In this document: positions 1 through 47,688 of the stretch, piece after piece
Position numbering within the stretch: the first letter of the stretch is position 1
Layout: each line of letters begins with the position of its first letter
DNA from: an uncultured Eubacteriales bacterium
Lineage (GTDB): Bacteria > Bacillota > Clostridia > Oscillospirales > Oscillospiraceae
Direction: 5' to 3'
Assembly: GCA_900316205.1 (NCBI GenBank)
Contig: ONBX01000013.1
Coordinates: forward strand, 1 to 47,688
DNA length: 47,688 bases
Translations under genes and position numbers: made by a program
The notes under the pieces: model-generated
The model's input: only the letters and a program-made list of their open reading frames with translations
What the model was told of the DNA's origin: nothing
Database searches by the model: none

Positions 1-33
1 TAACTACGACTTAATAATACAAGGGGGGAGGGT

Positions 34-130
34 ATGCCCCCCTTCACGTTCAATCTATGCCAAAATGGGAACTTTTTCGGAAGTTTCCATTTTGGCTTTT
101 CAAGCTGTCGACATTTTGTCGACAGCTTGA
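34..130 (+). repeat. 97-bp two-hairpin intergenic repeat, copy 1
   Basis: This block matches the reverse complement of 47579-47675 at 95 of 97 positions. It contains a near-perfect hairpin with arms starting GCCAAAATGG and ending CCATTTTGGC (58-95), then a second hairpin whose arms TCAAGCTGTCGACA and TGTCGACAGCTTGA (99-130) flank a TTT loop. It lies just beyond the hairpin that follows hypA. The two copies have the same orientation relative to the gene they follow. It looks like a small non-coding palindromic repeat of the REP or MITE kind, but the family is not recognised. The short ORFs that run through it are not protein-like. Confidence 0.9.
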
Positions 131-155
131 TCCCCCGGCCATCGGCCGGGGGATC
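129..155 (-). terminator. Hairpin downstream of hypA
   Basis: A perfect 12-bp stem, GATCCCCCGGCC with GGCCGGGGGATC and an ATC loop, lies just past the hypA stop codon on the minus strand. There is no T-run after it, so it may slow or protect the transcript end rather than act as a classical intrinsic terminator. It abuts the 97-bp repeat. Confidence 0.55.
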
Positions 156-159
156 GCTT

Positions 160-504
160 TTACTTGGCTTCGATTTCTTTGATGTTGTACTCGTTGCCGG
201 TGATCAGGAAAGTGTTGCCGCTTCCGCAATAAGGACAAATCTTTTTGTACTTCATCGTGGAATAGGTCTTGGCACAATCCTGGCAGTAAGTGACGGCTTC
301 CAGCTTTTCGATCTTCAGCTCCGTGTTCTGAAAGTGCTCGGTCTTGGCCCTGGCCCACTGCCAGAAATCCATAAGATACTCTGGAATGATGCCGCTGACC
401 TCGCCGACCTCCAGCGTGATGGAGCCGACCTCGGTGAGCTGGTTTTCCACCATCAGCTTTTCCACCGTGTCGATTACGTAGTAGATGGTTCCCAGTTCGT
501 GCAT
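160..504 (-). CDS. hypA: HypA-like nickel metallochaperone
   Basis: A 114-residue protein of the HypA/HybF family, which delivers nickel during [NiFe]-hydrogenase maturation. It begins MHELG, so it has the His2-Glu3 nickel-binding start of the family. It has a C-terminal zinc site made of two CxxC pairs (CQDC at about 72-75 and CPYC at about 89-92). Its length is normal for HypA. The ATG shares one base with the stop of the upstream oxidoreductase gene (TAATG), so the two are translationally coupled. A longer reading frame upstream of this ATG lies inside the neighbour and is not used. No hydrogenase genes are visible in the window. The client enzyme could therefore be encoded elsewhere, or this HypA may serve the neighbouring oxidoreductase. 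Confidence 0.9.
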   Translation of the reverse strand: MHELGTIYYVIDTVEKLMVENQLTEVGSITLEVGEVSGIIPEYLMDFWQWARAKTEHFQNTELKIEKLEAVTYCQDCAKTYSTMKYKKICPYCGSGNTFLITGNEYNIKEIEAK

Positions 505-3212
505 TACTTGGCCTTCCGATTGATCTTGATGGCCTGCTTGGCCGCGTGCTTCAGCATGGGCAGGACCTTGTCCTCGCAGCGCACCAGGTTGGAAGCCTCG
601 GGCACGTCGCGCTCCAGGTGGATGGCGTCGAACATGCAGCGGGTGGTGCAAAGGCCGCAGCCAATGCAGCGGTTCCGGTCCACGATGGTGACGCCGCAGC
701 CCAGGCAGCGGCTGGCCTCGGTCTTGACCTGCTCCTCGGTGAAGGTAAGACGGTCGTGCTCAAAGGTCTTGAGCTTCAAAGGATCATGCTGGATCTCCTG
801 GCGGGCAGGCTTGTCATAGGAATCCAATGTGAAAGCAAGATTGGACTTGTCCAGCTCGTAGAACTCGCGCAGGTTCCGTCCGCGGGTCAGGCTCTGACCG
901 TCCTGCACGAAGCGGTGCAGAGACTCGGCACCTTCGCGGCCGGCGGCAATGGCGTCGATGGCAAACTTCGGGCCGGTGTAAACGTCACCGCCGACGAAGA
1001 TGTCTTTCTGCTCGGTCTGGTAGGTGATGGCGTCGGCCAGGGCGTTGCCCTTCTTGCCGGTCTTCAGTTCGCCAACGTCCAGCTTGCCCCAGTCGATGGT
1101 CTGACCGACGGCTGCCAGCACGGAATCAACCTCGATGGTCTCAAACTTGCCGGTGCCGATGGGAGCGCGGCGGCCTTTCTCGTCAGGCTCGCCCAGTTCC
1201 ATGATCTCCACCTTCAGGCCGCAGACCTTGCCGTCCTGACCCAGGATCTCGGCGGGGCCGCAGAGGAAGCAGAACTTCACGCCCTCTTCCTTGGCTTCCT
1301 TGATCTCCTCCTTGTCAGCGGGCATCTCTTCCTCGCTGCGGCGGTAGATCACATAGGTCTCAGCACCGAGACGGACCGCAGTGCGGCACACGTCCATGGC
1401 CACATTGCCGCCGCCGATGACAGCGCACTTCTTGCCGATCTCAGGCTTGTTCCCCAGGTTCACTTCCCGCAGGAAGTCAACGCCGCCGTACACGCCGGTG
1501 AGCTCCTCGCCGGGGATGCGCAGCTTCTGGCTCTTCTGGGCGCCGATGGCCACATAGAAGCCCTTATAGCCCTGCTCGCGTAGTTGCTGGATGGTGATGT
1601 CCTTGCCGATCTCGGTGTTCATCTGGAAGTGAACGCCCATCTTCTCCAGAACCTCGATCTCGCCCTTCAGGGCGGCGCGATCCAGACGGTAGCTGGGGAT
1701 GCCCATGATGAGCATGCCGCCGGGGGCGGGGTTGCGGTCAAAAACGGTGACGTTGGTGTATCCCATATGAGCCAGGTAGTAAGCGCAGCTCAGGCCGGCG
1801 GGACCGGCGCCGATGATGGCGACCTTCTCCTCATAGGGCTTGTCGATGGGACGGCGGTAAAGAGGCTCGGGGATGTAGCGCTCCGCGCTCTTCAGATCCT
1901 GCTCGGCGATGAATTTCTTGATCTCGTCGATGGCAAGAGCCTTGTCCATGGCGCCGCGGGTGCAGGCCGCCTCGCAGCGGCGGTTGCAGACGTAACCGCA
2001 GACAGAGGGGAATGGGTTATCCTGCTTGATAAGCTTCAGCGCGTCCAGGTAGCGGCCTTCCTTAGCCAGCTTGATGTAACCCTGGATGGCGATGTGGGCA
2101 GGGCAGGCAGTCTTGCAGGGGGCGGTACCGCTCTCATGGCAGTTCTTGCGGTTATCGGCAACGTAGTTGGGGTTATACTTGTCCTTGCCCCACTTGAGAC
2201 CGGAGGGCAGCTCCTGCTTGGGATACTCCACCTCGCCGGTCTGGGTGCAGAGCTTCTGGCCCAGCTTCACGGCGCCGGCGGGGCAAACCTCCACGCACTT
2301 GCCGCAGGCAACGCACTTTTCCTTCTCCACATGGGCACGGTAGGCGGAAGCGGAGAGGTTGGGGGTGTTAAAGTACTGGCTGGTGCGCAGCGCAAAGCAC
2401 ACGCCCAGGTCGCAGTTGCAGAGACCGAAGATCTTGTCCGTGCCGTCGATGTTGGTGGTCTGGTGAACGTAGCCGTTCTCCTCGGCGCGCTTGCAGATCT
2501 GCAGCGCCTCTTCCTTGGTGATGCGGCGGCCCTTGCCGGTCTCGATCAGATATTCGGCAAAATCGCCCAGGCCGATGCAGCAGTCATCCTGAATTTCGCC
2601 GGAACCCTCGCCATAGAGACGGCGGGCGTTGCGGCAGGAGCAGTAGCCGACGGAGAGCTTTCCGTCATACTTGTCCAGCCAGTGGGAGATGTGCTCAATG
2701 GAAAGAGACTTGTTTTCCGATTGAATCGCTTTTTCCACGGGGATGACGTGCATGCCGATGCCGTCACCGCCGGGGGGGATCAGGTGGGTCTTGCCCTCCA
2801 GGGGCAGGAAGGTCATCTTGTCAAAGGAGTCAGCCAGCTCGGGGTATTTCTCAACCTGCCAGAGGACCATGTTGGTCATCTCAGCAATGCCGGGGACGAA
2901 AAGCTGGACGTACCACTGCTTTTCATGCTGGGGATTCTCCCAGTGATACTCCACAATGCCGTGATTGGCCGCGTCGGTGAGAAGCTCTTCGATGCGCTGC
3001 TCGCTCTTGCCGGTGAGCTTTGCGATTTCCGCGGTGGTCTTGGGCTTGCGCAGGCCCATTTTCAGCATGACTTCGGCGATCTCATCGCTGGAGCATGCCC
3101 GGTCAAGGATTATGTACTCGGGGTCGGTCTCGGTCAGCCTCTTGATGCCGAATTTGTAGGGGAGGCGATCGGTGATCATTTTGCCAAGGTCAAACAGAAT
3201 CTCTCTTGCCAT
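504..3212 (-). CDS. Large Fe-S/FAD oxidoreductase, GltD-type
   Basis: A 902-residue multidomain redox enzyme, probably cytoplasmic. Reading from the N-terminus: a winged-helix-like segment (about 58-90); a Cys-rich region (CSC near 192, CC near 211, CNC near 266); a ferredoxin motif CxxCxxCxxxCP (about 300-310); the double-Cys Fe-S region typical of glutamate-synthase small subunits (about 358-418); an FAD-binding GAGPAG (about 468); an NAD(P)H-binding GGGNVAMD (about 600); a GGD flavin motif (about 741); and a C-terminal CLGCG plus CxxCxxCxxxC ferredoxin site (about 836-859). The GltD core transfers electrons between NAD(P)H and Fe-S clusters; the true substrate is unknown. An ATG two codons upstream exists, but GGAGG sits only 3 bases before it and 9 bases before the ATG chosen here. 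Confidence 0.85.
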   Translation of the reverse strand: MAREILFDLGKMITDRLPYKFGIKRLTETDPEYIILDRACSSDEIAEVMLKMGLRKPKTTAEIAKLTGKSEQRIEELLTDAANHGIVEYHWENPQHEKQWYVQLFVPGIAEMTNMVLWQVEKYPELADSFDKMTFLPLEGKTHLIPPGGDGIGMHVIPVEKAIQSENKSLSIEHISHWLDKYDGKLSVGYCSCRNARRLYGEGSGEIQDDCCIGLGDFAEYLIETGKGRRITKEEALQICKRAEENGYVHQTTNIDGTDKIFGLCNCDLGVCFALRTSQYFNTPNLSASAYRAHVEKEKCVACGKCVEVCPAGAVKLGQKLCTQTGEVEYPKQELPSGLKWGKDKYNPNYVADNRKNCHESGTAPCKTACPAHIAIQGYIKLAKEGRYLDALKLIKQDNPFPSVCGYVCNRRCEAACTRGAMDKALAIDEIKKFIAEQDLKSAERYIPEPLYRRPIDKPYEEKVAIIGAGPAGLSCAYYLAHMGYTNVTVFDRNPAPGGMLIMGIPSYRLDRAALKGEIEVLEKMGVHFQMNTEIGKDITIQQLREQGYKGFYVAIGAQKSQKLRIPGEELTGVYGGVDFLREVNLGNKPEIGKKCAVIGGGNVAMDVCRTAVRLGAETYVIYRRSEEEMPADKEEIKEAKEEGVKFCFLCGPAEILGQDGKVCGLKVEIMELGEPDEKGRRAPIGTGKFETIEVDSVLAAVGQTIDWGKLDVGELKTGKKGNALADAITYQTEQKDIFVGGDVYTGPKFAIDAIAAGREGAESLHRFVQDGQSLTRGRNLREFYELDKSNLAFTLDSYDKPARQEIQHDPLKLKTFEHDRLTFTEEQVKTEASRCLGCGVTIVDRNRCIGCGLCTTRCMFDAIHLERDVPEASNLVRCEDKVLPMLKHAAKQAIKINRKAK

Positions 3213-3230
3213 TCTCATATCCCTCCATAT

Positions 3231-3258
3231 GAATTGATTGTGTACAAAAGATCAATTC
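3231..3258. promoter_or_regulatory. Inverted repeat in the oxidoreductase leader
   Basis: GAATTGAT and ATCAATTC form perfect 8-bp arms around a 12-bp centre. They lie between the predicted promoter and the start codon of the minus-strand oxidoreductase. It could be an operator or a leader hairpin; the binding protein is not known. Confidence 0.45.
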
Positions 3259-3287
3259 TAAAATACCATGTATTTGGTGTTTTTTCA

Positions 3288-3316
3288 AGTATACAATGCC
3301 CTCGCATTTGTAACAA
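3288..3316 (-). promoter_or_regulatory. Sigma-A promoter for oxidoreductase-hypA
   Basis: On the minus strand TTGTTA (3316-3311) and TATACT (3293-3288) are spaced by 17 bp, close to the vegetative consensus. This gives a leader of about 70 nt before the oxidoreductase start. Confidence 0.65.
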
Positions 3317-3383
3317 AAGGGTGGGAATTGGTCGATACTGACCCGACAGGACTTCGTATCCGCGAAGCCGAAAGAAAAAAGGA

Positions 3384-3412
3384 TTGATTCTGCGTTCGAT
3401 TTGTAGTACAAT
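3384..3412 (+). promoter_or_regulatory. Sigma-A promoter for the SRP RNA
   Basis: TTGATT and TACAAT are spaced by 17 bp. Transcription would start near 3419, just ahead of the SRP RNA closing stem at 3428. This fits a stable RNA gene with its own promoter. Confidence 0.75.
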
Positions 3413-3427
3413 GCCATCGTGGCTTTT

Positions 3428-3708
3428 GACAAGGCTGCACTAGTCGGGGAGCCAGCGGTGCCCTGTAACCTGCAATCCGCTATAGCAGGGATGAATTCCT
3501 GGCCGAGGGGATGTTCTGTGTCGTCTGACCCCGGTAAGCAGCGTTGAAGATCCGGTCTCGCGCAAGGTCGACCCGTGAACCATGTCAGGCGGGGAACCGA
3601 GCAGCATTAAGCGGTGCTCGGCTTGTGCCGTGAGGTCGCCGGGTCCGAGCCGGCTGCCGGCGGTAACGGATATAGCGCATGCTTCGGAGCCCGGTGTGCA
3701 GTCTTGTC
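3428..3708 (+). ncRNA. ffs: Signal recognition particle RNA, large bacterial type
   Basis: The RNA scaffold of the signal recognition particle, which binds Ffh and targets nascent membrane proteins. The sequence follows the Bacillus-type 6S/scRNA closely. It has the 5' Alu-domain block with GGTGCCCTGTAACCTGC and AATCCGCTATAGCAGG. It has the conserved Ffh-binding hairpin around TGTCAGGCGGGGAACC (3583-3598) followed by GAGCAGCATTAA. It has a long closing stem pairing 3428-3440 with 3696-3708. Its position directly upstream of dnaX is the usual one in Bacillota. The ends are set from the closing stem and are accurate to a few bases. A reading frame extending upstream from dnaX into this RNA is not coding. 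Confidence 0.95.
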
Positions 3709-3746
3709 AAGAGCCACAAGTCTATGAAAAGAGGGGAGGAGCCGGC

Positions 3747-5477
3747 TTGTATCAGGCGCTGTATCGAAAATGGCGTCCCAAGACCTTTGATGAAGTCATC
3801 GGTCAGCAACACATTACCGAGACACTGAAAAGTCAGGTGAAGAACGACCGGCTTTCCCATGCCTATCTTTTCATCGGCACCCGCGGCACCGGCAAGACCA
3901 CATGCGCCAGGATTCTGGCCCGGGCGGTGAACTGCGAGCATCCGGAAAACGGCAACCCCTGCGGGAAGTGCGCGGCCTGCCGCGGCATCCTGGAGGGCAG
4001 CGTCATGGATGTGGTGGAGTTGGATGCTGCCTCCAACAACGGCGTGGACAATGTCCGTGCCCTGCGGGAAGAGGCGGTCTTTTCTCCCACCACGGTCAAG
4101 AAGCGTGTCTATATCATTGACGAAGTGCACATGCTCTCTCTGGCGGCCTTCAACGCTCTCCTCAAGATCCTGGAGGAGCCGCCGGAGCATCTGATGTTCA
4201 TTCTGGCCACGACCGAGCTTCAAAAGGTCCCGGCCACCATTCTGTCCCGCTGCCAGCGGCACAGTTTCCGTCGTCTGGAGGCTGAGACGATCTCCAATTA
4301 CCTGCTTGAGATCGCGGGAAGAGAGAATCTGACTTTAGACAAAGAAGCGGCTGATTTGATCGCACGCCTGTCTGACGGCGGCGTGCGCGATTCCCTGAGC
4401 CTGCTGGATCAGTGTTCCGTTCATGAAAAAATCGATGTGGAAGCGGTCTACAGCACCCTGGGCCTCGCCGGAAAGCGGCGGATCTCCGAACTGCTGGACG
4501 CCGTTTTGCGGCATAACAGCGAAAAGGCGCTGCAGCTCTTTGCCTCCTTGTGGATGGAAGGGAAGGACCCTGCCTCGGTTCTGCGGGAACTCAGCACTCT
4601 CCTGCGGGATGTGATGCTGCTTCGCGTTGCGCCGAAGGCGGGCTTGAATCTGATTTCAGGCGGATTTGAAGAACGTACGCTGCTGTATTTCGTGAAGCGC
4701 ATGACCACGGAGCAGGTCATCGCCGCCATGGAGACCATCCAGAAGACGCTCTCCACCCTGCGGGATGTGAGCAATCCGCGGACTGCGGCGGAGCTCTGCC
4801 TGGTGTCTCTCTGCTGCGACAGCGCGGGAGACAGCATTACAAGCCTGCGCTCCCGCATCTCCAAGCTGGAGGAACAGATGGAGCGCGGCGTGCCAATGGC
4901 GCCATCGACTCGACAGGCATATCCCGAAACGGAAGCGCCTGAGCCTCTCGGCCCAGATGCAGATCCGCAGTATGAGGACCTTGATCCTTTCCCCGAAGCT
5001 CCGCTCCCGGATCCGCCGGAAGAATATGATTCCTTTCCCGAGGAAGGGATCATGAACATGCCTTCGGCTGAGGCACCGGGTGAGAGCCCTTCACTGCCGG
5101 CGCCTGCCGAAACTGCTCCTGCTCCTGAGCCGTCGTCCTCCTACGCACCTCTTGACGGGAACAGTCGGGAACTGTGGAACAGGATCCGATCGGCGGTCAT
5201 GCCCGCTCTTCCTCTGGATGTCCAGATGCTGCTGCAGGATGAGGAGCGTGTCACCGGTTCTCTTGACGGCAATGTGATCCTGGTGGAGACGCAGAATGAT
5301 TTTCAGGCCAAGCGCTTCCAGCGACAGGATGTGCTTCAGGCCTTCCTGGCTGCCGGAAGGGATGTACTTGGCCGCGATGTCCGCTTCCAGGTAAGAGAAC
5401 GGCAGACAGAGAGCCGGAAGGTCCGCAGTCTGGACGATCTCAGACAGTTTAAAGAAGTTCATTTTATTTCAGAATAA
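3747..5477 (+). CDS. dnaX: DNA polymerase III subunit gamma/tau
   Basis: The ATPase of the replicative clamp loader, 576 residues. The N-terminal AAA+ domain shows Walker A GTRGTGKTT (44-52), four zinc-binding cysteines (63, 72, 75, 78), Walker B IIDEVH (about 123-128) and the SRC sensor motif. A Pro/Glu-rich linker (about 390-475) leads to a C-terminal tau-like domain. The start is TTG, chosen because LYQALYRKWRP is the family N-terminus, a GGGGAGGA Shine-Dalgarno lies 6 bases upstream, and any earlier start would run into the SRP RNA. The length is near that of Bacillus DnaX. No slippery frameshift site like that of E. coli dnaX was noticed. Confidence 0.96.
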   Translation: MYQALYRKWRPKTFDEVIGQQHITETLKSQVKNDRLSHAYLFIGTRGTGKTTCARILARAVNCEHPENGNPCGKCAACRGILEGSVMDVVELDAASNNGVDNVRALREEAVFSPTTVKKRVYIIDEVHMLSLAAFNALLKILEEPPEHLMFILATTELQKVPATILSRCQRHSFRRLEAETISNYLLEIAGRENLTLDKEAADLIARLSDGGVRDSLSLLDQCSVHEKIDVEAVYSTLGLAGKRRISELLDAVLRHNSEKALQLFASLWMEGKDPASVLRELSTLLRDVMLLRVAPKAGLNLISGGFEERTLLYFVKRMTTEQVIAAMETIQKTLSTLRDVSNPRTAAELCLVSLCCDSAGDSITSLRSRISKLEEQMERGVPMAPSTRQAYPETEAPEPLGPDADPQYEDLDPFPEAPLPDPPEEYDSFPEEGIMNMPSAEAPGESPSLPAPAETAPAPEPSSSYAPLDGNSRELWNRIRSAVMPALPLDVQMLLQDEERVTGSLDGNVILVETQNDFQAKRFQRQDVLQAFLAAGRDVLGRDVRFQVRERQTESRKVRSLDDLRQFKEVHFISE

Positions 5478-5479
5478 AG

Positions 5480-5537
5480 CTCCATGCGTCTGATTTGCAC
5501 TACGACGCATGAGAGCCGCAGGCGCATGGAGGTTTTT
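5480..5537 (+). terminator. Terminator with a competing fold after dnaX
   Basis: CTCCATGCG (5480-5488) pairs with CGCATGGAG (5523-5531) and is followed by GTTTTT, a terminator-like hairpin. The same left arm, as CATGCGTC (5483-5490), can instead pair with GACGCATG (5504-5511). The two folds exclude each other, which is an attenuator-like layout in front of ybaB. Confidence 0.6.
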
Positions 5538-5541
5538 GTAT

Positions 5542-5640
5542 GTCATTCGGTTGCCCCAACAGGGGCGAGAATGACGCATTGTAATCAATTATTTACTGTG
5601 GAAGCGGGGCTTTCACAGTAAAATATCGCCGCTCAGCGGC
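5542..5640 (+). repeat. Chain of hairpins in the ybaB leader
   Basis: Three further palindromes lie between dnaX and ybaB. The first is GTCATTC/GAATGAC with an inner GCCCC/GGGGC (5542-5575). The second is TTTACTGTG/CACAGTAAA (5592-5622). The third is a short GCCGCT/AGCGGC (5628-5640). No protein-coding sequence fits here. They may be leader RNA structure or the debris of small palindromic repeats. Confidence 0.6.
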
Positions 5641-5657
5641 AGATCGGAGTATGAATT

Positions 5658-6002
5658 ATGGCAAAAGGCGGTTTTCGCGGGGGTATGCCCGGCAACCAGA
5701 TGAACATGATGAAGCAGGCCCAGAAGATGCAGCAGGAGTTCATGAAGATGCAGCAGGAGCTGGAGTCTACCGACTTTGAATTCACCGCAGGCGGCGGTGC
5801 TGTCAAGGCGGTCGTGACCGGCACCAGAGAGTTTTCCTCCATCGTCATTGATCCCGAAGTTGTGGATCCCGAGGATGTGGAAATGCTGCAGGATCTGATC
5901 CTCACTGCGGTCAACGGCGCTCTGAAAAAGGCCGATGAACAAACCAGCAAGGCCATGAATAAGCTGCAGGGCGGCCTCGGCGGTTTCCCCGGCCTGTTCT
6001 GA
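5658..6002 (+). CDS. ybaB: YbaB/EbfC nucleoid-associated protein
   Basis: A 114-residue DNA-binding protein of the YbaB/EbfC family, which forms a tweezer-like dimer on DNA. The family core is clear: a long Met/Gln-rich N-terminal helix (QMNMMKQAQKMQQEF), the central TAGGGAVKAVVTG block and a C-terminal amphipathic helix ending in a Gly/Phe-rich tail. Its position after dnaX is classical. The gene normally downstream, recR, is not present; a bidirectional terminator and a minus-strand lipoprotein gene follow instead. A GGAG 9 bases upstream supports the start. Confidence 0.93.
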   Translation: MAKGGFRGGMPGNQMNMMKQAQKMQQEFMKMQQELESTDFEFTAGGGAVKAVVTGTREFSSIVIDPEVVDPEDVEMLQDLILTAVNGALKKADEQTSKAMNKLQGGLGGFPGLF

Positions 6003-6014
6003 TTTTCATTCCGC

Positions 6015-6049
6015 AAAAAACCTGCCGCACCTTTCGGTGCGGCAGGTTT
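6015..6049. terminator. Bidirectional terminator ybaB / lipoprotein
   Basis: An 11-bp stem CCTGCCGCACC/GGTGCGGCAGG with a TTTC loop, flanked by A6 on the left and T-rich sequence on the right. It serves ybaB on the plus strand and the lipoprotein gene on the minus strand. Confidence 0.85.
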
Positions 6050-6060
6050 CCTCATAAGGA

Positions 6061-6807
6061 TCAGTCCAAGGCAAAGATTTGGTATTTGTAATCGCCCCCG
6101 GCGAAGGAGTAGAGCTTCGGGATCATACAGAGCTGCCCCTGCTCGTTTACAAAGAGACAGCAGTCCTCTTTGAAATTCTGAGCATCCACGCTTCTGTCAT
6201 GGCGGTCCCGGTAGAAGGCATCCCGGGGGAATGTGGAAAAATGCTCTTGAAAAAAAGCTTCTACCAATTCTGCCGCTTTTGCTTCAAATGCTTCCTCGGT
6301 CATGTCAAAGCGCTGCAGCAGCTGCGTTCTGTTCACTTCGCTGTGTGTCGAAGCATCGAAGTTTACTGCATAATAGGATTCAAATCCCCAGTCCGTGTCC
6401 GTTTCGCATAGGATGGAGATCAGGTCTCCGTTTCTGTATACGGTGTAATCCACCCGAGTCACCACCAGGCTGTTGCCGCCGGCGATGCTGGTTTGGGCGT
6501 TCTTTACGGCAGGCTCCAGCGCGGCAATGAGCTCCCGATTCAGCCGGGCCGCGTCTTGGCCTGCGGTATCGATCATCGGGATCCGCAGCACATAGTCCCA
6601 GGTGTTTCCCACCTTGTCGCTGTAGCTTCCTGATTCAGAAAGCGCATCCCGGACCATTACCGGTACGGATGTTGCGGCGGACGCGGCTTCCGCTGCCCTT
6701 GGCTCCGGCGAAGAGATCCCGATCGATCCTTCCGGAGCAGGGGAGAGCATGCCGCAGGCGCTGAGCAGCAGGCCGAGCAGGAGGATGAAAGGGATCCATT
6801 TCTTCAT
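6061..6807 (-). CDS. Secreted lipoprotein, RsiV/PdaC-like
   Basis: A 248-residue exported lipoprotein. The N-terminus has Lys2-Lys3, a hydrophobic stretch and the lipobox LLSAC with Cys at about 18, so it should be anchored on the outer face of the membrane. After an Ala/Ser/Pro-rich linker the mature part resembles DUF3298/DUF4163-type domains of RsiV and PdaC (segments such as VDYTVYRNGDLISI and the acidic NRTQLLQRFDMTEEAF helix). This family assignment is by pattern only. A longer frame begins 25 codons upstream, but the signal peptide and an AAGGA Shine-Dalgarno fit the start used. It is divergent from the radical SAM gene, with 73 bases between their starts. Confidence 0.75.
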   Translation of the reverse strand: MKKWIPFILLLGLLLSACGMLSPAPEGSIGISSPEPRAAEAASAATSVPVMVRDALSESGSYSDKVGNTWDYVLRIPMIDTAGQDAARLNRELIAALEPAVKNAQTSIAGGNSLVVTRVDYTVYRNGDLISILCETDTDWGFESYYAVNFDASTHSEVNRTQLLQRFDMTEEAFEAKAAELVEAFFQEHFSTFPRDAFYRDRHDRSVDAQNFKEDCCLFVNEQGQLCMIPKLYSFAGGDYKYQIFALD

Positions 6808-6880
6808 CTGCTTCTCATCCTTTCTGTCATCAGTATAGCATGTTGCTGTGATCGCAGCAAGAAACAATACGGAGAATGCC

Positions 6881-7717
6881 ATGCGGTTTCGTAAAATCTA
6901 TCTGGAGATCGGCAATATCTGCAATCTCCGCTGCTCCTTTTGTCCCGGCACCAAACGCGCGCCGCGGATGCTGACTCCCGAGGAGTTTCATATCCTTGCA
7001 TCCAGGGTGAGGGACTATACAGAGTATTTGTATTTCCATCTGATGGGGGAGCCCCTTCTCCATCCTCAGCTGCCGGCGCTTCTGGCCGAGGCGGAACGTC
7101 TGGCTTTCAAGGTCATGATCACTACCAACGGCACGCTCCTCCCGGAAAAGGGGAGACTCCTGCTGGCGTCTCCTTCGATCCACAAAGTCAATCTCTCCCT
7201 GCAGTCCTTTGAGGCCAACAGCAGCGGGGAAATGGAAAGCTACCTGCGCGGCTGCGTGGATTTTGTAAAGGAAGCGGCTTTCCGCGGTATCCTGTGTGAA
7301 TTCCGCCTTTGGAATCAGGGGGGGTTGGATTCCAGAAATCAGGAGATCCTGACTTTCCTGCACCGGGCCTTTCCCGACCCCTGGCAGGAGAGCCGCAACG
7401 GCCAAAAGCTTGGCGACCGGGTCTGGCTGGATCCGGGAGAGCGCTTCGACTGGCCTAAACTTGAGCTTGAGGAACTAAGACAAACCGGCTTTTGCTATGG
7501 GCTTCGGGACCAGATCGGCATTTTGTGTGACGGCACTGTGGTGCCCTGCTGCCTGGATCATAATGGCGACATCCCACTGGGAAATCTCTTCGAGCAGGAA
7601 CTCCGGGAGATCCTTGAAAGCCCACGTGCCCGCGCCGTTTATGAGGGCTTTTCCGGCAGGAAAGTAGTGGAGCCATTATGTAAGCGCTGCGGGTATGCAA
7701 CAAGATTTCAAAAATAA
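6881..7717 (+). CDS. Radical SAM / SPASM-type protein
   Basis: A 278-residue radical SAM enzyme. The CxxxCxxC cluster motif is in GNICNLRCSFC near the N-terminus (about residues 11-19), followed by a GEP motif (HLMGEPLLHP) and a TTNG strand. The C-terminal part carries a Cys-rich SPASM-like segment (ILCDGTVVPCC, then CKRCG at the end), which would hold an auxiliary Fe-S cluster. The substrate is unknown; members often modify peptides or small molecules, but no precursor peptide or partner is nearby. The start was chosen at MRFRKIYLE because GGAG lies 6 bases upstream. The gene stands alone between two minus-strand genes. Confidence 0.85.
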   Translation: MRFRKIYLEIGNICNLRCSFCPGTKRAPRMLTPEEFHILASRVRDYTEYLYFHLMGEPLLHPQLPALLAEAERLAFKVMITTNGTLLPEKGRLLLASPSIHKVNLSLQSFEANSSGEMESYLRGCVDFVKEAAFRGILCEFRLWNQGGLDSRNQEILTFLHRAFPDPWQESRNGQKLGDRVWLDPGERFDWPKLELEELRQTGFCYGLRDQIGILCDGTVVPCCLDHNGDIPLGNLFEQELREILESPRARAVYEGFSGRKVVEPLCKRCGYATRFQK

Positions 7718-7754
7718 AAGGACGGAAGTCATCATGACTTCCGTCCTTCTTTTA
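7716..7754. terminator. Bidirectional terminator
   Basis: Stem GGACGGAAGTCA/TGACTTCCGTCC with a short TCA loop, with A-rich sequence on the left and TTCTTTT on the right. It separates the convergent radical SAM and DUF1002 genes. Confidence 0.9.
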
Positions 7755-7758
7755 TGCG

Positions 7759-8631
7759 TCAGAGTCCAAGGAAACGGCCGATCCGCTCAAAGAAGCTGCT
7801 GACAGATTCGATCACCACGCCCACAGTCCCGAGAAAACCCGTGGTCGCCATCTTGGCGCCGGAAACCTTGTTGAGCGTGCCCTGAACGTATTCCACGTTA
7901 TAGCGCAGCGCCTCGGTGTCCAGCTTTTCCAGGGAACGACAGAGACCGATGAGTTGGCTGATCTGTTTGTCGCTGAGCTTCACGTTGTACTCCCCGGCAA
8001 TTTCCAGGATCGTCTGGCGGAGCTCCTCATCGCTCATCTTCTTGGTCTCATCCAGCATCAGCTTCAGGTCATTCACAATGCCTGTGGAGTCCATGCTGCC
8101 GATCTCGCTGGCCAGGTTTCCGGTAATGGTAAGCTCCTGGGTGCTGATCAGCTTTGCCAGGTCATCCAGCTTTTTGCCGGTCATGTCCTCGTAGGCCTTG
8201 TAAACGCCGGTCAGCGCGGCGGTACCGCTTACTTCAAAGGGGGAGGCAACGATGATCTTCGCATCGGTGATCCCCACGGTGGCCAGCGCGCTCAGATACA
8301 TCTCCGGGCTGCACCAGGTGATGTTGCTGGTGGTCACGTCCATGCCGGAGCCGCCGGGCAGCAGCTCCACATATACGCTGGAAATGGACCGGGTGCCGAT
8401 CAGCGCGGAATCCACATAACCGTCCAGATATTGCCTCTCTTCCTGGTTCGTCACGCGCAGCTCCACAACGCTGCCGCGGCGAAGACCAAAGGCGTTGTAC
8501 ACCTGCTCGATCTGCTCGTCCGTCAGGTCGGCTGCGATCACGGCTCTGCTCTGATTTCCGAGAGCATAGGCCGGGATCCCCGCCGAGAGGGTCAGAAGCA
8601 GGACCATCAGCAGAGATAAAACTTTTTTCAT
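7759..8631 (-). CDS. DUF1002 family secreted protein
   Basis: A 290-residue exported protein of the DUF1002 family (YpuA-like), whose function is not established. It has a cleavable signal peptide (MKKVLSLLMVLLLTLSAG, then PAYA) and the family core with a GTRSISSVYVELL strand and the SPFEVSGTAALTGVYKAYE block. Alpha-helical repeats follow, including the region near LISTQELTITG. The C-terminal end is hydrophobic (about 265-290) and may associate with the membrane. The start at MKKVLSL has AAAGGAAG upstream; an earlier in-frame start 8 codons away would spoil the signal peptide. It diverges from the AGCS symporter gene across 150 bases that hold one imperfect hairpin. Confidence 0.88.
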   Translation of the reverse strand: MKKVLSLLMVLLLTLSAGIPAYALGNQSRAVIAADLTDEQIEQVYNAFGLRRGSVVELRVTNQEERQYLDGYVDSALIGTRSISSVYVELLPGGSGMDVTTSNITWCSPEMYLSALATVGITDAKIIVASPFEVSGTAALTGVYKAYEDMTGKKLDDLAKLISTQELTITGNLASEIGSMDSTGIVNDLKLMLDETKKMSDEELRQTILEIAGEYNVKLSDKQISQLIGLCRSLEKLDTEALRYNVEYVQGTLNKVSGAKMATTGFLGTVGVVIESVSSFFERIGRFLGL

Positions 8632-8781
8632 GATAAGCTTCCTTTCTTCATACAATCGATATCAATTGAACCGGCAGCCTTGTCTGTTACGAAGGGCTGT
8701 CCTGCATTTTTCTCGGGTGTCCATAAACTACCACGGGTGCCGGGAAAAAGATAGTCCTTTTTGTGAATATTAAGAAAGCTT

Positions 8782-10110
8782 ATGATTTTGCAATCCTTGG
8801 GGGCTCTGCTCTGGATCCTCCTCTTTTTCCCGCTTTTTATCCTCTGCGCCTGCCTGCTCCTGCCTGGATTTTACCGCCTTGTGGCAGGGAAAAAGACAGC
8901 TCCCGCTCTGGAAACCTTCCATTCAAAAGGAAAACTGAATACACTGGAAGCGGTGTCGACAGCGCTTGCTGCCACAGTTGGCACCGGCAACATCATTGGC
9001 ACCGGCCAGGCCATTGCCATGGGCGGGCCGGGAGCCGTATTCTGGATGTGGGTGGCAGCGCTCCTCGGCTGTTTCGTCAAATGCGCGGAGATCTGGTTTG
9101 GACAGCGAGACGGTCAAGGTGCCATCGGGACGATCCGCTCCTCTCTGGGACCGCGGGCTTCCTCGTTCTATGCTTTTCTTGCCGTTCTTTCCACGCTCTT
9201 TGTAGGAAACATGGCGCAGATGAATACGGTGGTCATATCCCTCAGCATCAACCGGAGCAGCAGTCCCGGATCCTTCTTAGGCCTCAGCTTGCTTTTGCTC
9301 CTCTTCCTGGCTTTTGCGCTTTATCGGGGCCTTTCGGCACTCGGAAAGCTCTGCAGCTGTGTTGTGCCGCTAATGACCTTGCTGTATCTTGCCGCCTGTG
9401 CTCGTATCCTGTTTGAAAACAGGGGAGCGGTAACGCCCTCCCTGCGCTTGGTCTTTACTTCCGCACTGCGGCCATGCGCTGTGCTGGGCGGCTGCGGTGG
9501 CATAAGCGTAAGAAATGCCCTCCTTTGGGGCTTTCGCCGCGGTGTATTTTCCAATGAGGCCGGCTTGGGGACAGCCGGAACGATCCATTCCCTTGTCCGT
9601 ACCGAGAGTCCCCGGCGCCATGCTCTCTGGGGCATATGGGAGGTCGGAGCGGACACTCTTCTTCTGTGCACAGTCAGTGCTCTGACCCTTCTTTGCAGCG
9701 GCGCCGTTATTCCCTACGGAAGTCTGCCCAGCGCGGAACTTTGGCTCCGGGTCTTCTCCCGCTCCTTCTATCTTTTCAAAACTCCGGTTATCAGTCTTTG
9801 TCTATGCTTCTTCGCCATCAGCACGGTACTGGGGTGCTATGTACCAGGCTCTCTCTGCGCCAGGTCAACAGGAATCGGCGAAGAGTCCTTTCGACGTATT
9901 TATCTTCTCTGCGCCGCGCTGGGCTGCTTCCTTCCCACCGATCAGATCTGGCTTGCCTCTGATCTGATCAACGTGCTCATGGCCTCTCCCAATCTTCTTT
10001 CTATGATCCTGCTTGCTCCTTCCTTTGCTGCAGGATGTGAACAGTCCAAAAACAATCCGGTAAAAACAGGAATCCGCTCTTGCCCGCGGGCAAAGAAAGG
10101 TGTAAGATAA
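8782..10110 (+). CDS. Amino acid/Na+ symporter, AGCS family
   Basis: A 442-residue polytopic membrane transporter of the alanine/glycine:cation symporter family, importing a small neutral amino acid with sodium. The family motifs are visible: GTGNIIGTGQAIAMGGPGAVFWMW (read in two parts, about residues 68-91) and the FRRGVFSNEAGLGTAG segment (about 250-265). About ten hydrophobic segments are present. Its length is at the short end for the family. The Shine-Dalgarno is weak (AAGAAAG), and the start is set by the first transmembrane helix. The exact substrate cannot be read from sequence. Confidence 0.88.
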   Translation: MILQSLGALLWILLFFPLFILCACLLLPGFYRLVAGKKTAPALETFHSKGKLNTLEAVSTALAATVGTGNIIGTGQAIAMGGPGAVFWMWVAALLGCFVKCAEIWFGQRDGQGAIGTIRSSLGPRASSFYAFLAVLSTLFVGNMAQMNTVVISLSINRSSSPGSFLGLSLLLLLFLAFALYRGLSALGKLCSCVVPLMTLLYLAACARILFENRGAVTPSLRLVFTSALRPCAVLGGCGGISVRNALLWGFRRGVFSNEAGLGTAGTIHSLVRTESPRRHALWGIWEVGADTLLLCTVSALTLLCSGAVIPYGSLPSAELWLRVFSRSFYLFKTPVISLCLCFFAISTVLGCYVPGSLCARSTGIGEESFRRIYLLCAALGCFLPTDQIWLASDLINVLMASPNLLSMILLAPSFAAGCEQSKNNPVKTGIRSCPRAKKGVR

Positions 10111-10155
10111 CAAAAGACTCCTTACGCGGCGCCCTGCCGGGATCGAGAGGCCTGT

Positions 10156-10803
10156 ATGAAGTTTTTGGATATGCTGCTGGACCTGCTGTTTCCCCGCAAA
10201 TGTGCTTTTTGCCGCCGTTTGACTCAGAACGAGGCAAGCGTATGTCCCCGCTGCAGGGAAAAGCTGCCTTACACGGGATATTCCGCAAGACAGGACTTTC
10301 CCCACCTGGACGCCTGCTATTCTCCGCTTTACTACACGGAGGAGGTCAGGCAGTCCCTGCTTCGCTACAAGTTCGGCGGCCTGAGGATGTACGCTTCCGT
10401 ATACGGAGAATTTCTGGCAAAATGTATTGACGAAAACCGGATTTCCTGCGATAGTATTACCTGGGTGCCGCTGAGCAGGCGGCGTCTTCGCCAGCGCGGC
10501 TACGATCAGGCAAGACTTCTGGCTGAGGATCTTTCCGCTCGTCTCGCAATCCCATGCGTTCCCACACTTCGAAAGATCCGCAACAATCCCAGGCAGTCCG
10601 CGTCTGGAAACGCCGAGAAGCGCCGCCGGAATGTGAAGGGTGTATATACAGCCCTTCCTCAAGCCGATATTTGCGGGAAAACACTTTTGCTGGTCGATGA
10701 TATCGTTACCACCGGTTCGACCCTTTCAGAGGCGGCTTCCGTCCTTCGCAAAGCCGGCGCAGCATCGGTCATCGGCCTTACCCTCGCAAGAAGAAAAGAA
10801 TAA
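10156..10803 (+). CDS. comFC: ComF family phosphoribosyltransferase-like protein
   Basis: A 215-residue protein of the ComF/ComFC family, linked to DNA uptake and handling of incoming single strands. It has an N-terminal zinc site (CAFC at about 16-19 and CPRC near 34) and a phosphoribosyltransferase fold. The PRPP-binding loop reads LLVDDIVTTGSTL (about 177-189), and the KIRNNPRQ motif is typical of ComF. It is followed 16 bases later by mreB and is likely co-transcribed with it. Whether the organism is naturally competent cannot be judged here. Confidence 0.92.
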   Translation: MKFLDMLLDLLFPRKCAFCRRLTQNEASVCPRCREKLPYTGYSARQDFPHLDACYSPLYYTEEVRQSLLRYKFGGLRMYASVYGEFLAKCIDENRISCDSITWVPLSRRRLRQRGYDQARLLAEDLSARLAIPCVPTLRKIRNNPRQSASGNAEKRRRNVKGVYTALPQADICGKTLLLVDDIVTTGSTLSEAASVLRKAGAASVIGLTLARRKE

Positions 10804-10819
10804 ACAGAGGAGAATCTGT

Positions 10820-11851
10820 ATGGTAATATTCGAAAGAGACATCGCCGTTGATCTGGGAACCTCCACCACGCTGCTCTTTGAGCAGGGAAAGGGCGTGGTT
10901 GCCAGAGAGCCCACCGTCGTGGCCCTGGACCGGGTCACAAGCCGCATCTCCAAGGTGGGTCAGGACGCCCAGAAAATGCTGGGGCGTACGCCTGCCAATA
11001 TTGTCGCCATCCATCCTGTCAACGCCGGCGTCATTTCCGATTATGAAATGGCGGCCCAGATGCTGAGGGAATTGGTCAACCGCATTACTTCTTTCTCTCT
11101 CTTCAAGCCCTGCATGCTGGCCTGCGTCCCCAGTTCCATCACCGGGGTGGAAGAGCGTGCCATGATCGATGCCGCCATCGAAGCTGGCGCCAGAAAGGTC
11201 TACCTGCTGGAGACTGCCATTGCCACCGCCATGGGCGCCGGTGTGGATATTTCTCGTCCGGAAGGCCACATGATCATTGATGTCGGCGGCGGTACCACGG
11301 AGATCGCCATCATCTCTGCCGGCGGCGTTGTGGAATGCGAATCCATCAAGGTTGCCGGTGCCAGCTTTGATGAGGCCATCGTAAAATACGTCCGCAGAAA
11401 ATACAACATGCTTATCGGCCTGGGCGCTGCCGAAGAGATCAAGCGCAGCATCGGCTGCGTGATGCAGCGGCCCGATATGGGCGTCGAAGAGGTCAAGGGC
11501 CGGAACCTTTCCAACGGTCTTCCCAAGACGGTCAATCTCAACGCCAATGAGCTGATCGAAGCCTTCGTGGATCCCATGAACCACATTCTGGAGGCCATCC
11601 ATTCGGTCCTGGAGCGCACGCCGCCCTCTCTTGTTGGCGATCTTGATACCAATGGCATCATCATGTCCGGCGGCGGCAGCCTGATTTACGGTATGGACCG
11701 TCTGATTGAGCGCAGCACCGGCATCCGTACCTCTGTGGTGGACGATCCTGTCTCCTGCGCGGCCTACGGCGCAGGCAAGATGCTCAAGCACCTGGAGGAA
11801 ATGCCGGACGGCATGCGCAACTTCTATCGGATGCGTCAGCTGAAGGGTTAA
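10820..11851 (+). CDS. mreB: Rod shape-determining protein MreB
   Basis: A 343-residue bacterial actin that forms membrane-associated filaments guiding lateral wall synthesis. The actin-fold ATP-binding motifs are present: DLGTSTTLLF (phosphate 1, about 10-19), DVGGGTTEIAI (phosphate 2, about 154-164) and MSGGGSLIYG (adenosine). The N-terminal residues MVIFERDIAV fit a membrane-binding amphipathic start. AGAGGAG lies 7 bases upstream. mreC and mreD are not next to it, so it may be a second MreB/Mbl-type paralogue or simply a dispersed gene. The long in-frame extension into comF is not used. Confidence 0.93.
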   Translation: MVIFERDIAVDLGTSTTLLFEQGKGVVAREPTVVALDRVTSRISKVGQDAQKMLGRTPANIVAIHPVNAGVISDYEMAAQMLRELVNRITSFSLFKPCMLACVPSSITGVEERAMIDAAIEAGARKVYLLETAIATAMGAGVDISRPEGHMIIDVGGGTTEIAIISAGGVVECESIKVAGASFDEAIVKYVRRKYNMLIGLGAAEEIKRSIGCVMQRPDMGVEEVKGRNLSNGLPKTVNLNANELIEAFVDPMNHILEAIHSVLERTPPSLVGDLDTNGIIMSGGGSLIYGMDRLIERSTGIRTSVVDDPVSCAAYGAGKMLKHLEEMPDGMRNFYRMRQLKG

Positions 11852-11873
11852 GAAACGGAAGGGGATGCAGTCT

Positions 11874-12644
11874 GTGAGCAACCAGCTGGATACCATCAAA
11901 AGAATCACCCGTATCTTTTCCGGAGAGAACAAAAAACCAAGCTGCGCGGCTGTCGTTCTTGCGGCGGGAAGCTCTGTCCGCATGGGCAGCGACAAGATCC
12001 TCGCAAAACTGGGGGAGATGCCTGTTCTTGCCAGAACGCTCCGTCCTTTCCAGGATTGCGACGCAGTCAGCGAGATCGTGGTCGTCACCTCCCTGGAGAA
12101 GCTCAACGAGGTAACGGAACTCTGTCGGGAGTATAATATCGGCAAAGTCTCCAAGGTCGTCACCGGGGGCAAGACCCGGGCGGAGTCCGCGCTCACCGGC
12201 GTCTCAGAGGTCAGCTCCAAGGCTTCTCTCATCGCTATCCATGACGGAGCCAGACCGCTTGTCACCGTGGATCTCATCCGCCGCACCGTGGAGATGGCCG
12301 CGAAGAAAAACGCGGCTGTGCCTGCCATCCGCAGTACCGACACCCTGAAGACCGCAGGAGAAAACGGCGCGATCATCGGTACCGTGGATCGGGAGACCAC
12401 CTGGCGGATCCAGACTCCACAGGTTTTCAAGGCGGAGCTTATCAAAGGCGCCCTGACCAAGGCTATGAAGCAGGGCCTTCCTCTGACGGACGACAGCTCT
12501 GCCATGGAGATTCTCGGCGTTACCACTTATCTGGTGGAAGGCGACGAGGAGAACATCAAGCTGACAAAGCCCCTGGATCTGCTGCTCGCCGCAGCCATCC
12601 TTCGAGACAGGAGAGAGCGAAATGAGAATCGGACAGGGGTATGA
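11874..12644 (+). CDS. ispD: 2-C-methyl-D-erythritol 4-phosphate cytidylyltransferase
   Basis: The third enzyme of the MEP isoprenoid pathway, transferring CMP from CTP to methylerythritol phosphate. The nucleotide-binding loop is [15 protein letters not shown], followed by HDGARPLV (catalytic Asp/Arg region) and the C-terminal TDDSSAMEI. There is an unusual basic N-terminal extension of about 25 residues before the core. GTG is chosen because GGAAGGGG lies 9 bases upstream; an ATG three codons earlier abuts that motif directly and would be poorly placed. It overlaps ispF by 23 bases, so the two should be translated together. Confidence 0.93.
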
Positions 12645-13092
12645 CGTTCACCGCCTTGTGGAAGGCAGAAAGCTCATTCTGGGCGGTGTGGAGATTCCGT
12701 ATGAAAAGGGCCTTCTCGGTCACTCGGATGCGGATGTTTTGCTTCACGCGCTTATGGATGCGCTCCTGGGCGCCGCAGCCCTGGGGGACATCGGCAAGCT
12801 CTTTCCGGATCATGACCCTGCCTATGCCGGCGCTGACAGCCTGAAGCTTTTGGAGCAGGTTGCCGCTGTTCTGGAACAGGAGCATTTTCGTGTTGGAAAT
12901 GTGGACTGCACCGTCGTTGCCCAGCGGCCGAAGCTTGCGCCCTATATTCTGCAGATGCGTCAAAACATAGCGGAAACTCTGGGTATCGCTCCGGACCGCG
13001 TCAGTGTCAAGGCCACCACGGAAGAGGGCCTTGGTTTTACCGGCGAAGGGCTCGGCATTGCGGCCCAGGCCATCGCGCTTCTGGAGGAATGA
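12622..13092 (+). CDS. ispF: 2-C-methyl-D-erythritol 2,4-cyclodiphosphate synthase
   Basis: A 156-residue MEP-pathway enzyme that cyclises CDP-methylerythritol phosphate with loss of CMP. It acts as a zinc-containing trimer. Metal ligands sit in GYDVHRL (Asp8, His10) and in the [15 protein letters not shown] segment. The family signature [10 protein letters not shown] is at about 132-141. The ATG with GGAGAG upstream overlaps the end of ispD, and an intrinsic terminator follows. Confidence 0.96.
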
Positions 13093-13143
13093 TCCGTTCA
13101 CGAATCGCATCAGCCTGCATAGGATGGATTGCATCCTGTGCGG

Positions 13144-13174
13144 AAAAAGATCCCGCCTGAGGGCGGGATCTTTT
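13144..13174 (+). terminator. Terminator after ispF
   Basis: GATCCCGCC/GGCGGGATC with a TGAG loop, preceded by A5 and followed by TTTTCGTTTT. The DUF3343 gene starts 25 bases later with its own Shine-Dalgarno. Confidence 0.9.
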
Positions 13175-13198
13175 CGTTTTATCAAGGGGAGGACGCCT

Positions 13199-13450
13199 AT
13201 GCCGCAATACTGGATCTCCTTTCGTTCTCTGACCCATGCCCAAAGAGCAGCCCGGTTCCTGGAAAAGAGCGGGATCACGGCCACCGTCACCCGTCTTCCG
13301 CAGGGCGTCAGTCCCAAAGGCTGCGGATACGCACTCATCGTCCGCCAGCGGATCCATGAGGCGCTGCGGCTCCTGGGGGAGGCAAGAATACCAAGCGGTA
13401 TGGTCTTTGAGAAGACGGAACGTGGTGATTTTCGGGAGGTGAAGCTGTGA
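13199..13450 (+). CDS. DUF3343 protein (putative Se/S carrier-like)
   Basis: An 83-residue protein of the DUF3343 family, described as a putative selenium/sulfur carrier-like domain. It shows the family pattern: an N-terminal YWISFRSLTHAQRAARFL strand-helix, a central LPQGVSPKGCGYAL segment with one conserved cysteine, and a C-terminal helix. An AAGGGGAGG Shine-Dalgarno precedes the ATG. The frame overlaps the next gene by 4 bases (GTGA), so it is coupled to a cysteine-desulfurase-like enzyme. The pairing suggests that it receives or passes on sulfur or selenium from that enzyme; this is inference from context. Confidence 0.85.
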   Translation: MPQYWISFRSLTHAQRAARFLEKSGITATVTRLPQGVSPKGCGYALIVRQRIHEALRLLGEARIPSGMVFEKTERGDFREVKL

Positions 13451-14568
13451 TCTATCTGGATTCTGCGGCCACATCGCTGCTGAAGCCCTCTGCTGTGGGA
13501 TATGCCATGACAGAAGCCCTCCGTACCATGGCAAGTCCCGGCCGCGGGGGTCACGCTCCCGCCATGTTTGCTGCTGAAACTGTGTATCGCTGCCGGGAAC
13601 TTGCGGCAGAGCTGTTTCATATGGACCGACCGGATCATGTTGTATTCACCATGAACGCGACCCACGCTCTGAATCTTGCCATAGCATCCCTTGCGAGAAA
13701 GGGGAAAAGGGTCGTCATCTCGGGCTTTGAACACAATGCTGTTACCCGCCCGCTGTATGCGCTGGGCTGCAGCGTCACGCCGGCGGGGCGACAGCTTTTT
13801 GACCAGGACGATACCATTCGTGCGTTTCAAAAAGAACTTGCGGGAGCTGATTTTGCTGTCTGCACGGTTGTTTCCAATGTTTTCGGCTATGTGCTGCCGG
13901 TTCGGGAAATCTCCGCGCTGTGCAGGAAAGCAGGAGTACCCCTGATCCTGGACGCCTCTCAGGCGGCCGGGATCCTGGATCTGGACTTTGATGCTCTGGG
14001 CGTGGAGTATATGGCAATGCCCGGCCATAAAGGACTGCTTGGTCCGCAAGGGACGGGAATCCTTCTGTGTAAAGAATATGCCGATCCTCTCCTCTTTGGC
14101 GGCTCCGGCTCGGCGAGCAGGCTGCAGACCATGCCGGAGGATCTTCCGGAGCGTCTGGAGGCCGGTACCCAGAATGTCTGCGGCATCGCAGGCTTAATGG
14201 CCGGGATCGATACCGTCCTGTCCCAAACTCCCGCCTCAATCCTCCGCCACGAGCAGACACTTCTGCGTCTTGCCATCGAAGAATTGCGGGATGCCGACTG
14301 CGAGCTTTTCACAAATGAGGGAGAGCAGCAAGTTGGCGTTCTCTCGCTGCGCAGTCACTCCATCGACTGTGAGACTTTGGCAAATCGACTGAGCGAGCAT
14401 CAGATTTGCGTCAGAAGCGGACTCCACTGCGCTCCGCTTGCCCATGAGAGCGCCGGCACGCTGGAGACGGGAACCCTGCGGCTCAGCTTTTCTCCCTATC
14501 TGCGGGAAGGGGAGCTCCTGGATGCCTGCGGCGTCCTCCGCCGTATGCTCTCCGCTGCATCGTCTTAA
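13447..14568 (+). CDS. Cysteine desulfurase-like class V aminotransferase
   Basis: A 373-residue PLP-dependent enzyme of the cysteine desulfurase / selenocysteine lyase group. The start begins MIYLDSAATSLLKP. The PLP lysine lies in AMPGHKGLLGPQGTG (about 194-208), and the catalytic cysteine region is RSGLHCAPLAHE (about 323-334). The C-terminal GTLRLSFSPY is typical of the group. It starts at GTG, with GGAGGTGA 5 bases upstream, inside the end of the DUF3343 gene. No Fe-S scaffold gene is adjacent, so it is probably not the housekeeping IscS/SufS. It more likely makes persulfide or selenide for the DUF3343 partner. Confidence 0.9.
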   Translation: MIYLDSAATSLLKPSAVGYAMTEALRTMASPGRGGHAPAMFAAETVYRCRELAAELFHMDRPDHVVFTMNATHALNLAIASLARKGKRVVISGFEHNAVTRPLYALGCSVTPAGRQLFDQDDTIRAFQKELAGADFAVCTVVSNVFGYVLPVREISALCRKAGVPLILDASQAAGILDLDFDALGVEYMAMPGHKGLLGPQGTGILLCKEYADPLLFGGSGSASRLQTMPEDLPERLEAGTQNVCGIAGLMAGIDTVLSQTPASILRHEQTLLRLAIEELRDADCELFTNEGEQQVGVLSLRSHSIDCETLANRLSEHQICVRSGLHCAPLAHESAGTLETGTLRLSFSPYLREGELLDACGVLRRMLSAASS

Positions 14569-14599
14569 GAGAATTTCAGTTTTATCTTGCTTCCATCTG

Positions 14600-14628
14600 T
14601 TGCCTTTTCCCCGAAAATGCGTTATAAT
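14600..14628 (+). promoter_or_regulatory. Sigma-A promoter for the cdaA operon
   Basis: TTGCCT and TATAAT are separated by 17 bp. The predicted start near 14635 coincides with an ATG that opens a 25-codon frame (14635-14712) ending inside cdaA. This promoter probably drives the long cdaA-to-rsgA run. Confidence 0.7.
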
Positions 14629-14699
14629 ACCCGAATGAATAAAGTGGAGTGGTATGCGGTTAATCCCTTGGGTTCCCGCAAAGAGAAAAGGATGATTGC

Positions 14700-15566
14700 A
14701 TGGAAGCTGTAACAAGCGTATTTGTCACCGCCTTCAACGGGATCAAGACCATGGGCATCACGGACCTGCTGGACGTGATCATCGTGGCCTATCTGATCTA
14801 TAAGGTCATTTGGTTCGTTCGCAGAACCAATTCCTACAATCTTGCCAAGGGCGTCGTTCTGATTCTGATCGCTCTCTGGCTCTCTTATATTTTCCAGTTG
14901 ACTATGATCAACTTCCTCCTCAGAAGGACGGTGGAATTGGGCCTTATTGCCTTGGTCGTCCTCTTCCAGCCGGAACTCCGTCGTCTGCTGGAGCGCATGG
15001 GCCGCAGCTTTTCTTCCAAGCGCTCTGTCTCCAGTACCGAGATTGAGGATGCCATTACTCAGACTGTTCTGGCCTGCACGCAGATGTCCGCCTCCCATAC
15101 CGGCGCTTTGCTGATCTTTGAGCGAAAAGAGAAACTCAACAGCATCATGACAACCGGCACCATCATCAATTCCGACATCTCCGCGGAGCTCATCAAGAAC
15201 CTGTTCTATAACAAGGCTCCTCTGCATGACGGCGCTGTGATCATGCGGGAGGGGCGGATTGCTGCCGCTGGCTGTGTTCTTCCGCTTACCCAGAGCACCA
15301 ATCTCAGCAAGGAGCTCGGCATGCGCCATCGCGCCGGCATCGGCCTCAGCGAGCAGTCCGATGCGGTGGTGATCATCGTTTCGGAAGAGACGGGAGATAT
15401 TTCCCTTGCCGTTGAAGGCCTCCTCAAACGGCATCTCAACGGCGGAACGCTGGACAAGCTTCTTCGCACGGAGCTCATCCGCCAGGAGGAAGAGTCCGGC
15501 AAAAGTGCAAAGCTCCTGAAAAAGGTCCGGGCTTTCTTCGGAGGAAATCAAAATGAGAAAAATTAG
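14700..15566 (+). CDS. cdaA: Diadenylate cyclase CdaA
   Basis: A membrane enzyme joining two ATP into cyclic di-AMP, a second messenger for potassium and cell-wall homeostasis. The 288 residues carry three N-terminal hydrophobic helices (about 20-85), a short coiled linker and the DAC domain. The catalytic motifs are PLHDGAVIM (about 173-181) and GMRHRAGIGL (about 207-216). It is followed by cdaR with a 14-base overlap, the conserved regulator pairing. glmM, often third in this operon, is not present; an rseC-like gene follows cdaR instead. Confidence 0.96.
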   Translation: MEAVTSVFVTAFNGIKTMGITDLLDVIIVAYLIYKVIWFVRRTNSYNLAKGVVLILIALWLSYIFQLTMINFLLRRTVELGLIALVVLFQPELRRLLERMGRSFSSKRSVSSTEIEDAITQTVLACTQMSASHTGALLIFERKEKLNSIMTTGTIINSDISAELIKNLFYNKAPLHDGAVIMREGRIAAAGCVLPLTQSTNLSKELGMRHRAGIGLSEQSDAVVIIVSEETGDISLAVEGLLKRHLNGGTLDKLLRTELIRQEEESGKSAKLLKKVRAFFGGNQNEKN

Positions 15567-16833
15567 AAAACTGTTTGACAGCAAGCTCTTTTGGATGATG
15601 ATTTCCTTTCTGCTGTCCCTTTCCATCTGGATCTATGTGGTCTCCGTTGAAACCGTGGTATCCACCAAAACTTTTCGCAACGTCCAGGTGGAACTGGTGG
15701 GGGAGGACACTCTCCTCAACATGCGGGAGCTTGTGATCACCGATTTGGATACGCCAACCGTCACCTTGGAGATCTCTGGTCCCCGCAGAACGGTGAACGC
15801 ACTGGAGGCCACCGATCTTGTCGCTCAGGTGGACGTCAGCAAGCTATCCCAGACTGCGTATACTTCCCTGAATTACACCATTATCTATCCCTCCGGTGTG
15901 GATCGCCGCAGCCTTCAGGTCATCAACCGCTCACGGGATTCCGTAAGCTTCATGGTGTCCAAGCTCACCAGCAAGACGGTTCCCGTACAGGGCGGCTTCG
16001 AGGGCAAGGCCGACAGCGGCTATATTCAGGAAACGCCGATTTTTGAGCCGTCCACCATTACCGTCAGCGGTCCCGAAGTGTATTTGCGCAATGTACATCA
16101 CGCCTATGTCACCTTCGGCAAAGACCAGACCCTTGACAGCACCTATTCTGTTGAGGCTGGCTATACCCTGATGGACGCCAATGACGAGCCCTGCTCCAAT
16201 GAGAATATCACTGCCGCACCCGATATCATCCGGGCGACTCTCCCTGTCCTTGCGGTAAAAGAAGTTCCGCTGGCGATCAGTGTGCAGGAGGGCTCAGGCG
16301 CTGCTGCTGAGAACACCCGCATCAGCATTGAACCGAAGGTCCTGAAGCTGGCCGGAGACTCGGCTGTCCTGGCGGAGATCAATCAGATCCAGCTGGACAC
16401 GGTGGATCTTACCACCTTTGGCACCAAATTCACCTCTACGTATTCGATTCCCGTTCCCAATGGGATCCGCAATCTCTCCGGCGCTTCGGAGGCCACGGTC
16501 ACGATTGAGGTCCTCGGCGTTGAGACGAAGCTTTTTGATATTGAGGAGTTCACCTGGATCGGCCTAGATGAAGACGTTGAGGTGATCGTAGAATCTGAGC
16601 AGATCCCCGTGCTGCTGCGCGGTCCCCATAATCTGCTTTCCCGAGTCACACCCTACACGATCCATGCGGAGGCAGACCTGACAGACCTGATGCAGGGCCT
16701 CGGCAGTCACATGGTAACTGTTACCGTCACGGTGCCCTCCATTCCAGGCGTCGGTGCCATCCAGGAGGAGGGCCAGCCGGATTATACCGTTGCTATTCGG
16801 CTTGTCCGGCGCGGGGAGGAGGCGCAGCCATGA
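15553..16833 (+). CDS. cdaR: CdaA regulator, YbbR-domain protein
   Basis: A 426-residue protein with one N-terminal membrane helix (about 12-32) and a large extracellular part made of several YbbR-type beta domains. These show the repeated pattern of a PTVTLEISGP-like strand, then a V(T/S)VSGP turn. Family members bind CdaA and modulate c-di-AMP output. The start lies inside the end of cdaA, and the end overlaps the next gene by 4 bases (ATGA). Confidence 0.92.
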   Translation: MRKIRKLFDSKLFWMMISFLLSLSIWIYVVSVETVVSTKTFRNVQVELVGEDTLLNMRELVITDLDTPTVTLEISGPRRTVNALEATDLVAQVDVSKLSQTAYTSLNYTIIYPSGVDRRSLQVINRSRDSVSFMVSKLTSKTVPVQGGFEGKADSGYIQETPIFEPSTITVSGPEVYLRNVHHAYVTFGKDQTLDSTYSVEAGYTLMDANDEPCSNENITAAPDIIRATLPVLAVKEVPLAISVQEGSGAAAENTRISIEPKVLKLAGDSAVLAEINQIQLDTVDLTTFGTKFTSTYSIPVPNGIRNLSGASEATVTIEVLGVETKLFDIEEFTWIGLDEDVEVIVESEQIPVLLRGPHNLLSRVTPYTIHAEADLTDLMQGLGSHMVTVTVTVPSIPGVGAIQEEGQPDYTVAIRLVRRGEEAQP

Positions 16834-17231
16834 CCCAGGATGCCGTTGTCCTCCGGCTGCTGTCCAAAGAAATGGCTGAGGTCGCCGTCACGCGGGGGAC
16901 AGCCTGCGGCGGCAACTGCGGCAGCTGTGAAAGCTGTATGTTCCAGAGCGAGCTTCGGGTGGAAGCCCGGAATCTGATCCAGGCGAAGCCCGGTCAGAAG
17001 GTTACCATCTCAAGCAAGAGTTCCCGGATTTTCGGCGCTGCTTTTCTGGTCTATATCATGCCACTGCTCTTCTTCTTCGCTGGCTATGCCGTCGCTGCGC
17101 TTTCCGGAGCAGGGGAGGGGATCCGGATCCTGGTAAGCTTCGGATCACTCATTCTCAGCGCCGCCCTGCTGGTATTCACCCAGCGCCGCACCAAAAAAGA
17201 GAAAGCCATCACCTTTGATATCATCGCGTGA
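16830..17231 (+). CDS. RseC/MucC-family membrane protein
   Basis: A 133-residue protein of the SoxR-reducing-system/RseC type. The N-terminal part carries a dense cysteine cluster (TACGGNCGSCESC at about 25-37), which could bind an Fe-S cluster. It is followed by a short beta segment and two membrane helices (about 69-94 and 97-116). In other bacteria RseC belongs to a Rnf-like complex reducing SoxR; in Clostridia the role is unknown. It overlaps cdaR by 4 bases. Confidence 0.85.
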   Translation: MTQDAVVLRLLSKEMAEVAVTRGTACGGNCGSCESCMFQSELRVEARNLIQAKPGQKVTISSKSSRIFGAAFLVYIMPLLFFFAGYAVAALSGAGEGIRILVSFGSLILSAALLVFTQRRTKKEKAITFDIIA

Positions 17232-17247
17232 TGGATCTGGAGGTTTT

Positions 17248-18126
17248 ATGATCAAAAGCATGACCGGCTATGGCAGCGCAAAAGCAGTTGTCGATGGCCT
17301 TGAGATCAGTGTTGAACTCAAAAGCGTAAATAACCGCTACTTGGATACCTCCGTCCGCATTCCTAGGAGCTTTCTTTTTGCGGAGGAGTCCATCAAGACC
17401 AAGGTCCAGTCTCATATCAGCCGCGGCAAGGTGGATGTTTTTGTCACGGTGGATGCCTCCCAGGGCGGAGACATGGTCGTCAAGGTCAACGAGCCTCTGC
17501 TCAAAGGCTATCTGGACGCGATCCGTTCCATCTCCGAGGAATACGGTCTTCCCCAGGATCTCAGCGCTCTGAGCGTCAGCCGCTTTCCCGATGTGCTCAC
17601 TGTGGAGAAGAAGGATCTGAACGCAGAGGAGATCGGCGCCGGTATCCTGGAGATCGTCGAGCAGGCCCTGCAGGATTTTGACACCATGCGTCTCCGGGAA
17701 GGGGAACGCCTGCGGGAGGATGTGCTCAATCGCCTCCAGACCATCGACGCGCTTGTTTCCACTGTGGAAGAGAAGGCGCCCGAAACCGTGGCCGAATACC
17801 GCCGCCGTCTGGAGCAGAAGATGGCGGAGGTCCTTGGTACCGCCGGGATCGATGAAAACCGCATTCTGGCTGAGGCGGCCATTTTTGCCGACCATATTGC
17901 CGTGGACGAGGAGACGGTACGCCTTCGCAGCCATATGGCCCAGTTGGATACCATGATCAAAGGGGATTCGCCCATCGGACGGAAGATCGATTTCCTGGTA
18001 CAGGAATTCAACCGCGAAGCCAACACCATCGGTTCCAAGTGCCAGAATTCCAGGATCGCCCATGTGGTCGTGGATCTGAAATCGGAGATCGAAAAGATCC
18101 GCGAGCAGATCCAGAACATCGAGTAA
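17248..18126 (+). CDS. yicC: YicC-family endoribonuclease
   Basis: A 292-residue protein of the YicC/YloC family, an RNA endonuclease group involved in RNA turnover. It starts with the signature [11 protein letters not shown] and contains [11 protein letters not shown]. It ends with the DUF1732-type helix IREQIQNIE, preceded by [11 protein letters not shown]. The ATG is preceded by GGAGG. It heads the conserved yicC-remA-gmk-rpoZ order. An in-frame start 11 codons earlier lies within the rseC-like gene and lacks a good Shine-Dalgarno. Confidence 0.94.
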
Positions 18127-18140
18127 GCGGGTGTGCCGGG

Positions 18141-18404
18141 ATGAAACTCATCGGAATCGGTTTTGGCAATTTGGTCTCGGCGGAGCGGGTCATCTCCATT
18201 GTGAGTCCCGAGTCCGCCCCCATCAAGCGTATGATCCAGGAGGTCAGAGAGCGAGGAGCTCTCATCGACGCATCCTTCGGCCGCAGCACCCGTGCTGTCC
18301 TGATCATGGACAGCGGCAATGTGATCCTGTCGGCCCTGACCCCTGAAACTTTGGCAGCCCGCTTCGAAGGGCGTGCTCTGGAGGAGGAAGCGAAAGATTC
18401 ATGA
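18141..18404 (+). CDS. remA: RemA-family regulator (DUF370)
   Basis: An 87-residue DNA-binding protein of the RemA/DUF370 family; in Bacillus it activates biofilm matrix genes and osmoprotection genes. It begins [18 protein letters not shown], as in the family, and contains the [16 protein letters not shown] segment near the middle. Its Shine-Dalgarno is weak, but the gene lies 14 bases after yicC and overlaps gmk by 4 bases, so coupling is likely. The upstream extension of the frame into yicC is not used. Confidence 0.93.
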
Positions 18405-19000
18405 ATGAAAAAGGCAAGCTGATCGTGATTTCCGGTCCTTCTGGATCCGGCAAAAGCACGGTTGTGAACAGAGCGATCCAGGGAAGGGAGGACATGTGCT
18501 TTTCCACCTCTGTCACCACCCGGTCTCCCCGGCCCGGTGAGGTGGACGGAAAAGACTATTTCTTCATCGACCCCCAGCGTTTTCAGGAGATGGTGGAGCG
18601 GGACGAGCTTTTGGAGCATGCCCAGTATGTTGCCCACTCCTATGGCACCCCCCGGGCCTTCGTGGAGCAGAAGCTCAATGAAGGTATGAATGTGATCTTG
18701 GATATCGAAGTCCAGGGAGCCCGTCAGGTCCGCGAGAAAATGCAGAACGCCGTTCTCATCTTCATCATTCCGCCTTCCCTGGAGGAGCTGCGCCGCAGAC
18801 TTGTCAATCGGGGTACCGATGCTGCCGATGTGATCGAAGCAAGGCTTCAGCGCGCCGCCGAAGAGCTCAAGGAAGCGGATTTGTACGACTATCTCATCAT
18901 TAACGACGATCTCGATACTGCGGCTCGGGAGTTTACTTCCATTCTTACTGCCGAGCACTGCAGAGTTCCCCATAGAATTCACCTGTTGAAGGAATATTAA
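18401..19000 (+). CDS. gmk: Guanylate kinase
   Basis: A 199-residue enzyme that phosphorylates GMP to GDP, needed for GTP, dGTP and recycling of cyclic nucleotides. The P-loop is [10 protein letters not shown] (about 10-19). The GMP-binding [16 protein letters not shown] region is at about 33-48, and the lid contains RLVNRGTD. Its length is normal. It is followed by rpoZ 40 bases later. Confidence 0.97.
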
Positions 19001-19040
19001 AAAAATGCGCCGCACAGCGGCAGAAGTGAGGTTATCCATT

Positions 19041-19241
19041 ATGATGCTTTATCCCCCCGTAGCTGAGCTGGTCGACAAGATCGGCAGCCGTTATCAGCTT
19101 GTGAATCTGGTCGCCCGCCGGGCAAGAGTCATCTCCGCCGAGGCGGAGGAAAACCAGATCTCTCTGGACAGAAAACCGGTTTCCTCTGCCATCGATGAGG
19201 TTTATACCGGCAAGCTTTCCATTGTGAAAAAGAACGACTGA
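19041..19241 (+). CDS. rpoZ: RNA polymerase omega subunit
   Basis: A 66-residue small subunit that helps fold and stabilise the beta' subunit of RNA polymerase. It begins MMLYPPVAELVDKIGSRYQL and has the RRARVISAEAEE helix. A longer frame beginning at 19005 is less likely, because GTGAGG sits 11 bases before the ATG pair chosen. coaBC, often found between rpoZ and priA in Bacillota, is missing. Confidence 0.92.
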   Translation: MMLYPPVAELVDKIGSRYQLVNLVARRARVISAEAEENQISLDRKPVSSAIDEVYTGKLSIVKKND

Positions 19242-19273
19242 TTTTTGATCCTCTGAAAGGGCGGTGATCCAGC

Positions 19274-21523
19274 TTGCCGGTTTTCATAGCAAAAGTTGCG
19301 GTGTCAGCGGCGACCTACTGGATCGACCGTCCTTATGACTATCTGATCCCGGAAGAGCTTCAAGGAAAAGTCCTTCCCGGAATGCGCGTTTACGTGCCAT
19401 TTTCCAGAGGAAATCGCCGCGTGGAAGGCATCGTCCTTGCGGTGACGGACGGCAGCAAGTATGAAGCGCTCAAGCCTGTCCTCGCTGTCCTGGACGAGCA
19501 GCGTGTTCTCACCGATGAACAGATCCGCCTGGCTCTATTTATGCGGGAGCGCTTTTTCTGTACTGTCTATGACGCCGTAAAGGCCATCCTGCCTGCAGGA
19601 CTCTGGTTCAATGCGGACGGGTCCCGCCGCGTGAACGACAAAACTGTGGAAATGGCCCGCCTCTCTGTCCCGGCTGAGGATGCCGCCGATCTGGCGGATC
19701 GGATCCGGCACAGATCGCCCAGACAGGCGGAACTGCTGGATCTTCTATGCAGTTTTGAGGCGCTTCCGGTCAAGGATCTGCTGCTTCACGGGAACGCTTC
19801 CCGCGCTTCGCTGAAGTCCCTTTGCGACAAAGAGCTGGTATCTCTTTATCAGAGGGAAGTCTTTCGGCGTGCGGAGATCCCTTCTGAGGAAAGAGTGCCG
19901 CTTCCTGTTTTAAATGTGGAGCAGCAGGCGGTTTTTGAGAAGCTCTCTGCTCTGTGCTCCAGCGGCAAAGCCGGCTGCGCCCTTTTGCAGGGAGTCACCG
20001 GCAGCGGGAAGACCAGCGTTTATATCCATTTGATCCAGCAGCAGCTCTCCCGCGGCAAGTCCTCTATTCTTCTGGTACCTGAAATTGCTCTGACGCCCCA
20101 GATGCTTCGCACCTTTTCCAATCATTTTGGAGACGAGGTCGCCGTTTTGCACAGCTCGCTTTCGCTGGGAGAGCGCTATGACGAATGGAAGCGTATCCGA
20201 TCCGGCCGCGCCCATCTGGTCATCGGGACCCGAAGCGCCGTCTTTGCGCCGGTTCAGGACCTGGGGATCCTGATCATCGACGAGGAGCAGGAGGAGACTT
20301 ATCGTTCCGAAAACGCTCCCCGCTATCATGCAAGAGACGTCGCCAAGTATATCTGCAGCAAGGCCGGCTGCACCCTTCTTCTCGGCTCCGCAACTCCGGA
20401 ACTGGTGAGCCGCTATCAGGCGCAGATCGGGCGCTATGCCTATTTTCGTCTGGATAAGCGCTACAACGCCCAGAAGCTGCCCAGTGTCCGCATTGTGGAC
20501 ATGAAGAGGGAACTTCGTGAGGGAAACGGAGGCTGCATCAGTTCCGTGCTGGCCCAGGAGCTGCAGAAAAACCTGGACGCGGGGGAGCAGAGTATCCTCT
20601 TCCTTAATCGCAGGGGGACCAACAAGCTCATCAGCTGCGGCGATTGCGGCTTTACCTATAAGTGCCCCCGCTGCAGCGTGTCCCTCACCTATCACAGCCT
20701 CAATCGGAGACTACTGTGCCATTATTGCGGGTATTCCAGAAGGGTGGACGATGCCTGCCCGGAGTGCGGCGGCCGTCTCAAATACGTGGGCGCCGGCACC
20801 CAGCTTGTCGTGGAAGAGCTGCAAACTCTCTTTCCGGGGCGGGAGATCCTTCGCATGGACACAGATTCTCTGGCGCCTGTCGGCTCCCATGAGGAGCTCT
20901 TCGATCGGTTTCGGAAAGAGAACACCCCCTTTCTTGTGGGTACACAGATGGTCACCAAGGGCCTGAATTTTGAAAATGTCACCCTTGTGGGCGTGCTTTC
21001 CGCCGACCAAAGCCTCTATGCCGGCGACTATCGCGCCGGAGAGAGGACCTTTTCCCTAATCACCCAGGTCGTCGGGCGCAGCGGCCGTGGTACGAAGCCC
21101 GGACGCGCCATTATCCAGACCTACACACCCGAAAACGAGACCATCCGCCTTGCGGCGGAGCAGGATTATGAAGCCTTTTATGCCTCGGAGATCGAAGTGA
21201 GAAAGCTCCAGAACGCGCCGCCTTTTACCGATCATCTTTCCGTTACCATCTCCGGTATGACAGAAAGCCTTGTTGTAGAGGCCGGGCGCTTTGTGAGGGA
21301 TCGGCTGGAAGCGCTGATCGGGTGTAAAAAAGCGGATTTTCTCGGCCCCACGCCGCTGAATGTGGTCAAAGTCAACAATCGTTTTCGGTATCGTGTGCAT
21401 ATCAACTGCATCGCCGGTGCATCCATCCGCGGCTTTATTGCCCAGGCGGTGATCGAGTGCAACACAGACAAGCGTTTTCGCGGGGTTTCCGTCTTTGCGG
21501 AAAACGACCCGCTCAATACATAA
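19274..21523 (+). CDS. priA: Primosomal protein N' (replication restart helicase)
   Basis: A 749-residue superfamily 2 helicase that reloads the replisome at stalled forks. It has an N-terminal DNA-binding domain, Walker A GVTGSGKTS (about 240-248) and a Walker B motif that reads IIDEEQEE rather than the common DEEH (about 335). It has the ENAPRYHARDVA motif and a zinc region with four CxxC-type pairs (about 454-498). The start is TTG, set by the conserved N-terminus (MPVFIAKVAV) and GGCGGTGAT upstream. Its full length is typical. Confidence 0.95.
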   Translation: MPVFIAKVAVSAATYWIDRPYDYLIPEELQGKVLPGMRVYVPFSRGNRRVEGIVLAVTDGSKYEALKPVLAVLDEQRVLTDEQIRLALFMRERFFCTVYDAVKAILPAGLWFNADGSRRVNDKTVEMARLSVPAEDAADLADRIRHRSPRQAELLDLLCSFEALPVKDLLLHGNASRASLKSLCDKELVSLYQREVFRRAEIPSEERVPLPVLNVEQQAVFEKLSALCSSGKAGCALLQGVTGSGKTSVYIHLIQQQLSRGKSSILLVPEIALTPQMLRTFSNHFGDEVAVLHSSLSLGERYDEWKRIRSGRAHLVIGTRSAVFAPVQDLGILIIDEEQEETYRSENAPRYHARDVAKYICSKAGCTLLLGSATPELVSRYQAQIGRYAYFRLDKRYNAQKLPSVRIVDMKRELREGNGGCISSVLAQELQKNLDAGEQSILFLNRRGTNKLISCGDCGFTYKCPRCSVSLTYHSLNRRLLCHYCGYSRRVDDACPECGGRLKYVGAGTQLVVEELQTLFPGREILRMDTDSLAPVGSHEELFDRFRKENTPFLVGTQMVTKGLNFENVTLVGVLSADQSLYAGDYRAGERTFSLITQVVGRSGRGTKPGRAIIQTYTPENETIRLAAEQDYEAFYASEIEVRKLQNAPPFTDHLSVTISGMTESLVVEAGRFVRDRLEALIGCKKADFLGPTPLNVVKVNNRFRYRVHINCIAGASIRGFIAQAVIECNTDKRFRGVSVFAENDPLNT

Positions 21524-21551
21524 AAAGCCTTCTTGGCAGATGGGAGATCCT

Positions 21552-22070
21552 ATGGCACTTCGAAATATTCTCACAAAAGAGCAGCCCGCACTCTACAAAA
21601 AATGCCGTCCTGTCACGGAGTTCAATCCGCGCCTGCATCAGCTGCTGGACGACATGGCGGAAACGCTGGAAAAGGCAAACGGCGTAGGCCTTGCCGCGCC
21701 CCAGGTGGGTGTTCTGCGCCGCGTCGTTCTCGTTATAGAGACCAACGTGCCGGAGAATGAACCGGAAAAACTGCTTGAGCTGGTGAATCCTGAAATTCTG
21801 GAAACCTCCGGTGAACAGGACGGCCCGGAAGGATGTCTCAGCGTTCCCGGCGAATATGGCCTGGTAAAGCGTCCCATGAACGTGAAGGTCCGCGCACAGG
21901 ACCGCTACGGCAACTGGTTTGAGGCAGAGGGCACCGGTCTTACCGCAAGATGCTTCTGCCATGAGATCGACCATTTGGATGGTATCGTCTTTACCTCCAA
22001 GTGCGAGCGGATGCTCACCGAGGAGGAACTCCAGGGCGGCGAGGCCGCGGCGGAAGAGGAAGAGAACTGA
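21552..22070 (+). CDS. def: Peptide deformylase
   Basis: A 172-residue metalloenzyme that removes the formyl group from nascent proteins. All three family motifs are present: GVGLAAPQVG (about 45-54), EGCLSVPG (about 95-102) and CHEIDHLDG (about 137-145), supplying the Cys and two His metal ligands. The C-terminus is highly acidic. It starts at MALRNILTKEQP after GGGAG. fmt begins one base after its stop. Confidence 0.96.
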   Translation: MALRNILTKEQPALYKKCRPVTEFNPRLHQLLDDMAETLEKANGVGLAAPQVGVLRRVVLVIETNVPENEPEKLLELVNPEILETSGEQDGPEGCLSVPGEYGLVKRPMNVKVRAQDRYGNWFEAEGTGLTARCFCHEIDHLDGIVFTSKCERMLTEEELQGGEAAAEEEEN

Positions 22071-22071
22071 G

Positions 22072-22992
22072 ATGCGCATTGTTTTTATGGGCACCCCGGA
22101 TTTTGCCGCTGCCTCTCTGCGCAAGCTTCTGGACGAGAAGTTTGAAGTCGTCGGGGTGTTTACCCAACCCGATAAACCCAAGGGCAGGGGAATGGAGCTG
22201 GCCTTTTCGCCGGTGAAGGAACTGGCGCTGCAGGCAGGCCTTCCGGTTTTTCAGCCCGACAAGATGCGGGACGGCCGTGCTCTCTCGATCCTGCAGCAAC
22301 TTCAGCCCGATATTCTCGTGGTCGTTGCCTATGGCAGGATCCTTCCGGATGAGCTCCTTGCGCTGCCCCGTTATGGAGCGGTAAATGTCCACGGCTCCCT
22401 TCTCCCCAAGTATCGCGGGGCCGCTCCCATCCAGTGGGCTGTCCTTAACGGGGATAAGACCACCGGTGTCAGCACCATGTATCTGGCCCACGATATGGAC
22501 GCAGGCGATATCATCTACACGGCCGAGACGTCCATCGGGGAGTTTGAGACCTCCGGAGAACTTTTTGACAGGCTTATGGTCATGGGCGCGGAGCTTCTTG
22601 TGAAGACGCTGCGGGATATCGAAGCGGGCAGCGCCCCCAGGACCCCACAGGACCATGCCCGGGCCAGCTATGTTAAAATGCTGGACAAGTCTCTCTGCCC
22701 CATCCGCTGGGAGCAGCCTCCCCGCTGCGTGATCAAGCAGATCTACGGCCTTCAGCCCTGGCCGGTGGCCACGATGGAGCTGAACGGCAGCGTCTATAAG
22801 GTATTTGCCGCAGAGTATACCGATACCAGGACCGCCAGGGCTCCCGGCGCGCTGGTCGCCGCCGACGAAAGAGGCATCGAGATCGCCTGCGCCCAGGGGC
22901 AGACCATTCGTGTCACACAGCTGCAGGCTCCCGGCAAAAAACGCATGGCTGCGGCGGACTTTCTGCGCGGCCACCCCCTCAAGGTGGAATGA
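22072..22992 (+). CDS. fmt: Methionyl-tRNA formyltransferase
   Basis: A 306-residue enzyme transferring a formyl group from 10-formyltetrahydrofolate to initiator Met-tRNA. The N-terminal domain begins MRIVFMGTPDFA and carries the folate-binding signature HGSLLPKYRGAAPIQWA (about 104-120). The C-terminal OB-like domain follows. It works opposite to def, its upstream neighbour. The end overlaps rsmB. Confidence 0.97.
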   Translation: MRIVFMGTPDFAAASLRKLLDEKFEVVGVFTQPDKPKGRGMELAFSPVKELALQAGLPVFQPDKMRDGRALSILQQLQPDILVVVAYGRILPDELLALPRYGAVNVHGSLLPKYRGAAPIQWAVLNGDKTTGVSTMYLAHDMDAGDIIYTAETSIGEFETSGELFDRLMVMGAELLVKTLRDIEAGSAPRTPQDHARASYVKMLDKSLCPIRWEQPPRCVIKQIYGLQPWPVATMELNGSVYKVFAAEYTDTRTARAPGALVAADERGIEIACAQGQTIRVTQLQAPGKKRMAAADFLRGHPLKVE

Positions 22993-24311
22993 TGGAAAAC
23001 AACGCCAGAATCGTCGCTTTTCGGGCGTTGGAACGCTGCGAAAAGGATCACGCCTGGTCCGCAGTCACACTGGACTCTCTTCTGCGGGAAACGGAGCTTC
23101 CCGCCAGGGATGCCGCCCTTGCCACCCGCATGTTTTTGGGCGTGCTGCAGAACGAGACGTATCTGGACCATTATCTGGATCTCTTCTGCAGAACCAGGAC
23201 GGAAGCCGCCCTTCGCGCGGTGCTGCGTCTCGGGGCTTATCAACTTCTCTTTCTGGATAAGATCCCGGCTCACGCCGCTGTCAGCGAGACGGTGGAGCTT
23301 TGCAGATCTGTCCGTTTGGATCGGGGCGCCTCTCTTGTCAACGCTGTATTGAGAAGACTCTCCGAAAACAAGGATCGCTTGCCGCCCATTCCGGGAGAGG
23401 GGAGCGCATCCTTTCTTGCCATCCGTTACAGTCACCCGCTCTGGCTTGCAGAAAGGCTGATGCGGGAACAGGGATATCACCAGACCGAGGCCTTTTTCCG
23501 CGCGAATAATGAAACTGCGCCTCTGTGTATCCAGCTCAATCGCCTGCGTGTCAGCACTGCGGACTATCTCCGTTCCCTTGACCGGCTTGGTATTTCCTAT
23601 CGCATTTTCCCGGAACTGCCCGGCTGCCTGGAGCTGGACGGCGGCAAAGTGACCGCCCTTCCCGGCTTCGAAGAGGGGCTTTTCTATGTGCAGGACCGTG
23701 CTGCCCGCATAGCTGTCCATGCAGCAGGAGTCATGCCCGGTATGCGCATTCTGGATGCCTGTGCCGCCCCCGGCGGCAAGAGCATGGCGGCAGTCCTGGA
23801 CGCGAGGGGGGATTGCCGGCTCACTGGCTGCGATCTGCACGAGAAAAAATTGAGGCTGATCCTCAGCTCCGCCAAAAGGCTGGGGTTGGAGGACTGCCTG
23901 GATACCCTCGCTGCCGACGCAAGGAGTTTTCGTCCAGAATGGGAATCCTCTTTTGATGTCGTTTTGGCAGATGTGCCCTGCTCCGGGCTTGGCGTGATCC
24001 GCAAAAGGCCGGAGATCCGCCGTAAGGGCGAAGAGGAACTGCAGGCTCTGCCTCAGATCCAGGGCGCGATTCTGGATAACCTTTGCCGCTATGTAAAACC
24101 CGGCGGCGTTCTTCTATACTCCACCTGTACGGTCCTGCAGGCGGAAAACCGGGATCAGCTCTCCTCGTTTCTGCAAAAGCACCCGGATTTCTCCGCAGAG
24201 GACTTTTCCGTCGGCGGCATCCATTCCGCTGACGGCTGCTATTCATTCTGGCCCCAGATCGATGGGACCGACGGATTCTTTGCCGCCAAATTGAGAAGGA
24301 AAACACTATGA
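22989..24311 (+). CDS. rsmB: 16S rRNA m5C967 methyltransferase
   Basis: A 440-residue RNA methyltransferase. The N-terminal third resembles NusB (RNA binding). The C-terminal domain has the SAM-binding DACAAPGGKS (about 256-265). It also has the two catalytic-cysteine motifs DVPCSGLG (about 325-332) and YSTCTV (about 377-382). Two adjacent ATGs are available (22989 and 22992); the first is used here. Both ends overlap neighbours by four bases or fewer. Confidence 0.95.
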   Translation: MMENNARIVAFRALERCEKDHAWSAVTLDSLLRETELPARDAALATRMFLGVLQNETYLDHYLDLFCRTRTEAALRAVLRLGAYQLLFLDKIPAHAAVSETVELCRSVRLDRGASLVNAVLRRLSENKDRLPPIPGEGSASFLAIRYSHPLWLAERLMREQGYHQTEAFFRANNETAPLCIQLNRLRVSTADYLRSLDRLGISYRIFPELPGCLELDGGKVTALPGFEEGLFYVQDRAARIAVHAAGVMPGMRILDACAAPGGKSMAAVLDARGDCRLTGCDLHEKKLRLILSSAKRLGLEDCLDTLAADARSFRPEWESSFDVVLADVPCSGLGVIRKRPEIRRKGEEELQALPQIQGAILDNLCRYVKPGGVLLYSTCTVLQAENRDQLSSFLQKHPDFSAEDFSVGGIHSADGCYSFWPQIDGTDGFFAAKLRRKTL

Positions 24312-25369
24312 AAAAAGATATCCTCTCCATGCTCCCGGAGGAGATCGAGACTGAGCTTGAAAACCTGGGAGAGCCGAAATATCGAGCGCTTCAGGTCTTC
24401 ACCTGGCTCCATCGCGGCGTGCGGGATTTTGAGGAAATGAGCAATCTCTCCAAGCCTCTGCGGCAGAAGCTCCGGGAGAACTACAGCCTCTATCGGCCCC
24501 GTGTGCTGAAAAAGCAGGTCTCTCAAATCGACGGCACCATCAAATACCTCTGGGAACTGGCAGACGGCAACGCGGTGGAGACCGTTGTCATGCAGTATAA
24601 GCACGGCAATACCGTCTGCGTCTCTTCTCAGGTGGGCTGCCGTCAGGGCTGCGCCTTTTGTGCCTCCACCATCGGCGGTCTTGTTCGGAGCCTGGAACCC
24701 TCTGAGATCCTGGATGAGGTGCTCTTTTCCCAGCTGGACTCCGGTCTTCCCATCTCCAACATTGTGCTTATGGGTATTGGAGAGCCGCTTGATAATTTTG
24801 ACAATGTGATGCGCTTTCTGGAGCTGGTGAATCATCCCAAAGGGATGAACATTGGCATGCGTCATATTTCGCTTTCCACCTGCGGCCTGATCGAGCGTTT
24901 CGAGGATCTGGCTGACAGGGACCTGCAGCTTACGCTCTCGGTATCTCTCCACGCTCCCGATGACGAAACCCGCTCCCGCATTATGCCCGCCAACCGCGGC
25001 AGGGGCGTGGAAAAGCTCATGGATGCCTGCCGCCGCTATTATGAGCGGACCGGGCGGCGCATCTCCTTTGAGTACGCCATGATAGACGGGGTCAACGACA
25101 CGGAATACCATGCAAGGCTCCTGGCCAAGGAAGCCCGGAGTCTTGCCGCCCACGTGAATCTGATCCCACTGAACCATGTGGAAGAGCGGCAATTCAAGCC
25201 TTCTACCTCCGGTCACATGAAGGCATTCATCAAAATCCTGGAGGACGCGGGGGTCAATGTCACAGTCCGCAGAAGACTGGGCAGTGATGTAGACGCTTCC
25301 TGCGGCCAGCTGCGCCGCAAGATGCAGGCAAAAGGTACACGGGAGACGGAAGTCTCTGCTGTGAAATGA
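24308..25369 (+). CDS. rlmN: 23S rRNA / tRNA adenine C2 methyltransferase
   Basis: A 353-residue radical SAM enzyme methylating A2503 of 23S rRNA and A37 of some tRNAs. It has the CxxxCxxC cluster in SQVGCRQGCAFCAS (about 108-121), the GIGEPLDN motif and the C-terminal catalytic cysteine in DVDASCGQLR. Its start ATGA overlaps the rsmB stop. RlmN also affects sensitivity to some ribosome-targeting antibiotics in other species. Confidence 0.96.
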   Translation: MKKDILSMLPEEIETELENLGEPKYRALQVFTWLHRGVRDFEEMSNLSKPLRQKLRENYSLYRPRVLKKQVSQIDGTIKYLWELADGNAVETVVMQYKHGNTVCVSSQVGCRQGCAFCASTIGGLVRSLEPSEILDEVLFSQLDSGLPISNIVLMGIGEPLDNFDNVMRFLELVNHPKGMNIGMRHISLSTCGLIERFEDLADRDLQLTLSVSLHAPDDETRSRIMPANRGRGVEKLMDACRRYYERTGRRISFEYAMIDGVNDTEYHARLLAKEARSLAAHVNLIPLNHVEERQFKPSTSGHMKAFIKILEDAGVNVTVRRRLGSDVDASCGQLRRKMQAKGTRETEVSAVK

Positions 25370-25376
25370 GGGAATC

Positions 25377-26123
25377 ATGAAAAGTTTTGGCCTTACAGAC
25401 AAAGGTCCGACCCGTTCGGAAAATCAGGATTGCTTTCTTCTGGAGCTCTGCCCGGAGAAGAACTGCCTGATCGCCGTACTTTGCGACGGCATGGGCGGCG
25501 CGAAGGCAGGCGGGGTTGCCAGCCAGCTCTGTATTAAGGCTTTTGTTTCAAAAGTTTTTGAAAAACTTACGGCTCTTACCGACAAGTCAGTGGATTACCG
25601 CGGCCTTCTGCAGTCCTCTTGCAGCGAAACCAACGGCGTGATTTATGCCTATTCCCGTTTCAGCGAGGAATTCAACGGCATGGGCACTACGCTGGTTGGC
25701 GGTATCATGAAATCCAACGGAAATGGGTATATTATCAATATCGGCGACAGCCGCGCCTATCAGATTTCCCCCCTGAAAAACAGCATCCGCCAGATTACCC
25801 GGGACCATTCCCTGGTGGAGGAGTTGGTTCGTTTTGGCGCGATTACCCGGGAAGAGGCCAAGACCCATCCCAAGCGCAATGTGATCACCCGCGCTTTGGG
25901 TACTGAGGAGAGGACGGATTCGGATTATTTCAGCTTTCATCTGAGAGCAGGAGAGTTCCTCCTGCTGTGCTCGGACGGGCTGAGCAACACCGTCAGCGAT
26001 GAGGAGATGCTGGAGCAGGCCGCAACAGCCCGTGACCCGGAGGATCTGTGCCGAAAGCTGATGGATTTAGCCATTCGGCGTGAAGCCCGGGACAATGTCA
26101 CGGTCGTCGCCGTCAGCAAATGA
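25377..26123 (+). CDS. prpC: PP2C-type Ser/Thr phosphatase
   Basis: A 248-residue metal-dependent phosphatase of the PrpC/Stp1 type that reverses PknB phosphorylation. Family motifs in order are GLTDKGPTRSENQD (metal ligands), CDGMGGAKAG (about 36-45), GMGTTLVG, NIGDSRAY and the C-terminal LLCSDGLSN and ARDNVTVV. It lies 18 bases before the kinase gene, the classical pairing. Confidence 0.95.
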   Translation: MKSFGLTDKGPTRSENQDCFLLELCPEKNCLIAVLCDGMGGAKAGGVASQLCIKAFVSKVFEKLTALTDKSVDYRGLLQSSCSETNGVIYAYSRFSEEFNGMGTTLVGGIMKSNGNGYIINIGDSRAYQISPLKNSIRQITRDHSLVEELVRFGAITREEAKTHPKRNVITRALGTEERTDSDYFSFHLRAGEFLLLCSDGLSNTVSDEEMLEQAATARDPEDLCRKLMDLAIRREARDNVTVVAVSK

Positions 26124-26141
26124 CCGGAGAGGGAGAATCAT

Positions 26142-27854
26142 ATGGAAAACAAGCAAAATCCCAATAATCTGGTCCTGGAAGACCGTTATGAATTGCTGGA
26201 GATCATCGGCGAAGGCGGCATGGCCGTGGTCTACAAGGCCCTGGACCGCCGTCTGAACCGTTTTGTTGCGGTGAAGGTCATGCGTCCGGAGATGGCGCAG
26301 CAGGAAGAATTCCGGCAGCGCTTCTTTGCCGAGTCTCAAGCTGTCGCCATGCTCTCCAGTCCCAATATCGTCGCCGTATACGATGTGAGCCACAGCACCG
26401 ATATCGAATACATAGTCATGGAACTTGTAGACGGTATCACGTTGAAGCAGTATATGCAGCGCAAAGGACCCATCCCATGGCGGGAGGCCGTGTACTTTGC
26501 CAAGCAGATTGCCCGGGCCCTGGCACATGCCCATGAAAAGGGCGTGATCCATCGGGACATCAAGCCCCAAAACATGCTCCTCCTGCGGGACGGGACCCTG
26601 AAAGTGGGTGATTTCGGCATCGCAGCGCTGGAAAATGAACTGCGGGACGAGAGCGGCACCGCCATCGGCTCCATCCACTATATCGCGCCGGAGCAGATCC
26701 GGGGCGAGAATCCGGATGCCCGCAGTGATCTCTACTCGCTGGGCGTTGTCCTTTACGAGATGCTTACCGGACAGAAGCCCTATACCGGCGATACCCTGGG
26801 CGAGATCGCGGTCAAGCATATGAACACCGAGCCCACGCCGCCTACCAAGCTCGTGCCGGAGATTCCGCCGGAGCTGGAGCACATCACCCTAAAGGCCATG
26901 AAGGCCAACCTCTTTGAGCGCTACCAGAGCGCTGAGGAGTTGATCCGGGATCTGGACCGCTTTGCCCTCACCCAGACCCAGCAGGAGGATGAGGCCGAAG
27001 CGGAATCCCTGGAGGCTCCCTCCGTTGCCCCTGTGCGCTCTATCAGTGAGATGTCCAAGGAAAAGTACCGTCGCCGTCGTCGGAGATCTGCCAGAGTCAG
27101 CTTCCTGTCCGGCGCCTTCGGCGTCCTCCTCGTGATCCTGGCACTTTTTGTCTTTCTGCTTCAGTTTTTCCTGAAGGACTACTTTCCCGATAAAGGCACC
27201 GAGGATCGCGCCTCCGGGCACATGATGATGCCGAATCTGCAGGGCATCTCTGTGGATTCCATCCTGAAAAACCCGGAAAACTCCGTCTTCAATTTTGAGA
27301 TCATCTATCTCAACTCCAGCGGTACCGGGGAGTACAATCCATCGGACTACACCGTGGAGCGGCAGGATCCCGGCGCCGGGACCCGCATCAGCCTGAAAAA
27401 GGGCGGTACCCCGGTGCGTCTCTATGTAAGCACCGGCGTCGTCCAGGTCCCTGATGTCTATAATCTGGATTACCGGGAAGCAACCGCAATTCTCCGCGTC
27501 TCCGGCTATTATGTGGAGATCGTGGATGAGATCTCGGAGACCTTTGCCCGCAACGCGGTTATGAGCATGTACCCCGAAGCCGGGACATCCCTGGAAAAGG
27601 GCTCTGTCGTGTATCTCACCGTCAGCGCCGGCGCCGAGGTCGTTCAGGTATCGGTCCCGAATCTGGTGGGACTCTCAGAGCTTGCCGCCATCGAGAAGAT
27701 CGAAAGCAGCGAGCTCAGCTACGGCGGATCGGAATATGTGAACAGCGATCTGCCCTCGGGTACGGTCATCGGGCAGAGCGAGGAGAATTATAATCTGGTT
27801 CCTGCCCATGCCAAAATCATTCTGCGAGTGTCCCTGGGACCGGAGGAAGGATGA
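26142..27854 (+). CDS. pknB: PASTA-domain Ser/Thr protein kinase
   Basis: A 570-residue membrane kinase of the PrkC/PknB/Stk1 type. The cytoplasmic kinase domain has the Gly loop GEGGMAVVYK (about 24-33), the VAVKVM lysine, the HRDIKPQN catalytic loop (about 136-143) and DFGIA. A basic juxtamembrane stretch precedes a single membrane helix (about 319-343). Outside the cell there are three PASTA domains (about 365-430, 431-500, 501-570), which in relatives sense muropeptides or lipid II. In Bacillus this kinase controls germination and wall metabolism. It overlaps rsgA by 4 bases. Confidence 0.96.
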   Translation: MENKQNPNNLVLEDRYELLEIIGEGGMAVVYKALDRRLNRFVAVKVMRPEMAQQEEFRQRFFAESQAVAMLSSPNIVAVYDVSHSTDIEYIVMELVDGITLKQYMQRKGPIPWREAVYFAKQIARALAHAHEKGVIHRDIKPQNMLLLRDGTLKVGDFGIAALENELRDESGTAIGSIHYIAPEQIRGENPDARSDLYSLGVVLYEMLTGQKPYTGDTLGEIAVKHMNTEPTPPTKLVPEIPPELEHITLKAMKANLFERYQSAEELIRDLDRFALTQTQQEDEAEAESLEAPSVAPVRSISEMSKEKYRRRRRRSARVSFLSGAFGVLLVILALFVFLLQFFLKDYFPDKGTEDRASGHMMMPNLQGISVDSILKNPENSVFNFEIIYLNSSGTGEYNPSDYTVERQDPGAGTRISLKKGGTPVRLYVSTGVVQVPDVYNLDYREATAILRVSGYYVEIVDEISETFARNAVMSMYPEAGTSLEKGSVVYLTVSAGAEVVQVSVPNLVGLSELAAIEKIESSELSYGGSEYVNSDLPSGTVIGQSEENYNLVPAHAKIILRVSLGPEEG

Positions 27855-28744
27855 CGGAAGGAATCATCATCAAAGCCCTCAGCGGCTTCTATACGGTGAG
27901 GACCCCTGAGGGAGATCTTACCTGCAAGGCGAGAGGAAAGTTTCGTCTGGACGGCACCTCCCCCCTTGTGGGGGACAAGGTGACCTGCATCCGGGAGAAA
28001 GACGGAAGCGGACGCATCGAGCATGTCCACCCACGCCGCAACTGGTTCATTCGTCCCGCCGTGGCGAACATCGATGCGCTGGTGTTCGTCGCTGCAAACT
28101 TCAATCCCGTGACTGATCCCTTCCTCATCGACAGGGTCTCCGTGATCGCCGCCGAGGCGGACTGTGAGCTGATCCTCTGCGTCAATAAGACGGATCTGGA
28201 TCAGGGAACGCAGCTGCGCCGGGACTTCACCCGAGCCGGGTTTTCCGTGTACGCCACCAGCGCTGAGACCGGAGAAGGAATCGAGACGCTGCGGGAAGCG
28301 CTGCGGGGCAAGATCTGCGCGTTTACCGGCAACTCCGGCGTTGGAAAAACCAGCCTGCTGAATCGCCTGATCCCCGGCGCTGCGCTGCCCACTGCCGAAG
28401 TCAGCGAAAAGCTGGGCCGCGGCAAGCACACCACCCGCCATGTGGAGCTCTTCCGTCTGGGAGAAAACAGTTACGTTGCCGATACTCCTGGCTTCGCGTC
28501 CTTTGAGATCGAGATGATGAAGCCCATCGCCAAGGAGAACCTGCAGTTTGATTTTCCCGATTTTGCCGATTACATCGGCAAATGCCGCTTTCCGGACTGC
28601 AGCCATCGCAAAGAACCCGGCTGTGCGCTGCGGGAAGCCGTGGAAGCCGGTGCCCTGGTAGAAGGCCGCTATCACTCCTACCTTCGTCTCTATGAACAAA
28701 GCGCCCAGTTCAAGGACTGGGAGTTGAAAGAAAAAAGTACATAA
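27851..28744 (+). CDS. rsgA: Ribosome small subunit-dependent GTPase A
   Basis: A 297-residue circularly permuted GTPase that helps late 30S maturation. An N-terminal OB-fold comes first. The GTPase motifs follow in permuted order: NKTD (about 115-118), GNSGVGKTSLLN (about 160-171), a switch region and DTPGF. A C-terminal zinc motif CRFPDCSHRKEPGC (about 242-255) closes the protein. In Bacillus rpe and thiN follow; here neither is present and the sporulation block begins. Confidence 0.96.
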   Translation: MTEGIIIKALSGFYTVRTPEGDLTCKARGKFRLDGTSPLVGDKVTCIREKDGSGRIEHVHPRRNWFIRPAVANIDALVFVAANFNPVTDPFLIDRVSVIAAEADCELILCVNKTDLDQGTQLRRDFTRAGFSVYATSAETGEGIETLREALRGKICAFTGNSGVGKTSLLNRLIPGAALPTAEVSEKLGRGKHTTRHVELFRLGENSYVADTPGFASFEIEMMKPIAKENLQFDFPDFADYIGKCRFPDCSHRKEPGCALREAVEAGALVEGRYHSYLRLYEQSAQFKDWELKEKST

Positions 28745-28801
28745 AGCAACCGCCCTCCGCATATCGTGTATGGAAATACCGAGTGCGGGGGGCGGTTTGC
28801 T
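28745..28801 (+). terminator. Long hairpin directly after rsgA
   Basis: Left arm AGCAACCGCCCTCCGCA (28745-28761) pairs with the right arm at 28784-28801 (TGCGG, then GGGCGG, then TTTGCT) with one bulge and one mismatch. It starts one base after the rsgA stop and ends one base before the GTG of the next small gene. It has no clear T-run, and the right arm contains that gene's only Shine-Dalgarno-like sequence. Confidence 0.6.
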
Positions 28802-28957
28802 GTGCGAAGAGGACGCTGCGGTCTTTGGGGTTTAGCCGCGATCGGCCTGGGGCTGATCATTCTGCTGGCCCTGATCCTTCCGTCGGAATTCTGGTGGTTC
28901 TTCCTGGCTGCCGGTCTGATCGGACTGGGGGTCTGGTGCCTGCGCTGCTGCTGGTAG
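28802..28957 (+). CDS. Small membrane protein, 51 residues
   Basis: A very small hydrophobic protein between rsgA and spoVM. It has a basic, Cys-containing start (MRRGRCGLWGL) and two closely spaced hydrophobic segments (about 11-24 and 29-43) around a SEFWWFF turn. The tail reads CLRCCW. GTG at 28802 is chosen because a GGCGG-type Shine-Dalgarno lies 6 bases upstream. An upstream in-frame GTG (28766) would lie in the hairpin loop. The family is not recognised. Its place beside spoVM and the SPOCS gene makes a sporulation role plausible but unproven. Confidence 0.55.
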   Translation: MRRGRCGLWGLAAIGLGLIILLALILPSEFWWFFLAAGLIGLGVWCLRCCW

Positions 28958-28987
28958 GAAACACGGATCTTGGGAAAGGAATAAGGG

Positions 28988-29065
28988 ATGCGAGTATATG
29001 TATTTCGCCTGCCGCGTTTTTTGTCGGCGCTCCTGCTCTGGCTGCGCGGCGGTACAGGAGATTGA
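28988..29065 (+). CDS. spoVM: Stage V sporulation protein M
   Basis: A 25-residue peptide beginning MRVYVFRLPRFL. This matches the SpoVM pattern M-(K/R)-x-Y-x-x-(K/R)-L-P-(K/R)-F-L, including the key Pro9. SpoVM is an amphipathic helix that recognises the convex forespore membrane and anchors SpoIVA there to start the spore coat. AAAGGA lies 7 bases upstream. Its place, downstream of prpC-pknB-rsgA, is the same as in Bacillus. Its C-terminal half (more hydrophobic, ending GGTGD) diverges from Bacillus. The gene is below usual length cut-offs and easily missed. spoIVA is at 38066 in this window. Confidence 0.88.
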   Translation: MRVYVFRLPRFLSALLLWLRGGTGD

Positions 29066-29089
29066 TCATCACTGAAAAAGGAGAGTTCC

Positions 29090-30574
29090 ATGGAAATCAA
29101 GCTGCTGCAGAAAGAATCACCCGTGTGGGTCGCGGGTGATCCCATCCATCAACAGGTATCGTTTCACGCCGAGGCGGTAGTTCCCGATACCGCGGAGGAC
29201 GTACAGGAAATCGTCTGGACCCGCGGAGGTCTGCTTCTCAAGGGCAAGGAACCGGGTCTTCACGCCGCAAGTGTCACCGGAGAAGCCTGGGCAAGCGTTC
29301 TGTATCTGACCGAAAACGGGCAACTGGAAAGAATCCGACTGCGTAAGGAATTCGAGATCGCCTTCGAGGCGGAGACCTCCGACCCGGACGCACTGCCTCA
29401 CCTTGCCTGGTATCTCAGCGGTCTTCAGGGGAAGCTTCTGAATCCCAGAAAGCTCAGTGTAAGTTTTGAAGTCCAGGCCACGCTACGCAGCTTTCAGCGC
29501 GGGAGCATGCTCACGGAAACCGCGCTCCCGGAAGGGGAGTGGAGAGGCCTCCATGTGTTGAAAGAACAGACAAGCGCGCTGGCTCTCACCGCCGTATCCG
29601 AAAAGCAATTCACCTTGCGGGAGCAGCTGCCTTTTTCCGCGGATCAGATTGCCTTGTCGCAAATCGACGCAGAGGAACTGAACTTTGCACTGCAGGGTAC
29701 CGAACAGGTCGGAAGCCGCTGCATTGTAAAGGGAGAACTGCAGCTGCAGCTTCTGGGAAGAGACGACTCGAAGCTTCCGGCCAAGGCGGCGTTTCGCGTT
29801 CCGTTTTCCCAGCTTCTGGATATCACGGAGGACGCTCTGGATCAAAGCAGCATACGGATCGAACCCAATTCCGTATACCTGGACTGGACGGAAGGATCCG
29901 GCGGCGAGCGCAGTCTGGATCTTGAAGTGCATGCCCTGCTGCAATTCAGCTCCTTTACCCGACGGGATGTCATTACGATCCGGGACGCCTACAGCACCGC
30001 CATGCCCTTGTCAGCGGAGCAGTGTGATCTTGCGCTGCTTCGCTCTGCAGAGGCACGTACGTGCGTTCTCAGCGCAGATGCCTCTGTGCCGATGCCGGAT
30101 GATCTGCAGGAGCTTCTTGCCGCAGAGGCGAAAACAGGACCCCTGGAGAGAAAAGAGGAGATTGCCAGAATACCGCTCTATCTGGACGTCCTTTATCGCA
30201 GCAGCGACGGAAGTCTTGCCGCCGCCAGGCGAAGCGCGAAGCTTGACGTCACGGATATTCCTGCAGATGCAGTGATACTTTCGCAGCGCATGTCTTCATT
30301 CTCAGCATCACAAGAGGGTGCTGAGATCCGGTTTTCCGGGGCAGCAGAGATCCGGTGGGAGCGGACGGAAACGGAAAAGATCTCCACCCTCTCGCTTCTT
30401 CGCCTGGACGAAGAGCAGGCGTGGAGCAGAACGGAAAGCCCCAGCGTCTATCTTGTCCGCAGGGGAGGGGAGAGTCTCTGGAATCTGGCAAGAGAATACC
30501 GCTCCAGTGAGGAGCTCATCCGGTCCTGCAACGCGGAGGACGCAAAACTGCTTCTGATCCCCGCGGAAACATAA
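29090..30574 (+). CDS. SPOCS (DUF3794) and LysM protein
   Basis: A 494-residue protein of the Clostridia SPOCS/LysM type, related to spore coat proteins. It has beta-rich DUF3794-like domains (roughly 30-150 and 160-290), then an extended linker region. A C-terminal LysM-like segment follows (YLVRRGGESLWNLAREY, then a hydrophobic LLLIPA end, about 452-492). There is no signal peptide, which fits a mother-cell protein placed on the forespore surface. A GGAGAG Shine-Dalgarno precedes the ATG, and spoVM ends 24 bases upstream, so the two are probably one sporulation operon. Confidence 0.85.
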   Translation: MEIKLLQKESPVWVAGDPIHQQVSFHAEAVVPDTAEDVQEIVWTRGGLLLKGKEPGLHAASVTGEAWASVLYLTENGQLERIRLRKEFEIAFEAETSDPDALPHLAWYLSGLQGKLLNPRKLSVSFEVQATLRSFQRGSMLTETALPEGEWRGLHVLKEQTSALALTAVSEKQFTLREQLPFSADQIALSQIDAEELNFALQGTEQVGSRCIVKGELQLQLLGRDDSKLPAKAAFRVPFSQLLDITEDALDQSSIRIEPNSVYLDWTEGSGGERSLDLEVHALLQFSSFTRRDVITIRDAYSTAMPLSAEQCDLALLRSAEARTCVLSADASVPMPDDLQELLAAEAKTGPLERKEEIARIPLYLDVLYRSSDGSLAAARRSAKLDVTDIPADAVILSQRMSSFSASQEGAEIRFSGAAEIRWERTETEKISTLSLLRLDEEQAWSRTESPSVYLVRRGGESLWNLAREYRSSEELIRSCNAEDAKLLLIPAET

Positions 30575-30625
30575 AAGGCTTTCTTGCCTTCGTCCCTCAA
30601 AAAACCAAAAACTCAAACGAAATAC

Positions 30626-30684
30626 TTGTCATCAGCCTCCTCTTGTGTTAAAATGACTGATGTTGAATTTTAGCACAAGAGGAG
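30626..30684 (+). promoter_or_regulatory. yebC promoter with overlapping 18-bp inverted repeat
   Basis: TTGTCA (30626-30631) and TAAAAT (30649-30654) are spaced by 17 bp. An inverted repeat with 17 of 18 paired positions (30637-30654 with 30667-30684) spans the -10 element, and its right arm contains the yebC Shine-Dalgarno (GAGGAG). It could be an operator, or an RNA hairpin in transcripts that come from upstream. Confidence 0.65.
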
Positions 30685-30693
30685 CTGTTTTAT

Positions 30694-31434
30694 ATGTCCG
30701 GACATTCTAAGTGGCACAACATACAGAAAACCAAGGGCGCCGCAGACGCCAAACGCGCTCAGGCCTTTACCAAGATCGCCCGTGAGATGATCGTGGCTGT
30801 CAAGGAAGGCGGCGGCGGAGATCCCCGCTCCAATTCCAAGCTGGCTGCCGTCATCGCCAAGGCCAAGGCCGCCAATATGCCCAACGACAACATCAAGCGC
30901 ACCATTGATAAAGCGCTGGGTGCCGGCAACACCGAGAACTACGAAAAGATCGTCTACGAAGGCTATGGACCCAAGGGGATTGCCGTCATTGTCGAGACCA
31001 TGACCGACAATCGCAACCGCACCGCCGGTGAGATGCGTCATTATTTCGACAAGTACGGCGGAAACATGGGCGCCGCCAACTGCGTCAGCTGGTCCTTCGA
31101 CCGCAAGGGCGTCATTGTTATTGATAACGAAGATGAAGAGCTGGATGAGGATACCGTTATGATGGACGCTCTGGAAGCCGGCGCCGATGATTTTGAGGCC
31201 GAAGGCGAGACCATGACCGTCTATACCGGTGAAGATGACGTTGCCGCTGTCTCCGAGGCGCTGACCGAAAAGGGCTACAAGCTGCTGGAGGCCCAGGTGG
31301 AAATGCTGCCCCAGAACGGCTACATCAAGCTCACCGATGAGGACGATATCAAGAACATGCAGAAGATGCTGGACATGTTCGAGGATAACGACGACGTGCA
31401 GAACGTCTGGCACAACTGGGAAGACGCGGAGTGA
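30694..31434 (+). CDS. yebC: YebC/PmpR family protein
   Basis: A 246-residue protein of the YebC family, known as a transcription regulator in some bacteria and recently as a translation factor easing ribosome stalling at proline-rich sequences. It begins MSGHSKWHNIQKTKGAADAK, the family signature, and has the NIKRTIDKALG and YEGYGPKGIAVIVE segments. The middle and C-terminal domains are strongly acidic. It usually precedes ruvC; here two small genes intervene. Confidence 0.95.
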   Translation: MSGHSKWHNIQKTKGAADAKRAQAFTKIAREMIVAVKEGGGGDPRSNSKLAAVIAKAKAANMPNDNIKRTIDKALGAGNTENYEKIVYEGYGPKGIAVIVETMTDNRNRTAGEMRHYFDKYGGNMGAANCVSWSFDRKGVIVIDNEDEELDEDTVMMDALEAGADDFEAEGETMTVYTGEDDVAAVSEALTEKGYKLLEAQVEMLPQNGYIKLTDEDDIKNMQKMLDMFEDNDDVQNVWHNWEDAE

Positions 31435-31536
31435 TGGCTTTTCGTTCTGAAAATCCATCGGATTGATTTTCCTTAGGGCTGACTCCGAGACAACAGATCG
31501 GTCACTTTGCCAATCATTCCATCAAACCTGTCTATT

Positions 31537-31578
31537 GAAACCCCTCCCGCTGTACATAACAGCAGGAGGGGTTTCCCA
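31537..31578 (+). terminator. Terminator after yebC
   Basis: GAAACCCCTCC and GGAGGGGTTTC form the outer stem, with an inner GCTGT/ACAGC. It lies about 100 bases past the yebC stop. A smaller hairpin, GAAAATC/GATTTTC, is at 31449-31471. Confidence 0.75.
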
Positions 31579-31647
31579 TGGAAAAAGTATACTCTTTTTG
31601 ATAAAAGCGCTTGACTTCCTACCCTGCGCTATGATTGAATGATAATA

Positions 31648-31673
31648 GACTATATCGCTAAATTGCGATAGTC
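31648..31673. promoter_or_regulatory. Palindrome upstream of the small lipoprotein
   Basis: TATCGC-N6-GCGATA (31653-31670) is a perfect inverted repeat inside a longer imperfect one (GACTAT...ATAGTC). It lies 20 bases before the lipoprotein gene and downstream of a TTGACT (31611). It looks like an operator; the regulator is unknown. Confidence 0.5.
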
Positions 31674-31692
31674 ATTTACAGCAGATACGGAT

Positions 31693-32103
31693 ATGGAAGC
31701 GTTCAATCGAAAGGAGGATCAAGATGAAAAATGGATCGCACTTGCACTTGCGCTTACTCTTGTACTGGGTCTTGCCGCCTGCGGCGGCAGCGCAGAGGCG
31801 GATCCCAACGCAGGGCTCTATGAGGCGGAATCTGCCCAGATGTACGGTCTCAGCATTCAGATTTCCGATGTCTTTGAGGACGGCTTCTCTCTGGAGCTGA
31901 AAAACGGCGGAAAGGCCGTGTTCCATTATGAAGGCAAAGACTATAACCTGAAATGGACCCTGGACGGCGACGTTTTCCACGCGGAGGGAGGCGGAGCTGC
32001 GCTGGACGGAACCTTGTCCGAGGGCGTCATGCAGCTGCAGAATGTTCTGGACGGCGGAATGGAGATCACCCTTGTATGCAGGGAACTTGCACCGAAGGGC
32101 TGA
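31693..32103 (+). CDS. Small lipoprotein with start codon out of frame
   Basis: A predicted 136-residue frame. Residues from about 13 on (KWIALALALTLVLGLAACGG) form a textbook lipoprotein signal with Cys at about 30, followed by a mature domain of about 106 residues rich in beta strands and acidic residues. The start is the problem. The well-spaced AAGGAGG (31721-31727) and ATG (31734) lie in another frame, separated from the lipoprotein frame by a single base in the A5 run at 31737-31741. With six A's the protein would start MKKWIALAL. The in-frame ATG at 31693 gives an acidic, unlikely N-terminus and lacks a Shine-Dalgarno. It may be a sequencing error, a frameshifted gene or a phase-variable start. 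The family is not recognised. Confidence 0.6.
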   Translation: MEAFNRKEDQDEKWIALALALTLVLGLAACGGSAEADPNAGLYEAESAQMYGLSIQISDVFEDGFSLELKNGGKAVFHYEGKDYNLKWTLDGDVFHAEGGGAALDGTLSEGVMQLQNVLDGGMEITLVCRELAPKG

Positions 32104-32182
32104 GCCCAACCGTTTTCCGATACGTTTCTCCGGGAAAGTCATCTGCCGAAAAACAGGATGACAATTCCGTTGCTTTGGTGTA

Positions 32183-32217
32183 TAAAAGGACGTGAGCGAA
32201 AACTCACGTCCTTTTAT
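32183..32217 (+). terminator. Terminator after the small lipoprotein
   Basis: AAAAGGACGTGAG and CTCACGTCCTTTT pair around CGAAAA. It lies upstream of the vanZ-like TTG start and shows that the longer frame beginning at 32158 is not the real start. Confidence 0.9.
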
Positions 32218-32271
32218 CGTCCTGTGAGAAGCGAGGAAGGAAGCTATGCGCGAAGAGAGGAGGGCAGCGGA

Positions 32272-32766
32272 TTGAAACAATGGCTTCGGGATCATGCGAT
32301 CGGGCTGACGCTGCTGCTGGTCCTATCACTGATGCTCATGATCTTTTGCTTTTCTGCCCAACCGGCTGAAGAGTCCGATGAGACCAGCGGCTTTTTTGTC
32401 TCTCTGATCCTGAAGTTTCTGTTTCCGGATTTTGAGTCTCTGGATCCGGATGCAAAAGCAGCGCTTGTGCAAACCGCTTCTTTCTTCGTTCGAAAAGCGG
32501 CACACTTTACAGAATACACCTTGCTCGGTTTTGCCCTGATGCTGCATGCTGCGGCGCTGCGGGAAAAGAAAGGACTTCGATTTCCCGGCACAACAGCTTT
32601 TATCATCGGCAGCCTATATGCCGTGTCCGATGAGCTTCACCAGATTTTTGTTCCCGGCCGCAGTGGGGAAGGGAAGGACGTCCTGCTGGACAGCGCAGGA
32701 GTCCTGTTGGGGGTGCTGCTTCTGCACTTGCTCCTGCATTTGCGGAAGAAGCGGCGTCTGCCCTGA
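32272..32766 (+). CDS. VanZ-like family membrane protein
   Basis: A 164-residue VanZ-like protein with four hydrophobic helices. The family motifs are FSAQPAEESDETSG after the first helix (about 26-39), FVRKAAHFTEYTLLGF (about 75-90) and DELHQIFVPGRSGEGKDVLLD (in the third loop, about 121-141). VanZ proteins can raise resistance to some glycopeptides or lipopeptides, but most chromosomal homologues have no defined role. The start is TTG, since AGGAGGG lies 8 bases upstream and a terminator lies further upstream. Confidence 0.87.
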   Translation: MKQWLRDHAIGLTLLLVLSLMLMIFCFSAQPAEESDETSGFFVSLILKFLFPDFESLDPDAKAALVQTASFFVRKAAHFTEYTLLGFALMLHAAALREKKGLRFPGTTAFIIGSLYAVSDELHQIFVPGRSGEGKDVLLDSAGVLLGVLLLHLLLHLRKKRRLP

Positions 32767-32781
32767 TATTCTTGTTATAAT

Positions 32782-32864
32782 GCAAAAGAGATGCGGATGT
32801 GATTCCTCGTCTCTTTTGCGTATATACCCCCTGCGTTCGGCAACATACCAAGTGGGGGTATATT
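32782..32864 (+). terminator. Two hairpins between vanZ-like gene and ruvC
   Basis: GCAAAAGAGA/TCTCTTTTGC (32782-32819), then ATATACCCCC/GGGGGTATAT (32822-32863). The first could end the vanZ-like transcript although its T-run lies within the stem. The second is a strong separate stem of unknown use. Confidence 0.5.
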
Positions 32865-32906
32865 CCCTCGAACGGATCCCCCATTCTGTCTTTTCCGAAA
32901 GGAAGC

Positions 32907-32935
32907 TTGCGCGCGCCGCGTGACTATGGTAAAAT
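32907..32935 (+). promoter_or_regulatory. Sigma-A promoter for ruvCAB
   Basis: TTGCGC and TAAAAT are spaced by 17 bp, placing the start about 12 bases before the ruvC ATG. No LexA-type box was recognised around it. Confidence 0.55.
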
Positions 32936-32953
32936 AGCTTTGGAGTTGATTTT

Positions 32954-33466
32954 ATGCGCATTTTGGGTATCGATCCCGGCGTTGCCACCATCGGCTTCGG
33001 CGTGGTGGATACGGACCGGAATCGACAGGCTCTTGTCAAATGCGGGGTGATCACCACGCCCGCACATACCCAGCTTTCCAGCCGCCTGGAACAGATCTTC
33101 CGGGACATGGCGGACCTGCTGGACATTTTCAAGCCGGATGCCGTCAGCATTGAGGAGCTGTTTTTCAATACCAATATCACCACCGGCATTGCCGTGGCAC
33201 ACGCAAGGGGCGTGATCCTGCTGGCCTGCCGGCTGGCCGGTGTTGCGATCTATGAATATACGCCCCTGCAGGTCAAACAGTCTGTGGTGGGCTACGGCCG
33301 CGCGGAAAAGAAGCAGGTCATGGACATGGTCAAGCGCCTCTGCAATCTTCCTGCGCCCCCAAAACCGGATGACGCGGCTGACGCTGTCGCTCTTGCGCTC
33401 TGTCACGCGCGCAGCTCCACCAGTTTATTGAATCGGGGAGGCAACAACGAATGTTCTACCACATAG
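32954..33466 (+). CDS. ruvC: Holliday junction resolvase RuvC
   Basis: A 170-residue endonuclease cutting Holliday junctions. Acidic catalytic residues sit in RILGIDPGVATIG (Asp7), SIEELFFNTN (about 66-75) and the C-terminal KPDDAADAVALAL (about 139-151). Its length is normal. GGAG precedes the ATG. It overlaps ruvA by 16 bases. Confidence 0.97.
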   Translation: MRILGIDPGVATIGFGVVDTDRNRQALVKCGVITTPAHTQLSSRLEQIFRDMADLLDIFKPDAVSIEELFFNTNITTGIAVAHARGVILLACRLAGVAIYEYTPLQVKQSVVGYGRAEKKQVMDMVKRLCNLPAPPKPDDAADAVALALCHARSSTSLLNRGGNNECSTT

Positions 33467-34059
33467 AAGGCATTGTGTCTGAGCTGGGCCAAAACCTGGC
33501 CGTGCTGGACTGCGGCGGTCTGGGCTTTGCCCTGAACGTCACGGCCAATACCCTGAGCCGGCTGAAAAACGGGGATAAAGTCAAGCTTTATGTTACGGAA
33601 AGCATCGGGGAGACAAATTTCGACCTCTTCGGCTTTTATGACAAGGGGGAGAAGCGCTGCTTCGAAATGCTCATTGCCGTCTCCGGTATCGGCCCCAAGG
33701 CCGCCCTTTCCATTCTAAGCTACAACAGCCCCGAAAGCCTCGCTCTGGCCATTCTGAACGATGACGTCAAAGCCCTGACCGTGGCCCCCGGCATCGGCAA
33801 AAAGATCGCACAGCGGGTCATTCTGGAGCTCAAGGACAAAATCGGTAAGGAACTTCAGAGTACCGACTGGTCCATGCCGGCTGTCAGCGCTCCCTCCGCC
33901 CAGGCAGGGGAAAACCGCGCCCTGAACGATGCCATTGCCGGTCTTGCCGTTTTGGGATATTCCAGCGCGGAACTGGGCCCGGTGCTGAAGAGCATGGACC
34001 TCACAGGCCTCGACGCCCAGGCCATCATCAAAGCCGTGCTGAAGCAAATGGTCAAGTAA
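33451..34059 (+). CDS. ruvA: Holliday junction branch migration protein RuvA
   Basis: A 202-residue junction-binding subunit that targets RuvB to four-way DNA. The N-terminal OB domain begins MFYHIEGIVSELGQN. The two helix-hairpin-helix motifs are at LIAVSGIGPKAALSIL and LTVAPGIGKKIAQRV. The C-terminal domain III binds RuvB. It starts inside ruvC after GGGAGG. Confidence 0.97.
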   Translation: MFYHIEGIVSELGQNLAVLDCGGLGFALNVTANTLSRLKNGDKVKLYVTESIGETNFDLFGFYDKGEKRCFEMLIAVSGIGPKAALSILSYNSPESLALAILNDDVKALTVAPGIGKKIAQRVILELKDKIGKELQSTDWSMPAVSAPSAQAGENRALNDAIAGLAVLGYSSAELGPVLKSMDLTGLDAQAIIKAVLKQMVK

Positions 34060-34125
34060 GTTTCCCGTTCTCCCTTGCATATGCAGGGCGGACAAAGCAA
34101 AACTAAGAATCCCGGAGGGATTTTC

Positions 34126-35163
34126 ATGAGCATCAATTTTTCCGAAGATACCGGCGAAGTGCTGACCACATCGGTCTCTCTCCCGGAAGACCAGGCGGAA
34201 GGATCTCTGCGCCCCAGAACTCTGACCGAGTATATCGGGCAGGAGAAGGCCAAGGGCAATCTGGAGATTTTCATCAACGCCGCCAAAATGAGAAACGAGC
34301 CTCTGGACCATGTGCTGCTCCATGGCCCCCCGGGGCTTGGCAAGACCACCCTGGCCGCGGTGATCGCCAACGAGATGGGCGTCAACATGCGCATTACCTC
34401 CGGTCCCGCCATTGAAAAGCCCGGCGATCTGGTCGCTATGCTGACAAACCTCAACGAAGGGGATATCCTCTTTGTGGATGAGATCCATCGGCTGAATCGT
34501 GCCTATGAGGAGATCCTCTATCCCGCCATGGAGGACTTTGCCATCGACATCATCCTGGGCAAGGGGCCTTCCGCCAATTCCATTCACCTGGATCTGCCCC
34601 GCTTCACCCTCATCGGAGCCACCACCCGCTCCGGGCAGCTCACCGCCCCCCTGCGGGACCGCTTCGGCGTAGCCCTTCGTCTGGAGCTTTACAGCCCCAA
34701 GGAACTGCAGCGGATCGTCACCCGTTCCGCCGGGATCCTGAATGTGGACATCGAGCCGGATGGCGCTTTTGAGATCGCCTCCCGCTCCCGGGGCACGCCC
34801 CGTATCGCAAACCGGCTTCTCCGCCGGGTCCGGGACTTCGCCCAGGTCCGCGCCGACGGCGTGATCACCCGGGAGGTGGCGGATCTGGCGCTGAGCCGCC
34901 TGGAAGTCGACCATATGGGTCTGGATGCGCTGGACCGGCGGATGCTCCGCAGCATCATCGAGTTCTATAACGGCGGTCCGGTCGGTCTGGAGACCCTGGC
35001 TGCCACCATCAACGAGGAAGCCGTGACGCTTGAAGACATGTATGAGCCCTATCTGCTGCAGCAGGGCTTCCTGACCCGGACGCCCAGAGGCCGCTGCGTA
35101 ACCAGGCGTGCTTATGAGCACCTCGGGATCGCATACATGGGCCAACAGCAGATGGATATTTGA
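34126..35163 (+). CDS. ruvB: Holliday junction helicase RuvB
   Basis: A 345-residue AAA+ motor that drives branch migration with RuvA. Walker A is [12 protein letters not shown] (about 65-76), Walker B is [10 protein letters not shown], and sensor regions [11 protein letters not shown] and [13 protein letters not shown] are present. The C-terminal winged-helix domain ends in FLTRTPRGR. The ATG at 34126 has GGAGG 7 bases upstream; a 17-codon upstream extension is discounted. Confidence 0.97.
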
Positions 35164-35214
35164 CCTCGCTGTATGAAATATCATAAATTTTCCCTCGAAA
35201 ATACGAAAAAGTTA

Positions 35215-35242
35215 TTGACTTTGCCCGAAGCTTCGATATAAT
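35215..35242 (+). promoter_or_regulatory. Sigma-A promoter for sigH
   Basis: TTGACT and a perfect TATAAT are spaced by 16 bp. Transcription should start near 35249. This is next to an ATG (35248) that opens a 9-codon frame overlapping the sigH start. Confidence 0.75.
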
Positions 35243-35273
35243 AAGGAATGTACGTTTATAGTATTTTTCATGA

Positions 35274-35897
35274 ATGATGCGTGACTATTTATCTTTGAGC
35301 GACAGGGATCTGCAGCGGCTCTCCGTACAGGAGGGGGACCGTGCCGCAGAAGAGATCCTGGCCTCCCGCTATATGCAGCTGGTGCGAGCCTGCGCCCGAC
35401 CACTGTTCCTTGCGGGGGGAGACAGTGAAGATCTCAGCCAGGAAGGAATGTTCGGCCTCCTCTCGGCCATCCGGGAGTATGACCCCGAACAGGGCGCAAG
35501 TTTCCGCAGCTTTGCGGAACATTGCATTCGCATGCGCCTGTATTCCGCCGTGAAGACCGCATCCCGCATGAAGCACCAGCCTTTGAACGACAGCATGCCC
35601 CTTGAGCAACTCTCCGACGACTCCAGTTCGCAGTTATCGGCAGCACCCGAATATTTTCGCCGCAGCCCGGAGGATTTGGTTCTGGCAAGAGAGAGCAAGG
35701 AAGAGCTGAAAGAACTGTTTGCACGGTGTTTATCGAAAATGGAAAAGCAGGTCCTGGATCTGTTCCTGGATGGCCTGTCCTATCGGGACATTGCAAAGGC
35801 CCTGGATAAGGACGAGAAATCCGTGGATAACGCTGTGCAGCGGATCCGGCGCAAGTTGGCGCATTCCCTTCACCCCGGCGATATCAGCGTGAGCTGA
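35274..35897 (+). CDS. sigH: Sporulation-initiation sigma factor H
   Basis: A 207-residue sigma-70 family factor resembling SigH/Spo0H. SigH directs early sporulation and stationary-phase genes. Region 2 has EDLSQEGMFGLLSAIREYDP (about 52-71) and FRSFAEHCIRMRLYSAVKTA, the typical SigH helices. Region 4 has LDLFLDGLSYRDIAKAL and KSVDNAVQRIRRKL (about 159-195). Two adjacent ATGs can start it. There is no Shine-Dalgarno within 15 bases, which is unusual among its neighbours. The similarity is to SigH rather than to ECF factors, judged by the long region 2 to 4 linker and the DNA-contact helices. Confidence 0.85.
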   Translation: MMRDYLSLSDRDLQRLSVQEGDRAAEEILASRYMQLVRACARPLFLAGGDSEDLSQEGMFGLLSAIREYDPEQGASFRSFAEHCIRMRLYSAVKTASRMKHQPLNDSMPLEQLSDDSSSQLSAAPEYFRRSPEDLVLARESKEELKELFARCLSKMEKQVLDLFLDGLSYRDIAKALDKDEKSVDNAVQRIRRKLAHSLHPGDISVS

Positions 35898-35945
35898 TCG
35901 CAAATACAGCCGATAACGGCAACTATCAAAAGAGAGGATTCCAAA

Positions 35946-36224
35946 ATGTACGAAGACAAGACCTTAGTATGCAAAGAGTGCGGTAAAGAGTTCGTTTTCA
36001 CCGCCGGTGAGCAGGAGTTCTACGCTGAGCGCGGCTTCCAGAACGAGCCCCAGCGCTGCAAGCCCTGCCGTGACGCTCGCAAGAACGCGGCCCGCGGTCC
36101 CCGGGAGTTCTTCACTGCCACTTGCGCTGCCTGCGGCGGCGAGGCCAAGGTTCCCTTTGAGCCCAAGTCCGATCGTCCCGTCTACTGCAGCGAGTGCTTT
36201 GCTAAGATGAGAGAGCAGGCCTGA
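35946..36224 (+). CDS. Zinc-ribbon domain protein
   Basis: A 92-residue protein with two zinc sites. The first has CKECGKEF (about 9-16) paired with CKPC (about 39-42). The second has CAAC (about 58-61) paired with CSEC (about 78-81). The first ribbon, with FVFTAGEQEFYAERGF, matches a zinc-ribbon domain common in Bacillota. The second resembles CxxC-type domains with RPVYCSECF. It probably binds nucleic acid or protein, but the role is unknown. AGAGAGG precedes the start. A terminator follows at 36238. Confidence 0.83.
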   Translation: MYEDKTLVCKECGKEFVFTAGEQEFYAERGFQNEPQRCKPCRDARKNAARGPREFFTATCAACGGEAKVPFEPKSDRPVYCSECFAKMREQA

Positions 36225-36237
36225 ACTGCCTGACAGG

Positions 36238-36272
36238 AAAGTGGGATGCGTTATGCGTCCCACTTTTTCTTT
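36238..36272 (+). terminator. Terminator after the zinc-ribbon gene
   Basis: GTGGGATGC and GCGTCCCAC around TTAT with one G-T pair, followed by TTTTTCTTTT. The DUF1858 gene starts 25 bases later with AAAGGAGG. Confidence 0.88.
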
Positions 36273-36296
36273 TCCAATTCAAAGGAGGAGCGTAAC

Positions 36297-36497
36297 ATGG
36301 AAATCACAAGAGAAACAGTGATCGGCGAGATCGTGGAGAGCTGTCCGGAAGCCATGCCCGCCTTTATGGAGATCGGCATGCATTGCATCGGCTGCGCCAT
36401 GGCCAGCGGGGAAACCGTGGAGCAGGCCTGTGCCGCCCACGGCGTCGATCCGGATGAGTTTCTGGAATATCTGAAAAAGTATCTGGAAACCGTCTGA
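36297..36497 (+). CDS. DUF1858 domain protein
   Basis: A 66-residue protein made of one DUF1858 domain: a helical core with MEIGMHCIGCAMASGETVEQ, where the CxxC-like pair is the hallmark. The family is often fused or adjacent to redox and iron-sulfur repair proteins; the function here is not known. The start MEITRETV follows AAAGGAGG by 9 bases; a 17-codon upstream extension would run through the preceding terminator. Confidence 0.88.
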   Translation: MEITRETVIGEIVESCPEAMPAFMEIGMHCIGCAMASGETVEQACAAHGVDPDEFLEYLKKYLETV

Positions 36498-36515
36498 CCG
36501 CAGAAAAAGGACCCA

Positions 36516-36541
36516 AAAAGCCGGAGAAGATCCGGCTTTTT
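36516..36541 (+). terminator. Terminator after the DUF1858 gene
   Basis: AAAAAGCCGGA and TCCGGCTTTT pair around GAAGA, followed by A/T-rich sequence and the trmK Shine-Dalgarno. Confidence 0.85.
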
Positions 36542-36556
36542 ATATAAGGAGAAGGT

Positions 36557-37255
36557 ATGAACAGGCGTTTGCAAGCCATTGAGAATATGATCCGGCCCGG
36601 CATCGGCATGATCGACGTGGGAACTGACCATGGATATCTGCCCGTTTCTCTTGCCCGGCACGGCTATCCCGGCGCGCTTATTGCCTCCGACATCGGGGAA
36701 GGTCCTCTCTCTGCCGCCCGCCGCAGCGCGGAGGCGGCAGGTTTGGGGGAGCGCATTGCTTTTCAGCTCTGCGATGGTCTGGACCTCTGCGATCCGGCGT
36801 CTGTTGACACCATTGTGATCGCCGGAATGGGAGGAGACACCATCTGCGGGATCCTGGATCGGGCCGAATGGTGCATGCAAGCCCGTTATCGCCTGATCCT
36901 TCAGCCCATGACCCGTGCCGAGGTCCTGCGCTATTGGCTGGTGAACAATGAATTCATCATAGAAGAGGAGCAGCTTGTTGCGGATGGCGGAGAGATCTAC
37001 GCCGTCTTTTCCGCCCGTTTCGGCGGCTCCATGAAGCTTACGGATGCCGAACTCTACACGGGGGCTTTCGCCATGCTGGAGCAAGACCCGCTCTGGCCCG
37101 CCTTCCTTGCCAAACAGCTCGCTCGCTTTCGCAAGCTTTTACACGGGCTGCGGCAAAGCGGTCGTGAGCCTGGGAGATTGAAATTGTTGGAAGGCATCCA
37201 ACAGGATCTGGAAAAGGAGAGGATCAAATATGGCGACAGTACAGGAGATTTTTAA
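36557..37255 (+). CDS. trmK: tRNA m1A22 methyltransferase
   Basis: A 232-residue SAM-dependent methyltransferase of the TrmK/YqfN type, which modifies A22 of bacterial tRNAs. Motif I is MIDVGTDHGYLPV (about 18-30). The IVIAGMGGDTICGIL motif (about 90-104) and LILQPMTRAEVLR (about 113-125) are characteristic. A C-terminal helical coiled coil follows. It overlaps the nif3-like gene by 26 bases, the same order as yqfN-yqfO in Bacillus. Confidence 0.93.
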   Translation: MNRRLQAIENMIRPGIGMIDVGTDHGYLPVSLARHGYPGALIASDIGEGPLSAARRSAEAAGLGERIAFQLCDGLDLCDPASVDTIVIAGMGGDTICGILDRAEWCMQARYRLILQPMTRAEVLRYWLVNNEFIIEEEQLVADGGEIYAVFSARFGGSMKLTDAELYTGAFAMLEQDPLWPAFLAKQLARFRKLLHGLRQSGREPGRLKLLEGIQQDLEKERIKYGDSTGDF

Positions 37256-37994
37256 CAAATTGTGCGAATACGCTCCCCTGGAGCTGCAGATGGGTTTTGA
37301 TAACTCCGGCTTTCTCATTGGAAGGGGAGAGCGGCTGGTAGAGAGAGCCCTGCTTTCCCTCGATATCACCCTGCCCGTGATCCGGGAAGCGGAGACGATG
37401 GGCGCTAACCTCATCATTTCCCATCATCCTTTGATCTTCCGGGCTTTGAAGGAGCTTCGCCCCAACGGCCCGGGGGAAAAAACACTGCTCCTTGCCGAAA
37501 AGGGGATCTCTGCCATCTGCATGCATACCAATCTGGATATTGCCAAGGACGGCGTCAACGACGTTCTGATCCGCCTTTTGGGCGCCGAAACGGAGGAGGC
37601 TCTGGACGCGGACGGCTGCGGGCGCGTGGGAACCTTGCCGGAAGAGATGCCCCTTTCCGCATTTCTTGCCCGCTGCAAGGATCTGCTGCAGGCCAAGGGG
37701 CTTCGTTATGTGGACGGAGGCAGGCCGGTTCGCCGCATTGCCGTCATGGGCGGCTCGGGAGGAGATGCCTTTTCGGAGGCGTTGGAGAAAGGCTGCGACA
37801 CCTATGTGACATCGGATGTCAAATACCACAGCTTTCTGGATGCCGCGGAGCTGGGCCTCAATCTGATCGACGCCGATCATTTCTGTACCGAAAATCCCGT
37901 GATCCCGGTCCTGGCCAATCGCCTGAGCGCCGCTTTCCCAGACGTGGAATTCGCAGTTTCAGAAGTCCATCATCAGGTGATCTCCTTCTTCTGA
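37230..37994 (+). CDS. Nif3-like dinuclear metal-binding protein
   Basis: A 254-residue protein of the Nif3/YqfO family, forming a hexameric toroid with two metals per subunit. Metal-binding segments are DNSGFLIG (about 22-29), LIISHHPLIF (about 61-70) and the C-terminal DADHFCTENP. It lacks the extra PII-like insert found in longer YqfO homologues. Possible roles include a GTP cyclohydrolase-like activity, but no function is settled. It is translated with trmK. Confidence 0.92.
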   Translation: MATVQEIFNKLCEYAPLELQMGFDNSGFLIGRGERLVERALLSLDITLPVIREAETMGANLIISHHPLIFRALKELRPNGPGEKTLLLAEKGISAICMHTNLDIAKDGVNDVLIRLLGAETEEALDADGCGRVGTLPEEMPLSAFLARCKDLLQAKGLRYVDGGRPVRRIAVMGGSGGDAFSEALEKGCDTYVTSDVKYHSFLDAAELGLNLIDADHFCTENPVIPVLANRLSAAFPDVEFAVSEVHHQVISFF

Positions 37995-38009
37995 GCGCTG
38001 TTCTAAGCT

Positions 38010-38065
38010 GCCTCCGCTTCTCATACACTCGTAGCGACGAGACCATGAGAGCGGAGGCGTTTTTT
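38010..38065 (+). terminator. Terminator hairpin containing the spoIVA Shine-Dalgarno
   Basis: GCCTCCGCT + CTCAT pairs with ATGAGAGCGGAGGC (38045-38058), with one bulged T. An inner CTCGT/ACGAG stem has an AGCG loop. It is followed by GTTTTTT (38059-38065). The T-run ends exactly where the spoIVA ATG begins, and the GGAGG that could serve spoIVA is inside the right arm. Confidence 0.8.
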
Positions 38066-39544
38066 ATGACAGAGCAAAACATCTACCGGGAGCTGTCCCA
38101 GCGTACCGGCGGCGCCTGCATGCTGGGCGTTGTAGGGCCCGTTCGAACGGGAAAATCCACCTTTATCAAGCGCTTTATGGAGACCCTGGTGATCCCTGGG
38201 ATCCAGAATGATTATCTGCGCCAGAGGGCACAGGACGAGCTGCCCCAAAGCGGCTCGGGCCGCACCATCATGACGGCGGAACCCAAGTTCGTGCCGGAGG
38301 AGCCGGTATCCATCGCGCTGGGAGAGAACAGCGAGCTATCCGTCCGCCTGGTGGACTGCGTTGGCTATATGGTGGATGGTGCAGCCGGGCAGATGGAGGA
38401 CGGTCAAGAGCGACTTGTGACAACGCCCTGGTTTGACCACGAAGTCACCATAACCGAGGCAGCTGAGAAGGGGACGGCCCTTGTCATTCAGGATCACGCC
38501 ACCATCGGTATTGTGGTGACTACGGACGGGAGCATCTGCGATCTGCCCCGGGATGCTTATCGCATGCCGGAGCAGCGCGTCATCTCCGAACTCAAAACCA
38601 TCGGCAAACCCTTCGTTGTTCTTTTGAACAGCGCAGATCCGAGAGGGGAGAGGGCGCAAGCACTTGCTGCGCAAATCGCCGCCGATAACGGTGTCAGCTG
38701 CCTGCCTGTCAGCTGCCAGACCCTGAGTGAAGGGGAGATCCGGGAAATCCTGCATCTGGCTCTGGAGGAGTTCCCGCTCCGTGCGCTGCAGTTCTATCTG
38801 CCGGACTGGGTCACAGCACTTGCTCCGGAGGAAGAACTGAAGCAAAAGCTTTACGAGGCCATCAGAACCGCCGGGGAAGGCGTCGAAAAGCTGCGGGATC
38901 ATCAGCTTGTCCAGACGCGTCTTCGAGATTCGGACTTGATCTCTTCTGTCTCGCTTGCACGGGAAGAGCCGGGAAAAGGCGTGGCAGCGATTCGTATTTC
39001 GCCTCCGCGGGATCTGTATTATGCCATGATCAGTGAGCGCTGCGGCACGCAGGTGGAAAACGACGGGCAGCTGATGGCTCTGATGAGTGAGATGCGGGAG
39101 ATCCGAAGGGAATATGCGCAAGTCCACGATGCGTTGGAAGAAGTCAGAACCACAGGCTACGGCATTATTCTTCCCGGACCGGATGAACTGCGCCTGGAGG
39201 AGCCGCAAATCGTTCGTCAAAATGGCAAATACACTGTGAAACTCCGTGCCGAAGCGCCTGCTATCCATCTGATTCGCACCCAGATCGAAAGTGAGGTGAA
39301 CCCCGCCATCGGCGGAGATGGCGCCTCCGAAGAGATCCTGGGCTTCCTGCTCCAGGGATTTGATGGGGATATCAACCGCATATGGGAATCGAATATCTTC
39401 GGCCACTCGCTCAACGATCTGGCGGAAGACAGCATTACCGGCAGGATCCGCGCTCTTCCGGACAATGTGAAGCGCCGGCTGCGGGATACTCTGGAACGGC
39501 TGATCAATGAAGGCGGAAGCAGCCTTATCTGCATCCTGCTTTGA
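38066..39544 (+). CDS. spoIVA: Stage IV sporulation protein A (coat ATPase)
   Basis: A 492-residue ATPase that polymerises around the forespore and forms the basement layer of the spore coat. It is anchored there by SpoVM. It has the same length as the Bacillus protein and aligns from residue 1 (YRELSQRTGG against the Bacillus ERTGG region). The P-loop is GVVGPVRTGKSTF (about 21-33), with DELPQSGSGRTIMT and the RLVDCVGYMV Walker-B region. The C-terminus ends RLINEGGSSLICILL, matching the membrane-targeting end. The start at 38066 is fixed by this alignment; the only Shine-Dalgarno is buried in the preceding terminator hairpin. Confidence 0.96.
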   Translation: MTEQNIYRELSQRTGGACMLGVVGPVRTGKSTFIKRFMETLVIPGIQNDYLRQRAQDELPQSGSGRTIMTAEPKFVPEEPVSIALGENSELSVRLVDCVGYMVDGAAGQMEDGQERLVTTPWFDHEVTITEAAEKGTALVIQDHATIGIVVTTDGSICDLPRDAYRMPEQRVISELKTIGKPFVVLLNSADPRGERAQALAAQIAADNGVSCLPVSCQTLSEGEIREILHLALEEFPLRALQFYLPDWVTALAPEEELKQKLYEAIRTAGEGVEKLRDHQLVQTRLRDSDLISSVSLAREEPGKGVAAIRISPPRDLYYAMISERCGTQVENDGQLMALMSEMREIRREYAQVHDALEEVRTTGYGIILPGPDELRLEEPQIVRQNGKYTVKLRAEAPAIHLIRTQIESEVNPAIGGDGASEEILGFLLQGFDGDINRIWESNIFGHSLNDLAEDSITGRIRALPDNVKRRLRDTLERLINEGGSSLICILL

Positions 39545-39579
39545 TCTTCCCTTTGACTTCCCGGGGAGGAGACGATATA

Positions 39580-40314
39580 ATGGATACGAAAAAGCCTGTA
39601 CGCCAGAAAGAGGAGCCATTCCGCCGGCAGCGGATCCTTGCGGTCCTCTCCGCTGTGGTTCTCCTGCTCGGTTCCCTGTGTTTTGCCAAGTGGATGCTGC
39701 CGGAACGAAAGCCCGCTCTGGCGGAGCTGAAACGGCCTGTTCTGCTGATCGATCCCGGTCACGGCGGCTTCGACGGCGGCGCCATCGCCTATAACGGCGT
39801 GAAGGAGAGCGATCTGAACCTGTCCATCGCGGTCAAAATGCGGGATCTCGCTGTGTTCTACGGTATCTCCGCCGTCATGACCCGACAGGATGACAATCCC
39901 AGAACCGATGCCGCAAGCTACAGTGAGCATGAAGACCTGGCCTATCGTGCCGATCTTGCCAACAGCCTTTCCTCCTGCGTTCTTTTCAGCATTCATCAGA
40001 ACACGTTTCCCACCTCGCAGCCCAGCGGAGCCCAAATCCTCTATGGACCGGATGCGGAGAGCCGCCGACTCGGGGAGCTGACCCACCGGAACCTGATCGA
40101 AGGGATACAGCCGGAAAACCGCCGGGTCGCCGCACCCGCGCCAAAGGGACTTTTCCTCACATCCCACGTGAGCTGCCCAGTCGTCCTGGTGGAATGCGGC
40201 TTTCTTTCGAACCTTTCCGATCTCCAGCGCCTTTGTGATAACCGCTACCAAAGCAGTCTTGCAGCCGCGCTGCTGGGATCTTACCTGCAATTTACCGATA
40301 CATCCCGTGTTTGA
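39580..40314 (+). CDS. N-acetylmuramoyl-L-alanine amidase, CwlD-like
   Basis: A 244-residue zinc amidase (Amidase_3) with an N-terminal membrane anchor (about 19-39). Catalytic segments are LLIDPGHGGFDGGA (about 56-69), a KESDLNLSIAVKM glutamate motif, VLFSIHQNTF (His ligand, about 134-143) and VVLVECGFLSN (about 206-216). The size and layout match CwlD, which prepares muramic-delta-lactam in the spore cortex. Its place after spoIVA agrees, though a vegetative amidase is possible. GGGGAGGAG precedes the ATG. Confidence 0.87.
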   Translation: MDTKKPVRQKEEPFRRQRILAVLSAVVLLLGSLCFAKWMLPERKPALAELKRPVLLIDPGHGGFDGGAIAYNGVKESDLNLSIAVKMRDLAVFYGISAVMTRQDDNPRTDAASYSEHEDLAYRADLANSLSSCVLFSIHQNTFPTSQPSGAQILYGPDAESRRLGELTHRNLIEGIQPENRRVAAPAPKGLFLTSHVSCPVVLVECGFLSNLSDLQRLCDNRYQSSLAAALLGSYLQFTDTSRV

Positions 40315-40332
40315 CGGGATAGGGAGAATGAT

Positions 40333-41709
40333 ATGGCCAATAAAAAGAAAACGGTTTATGTCTGCGCCGAATGCGGCTATGAGACCGCAAACTGGGCGGG
40401 GAAATGCCCCTCCTGCGGCAGCTGGAACAGTATGAAGGAGCTGACGTTGGACGATAAGCCGGGAATCCGCTCTGATTCCCGACGCTCGCTTCCCAAAGCG
40501 AAAAAAATGTCTCAGCTGGACACGGAGGCGGAGGTCCGCTTTGCAACCGGTATCTCAGAATTTGACCGGGTCTTGGGCGGAGGCGCGGTTCTGGGGTCTC
40601 TGAACCTGGTGGGCGGCGCTCCGGGCATCGGCAAATCCACCCTTCTCCTGCAGATGTGCGCCACCCTGGAGCCGGATCGGACGATCCTCTATGTTACCGC
40701 GGAAGAGAGCGAACGCCAGCTCAAGCTCAGAGCGCAGCGCCTCGGCGTGGAAAACGAGGAACTGTTTGTCCTTGCCGAGACCGAGCTGGAAAGCATCCTG
40801 GCTGTGGTGGATGATCTCAAGCCGGAGATCCTCATCCTGGACTCCATCCAGACCGTTTCCAGTGCCGAATCGGATTCCGCGCCAGGCAGCGTCAGCCAGG
40901 TACGGGAGTGCACCATGCGGCTTATGCGGCTGGCCAAGGAAAAGGGCACCACCGTTTTCGTTGTCGGCCATATTACCAAGGAGGGCAGCATTGCCGGTCC
41001 CAAGGTGCTGGAGCATATGGTGGACTGTGTGCTCTATTTTGAAGGCGAGCGGAGCACAAGCTTCCGGATCCTCCGTGCCGCTAAAAATCGCTTCGGTTCC
41101 ACCAACGAGATCGGCGTATTTGAGATGAATGAAGAGGGGCTGCGCTGCGTGGATAATCCCTCTGAGCTGCTCCTTTCCGGCAGGCCGGCCAACAGCCCGG
41201 GAACCTGCGTTGCCTGCGTCATCGAAGGCACCCGTCCCATTCTGGCGGAGGTCCAGGCTTTGGTTACGCCCACCGGTTATAATGCGGCCAGGAGAAGCAA
41301 CGGCATCGACTACAACCGGGCAGCCATGCTGCTGGCCGTGCTGGAAAAGCGCGGCGGGATCCCGGTAGGCAGCTGTGACGCCTATATCAATGTTGTGGGA
41401 GGTCTCAGTCTGGAGGAGCCGGCTGCGGATCTTGCCACAGCTCTCGCTGTGGCCTCCAGCTACCTGGATCGGCCTTTGGGCTCGGAACTTGCAGCCATCG
41501 GAGAGCTGGGCCTGGCAGGGGAGATCCGCAGCGTCAGCAATCTGAATCAGCGCCTTTCCGAAATCGCACGGCTGGGCTTTCAGCGCTGCGTGATCCCGGC
41601 TCACGTACGCAACGAGATCCGCTGCCCGGACAATTTGAAGCTTATCCCCGTGAAGAGCATCGGCGAGGCGATCGGCGCGGTTTTGGGTAAGAAGGCTGCG
41701 GAACGATAG
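40333..41709 (+). CDS. radA: DNA repair protein RadA
   Basis: A 458-residue recombination ATPase that extends branch migration with RecA. It has an N-terminal zinc finger (CAEC at about 11-14 and CPSC at about 25-28), Walker A GGAPGIGKSTLL (about 93-104), the RadA-specific KNRFGS motif (about 252-257) and a C-terminal Lon-like domain. Its length is typical. It is 18 bases after the amidase gene and may share its transcript. Confidence 0.96.
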   Translation: MANKKKTVYVCAECGYETANWAGKCPSCGSWNSMKELTLDDKPGIRSDSRRSLPKAKKMSQLDTEAEVRFATGISEFDRVLGGGAVLGSLNLVGGAPGIGKSTLLLQMCATLEPDRTILYVTAEESERQLKLRAQRLGVENEELFVLAETELESILAVVDDLKPEILILDSIQTVSSAESDSAPGSVSQVRECTMRLMRLAKEKGTTVFVVGHITKEGSIAGPKVLEHMVDCVLYFEGERSTSFRILRAAKNRFGSTNEIGVFEMNEEGLRCVDNPSELLLSGRPANSPGTCVACVIEGTRPILAEVQALVTPTGYNAARRSNGIDYNRAAMLLAVLEKRGGIPVGSCDAYINVVGGLSLEEPAADLATALAVASSYLDRPLGSELAAIGELGLAGEIRSVSNLNQRLSEIARLGFQRCVIPAHVRNEIRCPDNLKLIPVKSIGEAIGAVLGKKAAER

Positions 41710-41711
41710 AA

Positions 41712-41729
41712 TTGTGATTTAATTCACAA
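41712..41729. promoter_or_regulatory. Rex-like palindrome behind radA
   Basis: TTGTGA-N6-TCACAA is a perfect match to the known Rex operator form. It lies two bases after the radA stop codon, between convergent genes and without a promoter nearby. Chance or a small hairpin is as likely as a real Rex site. Confidence 0.35.
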
Positions 41730-41740
41730 ATTAAGCATTC

Positions 41741-41790
41741 AAAAAACACAGGCTATCCGGTTCCTGACCATCGGATAACCTGTGTTTTTT
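41741..41790. terminator. Bidirectional terminator radA / xerC
   Basis: AAAAAACACAGG with CTATCCG pairs with CGGATA and CCTGTGTTTTTT around a short loop. Runs of A and T on the two sides serve both convergent genes. Confidence 0.9.
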
Positions 41791-41811
41791 GCACCCGAAA
41801 AGGGAAGCCCC

Positions 41812-42801
41812 TCATTCCTCCCGTTCTTTTCGCGTTTTACGCCCGATCGGATTGGCCATCGCAGCCTCATGGAGCGAAGCATTGTCCAAGTGGGTATAGA
41901 TCTGCGTGGTATTCAGGTTGCTGTGACCTAAAACCTCCTGAAGCGCTCTGGTATCCACACCGTTTTTCAGCATCAGGGTAGCAGCCGTGTGCCGCAGCTT
42001 GTGCGGTGAATAACGGGACGCGTCCAGGCCGGCCAGCAGCAGCTTTTTCTCCAGCATCTGCTGAACGCCTCTTACACCGAATCTGCAATTTTTCTGGCTG
42101 ATAAACAGCGCATTTTTATCTTTTTCGTGGACATTCTCAACATTTCTTACCATCAAATAGTCATCGATCGCTTCCCGGCAGCCCTCGCCGAAATAAACCA
42201 CGCGTTCTTTGTTGCCTTTACCAAGGACCCGCACGTGGTCCTCATACACATCCGTTACATTGAGCCCAACCAATTCCGAAACCCGCAGACCGCAGCTGAT
42301 AAAGAGCATCAGGATGGCATAGTCCCGAAGCGCATAGGGACCTTCACAGGCAGCCAGCAGCTTTTCGCATTCCGATTCTTCCAGGTAACGCGGCAAGCTG
42401 GCCTGGCGCTTGGGCATATCAAGTTCCAGGGTGATATTTCGGTCCAAAAGATGCCGTTTGGCGGTGAGATATTGAAAAAAAGATTTTACTGTGGAAGTAC
42501 GGCGGCAGCGACTGGCAGCAGAGAGCGACTGATCCGATTCCGGCGAAAAGGACTGATAACGGTAGAGCTCCTCAATTTTGATCGCCTTGAGAAAGTCCAG
42601 GTCAACGTCCGTGATATCGATCTCATCAAACGGTACGCTGCGATCCACCAGATGTCGTCTGCGTTTGAGGAACCGCAGAAGGATCTTCAGATCCAGATAA
42701 TAGGCCATCACAGTGCGATCCGAGTGTCCGCGCACCGTGGAATGGTATTCCAGAAACTCCAGCACGATATCCGGAACGTCATGGATCTCATCCAGCTTCA
42801 T
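41812..42801 (-). CDS. xerC: Tyrosine recombinase, XerC/XerD type
   Basis: A 329-residue site-specific recombinase, most likely one that resolves chromosome dimers at dif. An N-terminal SAM-like core-binding domain comes first. The catalytic domain has the full set of active residues: Arg in SCGLRVSELVGL, Lys in GKGNKERVV, HKLRHTAAT (His and Arg), LGHSNLNTTQIYTH (His and the nucleophile Tyr). No mobile-element partner genes or att sites were seen. The start MKLDEIHDV has GGAG 11 bases upstream; an earlier ATG 8 codons upstream has no such signal. Its promoter lies about 115 bases upstream. Confidence 0.9.
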   Translation of the reverse strand: MKLDEIHDVPDIVLEFLEYHSTVRGHSDRTVMAYYLDLKILLRFLKRRRHLVDRSVPFDEIDITDVDLDFLKAIKIEELYRYQSFSPESDQSLSAASRCRRTSTVKSFFQYLTAKRHLLDRNITLELDMPKRQASLPRYLEESECEKLLAACEGPYALRDYAILMLFISCGLRVSELVGLNVTDVYEDHVRVLGKGNKERVVYFGEGCREAIDDYLMVRNVENVHEKDKNALFISQKNCRFGVRGVQQMLEKKLLLAGLDASRYSPHKLRHTAATLMLKNGVDTRALQEVLGHSNLNTTQIYTHLDNASLHEAAMANPIGRKTRKEREE

Positions 42802-42837
42802 AAGAGATAAAGCTCCTTTCTCCATAATTCACGTTAT

Positions 42838-42869
42838 AAATCTCGCTAAATTTATATTATGCGAGATTT
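42838..42869. promoter_or_regulatory. Inverted repeat in the xerC leader
   Basis: AAATCTCGC and GCGAGATTT form perfect 9-bp arms with a 14-base A/T-rich centre, 37 bases upstream of the xerC start. It could be an operator or leader hairpin. Confidence 0.5.
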
Positions 42870-42915
42870 CGTATCTATTTTGTTACGGGGCTGCAAACAC
42901 TTCCCCGTTGGTTCC

Positions 42916-42944
42916 AGTATAGAAAAGATTCGGCCATTTGTCAA
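42916..42944 (-). promoter_or_regulatory. Sigma-A promoter for xerC
   Basis: On the minus strand a perfect TTGACA (42944-42939) and TATACT (42921-42916) are spaced by 17 bp. The leader then carries an ACGGGG/CCCCGT hairpin and the inverted repeat at 42838-42869. Confidence 0.75.
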
Positions 42945-43279
42945 GAATCATTTTCCGCTTTCGCTTACGGCTTCGCAAAACGCCTGGATCCAGTTATCTC
43001 ATCCAATTCCATTGACACAAGGCGTCACACGCCCAAGCAGTCGGTCCCATCTGTAATTCGCGGGATCATACCTATTTTCTTCCTGTTGCTGTCGCCTGCC
43101 GGAATGCTACACTTCCTGGAGTTGTGTTCTTCTGATTCAGCCAGCGAGCTCCTGTGGTTTTACAGAGAATCGACCACAGCCTTCCCGGCGCCGCGTTCCC
43201 ACGACTGCGCCGGGAAATCCTGCCGTTCTTTCCCACTCGGAAGGATCGCATATATCAGAGCTGAAACATCTTGTTTTAC
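42945..43279. other. Gene-free stretch with strong RNA-like hairpins
   Basis: No convincing protein is encoded; the two frames of 65-82 codons here have no family features, no Shine-Dalgarno and no coding bias. The middle part holds perfect stems: TTCCCGGCGC/GCGCCGGGAA (43182-43216) and CTGTGGT/ACCACAG (43152-43179). Weaker pairings around them include CTGG/CCAG at 43116-43144. It may be a structured RNA on either strand or an eroded element. No known RNA family was recognised. Confidence 0.5.
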
Positions 43280-43320
43280 ATTTGTCAAAAAATTGACAAA
43301 TTACGGACTCGCTTTATACT
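43280..43320 (+). promoter_or_regulatory. Strong promoter with operator-like inverted repeat
   Basis: TTGACA (43293-43298) and TATACT (43315-43320) are spaced by 16 bp on the plus strand. The -35 lies in the right arm of a perfect inverted repeat, ATTTGTCAA-N4-TTGACAAAT (43280-43301). No protein gene follows before the terminator at 43422. Confidence 0.7.
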
Positions 43321-43326
43321 TGCCGA

Positions 43327-43460
43327 CTTGGTGATGCTATTCACAAGAAAAACGCATAGTATCAGCTAAGTCTCTCGAAATGTTCACTTTTTGTGTTTTT
43401 CTCTTTGTACTGCCTCTTCTCAAAAAAACAGGCTTCCATTGGATGGAAGCCTGTTTTTCA
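43327..43460 (+). ncRNA. Candidate small RNA
   Basis: A transcript of about 130 nt is predicted from the strong promoter at 43293-43320 to the intrinsic terminator at 43424-43458. The interval contains no protein frame with a Shine-Dalgarno. It would be read toward the 3' end of the minus-strand pseudo-ATPase gene but stops before it. It is not similar to any RNA family that can be recognised by eye. Confidence 0.45.
43422..43458. terminator. Bidirectional terminator
   Basis: AAAAACAGGCTTCCA and TGGAAGCCTGTTTTT pair around a TTGGA loop, with A7 on the left and T5 on the right. It ends the pseudo-ATPase transcript on the minus strand and the candidate small RNA on the plus strand. Confidence 0.92.
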
Positions 43461-43476
43461 AATCGTTGGGTTGTAA

Positions 43477-45129
43477 TCAGAACTCGTCTTTGGGAGCGGC
43501 AAACCTGCTCATATCGATCAGAGGATCCTTTGTCACGCGGATCGCATTGAGCAGCGTGGCAAGGACCGCAGCCGAATCCATAAACAGCACGAACCAGATG
43601 CTGCTGAGACCCAGCATGCTGAGAAAGATCATCAGCGCTTTTACCGCGAAAACGAAGATCGCATTTTCCTTCGCCACCTGGACCATCCGGCGGGAAAGCT
43701 GCATGGCAAAAGGCAGCGCACTTGCCTTCTCCGGCGGGATCGCCACATCGGCAAACTTGGTTTTCTGGCTGAAACGTACGTCCACATCCGCGGCGCTGTG
43801 CATTTCAAGGCCGTTGGAATACAGGAACAACACATGGTTCCTGGTTCCCTGGTTCAGATCCTCAATGTGCTGGAGCTTGCGCTCAGTGTCGCATTCGCCG
43901 AAGACCTCGTCGAAGCCAAGCTTATCCGCAAACTTCTGGCTCTCCCCTGCCCCGTCCTCTGTCAAAAGAACGGTCTCACGCACACCGAGGTCCCGAACGC
44001 CTTCCAGCAGTTCAAGACCGATGTCGTTGGTCTGGGAAGCAAAGACGAGATACCCTACATAGCGGCCGGATACGGTGAGATAGAAGACCTCTCCCTCTTC
44101 CTCCACTTCAGGGACAGCCACGCCTCTGGCCGTGAGGTAATCGTCGGTTGCCAGGATCACGGGCGATCCGCCGATCTTGACCTCAACGCCGCAGCCGGGA
44201 ACGTCAACAAAATCGCTGATCACTTCCAGCTTGTAATCCTGCTCGCTCAGCGCGGGGATGGCCTTTGCAAAGCCCTGCTCGGAGTAGTACACCGCATGGG
44301 CAACGAAGCTCAGGAAGGTTTTTCTGTCCAGAACGTCGGAATGCACGCTCTGGAGCTCCGGAGCACCGGAGGCAAAAATACCGGCCTTGTCGAAAACAGC
44401 AACATTGGTATCTGCCGTTTTCTCCATTACCTTTCCATTGCGGAACAGGATGCCGTTTCTTGCGCCGTAGCAAAGGCCCACCAGCGCGGTATAGGGCATC
44501 GCAATGACCACAGATGCCGGGATCGCCGTCATCATGATCATCAATGCTCTGTGGATCGCCACGCTGTAAGTGTAGTCGCCGAGCCTGGGCAGCAGGAAGA
44601 TATAGAGCAGCGCGATGACCATGGCGATCTTGAGCAGCAGATCGGCGCTGCGGAAGGCGTCCGCTTCCATCTGCAGCTTTCCGGCATCCTCTGCCGCGAA
44701 CATCTCCCCTGCCTGGTCAAGGATCTCGTCATTCTCTCCGCTCAGAAGGTCAAGCGCGGCACTGCGGGTCCTTTTTCGCGCATACTCCACGACAAGAATG
44801 CTCAGCTGATAGAGGAGAAGCATCGCCGCACCTTCCGAAGGATAGCCGATCAGGAAGGAAACGAACGCAATGAACAGGACCAGAATAGGCGAAGCAAAAT
44901 AATCTTTCTCCAGAACGCTGTCAAAGGCTTTCAGCCCCAGATCAAAGGCAGATGCGATCGCGGACAGGACGAGCAGAATGACTCTCACGACCTGATTTTT
45001 GATCACAAACGCGCCCAGGATCAGGAGGACAGCCGCCAGGATCAGTCGTCCGATCAAGATCATATCAGGAGAGCCTGCGGCGCTTTTGCTCTTCACCGCA
45101 AACCTCGGGCGTTCGTTTATCGGGCTCAT
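43477..45129 (-). CDS. Degenerate P-type ATPase without actuator domain
   Basis: A 550-residue membrane protein with the skeleton of a P1B metal-transporting ATPase. Hydrophobic helices are at about 23-43, 47-66, 79-95, 100-115, 165-182, 194-222 and 489-530. The segment YGARNGILFRNGKVMEK, then VFDKAG (Asp247), is where normal pumps have DKTGT. The catalytic features have decayed: AIPAS replaces CPC, DKAGIF replaces DKTGTL, SEQGFAKAI replaces SEHP, TEDG replaces TGDN, and YSNGLEM replaces GDGxND. The actuator domain (normally over 100 residues) is reduced to about 45 acidic residues (120-165). It cannot pump in the usual way; a binding or regulatory role is possible. The start ATG has GGAGGTG 6 bases upstream, whereas a TTG five codons earlier has none. 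Confidence 0.8.
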   Translation of the reverse strand: MSPINERPRFAVKSKSAAGSPDMILIGRLILAAVLLILGAFVIKNQVVRVILLVLSAIASAFDLGLKAFDSVLEKDYFASPILVLFIAFVSFLIGYPSEGAAMLLLYQLSILVVEYARKRTRSAALDLLSGENDEILDQAGEMFAAEDAGKLQMEADAFRSADLLLKIAMVIALLYIFLLPRLGDYTYSVAIHRALMIMMTAIPASVVIAMPYTALVGLCYGARNGILFRNGKVMEKTADTNVAVFDKAGIFASGAPELQSVHSDVLDRKTFLSFVAHAVYYSEQGFAKAIPALSEQDYKLEVISDFVDVPGCGVEVKIGGSPVILATDDYLTARGVAVPEVEEEGEVFYLTVSGRYVGYLVFASQTNDIGLELLEGVRDLGVRETVLLTEDGAGESQKFADKLGFDEVFGECDTERKLQHIEDLNQGTRNHVLFLYSNGLEMHSAADVDVRFSQKTKFADVAIPPEKASALPFAMQLSRRMVQVAKENAIFVFAVKALMIFLSMLGLSSIWFVLFMDSAAVLATLLNAIRVTKDPLIDMSRFAAPKDEF

Positions 45130-45179
45130 ACCAGCCACCTCCAAGAATTATCTTTCTAAAACTTGCTGAAAAACCGGCC

Positions 45180-46148
45180 TCAGGCCTTGCCGTCGGAACC
45201 CAGAACGTGGACGATCTTGTGGGCGACCATGTCCTTCACAGCCTGACGGGCGGGCTTCAGATACTGCCGCGGGTCGAAATGATCCGGATGCTCGGCAAAG
45301 TACTTGCGGATATTGGCGGTCATGGCAAGACGGATATCGGAGTCGATATTGATCTTGCAGACAGCCAGCTTCGCGGCCTCACGCAGCTGATCCTCGGGGA
45401 TGCCGATGGCGTCAGGCATATTGCCGCCGTACTGGTTGACCATCTTCACGAACTCCTGAGGGACGGAGGAAGAACCGTGCAGAACAATGGGGAAACCGGG
45501 CAGACGCTTGATGCACTCGCGCAGCACGTCAAAGCGCAGCGGGGGCGGGACCAGAATGCCCTCGGCATTGCGGGTGCACTGGGAAGCCTTGAACTTATAT
45601 GCGCCGTGGGAGGTGCCGATGGCAATGGCCAGGGAGTCGCATCCGGTGCGGGAGACGAACTCTTCCACTTCCTCGGGACGGGTATAGCTCTCCTTGCCGT
45701 GCGCCACGTTGACCTCGTCCTCCACGCCGGCCAGGGTGCCCAGCTCAGCCTCGACCACAACACCGTGATCGTGGGCATACTCTACCACCTGACGGGTCAG
45801 GGCGATGTTCTCCTCAAAGGGCTTGGAGGAAGCGTCGATCATAACGGAGGTAAAGCCGCCGTCGATGCAGCTCTTGCACAGTTCAAAGGTATCGCCATGG
45901 TCAAGATGCAGTGCGATAGGGATCTCGGGATTCTCGATGATGGCAGCTTCCACCAGCTTCACCAGGTAGGTGTGGTTGGCGTAGGCGCGAGCGCCCTTGG
46001 ACACCTGAAGGATGACGGGGCTCTTCAGCTCGCCGGCAGCCTCGGTGATGCCCTGGACGATCTCCATGTTGTTCACGTTGAACGCGCCGATGGCATAGCC
46101 GCCGTCATAGGCCTTCGCAAACATTTCTTTTGTAGTAACAAGTGCCAT
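45180..46148 (-). CDS. fba: Class II fructose-bisphosphate aldolase
   Basis: A 322-residue zinc-dependent aldolase of glycolysis and gluconeogenesis, splitting fructose 1,6-bisphosphate. It begins MALVTTKEMFAKAYDGGYAI. It has the zinc-binding HLDHGDTFE (about 83-91), VEAELGTLAG, an AIGTSHGAYK histidine and the substrate loop VLHGSSSVP. CDPs of the class I type are absent. The start has AAGGAGAAC upstream. The pseudo-ATPase gene follows 50 bases downstream with only a weak hairpin between, so read-through is likely. Confidence 0.95.
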   Translation of the reverse strand: MALVTTKEMFAKAYDGGYAIGAFNVNNMEIVQGITEAAGELKSPVILQVSKGARAYANHTYLVKLVEAAIIENPEIPIALHLDHGDTFELCKSCIDGGFTSVMIDASSKPFEENIALTRQVVEYAHDHGVVVEAELGTLAGVEDEVNVAHGKESYTRPEEVEEFVSRTGCDSLAIAIGTSHGAYKFKASQCTRNAEGILVPPPLRFDVLRECIKRLPGFPIVLHGSSSVPQEFVKMVNQYGGNMPDAIGIPEDQLREAAKLAVCKINIDSDIRLAMTANIRKYFAEHPDHFDPRQYLKPARQAVKDMVAHKIVHVLGSDGKA

Positions 46149-46187
46149 AGTAGTTCTCCTTGTCAAATTTTTTGTACAAATAGCATA

Positions 46188-46235
46188 TTTACAAATTTGC
46201 TTTTCTATTATATTCTCATTCCATGCCAGAATCAA
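46188..46235. promoter_or_regulatory. Overlapping divergent promoters of fba and pfp
   Basis: The plus strand has TTTACA (46188-46193) and TATTCT (46211-46216), spaced by 17 bp, for pfp. The minus strand has TTGATT (46235-46230) and TATAAT (46212-46207), spaced by 17 bp, for fba. The two -10 elements share bases 46211-46212, so polymerase can occupy only one at a time. Confidence 0.7.
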
Positions 46236-46290
46236 GAAGCACCTTTCACAAATATGCAAAATTTTTTAGTTTTACTGGAGGAAATCACAC

Positions 46291-47532
46291 ATGAGTGAAA
46301 AACTGATCGGCGCAGCTATCTTTGGCCAGTCCGGCGGGCCCACCGCCGTCATCAACGCCAGTGCCTATGGCGTGATCCGCGCTGCACTGGACGCTGAAGA
46401 AATCACCAAGGTTTACGGTGCCGAGCACGGGATCAAAGGCGTTCTGGACGACCGCTTTTTTGTGATGGATGAGGAGGATCCCGAGGAACTGCGTCTGCTG
46501 CTGCACACCCCTTCTTCCGCTCTCGGCTCCTGCCGCTACAAGATGGCCGATCCCGAGGTCGACGACACCGATTATAAGCGGATCCTTGAGATCTTCAAGA
46601 AGTACAATGTCCGCTATTTCTTCTATAACGGCGGCAACGATTCCATGGATACCTGCAACAAGATCAGCCGTTTTATGGAGTCTGCCGACTATGAATGCCG
46701 GGTCATGGGCGTTCCCAAGACCATTGACAATGACCTCTACGGCACCGACCACTGCCCCGGCTTTGCCAGCGCCGCCAAGTACATTGCCACCTCCTGCATG
46801 GAGATCAACAAAGACGCCCGCGTTTATGACAACGGCATGATCACCATCGTGGAGATCATGGGCCGTCACGCAGGCTGGCTGGCCGGCAGCGCCGCCCTGG
46901 CTACCGAGTTCGGCTCAGGTCCGGATCTGATCTATCTGCCCGAGGTCGATTTCGATATGGACAAGTTCCTGAGCGACGTGGAGAAGATCTACAAGAAGAA
47001 CGGCAAGGTTCTGGTCGCCGTATCCGAAGGCATCCATTATGCTGACGGCAGCTTCGTTTCCGAGGCAAAGACCTCCGCTACCGACGGCTTCGGTCATGCG
47101 CAGCTTGGTGGTCTGGCCTCCATGCTCGCAGAAATCGTGAAGGAGCGTACCGGTGCCAAGGTTCGCGGCATCGAGCTGAGTCTGCTGCAGCGCTGCGGTG
47201 CCCACCTGGCTTCCGAGACGGATATTGAAGAAGCCTGCGCCTCCGGCATGGAAGCCGTTCATCAGGCTGTGAGCGGTGTTTCCGGCAAGATGGTTGCTTT
47301 CCAGCGCGAATCTATTGACGGTGCTTACCACTGCAAGCTGGTCCTGATCCCCCTCACCGACGTGGCAAACTACGAGAAGAAGGTCCCTCTGGAGTGGATC
47401 AACGACGAGCACAACGGCCTCAAGCATGAGTTTATCGATTACGTCCTGCCTCTCATTCAGGGCGAACCAAAGCTCCCGCTGGAGCATTCCCTCCCCCGCT
47501 ATGCCAGACTGAAAAAGGTCCTGGCCAAGTAA
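46291..47532 (+). CDS. pfp: 6-phosphofructokinase, pyrophosphate-dependent type
   Basis: A 413-residue enzyme converting fructose 6-phosphate to the 1,6-bisphosphate. Two positions indicate pyrophosphate rather than ATP as donor. GGNDSMDT (about 113-120) has Asp where ATP enzymes have Gly, and VPKTIDND (about 140-147) has Lys where ATP enzymes have Gly. The MGRHAGWLAG segment (about 190-199) and a longer C-terminus also fit the PPi group. PPi use makes the step reversible. The ATG follows GGAGG by 8 bases. The product is the substrate of the divergently transcribed aldolase. Confidence 0.93.
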   Translation: MSEKLIGAAIFGQSGGPTAVINASAYGVIRAALDAEEITKVYGAEHGIKGVLDDRFFVMDEEDPEELRLLLHTPSSALGSCRYKMADPEVDDTDYKRILEIFKKYNVRYFFYNGGNDSMDTCNKISRFMESADYECRVMGVPKTIDNDLYGTDHCPGFASAAKYIATSCMEINKDARVYDNGMITIVEIMGRHAGWLAGSAALATEFGSGPDLIYLPEVDFDMDKFLSDVEKIYKKNGKVLVAVSEGIHYADGSFVSEAKTSATDGFGHAQLGGLASMLAEIVKERTGAKVRGIELSLLQRCGAHLASETDIEEACASGMEAVHQAVSGVSGKMVAFQRESIDGAYHCKLVLIPLTDVANYEKKVPLEWINDEHNGLKHEFIDYVLPLIQGEPKLPLEHSLPRYARLKKVLAK

Positions 47533-47540
47533 ACACATTA

Positions 47541-47579
47541 AAAAAACCTGGAACACCGTTTCGGCGTTCCAGGTTTTTT
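47541..47579 (+). terminator. Terminator after pfp
   Basis: AAAAAACCTGGAAC and GTTCCAGGTTTTTT pair around a loop with an inner CCG/CGG. The 97-bp repeat begins at its last base. Confidence 0.95.
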
Positions 47580-47675
47580 CAAGCTGTCTACAAAGTGTCG
47601 ACAGCTTGAAAAGCCAAAATGGAAACTTCCGAAAAAGTTCCCATTTTGGCATAGATTGAACGTGAAGGGGGGCAT
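47579..47675 (-). repeat. 97-bp two-hairpin intergenic repeat, copy 2
   Basis: The reverse complement of copy 1 (34-130), with two mismatches in 97, both in the GTCGACA hairpin (one at the loop, one making a mismatch in the arm). Relative to the gene it follows (pfp), it is placed like copy 1 is relative to hypA: terminator hairpin first, then the GTCGACA hairpin, then the CCAAAATGG hairpin, then the G-rich end. Confidence 0.92.
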
Positions 47676-47688
47676 CCCTTCGCCCTCC

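What the first reader, a model, noticed from the sequence alone, without database searches (positions are those of the whole stretch)
34..47675. Near-identical 97-bp palindromic element at both ends of the window
Copies at 34-130 and 47579-47675 are inverted and 95/97 identical, far too close for chance. Each holds two large hairpins and sits immediately behind a gene's terminator hairpin, in the same orientation relative to that gene. Such placement suggests a mobile or selected repeat that settles at transcript 3' ends, possibly moved in trans by a transposase. The high identity means recent spread or conversion.
Basis: seen in the sequence. Interest (0 to 1): 0.7.

Follow-up and report, generated by a model that had tools for sequence, protein, structure and literature searches.

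The report
Mini-transposon that duplicates terminator hairpins
The repeat is the outer part of a small, gene-less transposon of the IS1182 family that inserts into the hairpins ending bacterial genes and leaves a full copy of the hairpin on each side, so that the shape of the target, rather than a fixed length, seems to set what is duplicated.

Summary
The repeat is real (95/97), but it is only the outer part of a ~162-bp miniature transposon (MITE). The window is one whole contig of an 88-contig assembly. It ends in this element on both sides because both copies are also split by a multicopy IS110-family element at which the assembly stops.

The MITE has IS1182-type ends (CAAGCTGTCGACAAA / CAGACTGTAGACAAA). 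IS1182-family transposases with such ends occur in the same genus and in finished replicons of other genera.

The striking part is the target: terminator hairpins, left complete on both sides. This holds for 82 of 100 complete copies, against 0 of 800 mismatched flank pairs. Duplications are 12-43 bp and centred on the hairpin dyad exactly in 60 of 82, within 0.5 bp in 70. The sister species has a single hairpin at both window sites; here it recurs beyond the element on two other contigs (25/25, 39/39). Five of seven IS1182 elements in finished replicons do the same; two do not, nor do the three complete ones of this genus.

IS1272, another IS1182 member, deletes its target hairpin; stem-loop duplication was only proposed there. 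New variant of a known kind.

The parts
1..23 (-). Left end of an IS110-family element inserted in the left MITE copy; the contig starts inside it
   Evidence: Matches the IS110 left end seen in 5 other contigs of this genome; in relatives the same sequence precedes an IS110-family transposase gene; junction read
24..129 (-). Left MITE copy (left part only; the rest lies beyond the IS110 element, on contig C43)
59..96 (-). Second hairpin of the MITE
   Evidence: conserved pairing
101..129 (-). Left end of the MITE: palindrome made of the terminal inverted repeat and its inverse
130..154 (-). Terminator hairpin = target duplication, 25 bp; second copy on contig C43 (25 of 25 identical)
   Evidence: single in sister species G021
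47541..47579 (+). Terminator hairpin = target duplication, 39 bp; second copy on contig C69 (39 of 39 identical)
   Evidence: single in sister species G021
47580..47688 (+). Right MITE copy (left part only; cut by the contig end)
   Evidence: its right end on C69 carries the IS110 right end
47580..47608 (+). Left end of the MITE: palindrome of the terminal inverted repeat

Best explanation
It is a non-autonomous miniature element (MITE, ~162 bp) of the IS1182 transposon family. An IS1182-type DDE transposase, acting in trans, uses the CAAGCTGTCGACAAA and CAGACTGTAGACAAA ends and joins them to a target palindrome at the outer foot of its stem on both strands, most simply when the palindrome is extruded as a cruciform. 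Filling in the gaps copies the whole stem-loop, so the hairpin ends up on both sides and the length of the duplication follows the hairpin. Intrinsic terminators are the commonest such palindromes, so copies collect at gene 3' ends. The copied hairpin probably keeps termination working, so insertion is nearly harmless, and it supplies a fresh target for further insertions. Shown here: the duplication, its symmetry about the dyad, the empty sites, the family of the ends and the placement. Inferred: transposase action in trans, joining at the stem feet, the cruciform, preserved termination.
For: 82 of 100 complete copies with both flanks carry the duplicated hairpin, 0 of 800 mismatched flank pairs do. 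The duplication is centred on the palindrome exactly in 60 of 82 and within 0.5 bp in 70 of 82, at lengths from 12 to 43 bp. Single hairpins at both window sites in sister species G021 and in G067, and exact second copies on C43 and C69. 75 of 80 copies face a gene 3' end, median 27 bp from stop to hairpin. Ends match those of a complete IS1182 element of the genus (L276: 514-aa product, 445 bits to NF033551, cut-off 270). Five of seven two-ended IS1182 elements in finished replicons have exact palindromic duplications of 20-30 bp.
Against: No IS1182 element with these ends is in the own assembly; only a C-terminal fragment of another subgroup. The three complete elements of the genus (L276, L260, L279) and two of seven in finished replicons (L386, L388) lie between two different hairpins. 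18 of 100 MITE copies show no duplication at the threshold. The IS1272 branch of the family deletes its target hairpin (PMC5678879, PMC4923244). No activity was assayed.
Confidence: 0.75

Rival explanations
1. Same transposon, but the target is a single-stranded hairpin at the replication fork rather than a cruciform.
For: Hairpins form readily in single strands; the sequence data do not separate the two.
Against: A duplication symmetric about the dyad needs joining at equivalent feet on both strands, which a cruciform offers directly (inference).
Confidence: 0.15
2. REP/RAYT-type repeat: hairpin element moved by a Y1 (HUH) transposase to gene ends, without target duplication.
For: Hairpins, gene-end placement, high copy number; three Y1_Tnp matches over the cut-off in the genome.
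Against: Long inverted terminal repeats and target duplications; no element ends in the fetched flanks of the three Y1_Tnp genes.
Confidence: 0.02
3. The hairpin was not duplicated on insertion: the element landed beside it, and later template switching or gene conversion copied the hairpin across.
For: Hairpin arms here are rewritten at times: inverted loops (L076, L123, L209) and target-matching bases inside the left palindrome in 18 of 100.
Against: 82 of 100 copies share the pattern, the repeats abut both ends exactly, and it recurs in five other genera.
Confidence: 0.05
4. A selected regulatory RNA element (for example a 3'-UTR stabiliser or terminator module) rather than a transposon.
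For: Strong folds; 12 of 29 pairs show changes on both sides in 28 selected copies; 3'-end placement.
Against: Sites empty in sister species, target duplications, transposon-type ends; no Rfam family at gathering score over the window copies. A later host use is not excluded.
Confidence: 0.03

Closest known systems
IS1272 and TnSha1 (IS1182 family) of staphylococci: PMC5678879 (abstract, sections 22 and 24, first of two parts of the discussion, passages) and PMC4923244 (passages)
   Same: Same transposase family; target is a hairpin recognised by structure, often a terminator, of 21-85 bp with no fixed sequence
   Different: IS1272 replaces (deletes) the stem-loop and leaves no duplication; here it is duplicated, the route that PMC5678879 draws as pathway b without an example in what I read
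MITEs assigned to ISMac2 (IS1182 family) in Methanosarcina acetivorans: PMC3852290 (passages)
   Same: Short non-autonomous IS1182-type elements, 160 and 169 bp, 14 and 7 copies
   Different: Listed with 26 and 25, then 4 and 0, which I read as inverted-repeat and direct-repeat sizes (column heads not shown); no duplicated hairpin in the passages seen
REP sequences and RAYTs (recalled; PMC2817692 seen as a search listing only)
   Same: Short palindromic repeats at gene ends
   Different: Y1 transposase, no duplication (recalled); the ends here are of DDE type
IS110/IS621 bridge-RNA elements: PMC11208160 (passages)
   Same: An IS110-family element sits at one fixed site in 12 of 23 right ends, with a junction that contains CT
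   Different: It is a passenger in this MITE, not its mover; its RNA-coding region is not in the assembly, so guiding was not tested

Membership tests
MITE of the IS1182 family | Terminal inverted repeats shared with IS1182-family elements | tested here: met
   MITE CAAGCTGTCGACAAA / CAGACTGTAGACAAA; L276 CAGCCTGTAGACAAAG / CAGACCGTAGACAAAC, and similar ends in finished replicons
MITE of the IS1182 family | Partner gene is an IS1182 transposase | tested here: met
   L276 product 445 bits to NF033551 (cut-off 270), Pfam PF13751, PF05598, PF01609
MITE of the IS1182 family | Partner present in the same genome | tested here: not met
   Only a 57-position C-terminal fragment of another subgroup in this assembly; multicopy elements are poorly assembled here, so absence is not certain. 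This is usual for MITEs but not a requirement for membership
MITE of the IS1182 family | Short, multicopy, mobile | tested here: met
   Mostly 161-169 bp, 24 left ends in this genome, both window sites empty in a sister species
MITE of the IS1182 family | Mobilisation by the transposase in an assay | not testable with these tools
   Needs an experiment
IS1272-type stem-loop replacement | Target is a hairpin | tested here: met
IS1272-type stem-loop replacement | Hairpin lost, no target duplication | tested here: not met
   Hairpin kept on both sides in 82 of 100; empty sites
REP/RAYT | Y1 transposase gene flanked by copies of the repeat | tested here: not met
   Three Y1_Tnp matches, no element ends in their 3.2-3.3-kb loci
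IS110 (passenger at 1-23) | IS110-family transposase in the element | tested here: inconclusive
   Related element in G027 has it (222 bits, cut-off 140); in the own assembly only the ends are present

The most novel reading that the evidence does not exclude
A branch of IS1182 transposases are structure-reading integrases: they join transposon ends at the two feet of an extruded palindrome, so the target duplication is exactly one stem-loop of any size, termination survives, and each insertion makes a second target. Serial arrays follow (L168 hairpin-element-hairpin-element-hairpin; L086 and L124 similar), and snap-back copying writes target sequence into the element's own terminal hairpin.
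Probability: 0.6. Interest if true: 0.72.

Novelty: new variant of a known kind. Interest (0 to 1): 0.62.

Why it matters
DDE transposases normally cut the two target strands a set distance apart, so the duplication has a set length (recalled). Here its length follows the hairpin and stays centred on the dyad over a wide range of lengths. That is natural evidence, from about 80 insertions, for a route that the IS1272 authors drew only as a possibility, and it suggests that the transposase reads shape. It would explain why such repeats collect at gene ends, why they look harmless and how arrays can grow, and it makes a direct test possible: vary the stem and read the duplication.

Tried and rejected
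REP/RAYT reading: rejected for want of element ends near the three Y1_Tnp matches.

The longer sequence at contig ends was first taken for the autonomous partner of the MITE; relatives showed an IS110-family element inserted in the MITE.

A sequence next to two copies (L080, L086) that resembles the C-terminus of a large serine recombinase (recalled resemblance) was noted and not followed.

Rfam: over the window only the SRP RNA reaches gathering score; the four weak matches near copies in L003 and L090 are all below their gathering scores.

A first count of gene orientation used open frames cut at slice edges and was unreliable; it was replaced by a codon-scored gene caller and is not used. 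The test 'no predicted gene spans the element' (0 of 80) is weak, because an interrupted gene would appear as two halves.

An exact scan for the IS110/MITE right junction in genome contigs found nothing. Two reviews of insertion sequences were not held, so what they and ISfinder list for IS1182 direct repeats could not be checked. That no report of duplicated hairpins as a rule was seen rests only on searches and the papers read. Passages of PMC3196728 and PMC10383233 added nothing on hairpin targets.

Rows dropped: of 103 complete copies three lacked 20 bp of flank. Copies cut by contig ends, truncated, or split by IS110 are not among the 100. In one search, 20 of the 100 lacked 700 bp of flank on a side. 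For one search, 28 copies were picked to differ in the second hairpin.

Full report
WHAT WAS CHECKED. The two 97-bp copies are real: 95 of 97 positions agree in inverted orientation and the match extends to 107 nt at 95%. With their terminator hairpins they fold much better than shuffles. The window is the whole of contig C65 in a 2.78-Mb, 88-contig assembly, and a search of that assembly gives 26 matches of 122 bits or more, many of them at contig ends.

THE WHOLE ELEMENT. Copies inside contigs show that the 97 bp is only the left part. A complete copy starts CAAGCTGTCGACAAAGTGTCGACAGCTTG (a perfect palindrome of the left terminal repeat and its inverse), goes on with a second hairpin and a G-rich third hairpin, and ends TTTGTCTACAGTCTG. 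Of 103 complete copies found in all loci then held, 55 are 161-163 bp long and 7 are 169 bp. The ends are imperfect inverted repeats of each other. In 28 copies picked to differ, 12 of 29 consensus pairs have at least one sequence changed on both sides with the pair kept.

WHY IT SITS AT BOTH ENDS. Six left ends in this genome, the window's left one included, run into a second sequence, and 12 of 23 right ends, all at contig edges, carry its other end. In relatives the same sequence lies upstream of an IS110-family transposase (222 bits, cut-off 140). The body of the IS110 element is not in this assembly. So an IS110-family element sits at one fixed site in about half of the copies, and the assembly stops there. 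The window's left copy continues on contig C43 and the right one on C69, both with the IS110 end.

THE TARGET. Around complete copies the terminator hairpin occurs twice. 100 of the 103 copies had enough flank. 82 of 100 carry a direct repeat scoring 11 or more, against 0 of 800 pairs made from the left flank of one copy and the right flank of another. The repeats are 12-43 bp (median 28), begin with A in 71 and end with T in 74 of 82. When the outer flanks are joined to show the empty site, the centre of the duplication coincides with that of the palindrome in 60 of 82 and lies within 0.5 bp in 70; two lie 9.5-10 bp off. A fixed-length duplication would not follow the hairpin like this.

EMPTY SITES. 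Sister species G021 matches the two flanks at 93% and 98%, both on its contig C1. It has a single hairpin at both places, followed by the sequence that in our genome lies on C69 or C43. G067 is empty at both as well. In our genome the hairpin is repeated across the element: 25 of 25 bp (left) and 39 of 39 (right). Six more left ends find a partner among the IS110-bearing right ends by the same test, at 27/31 to 28/28.

PLACEMENT. Of 80 copies with at least 700 bp on each side, 75 face at least one gene 3' end, with a median of 27 bp from stop codon to hairpin; no predicted gene spans a copy. Neighbours are convergent in 32, co-directional in 21 and 8 (left end or right end towards the gene end), divergent in 1, with one neighbour missing in 18. 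In all gaps of 50-800 bp of the longer loci, element-bearing ones included, convergent, the two co-directional and divergent arrangements are 57, 83, 54 and 57 of 251.

WHAT MOVES IT. The end CAGACTGTAGACAAA occurs 19 times in this genome; with one more base (G) it occurs in 30 of 101 genomes of the genus, with several different interiors. One interior is a transposase gene. A complete 1,637-bp element (L276) has ends CAGCCTGTAGACAAAG and CAGACCGTAGACAAAC and a 514-aa product matching the IS1182 model at 445 bits (cut-off 270) and three Pfam transposase domains. Relatives of it were found in 16 of 101 genus genomes at E <= 1e-10, not in our own. In our assembly only a C-terminal fragment of another IS1182 subgroup was seen. 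The partner is absent, lost or unassembled. The MITE was found in 14 of 37 genus genomes and in 0 of 23 genomes of other families of the order (16 rang, two of which, G003 and G027, match only the IS110 part).

BEYOND THIS GENUS. Of 331 plasmid-collection records with a relative of the transposase I fetched eight, chosen from non-clinical sources. Seven have both ends. Five of seven show exact palindromic duplications: Acetoanaerobium 24 bp, Peribacillus pB 24, Sutcliffiella 30, Lactococcus 20, Cetobacterium 22. Two (Peribacillus pA, Exiguobacterium) lie between two different hairpins; in the eighth the left end was not found. The three complete elements of the window's genus (L276, L260, L279) also lie between two different hairpins. 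Recombination between copies or mis-joined assemblies may explain these; I did not test it. It is the main result against a simple story.

HOW IT PROBABLY WORKS. The simplest reading is that transposon 3' ends are joined at the 5' foot of each stem of an extruded palindrome and the gaps are filled in, which duplicates the stem-loop. Wan et al. 2017 (PMC5678879; abstract, sections 22 and 24, first of two parts of the discussion, passages) draw this as pathway b, while their IS1272 replaces the stem-loop and leaves no duplication. Furi et al. 2016 (PMC4923244; passages) report the same loss for IS1272 and TnSha1 at terminators and cite a review that some IS1182 members target palindromes. MITEs assigned to an IS1182 element are listed for Methanosarcina (PMC3852290; passages). 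In seven paper searches I saw no report of duplicated hairpins as a rule; key reviews were not held, so this is not a claim of priority.

SECONDARY SIGNS. Loops are inverted between the two hairpin copies in L076, L123 and L209. The bases just inside the left palindrome match the reverse complement of the adjoining target for 5 or more nt in 18 of 100 copies, against a mean of 2.2 and a maximum of 5 in 200 shuffles. Both fit snap-back copying at imperfect palindromes (inference). Duplicated targets can be hit again: L168 holds hairpin-element-hairpin-element-hairpin, L086 the same with a disrupted second element, L124 a MITE followed by a different element with the same right end.

VERDICT. 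Ordinary in class (a MITE with IS1182-type ends), unusual in its target rule. New variant of a known kind; interest 0.62.

Noticed in passing
window 1-23; L013; L051-L059, L063-L065: An IS110-family element sits at one fixed site of the MITE's third hairpin in 12 of 23 right ends, with CTT shared by both junctions, which fits a CT core. Its RNA-coding region is not assembled, so whether its guide matches the MITE is untested.
   Followed up: partly
L168 5551-5900; L086 1300-1600; L124 2060-2600: Tandem arrays hairpin-element-hairpin-element: insertion seems to regenerate its own target.
   Followed up: partly
complete copies, for example L083, L188, L148: Bases inside the left palindrome copy the adjoining target (18 of 100 with 5 or more nt), perhaps a footprint of present or past sites.
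   Followed up: partly
L076, L123, L209; pairs L008-L058 and L017-L056: Loops inverted between the two hairpin copies, and paired changes in both arms between copies.
   Followed up: no
L224-L253: Several other short element families in the genus share the end CAGACTGTAGACAAAG with quite different interiors; L242 is a 69-bp palindromic one.
   Followed up: no
L080, L086: Two MITE copies run into the same foreign sequence, which reads like the C-terminus of a large serine recombinase (recalled).
   Followed up: no
window 3435-3701: Bacterial large SRP RNA (RF01854, 188.5 bits).
   Followed up: no
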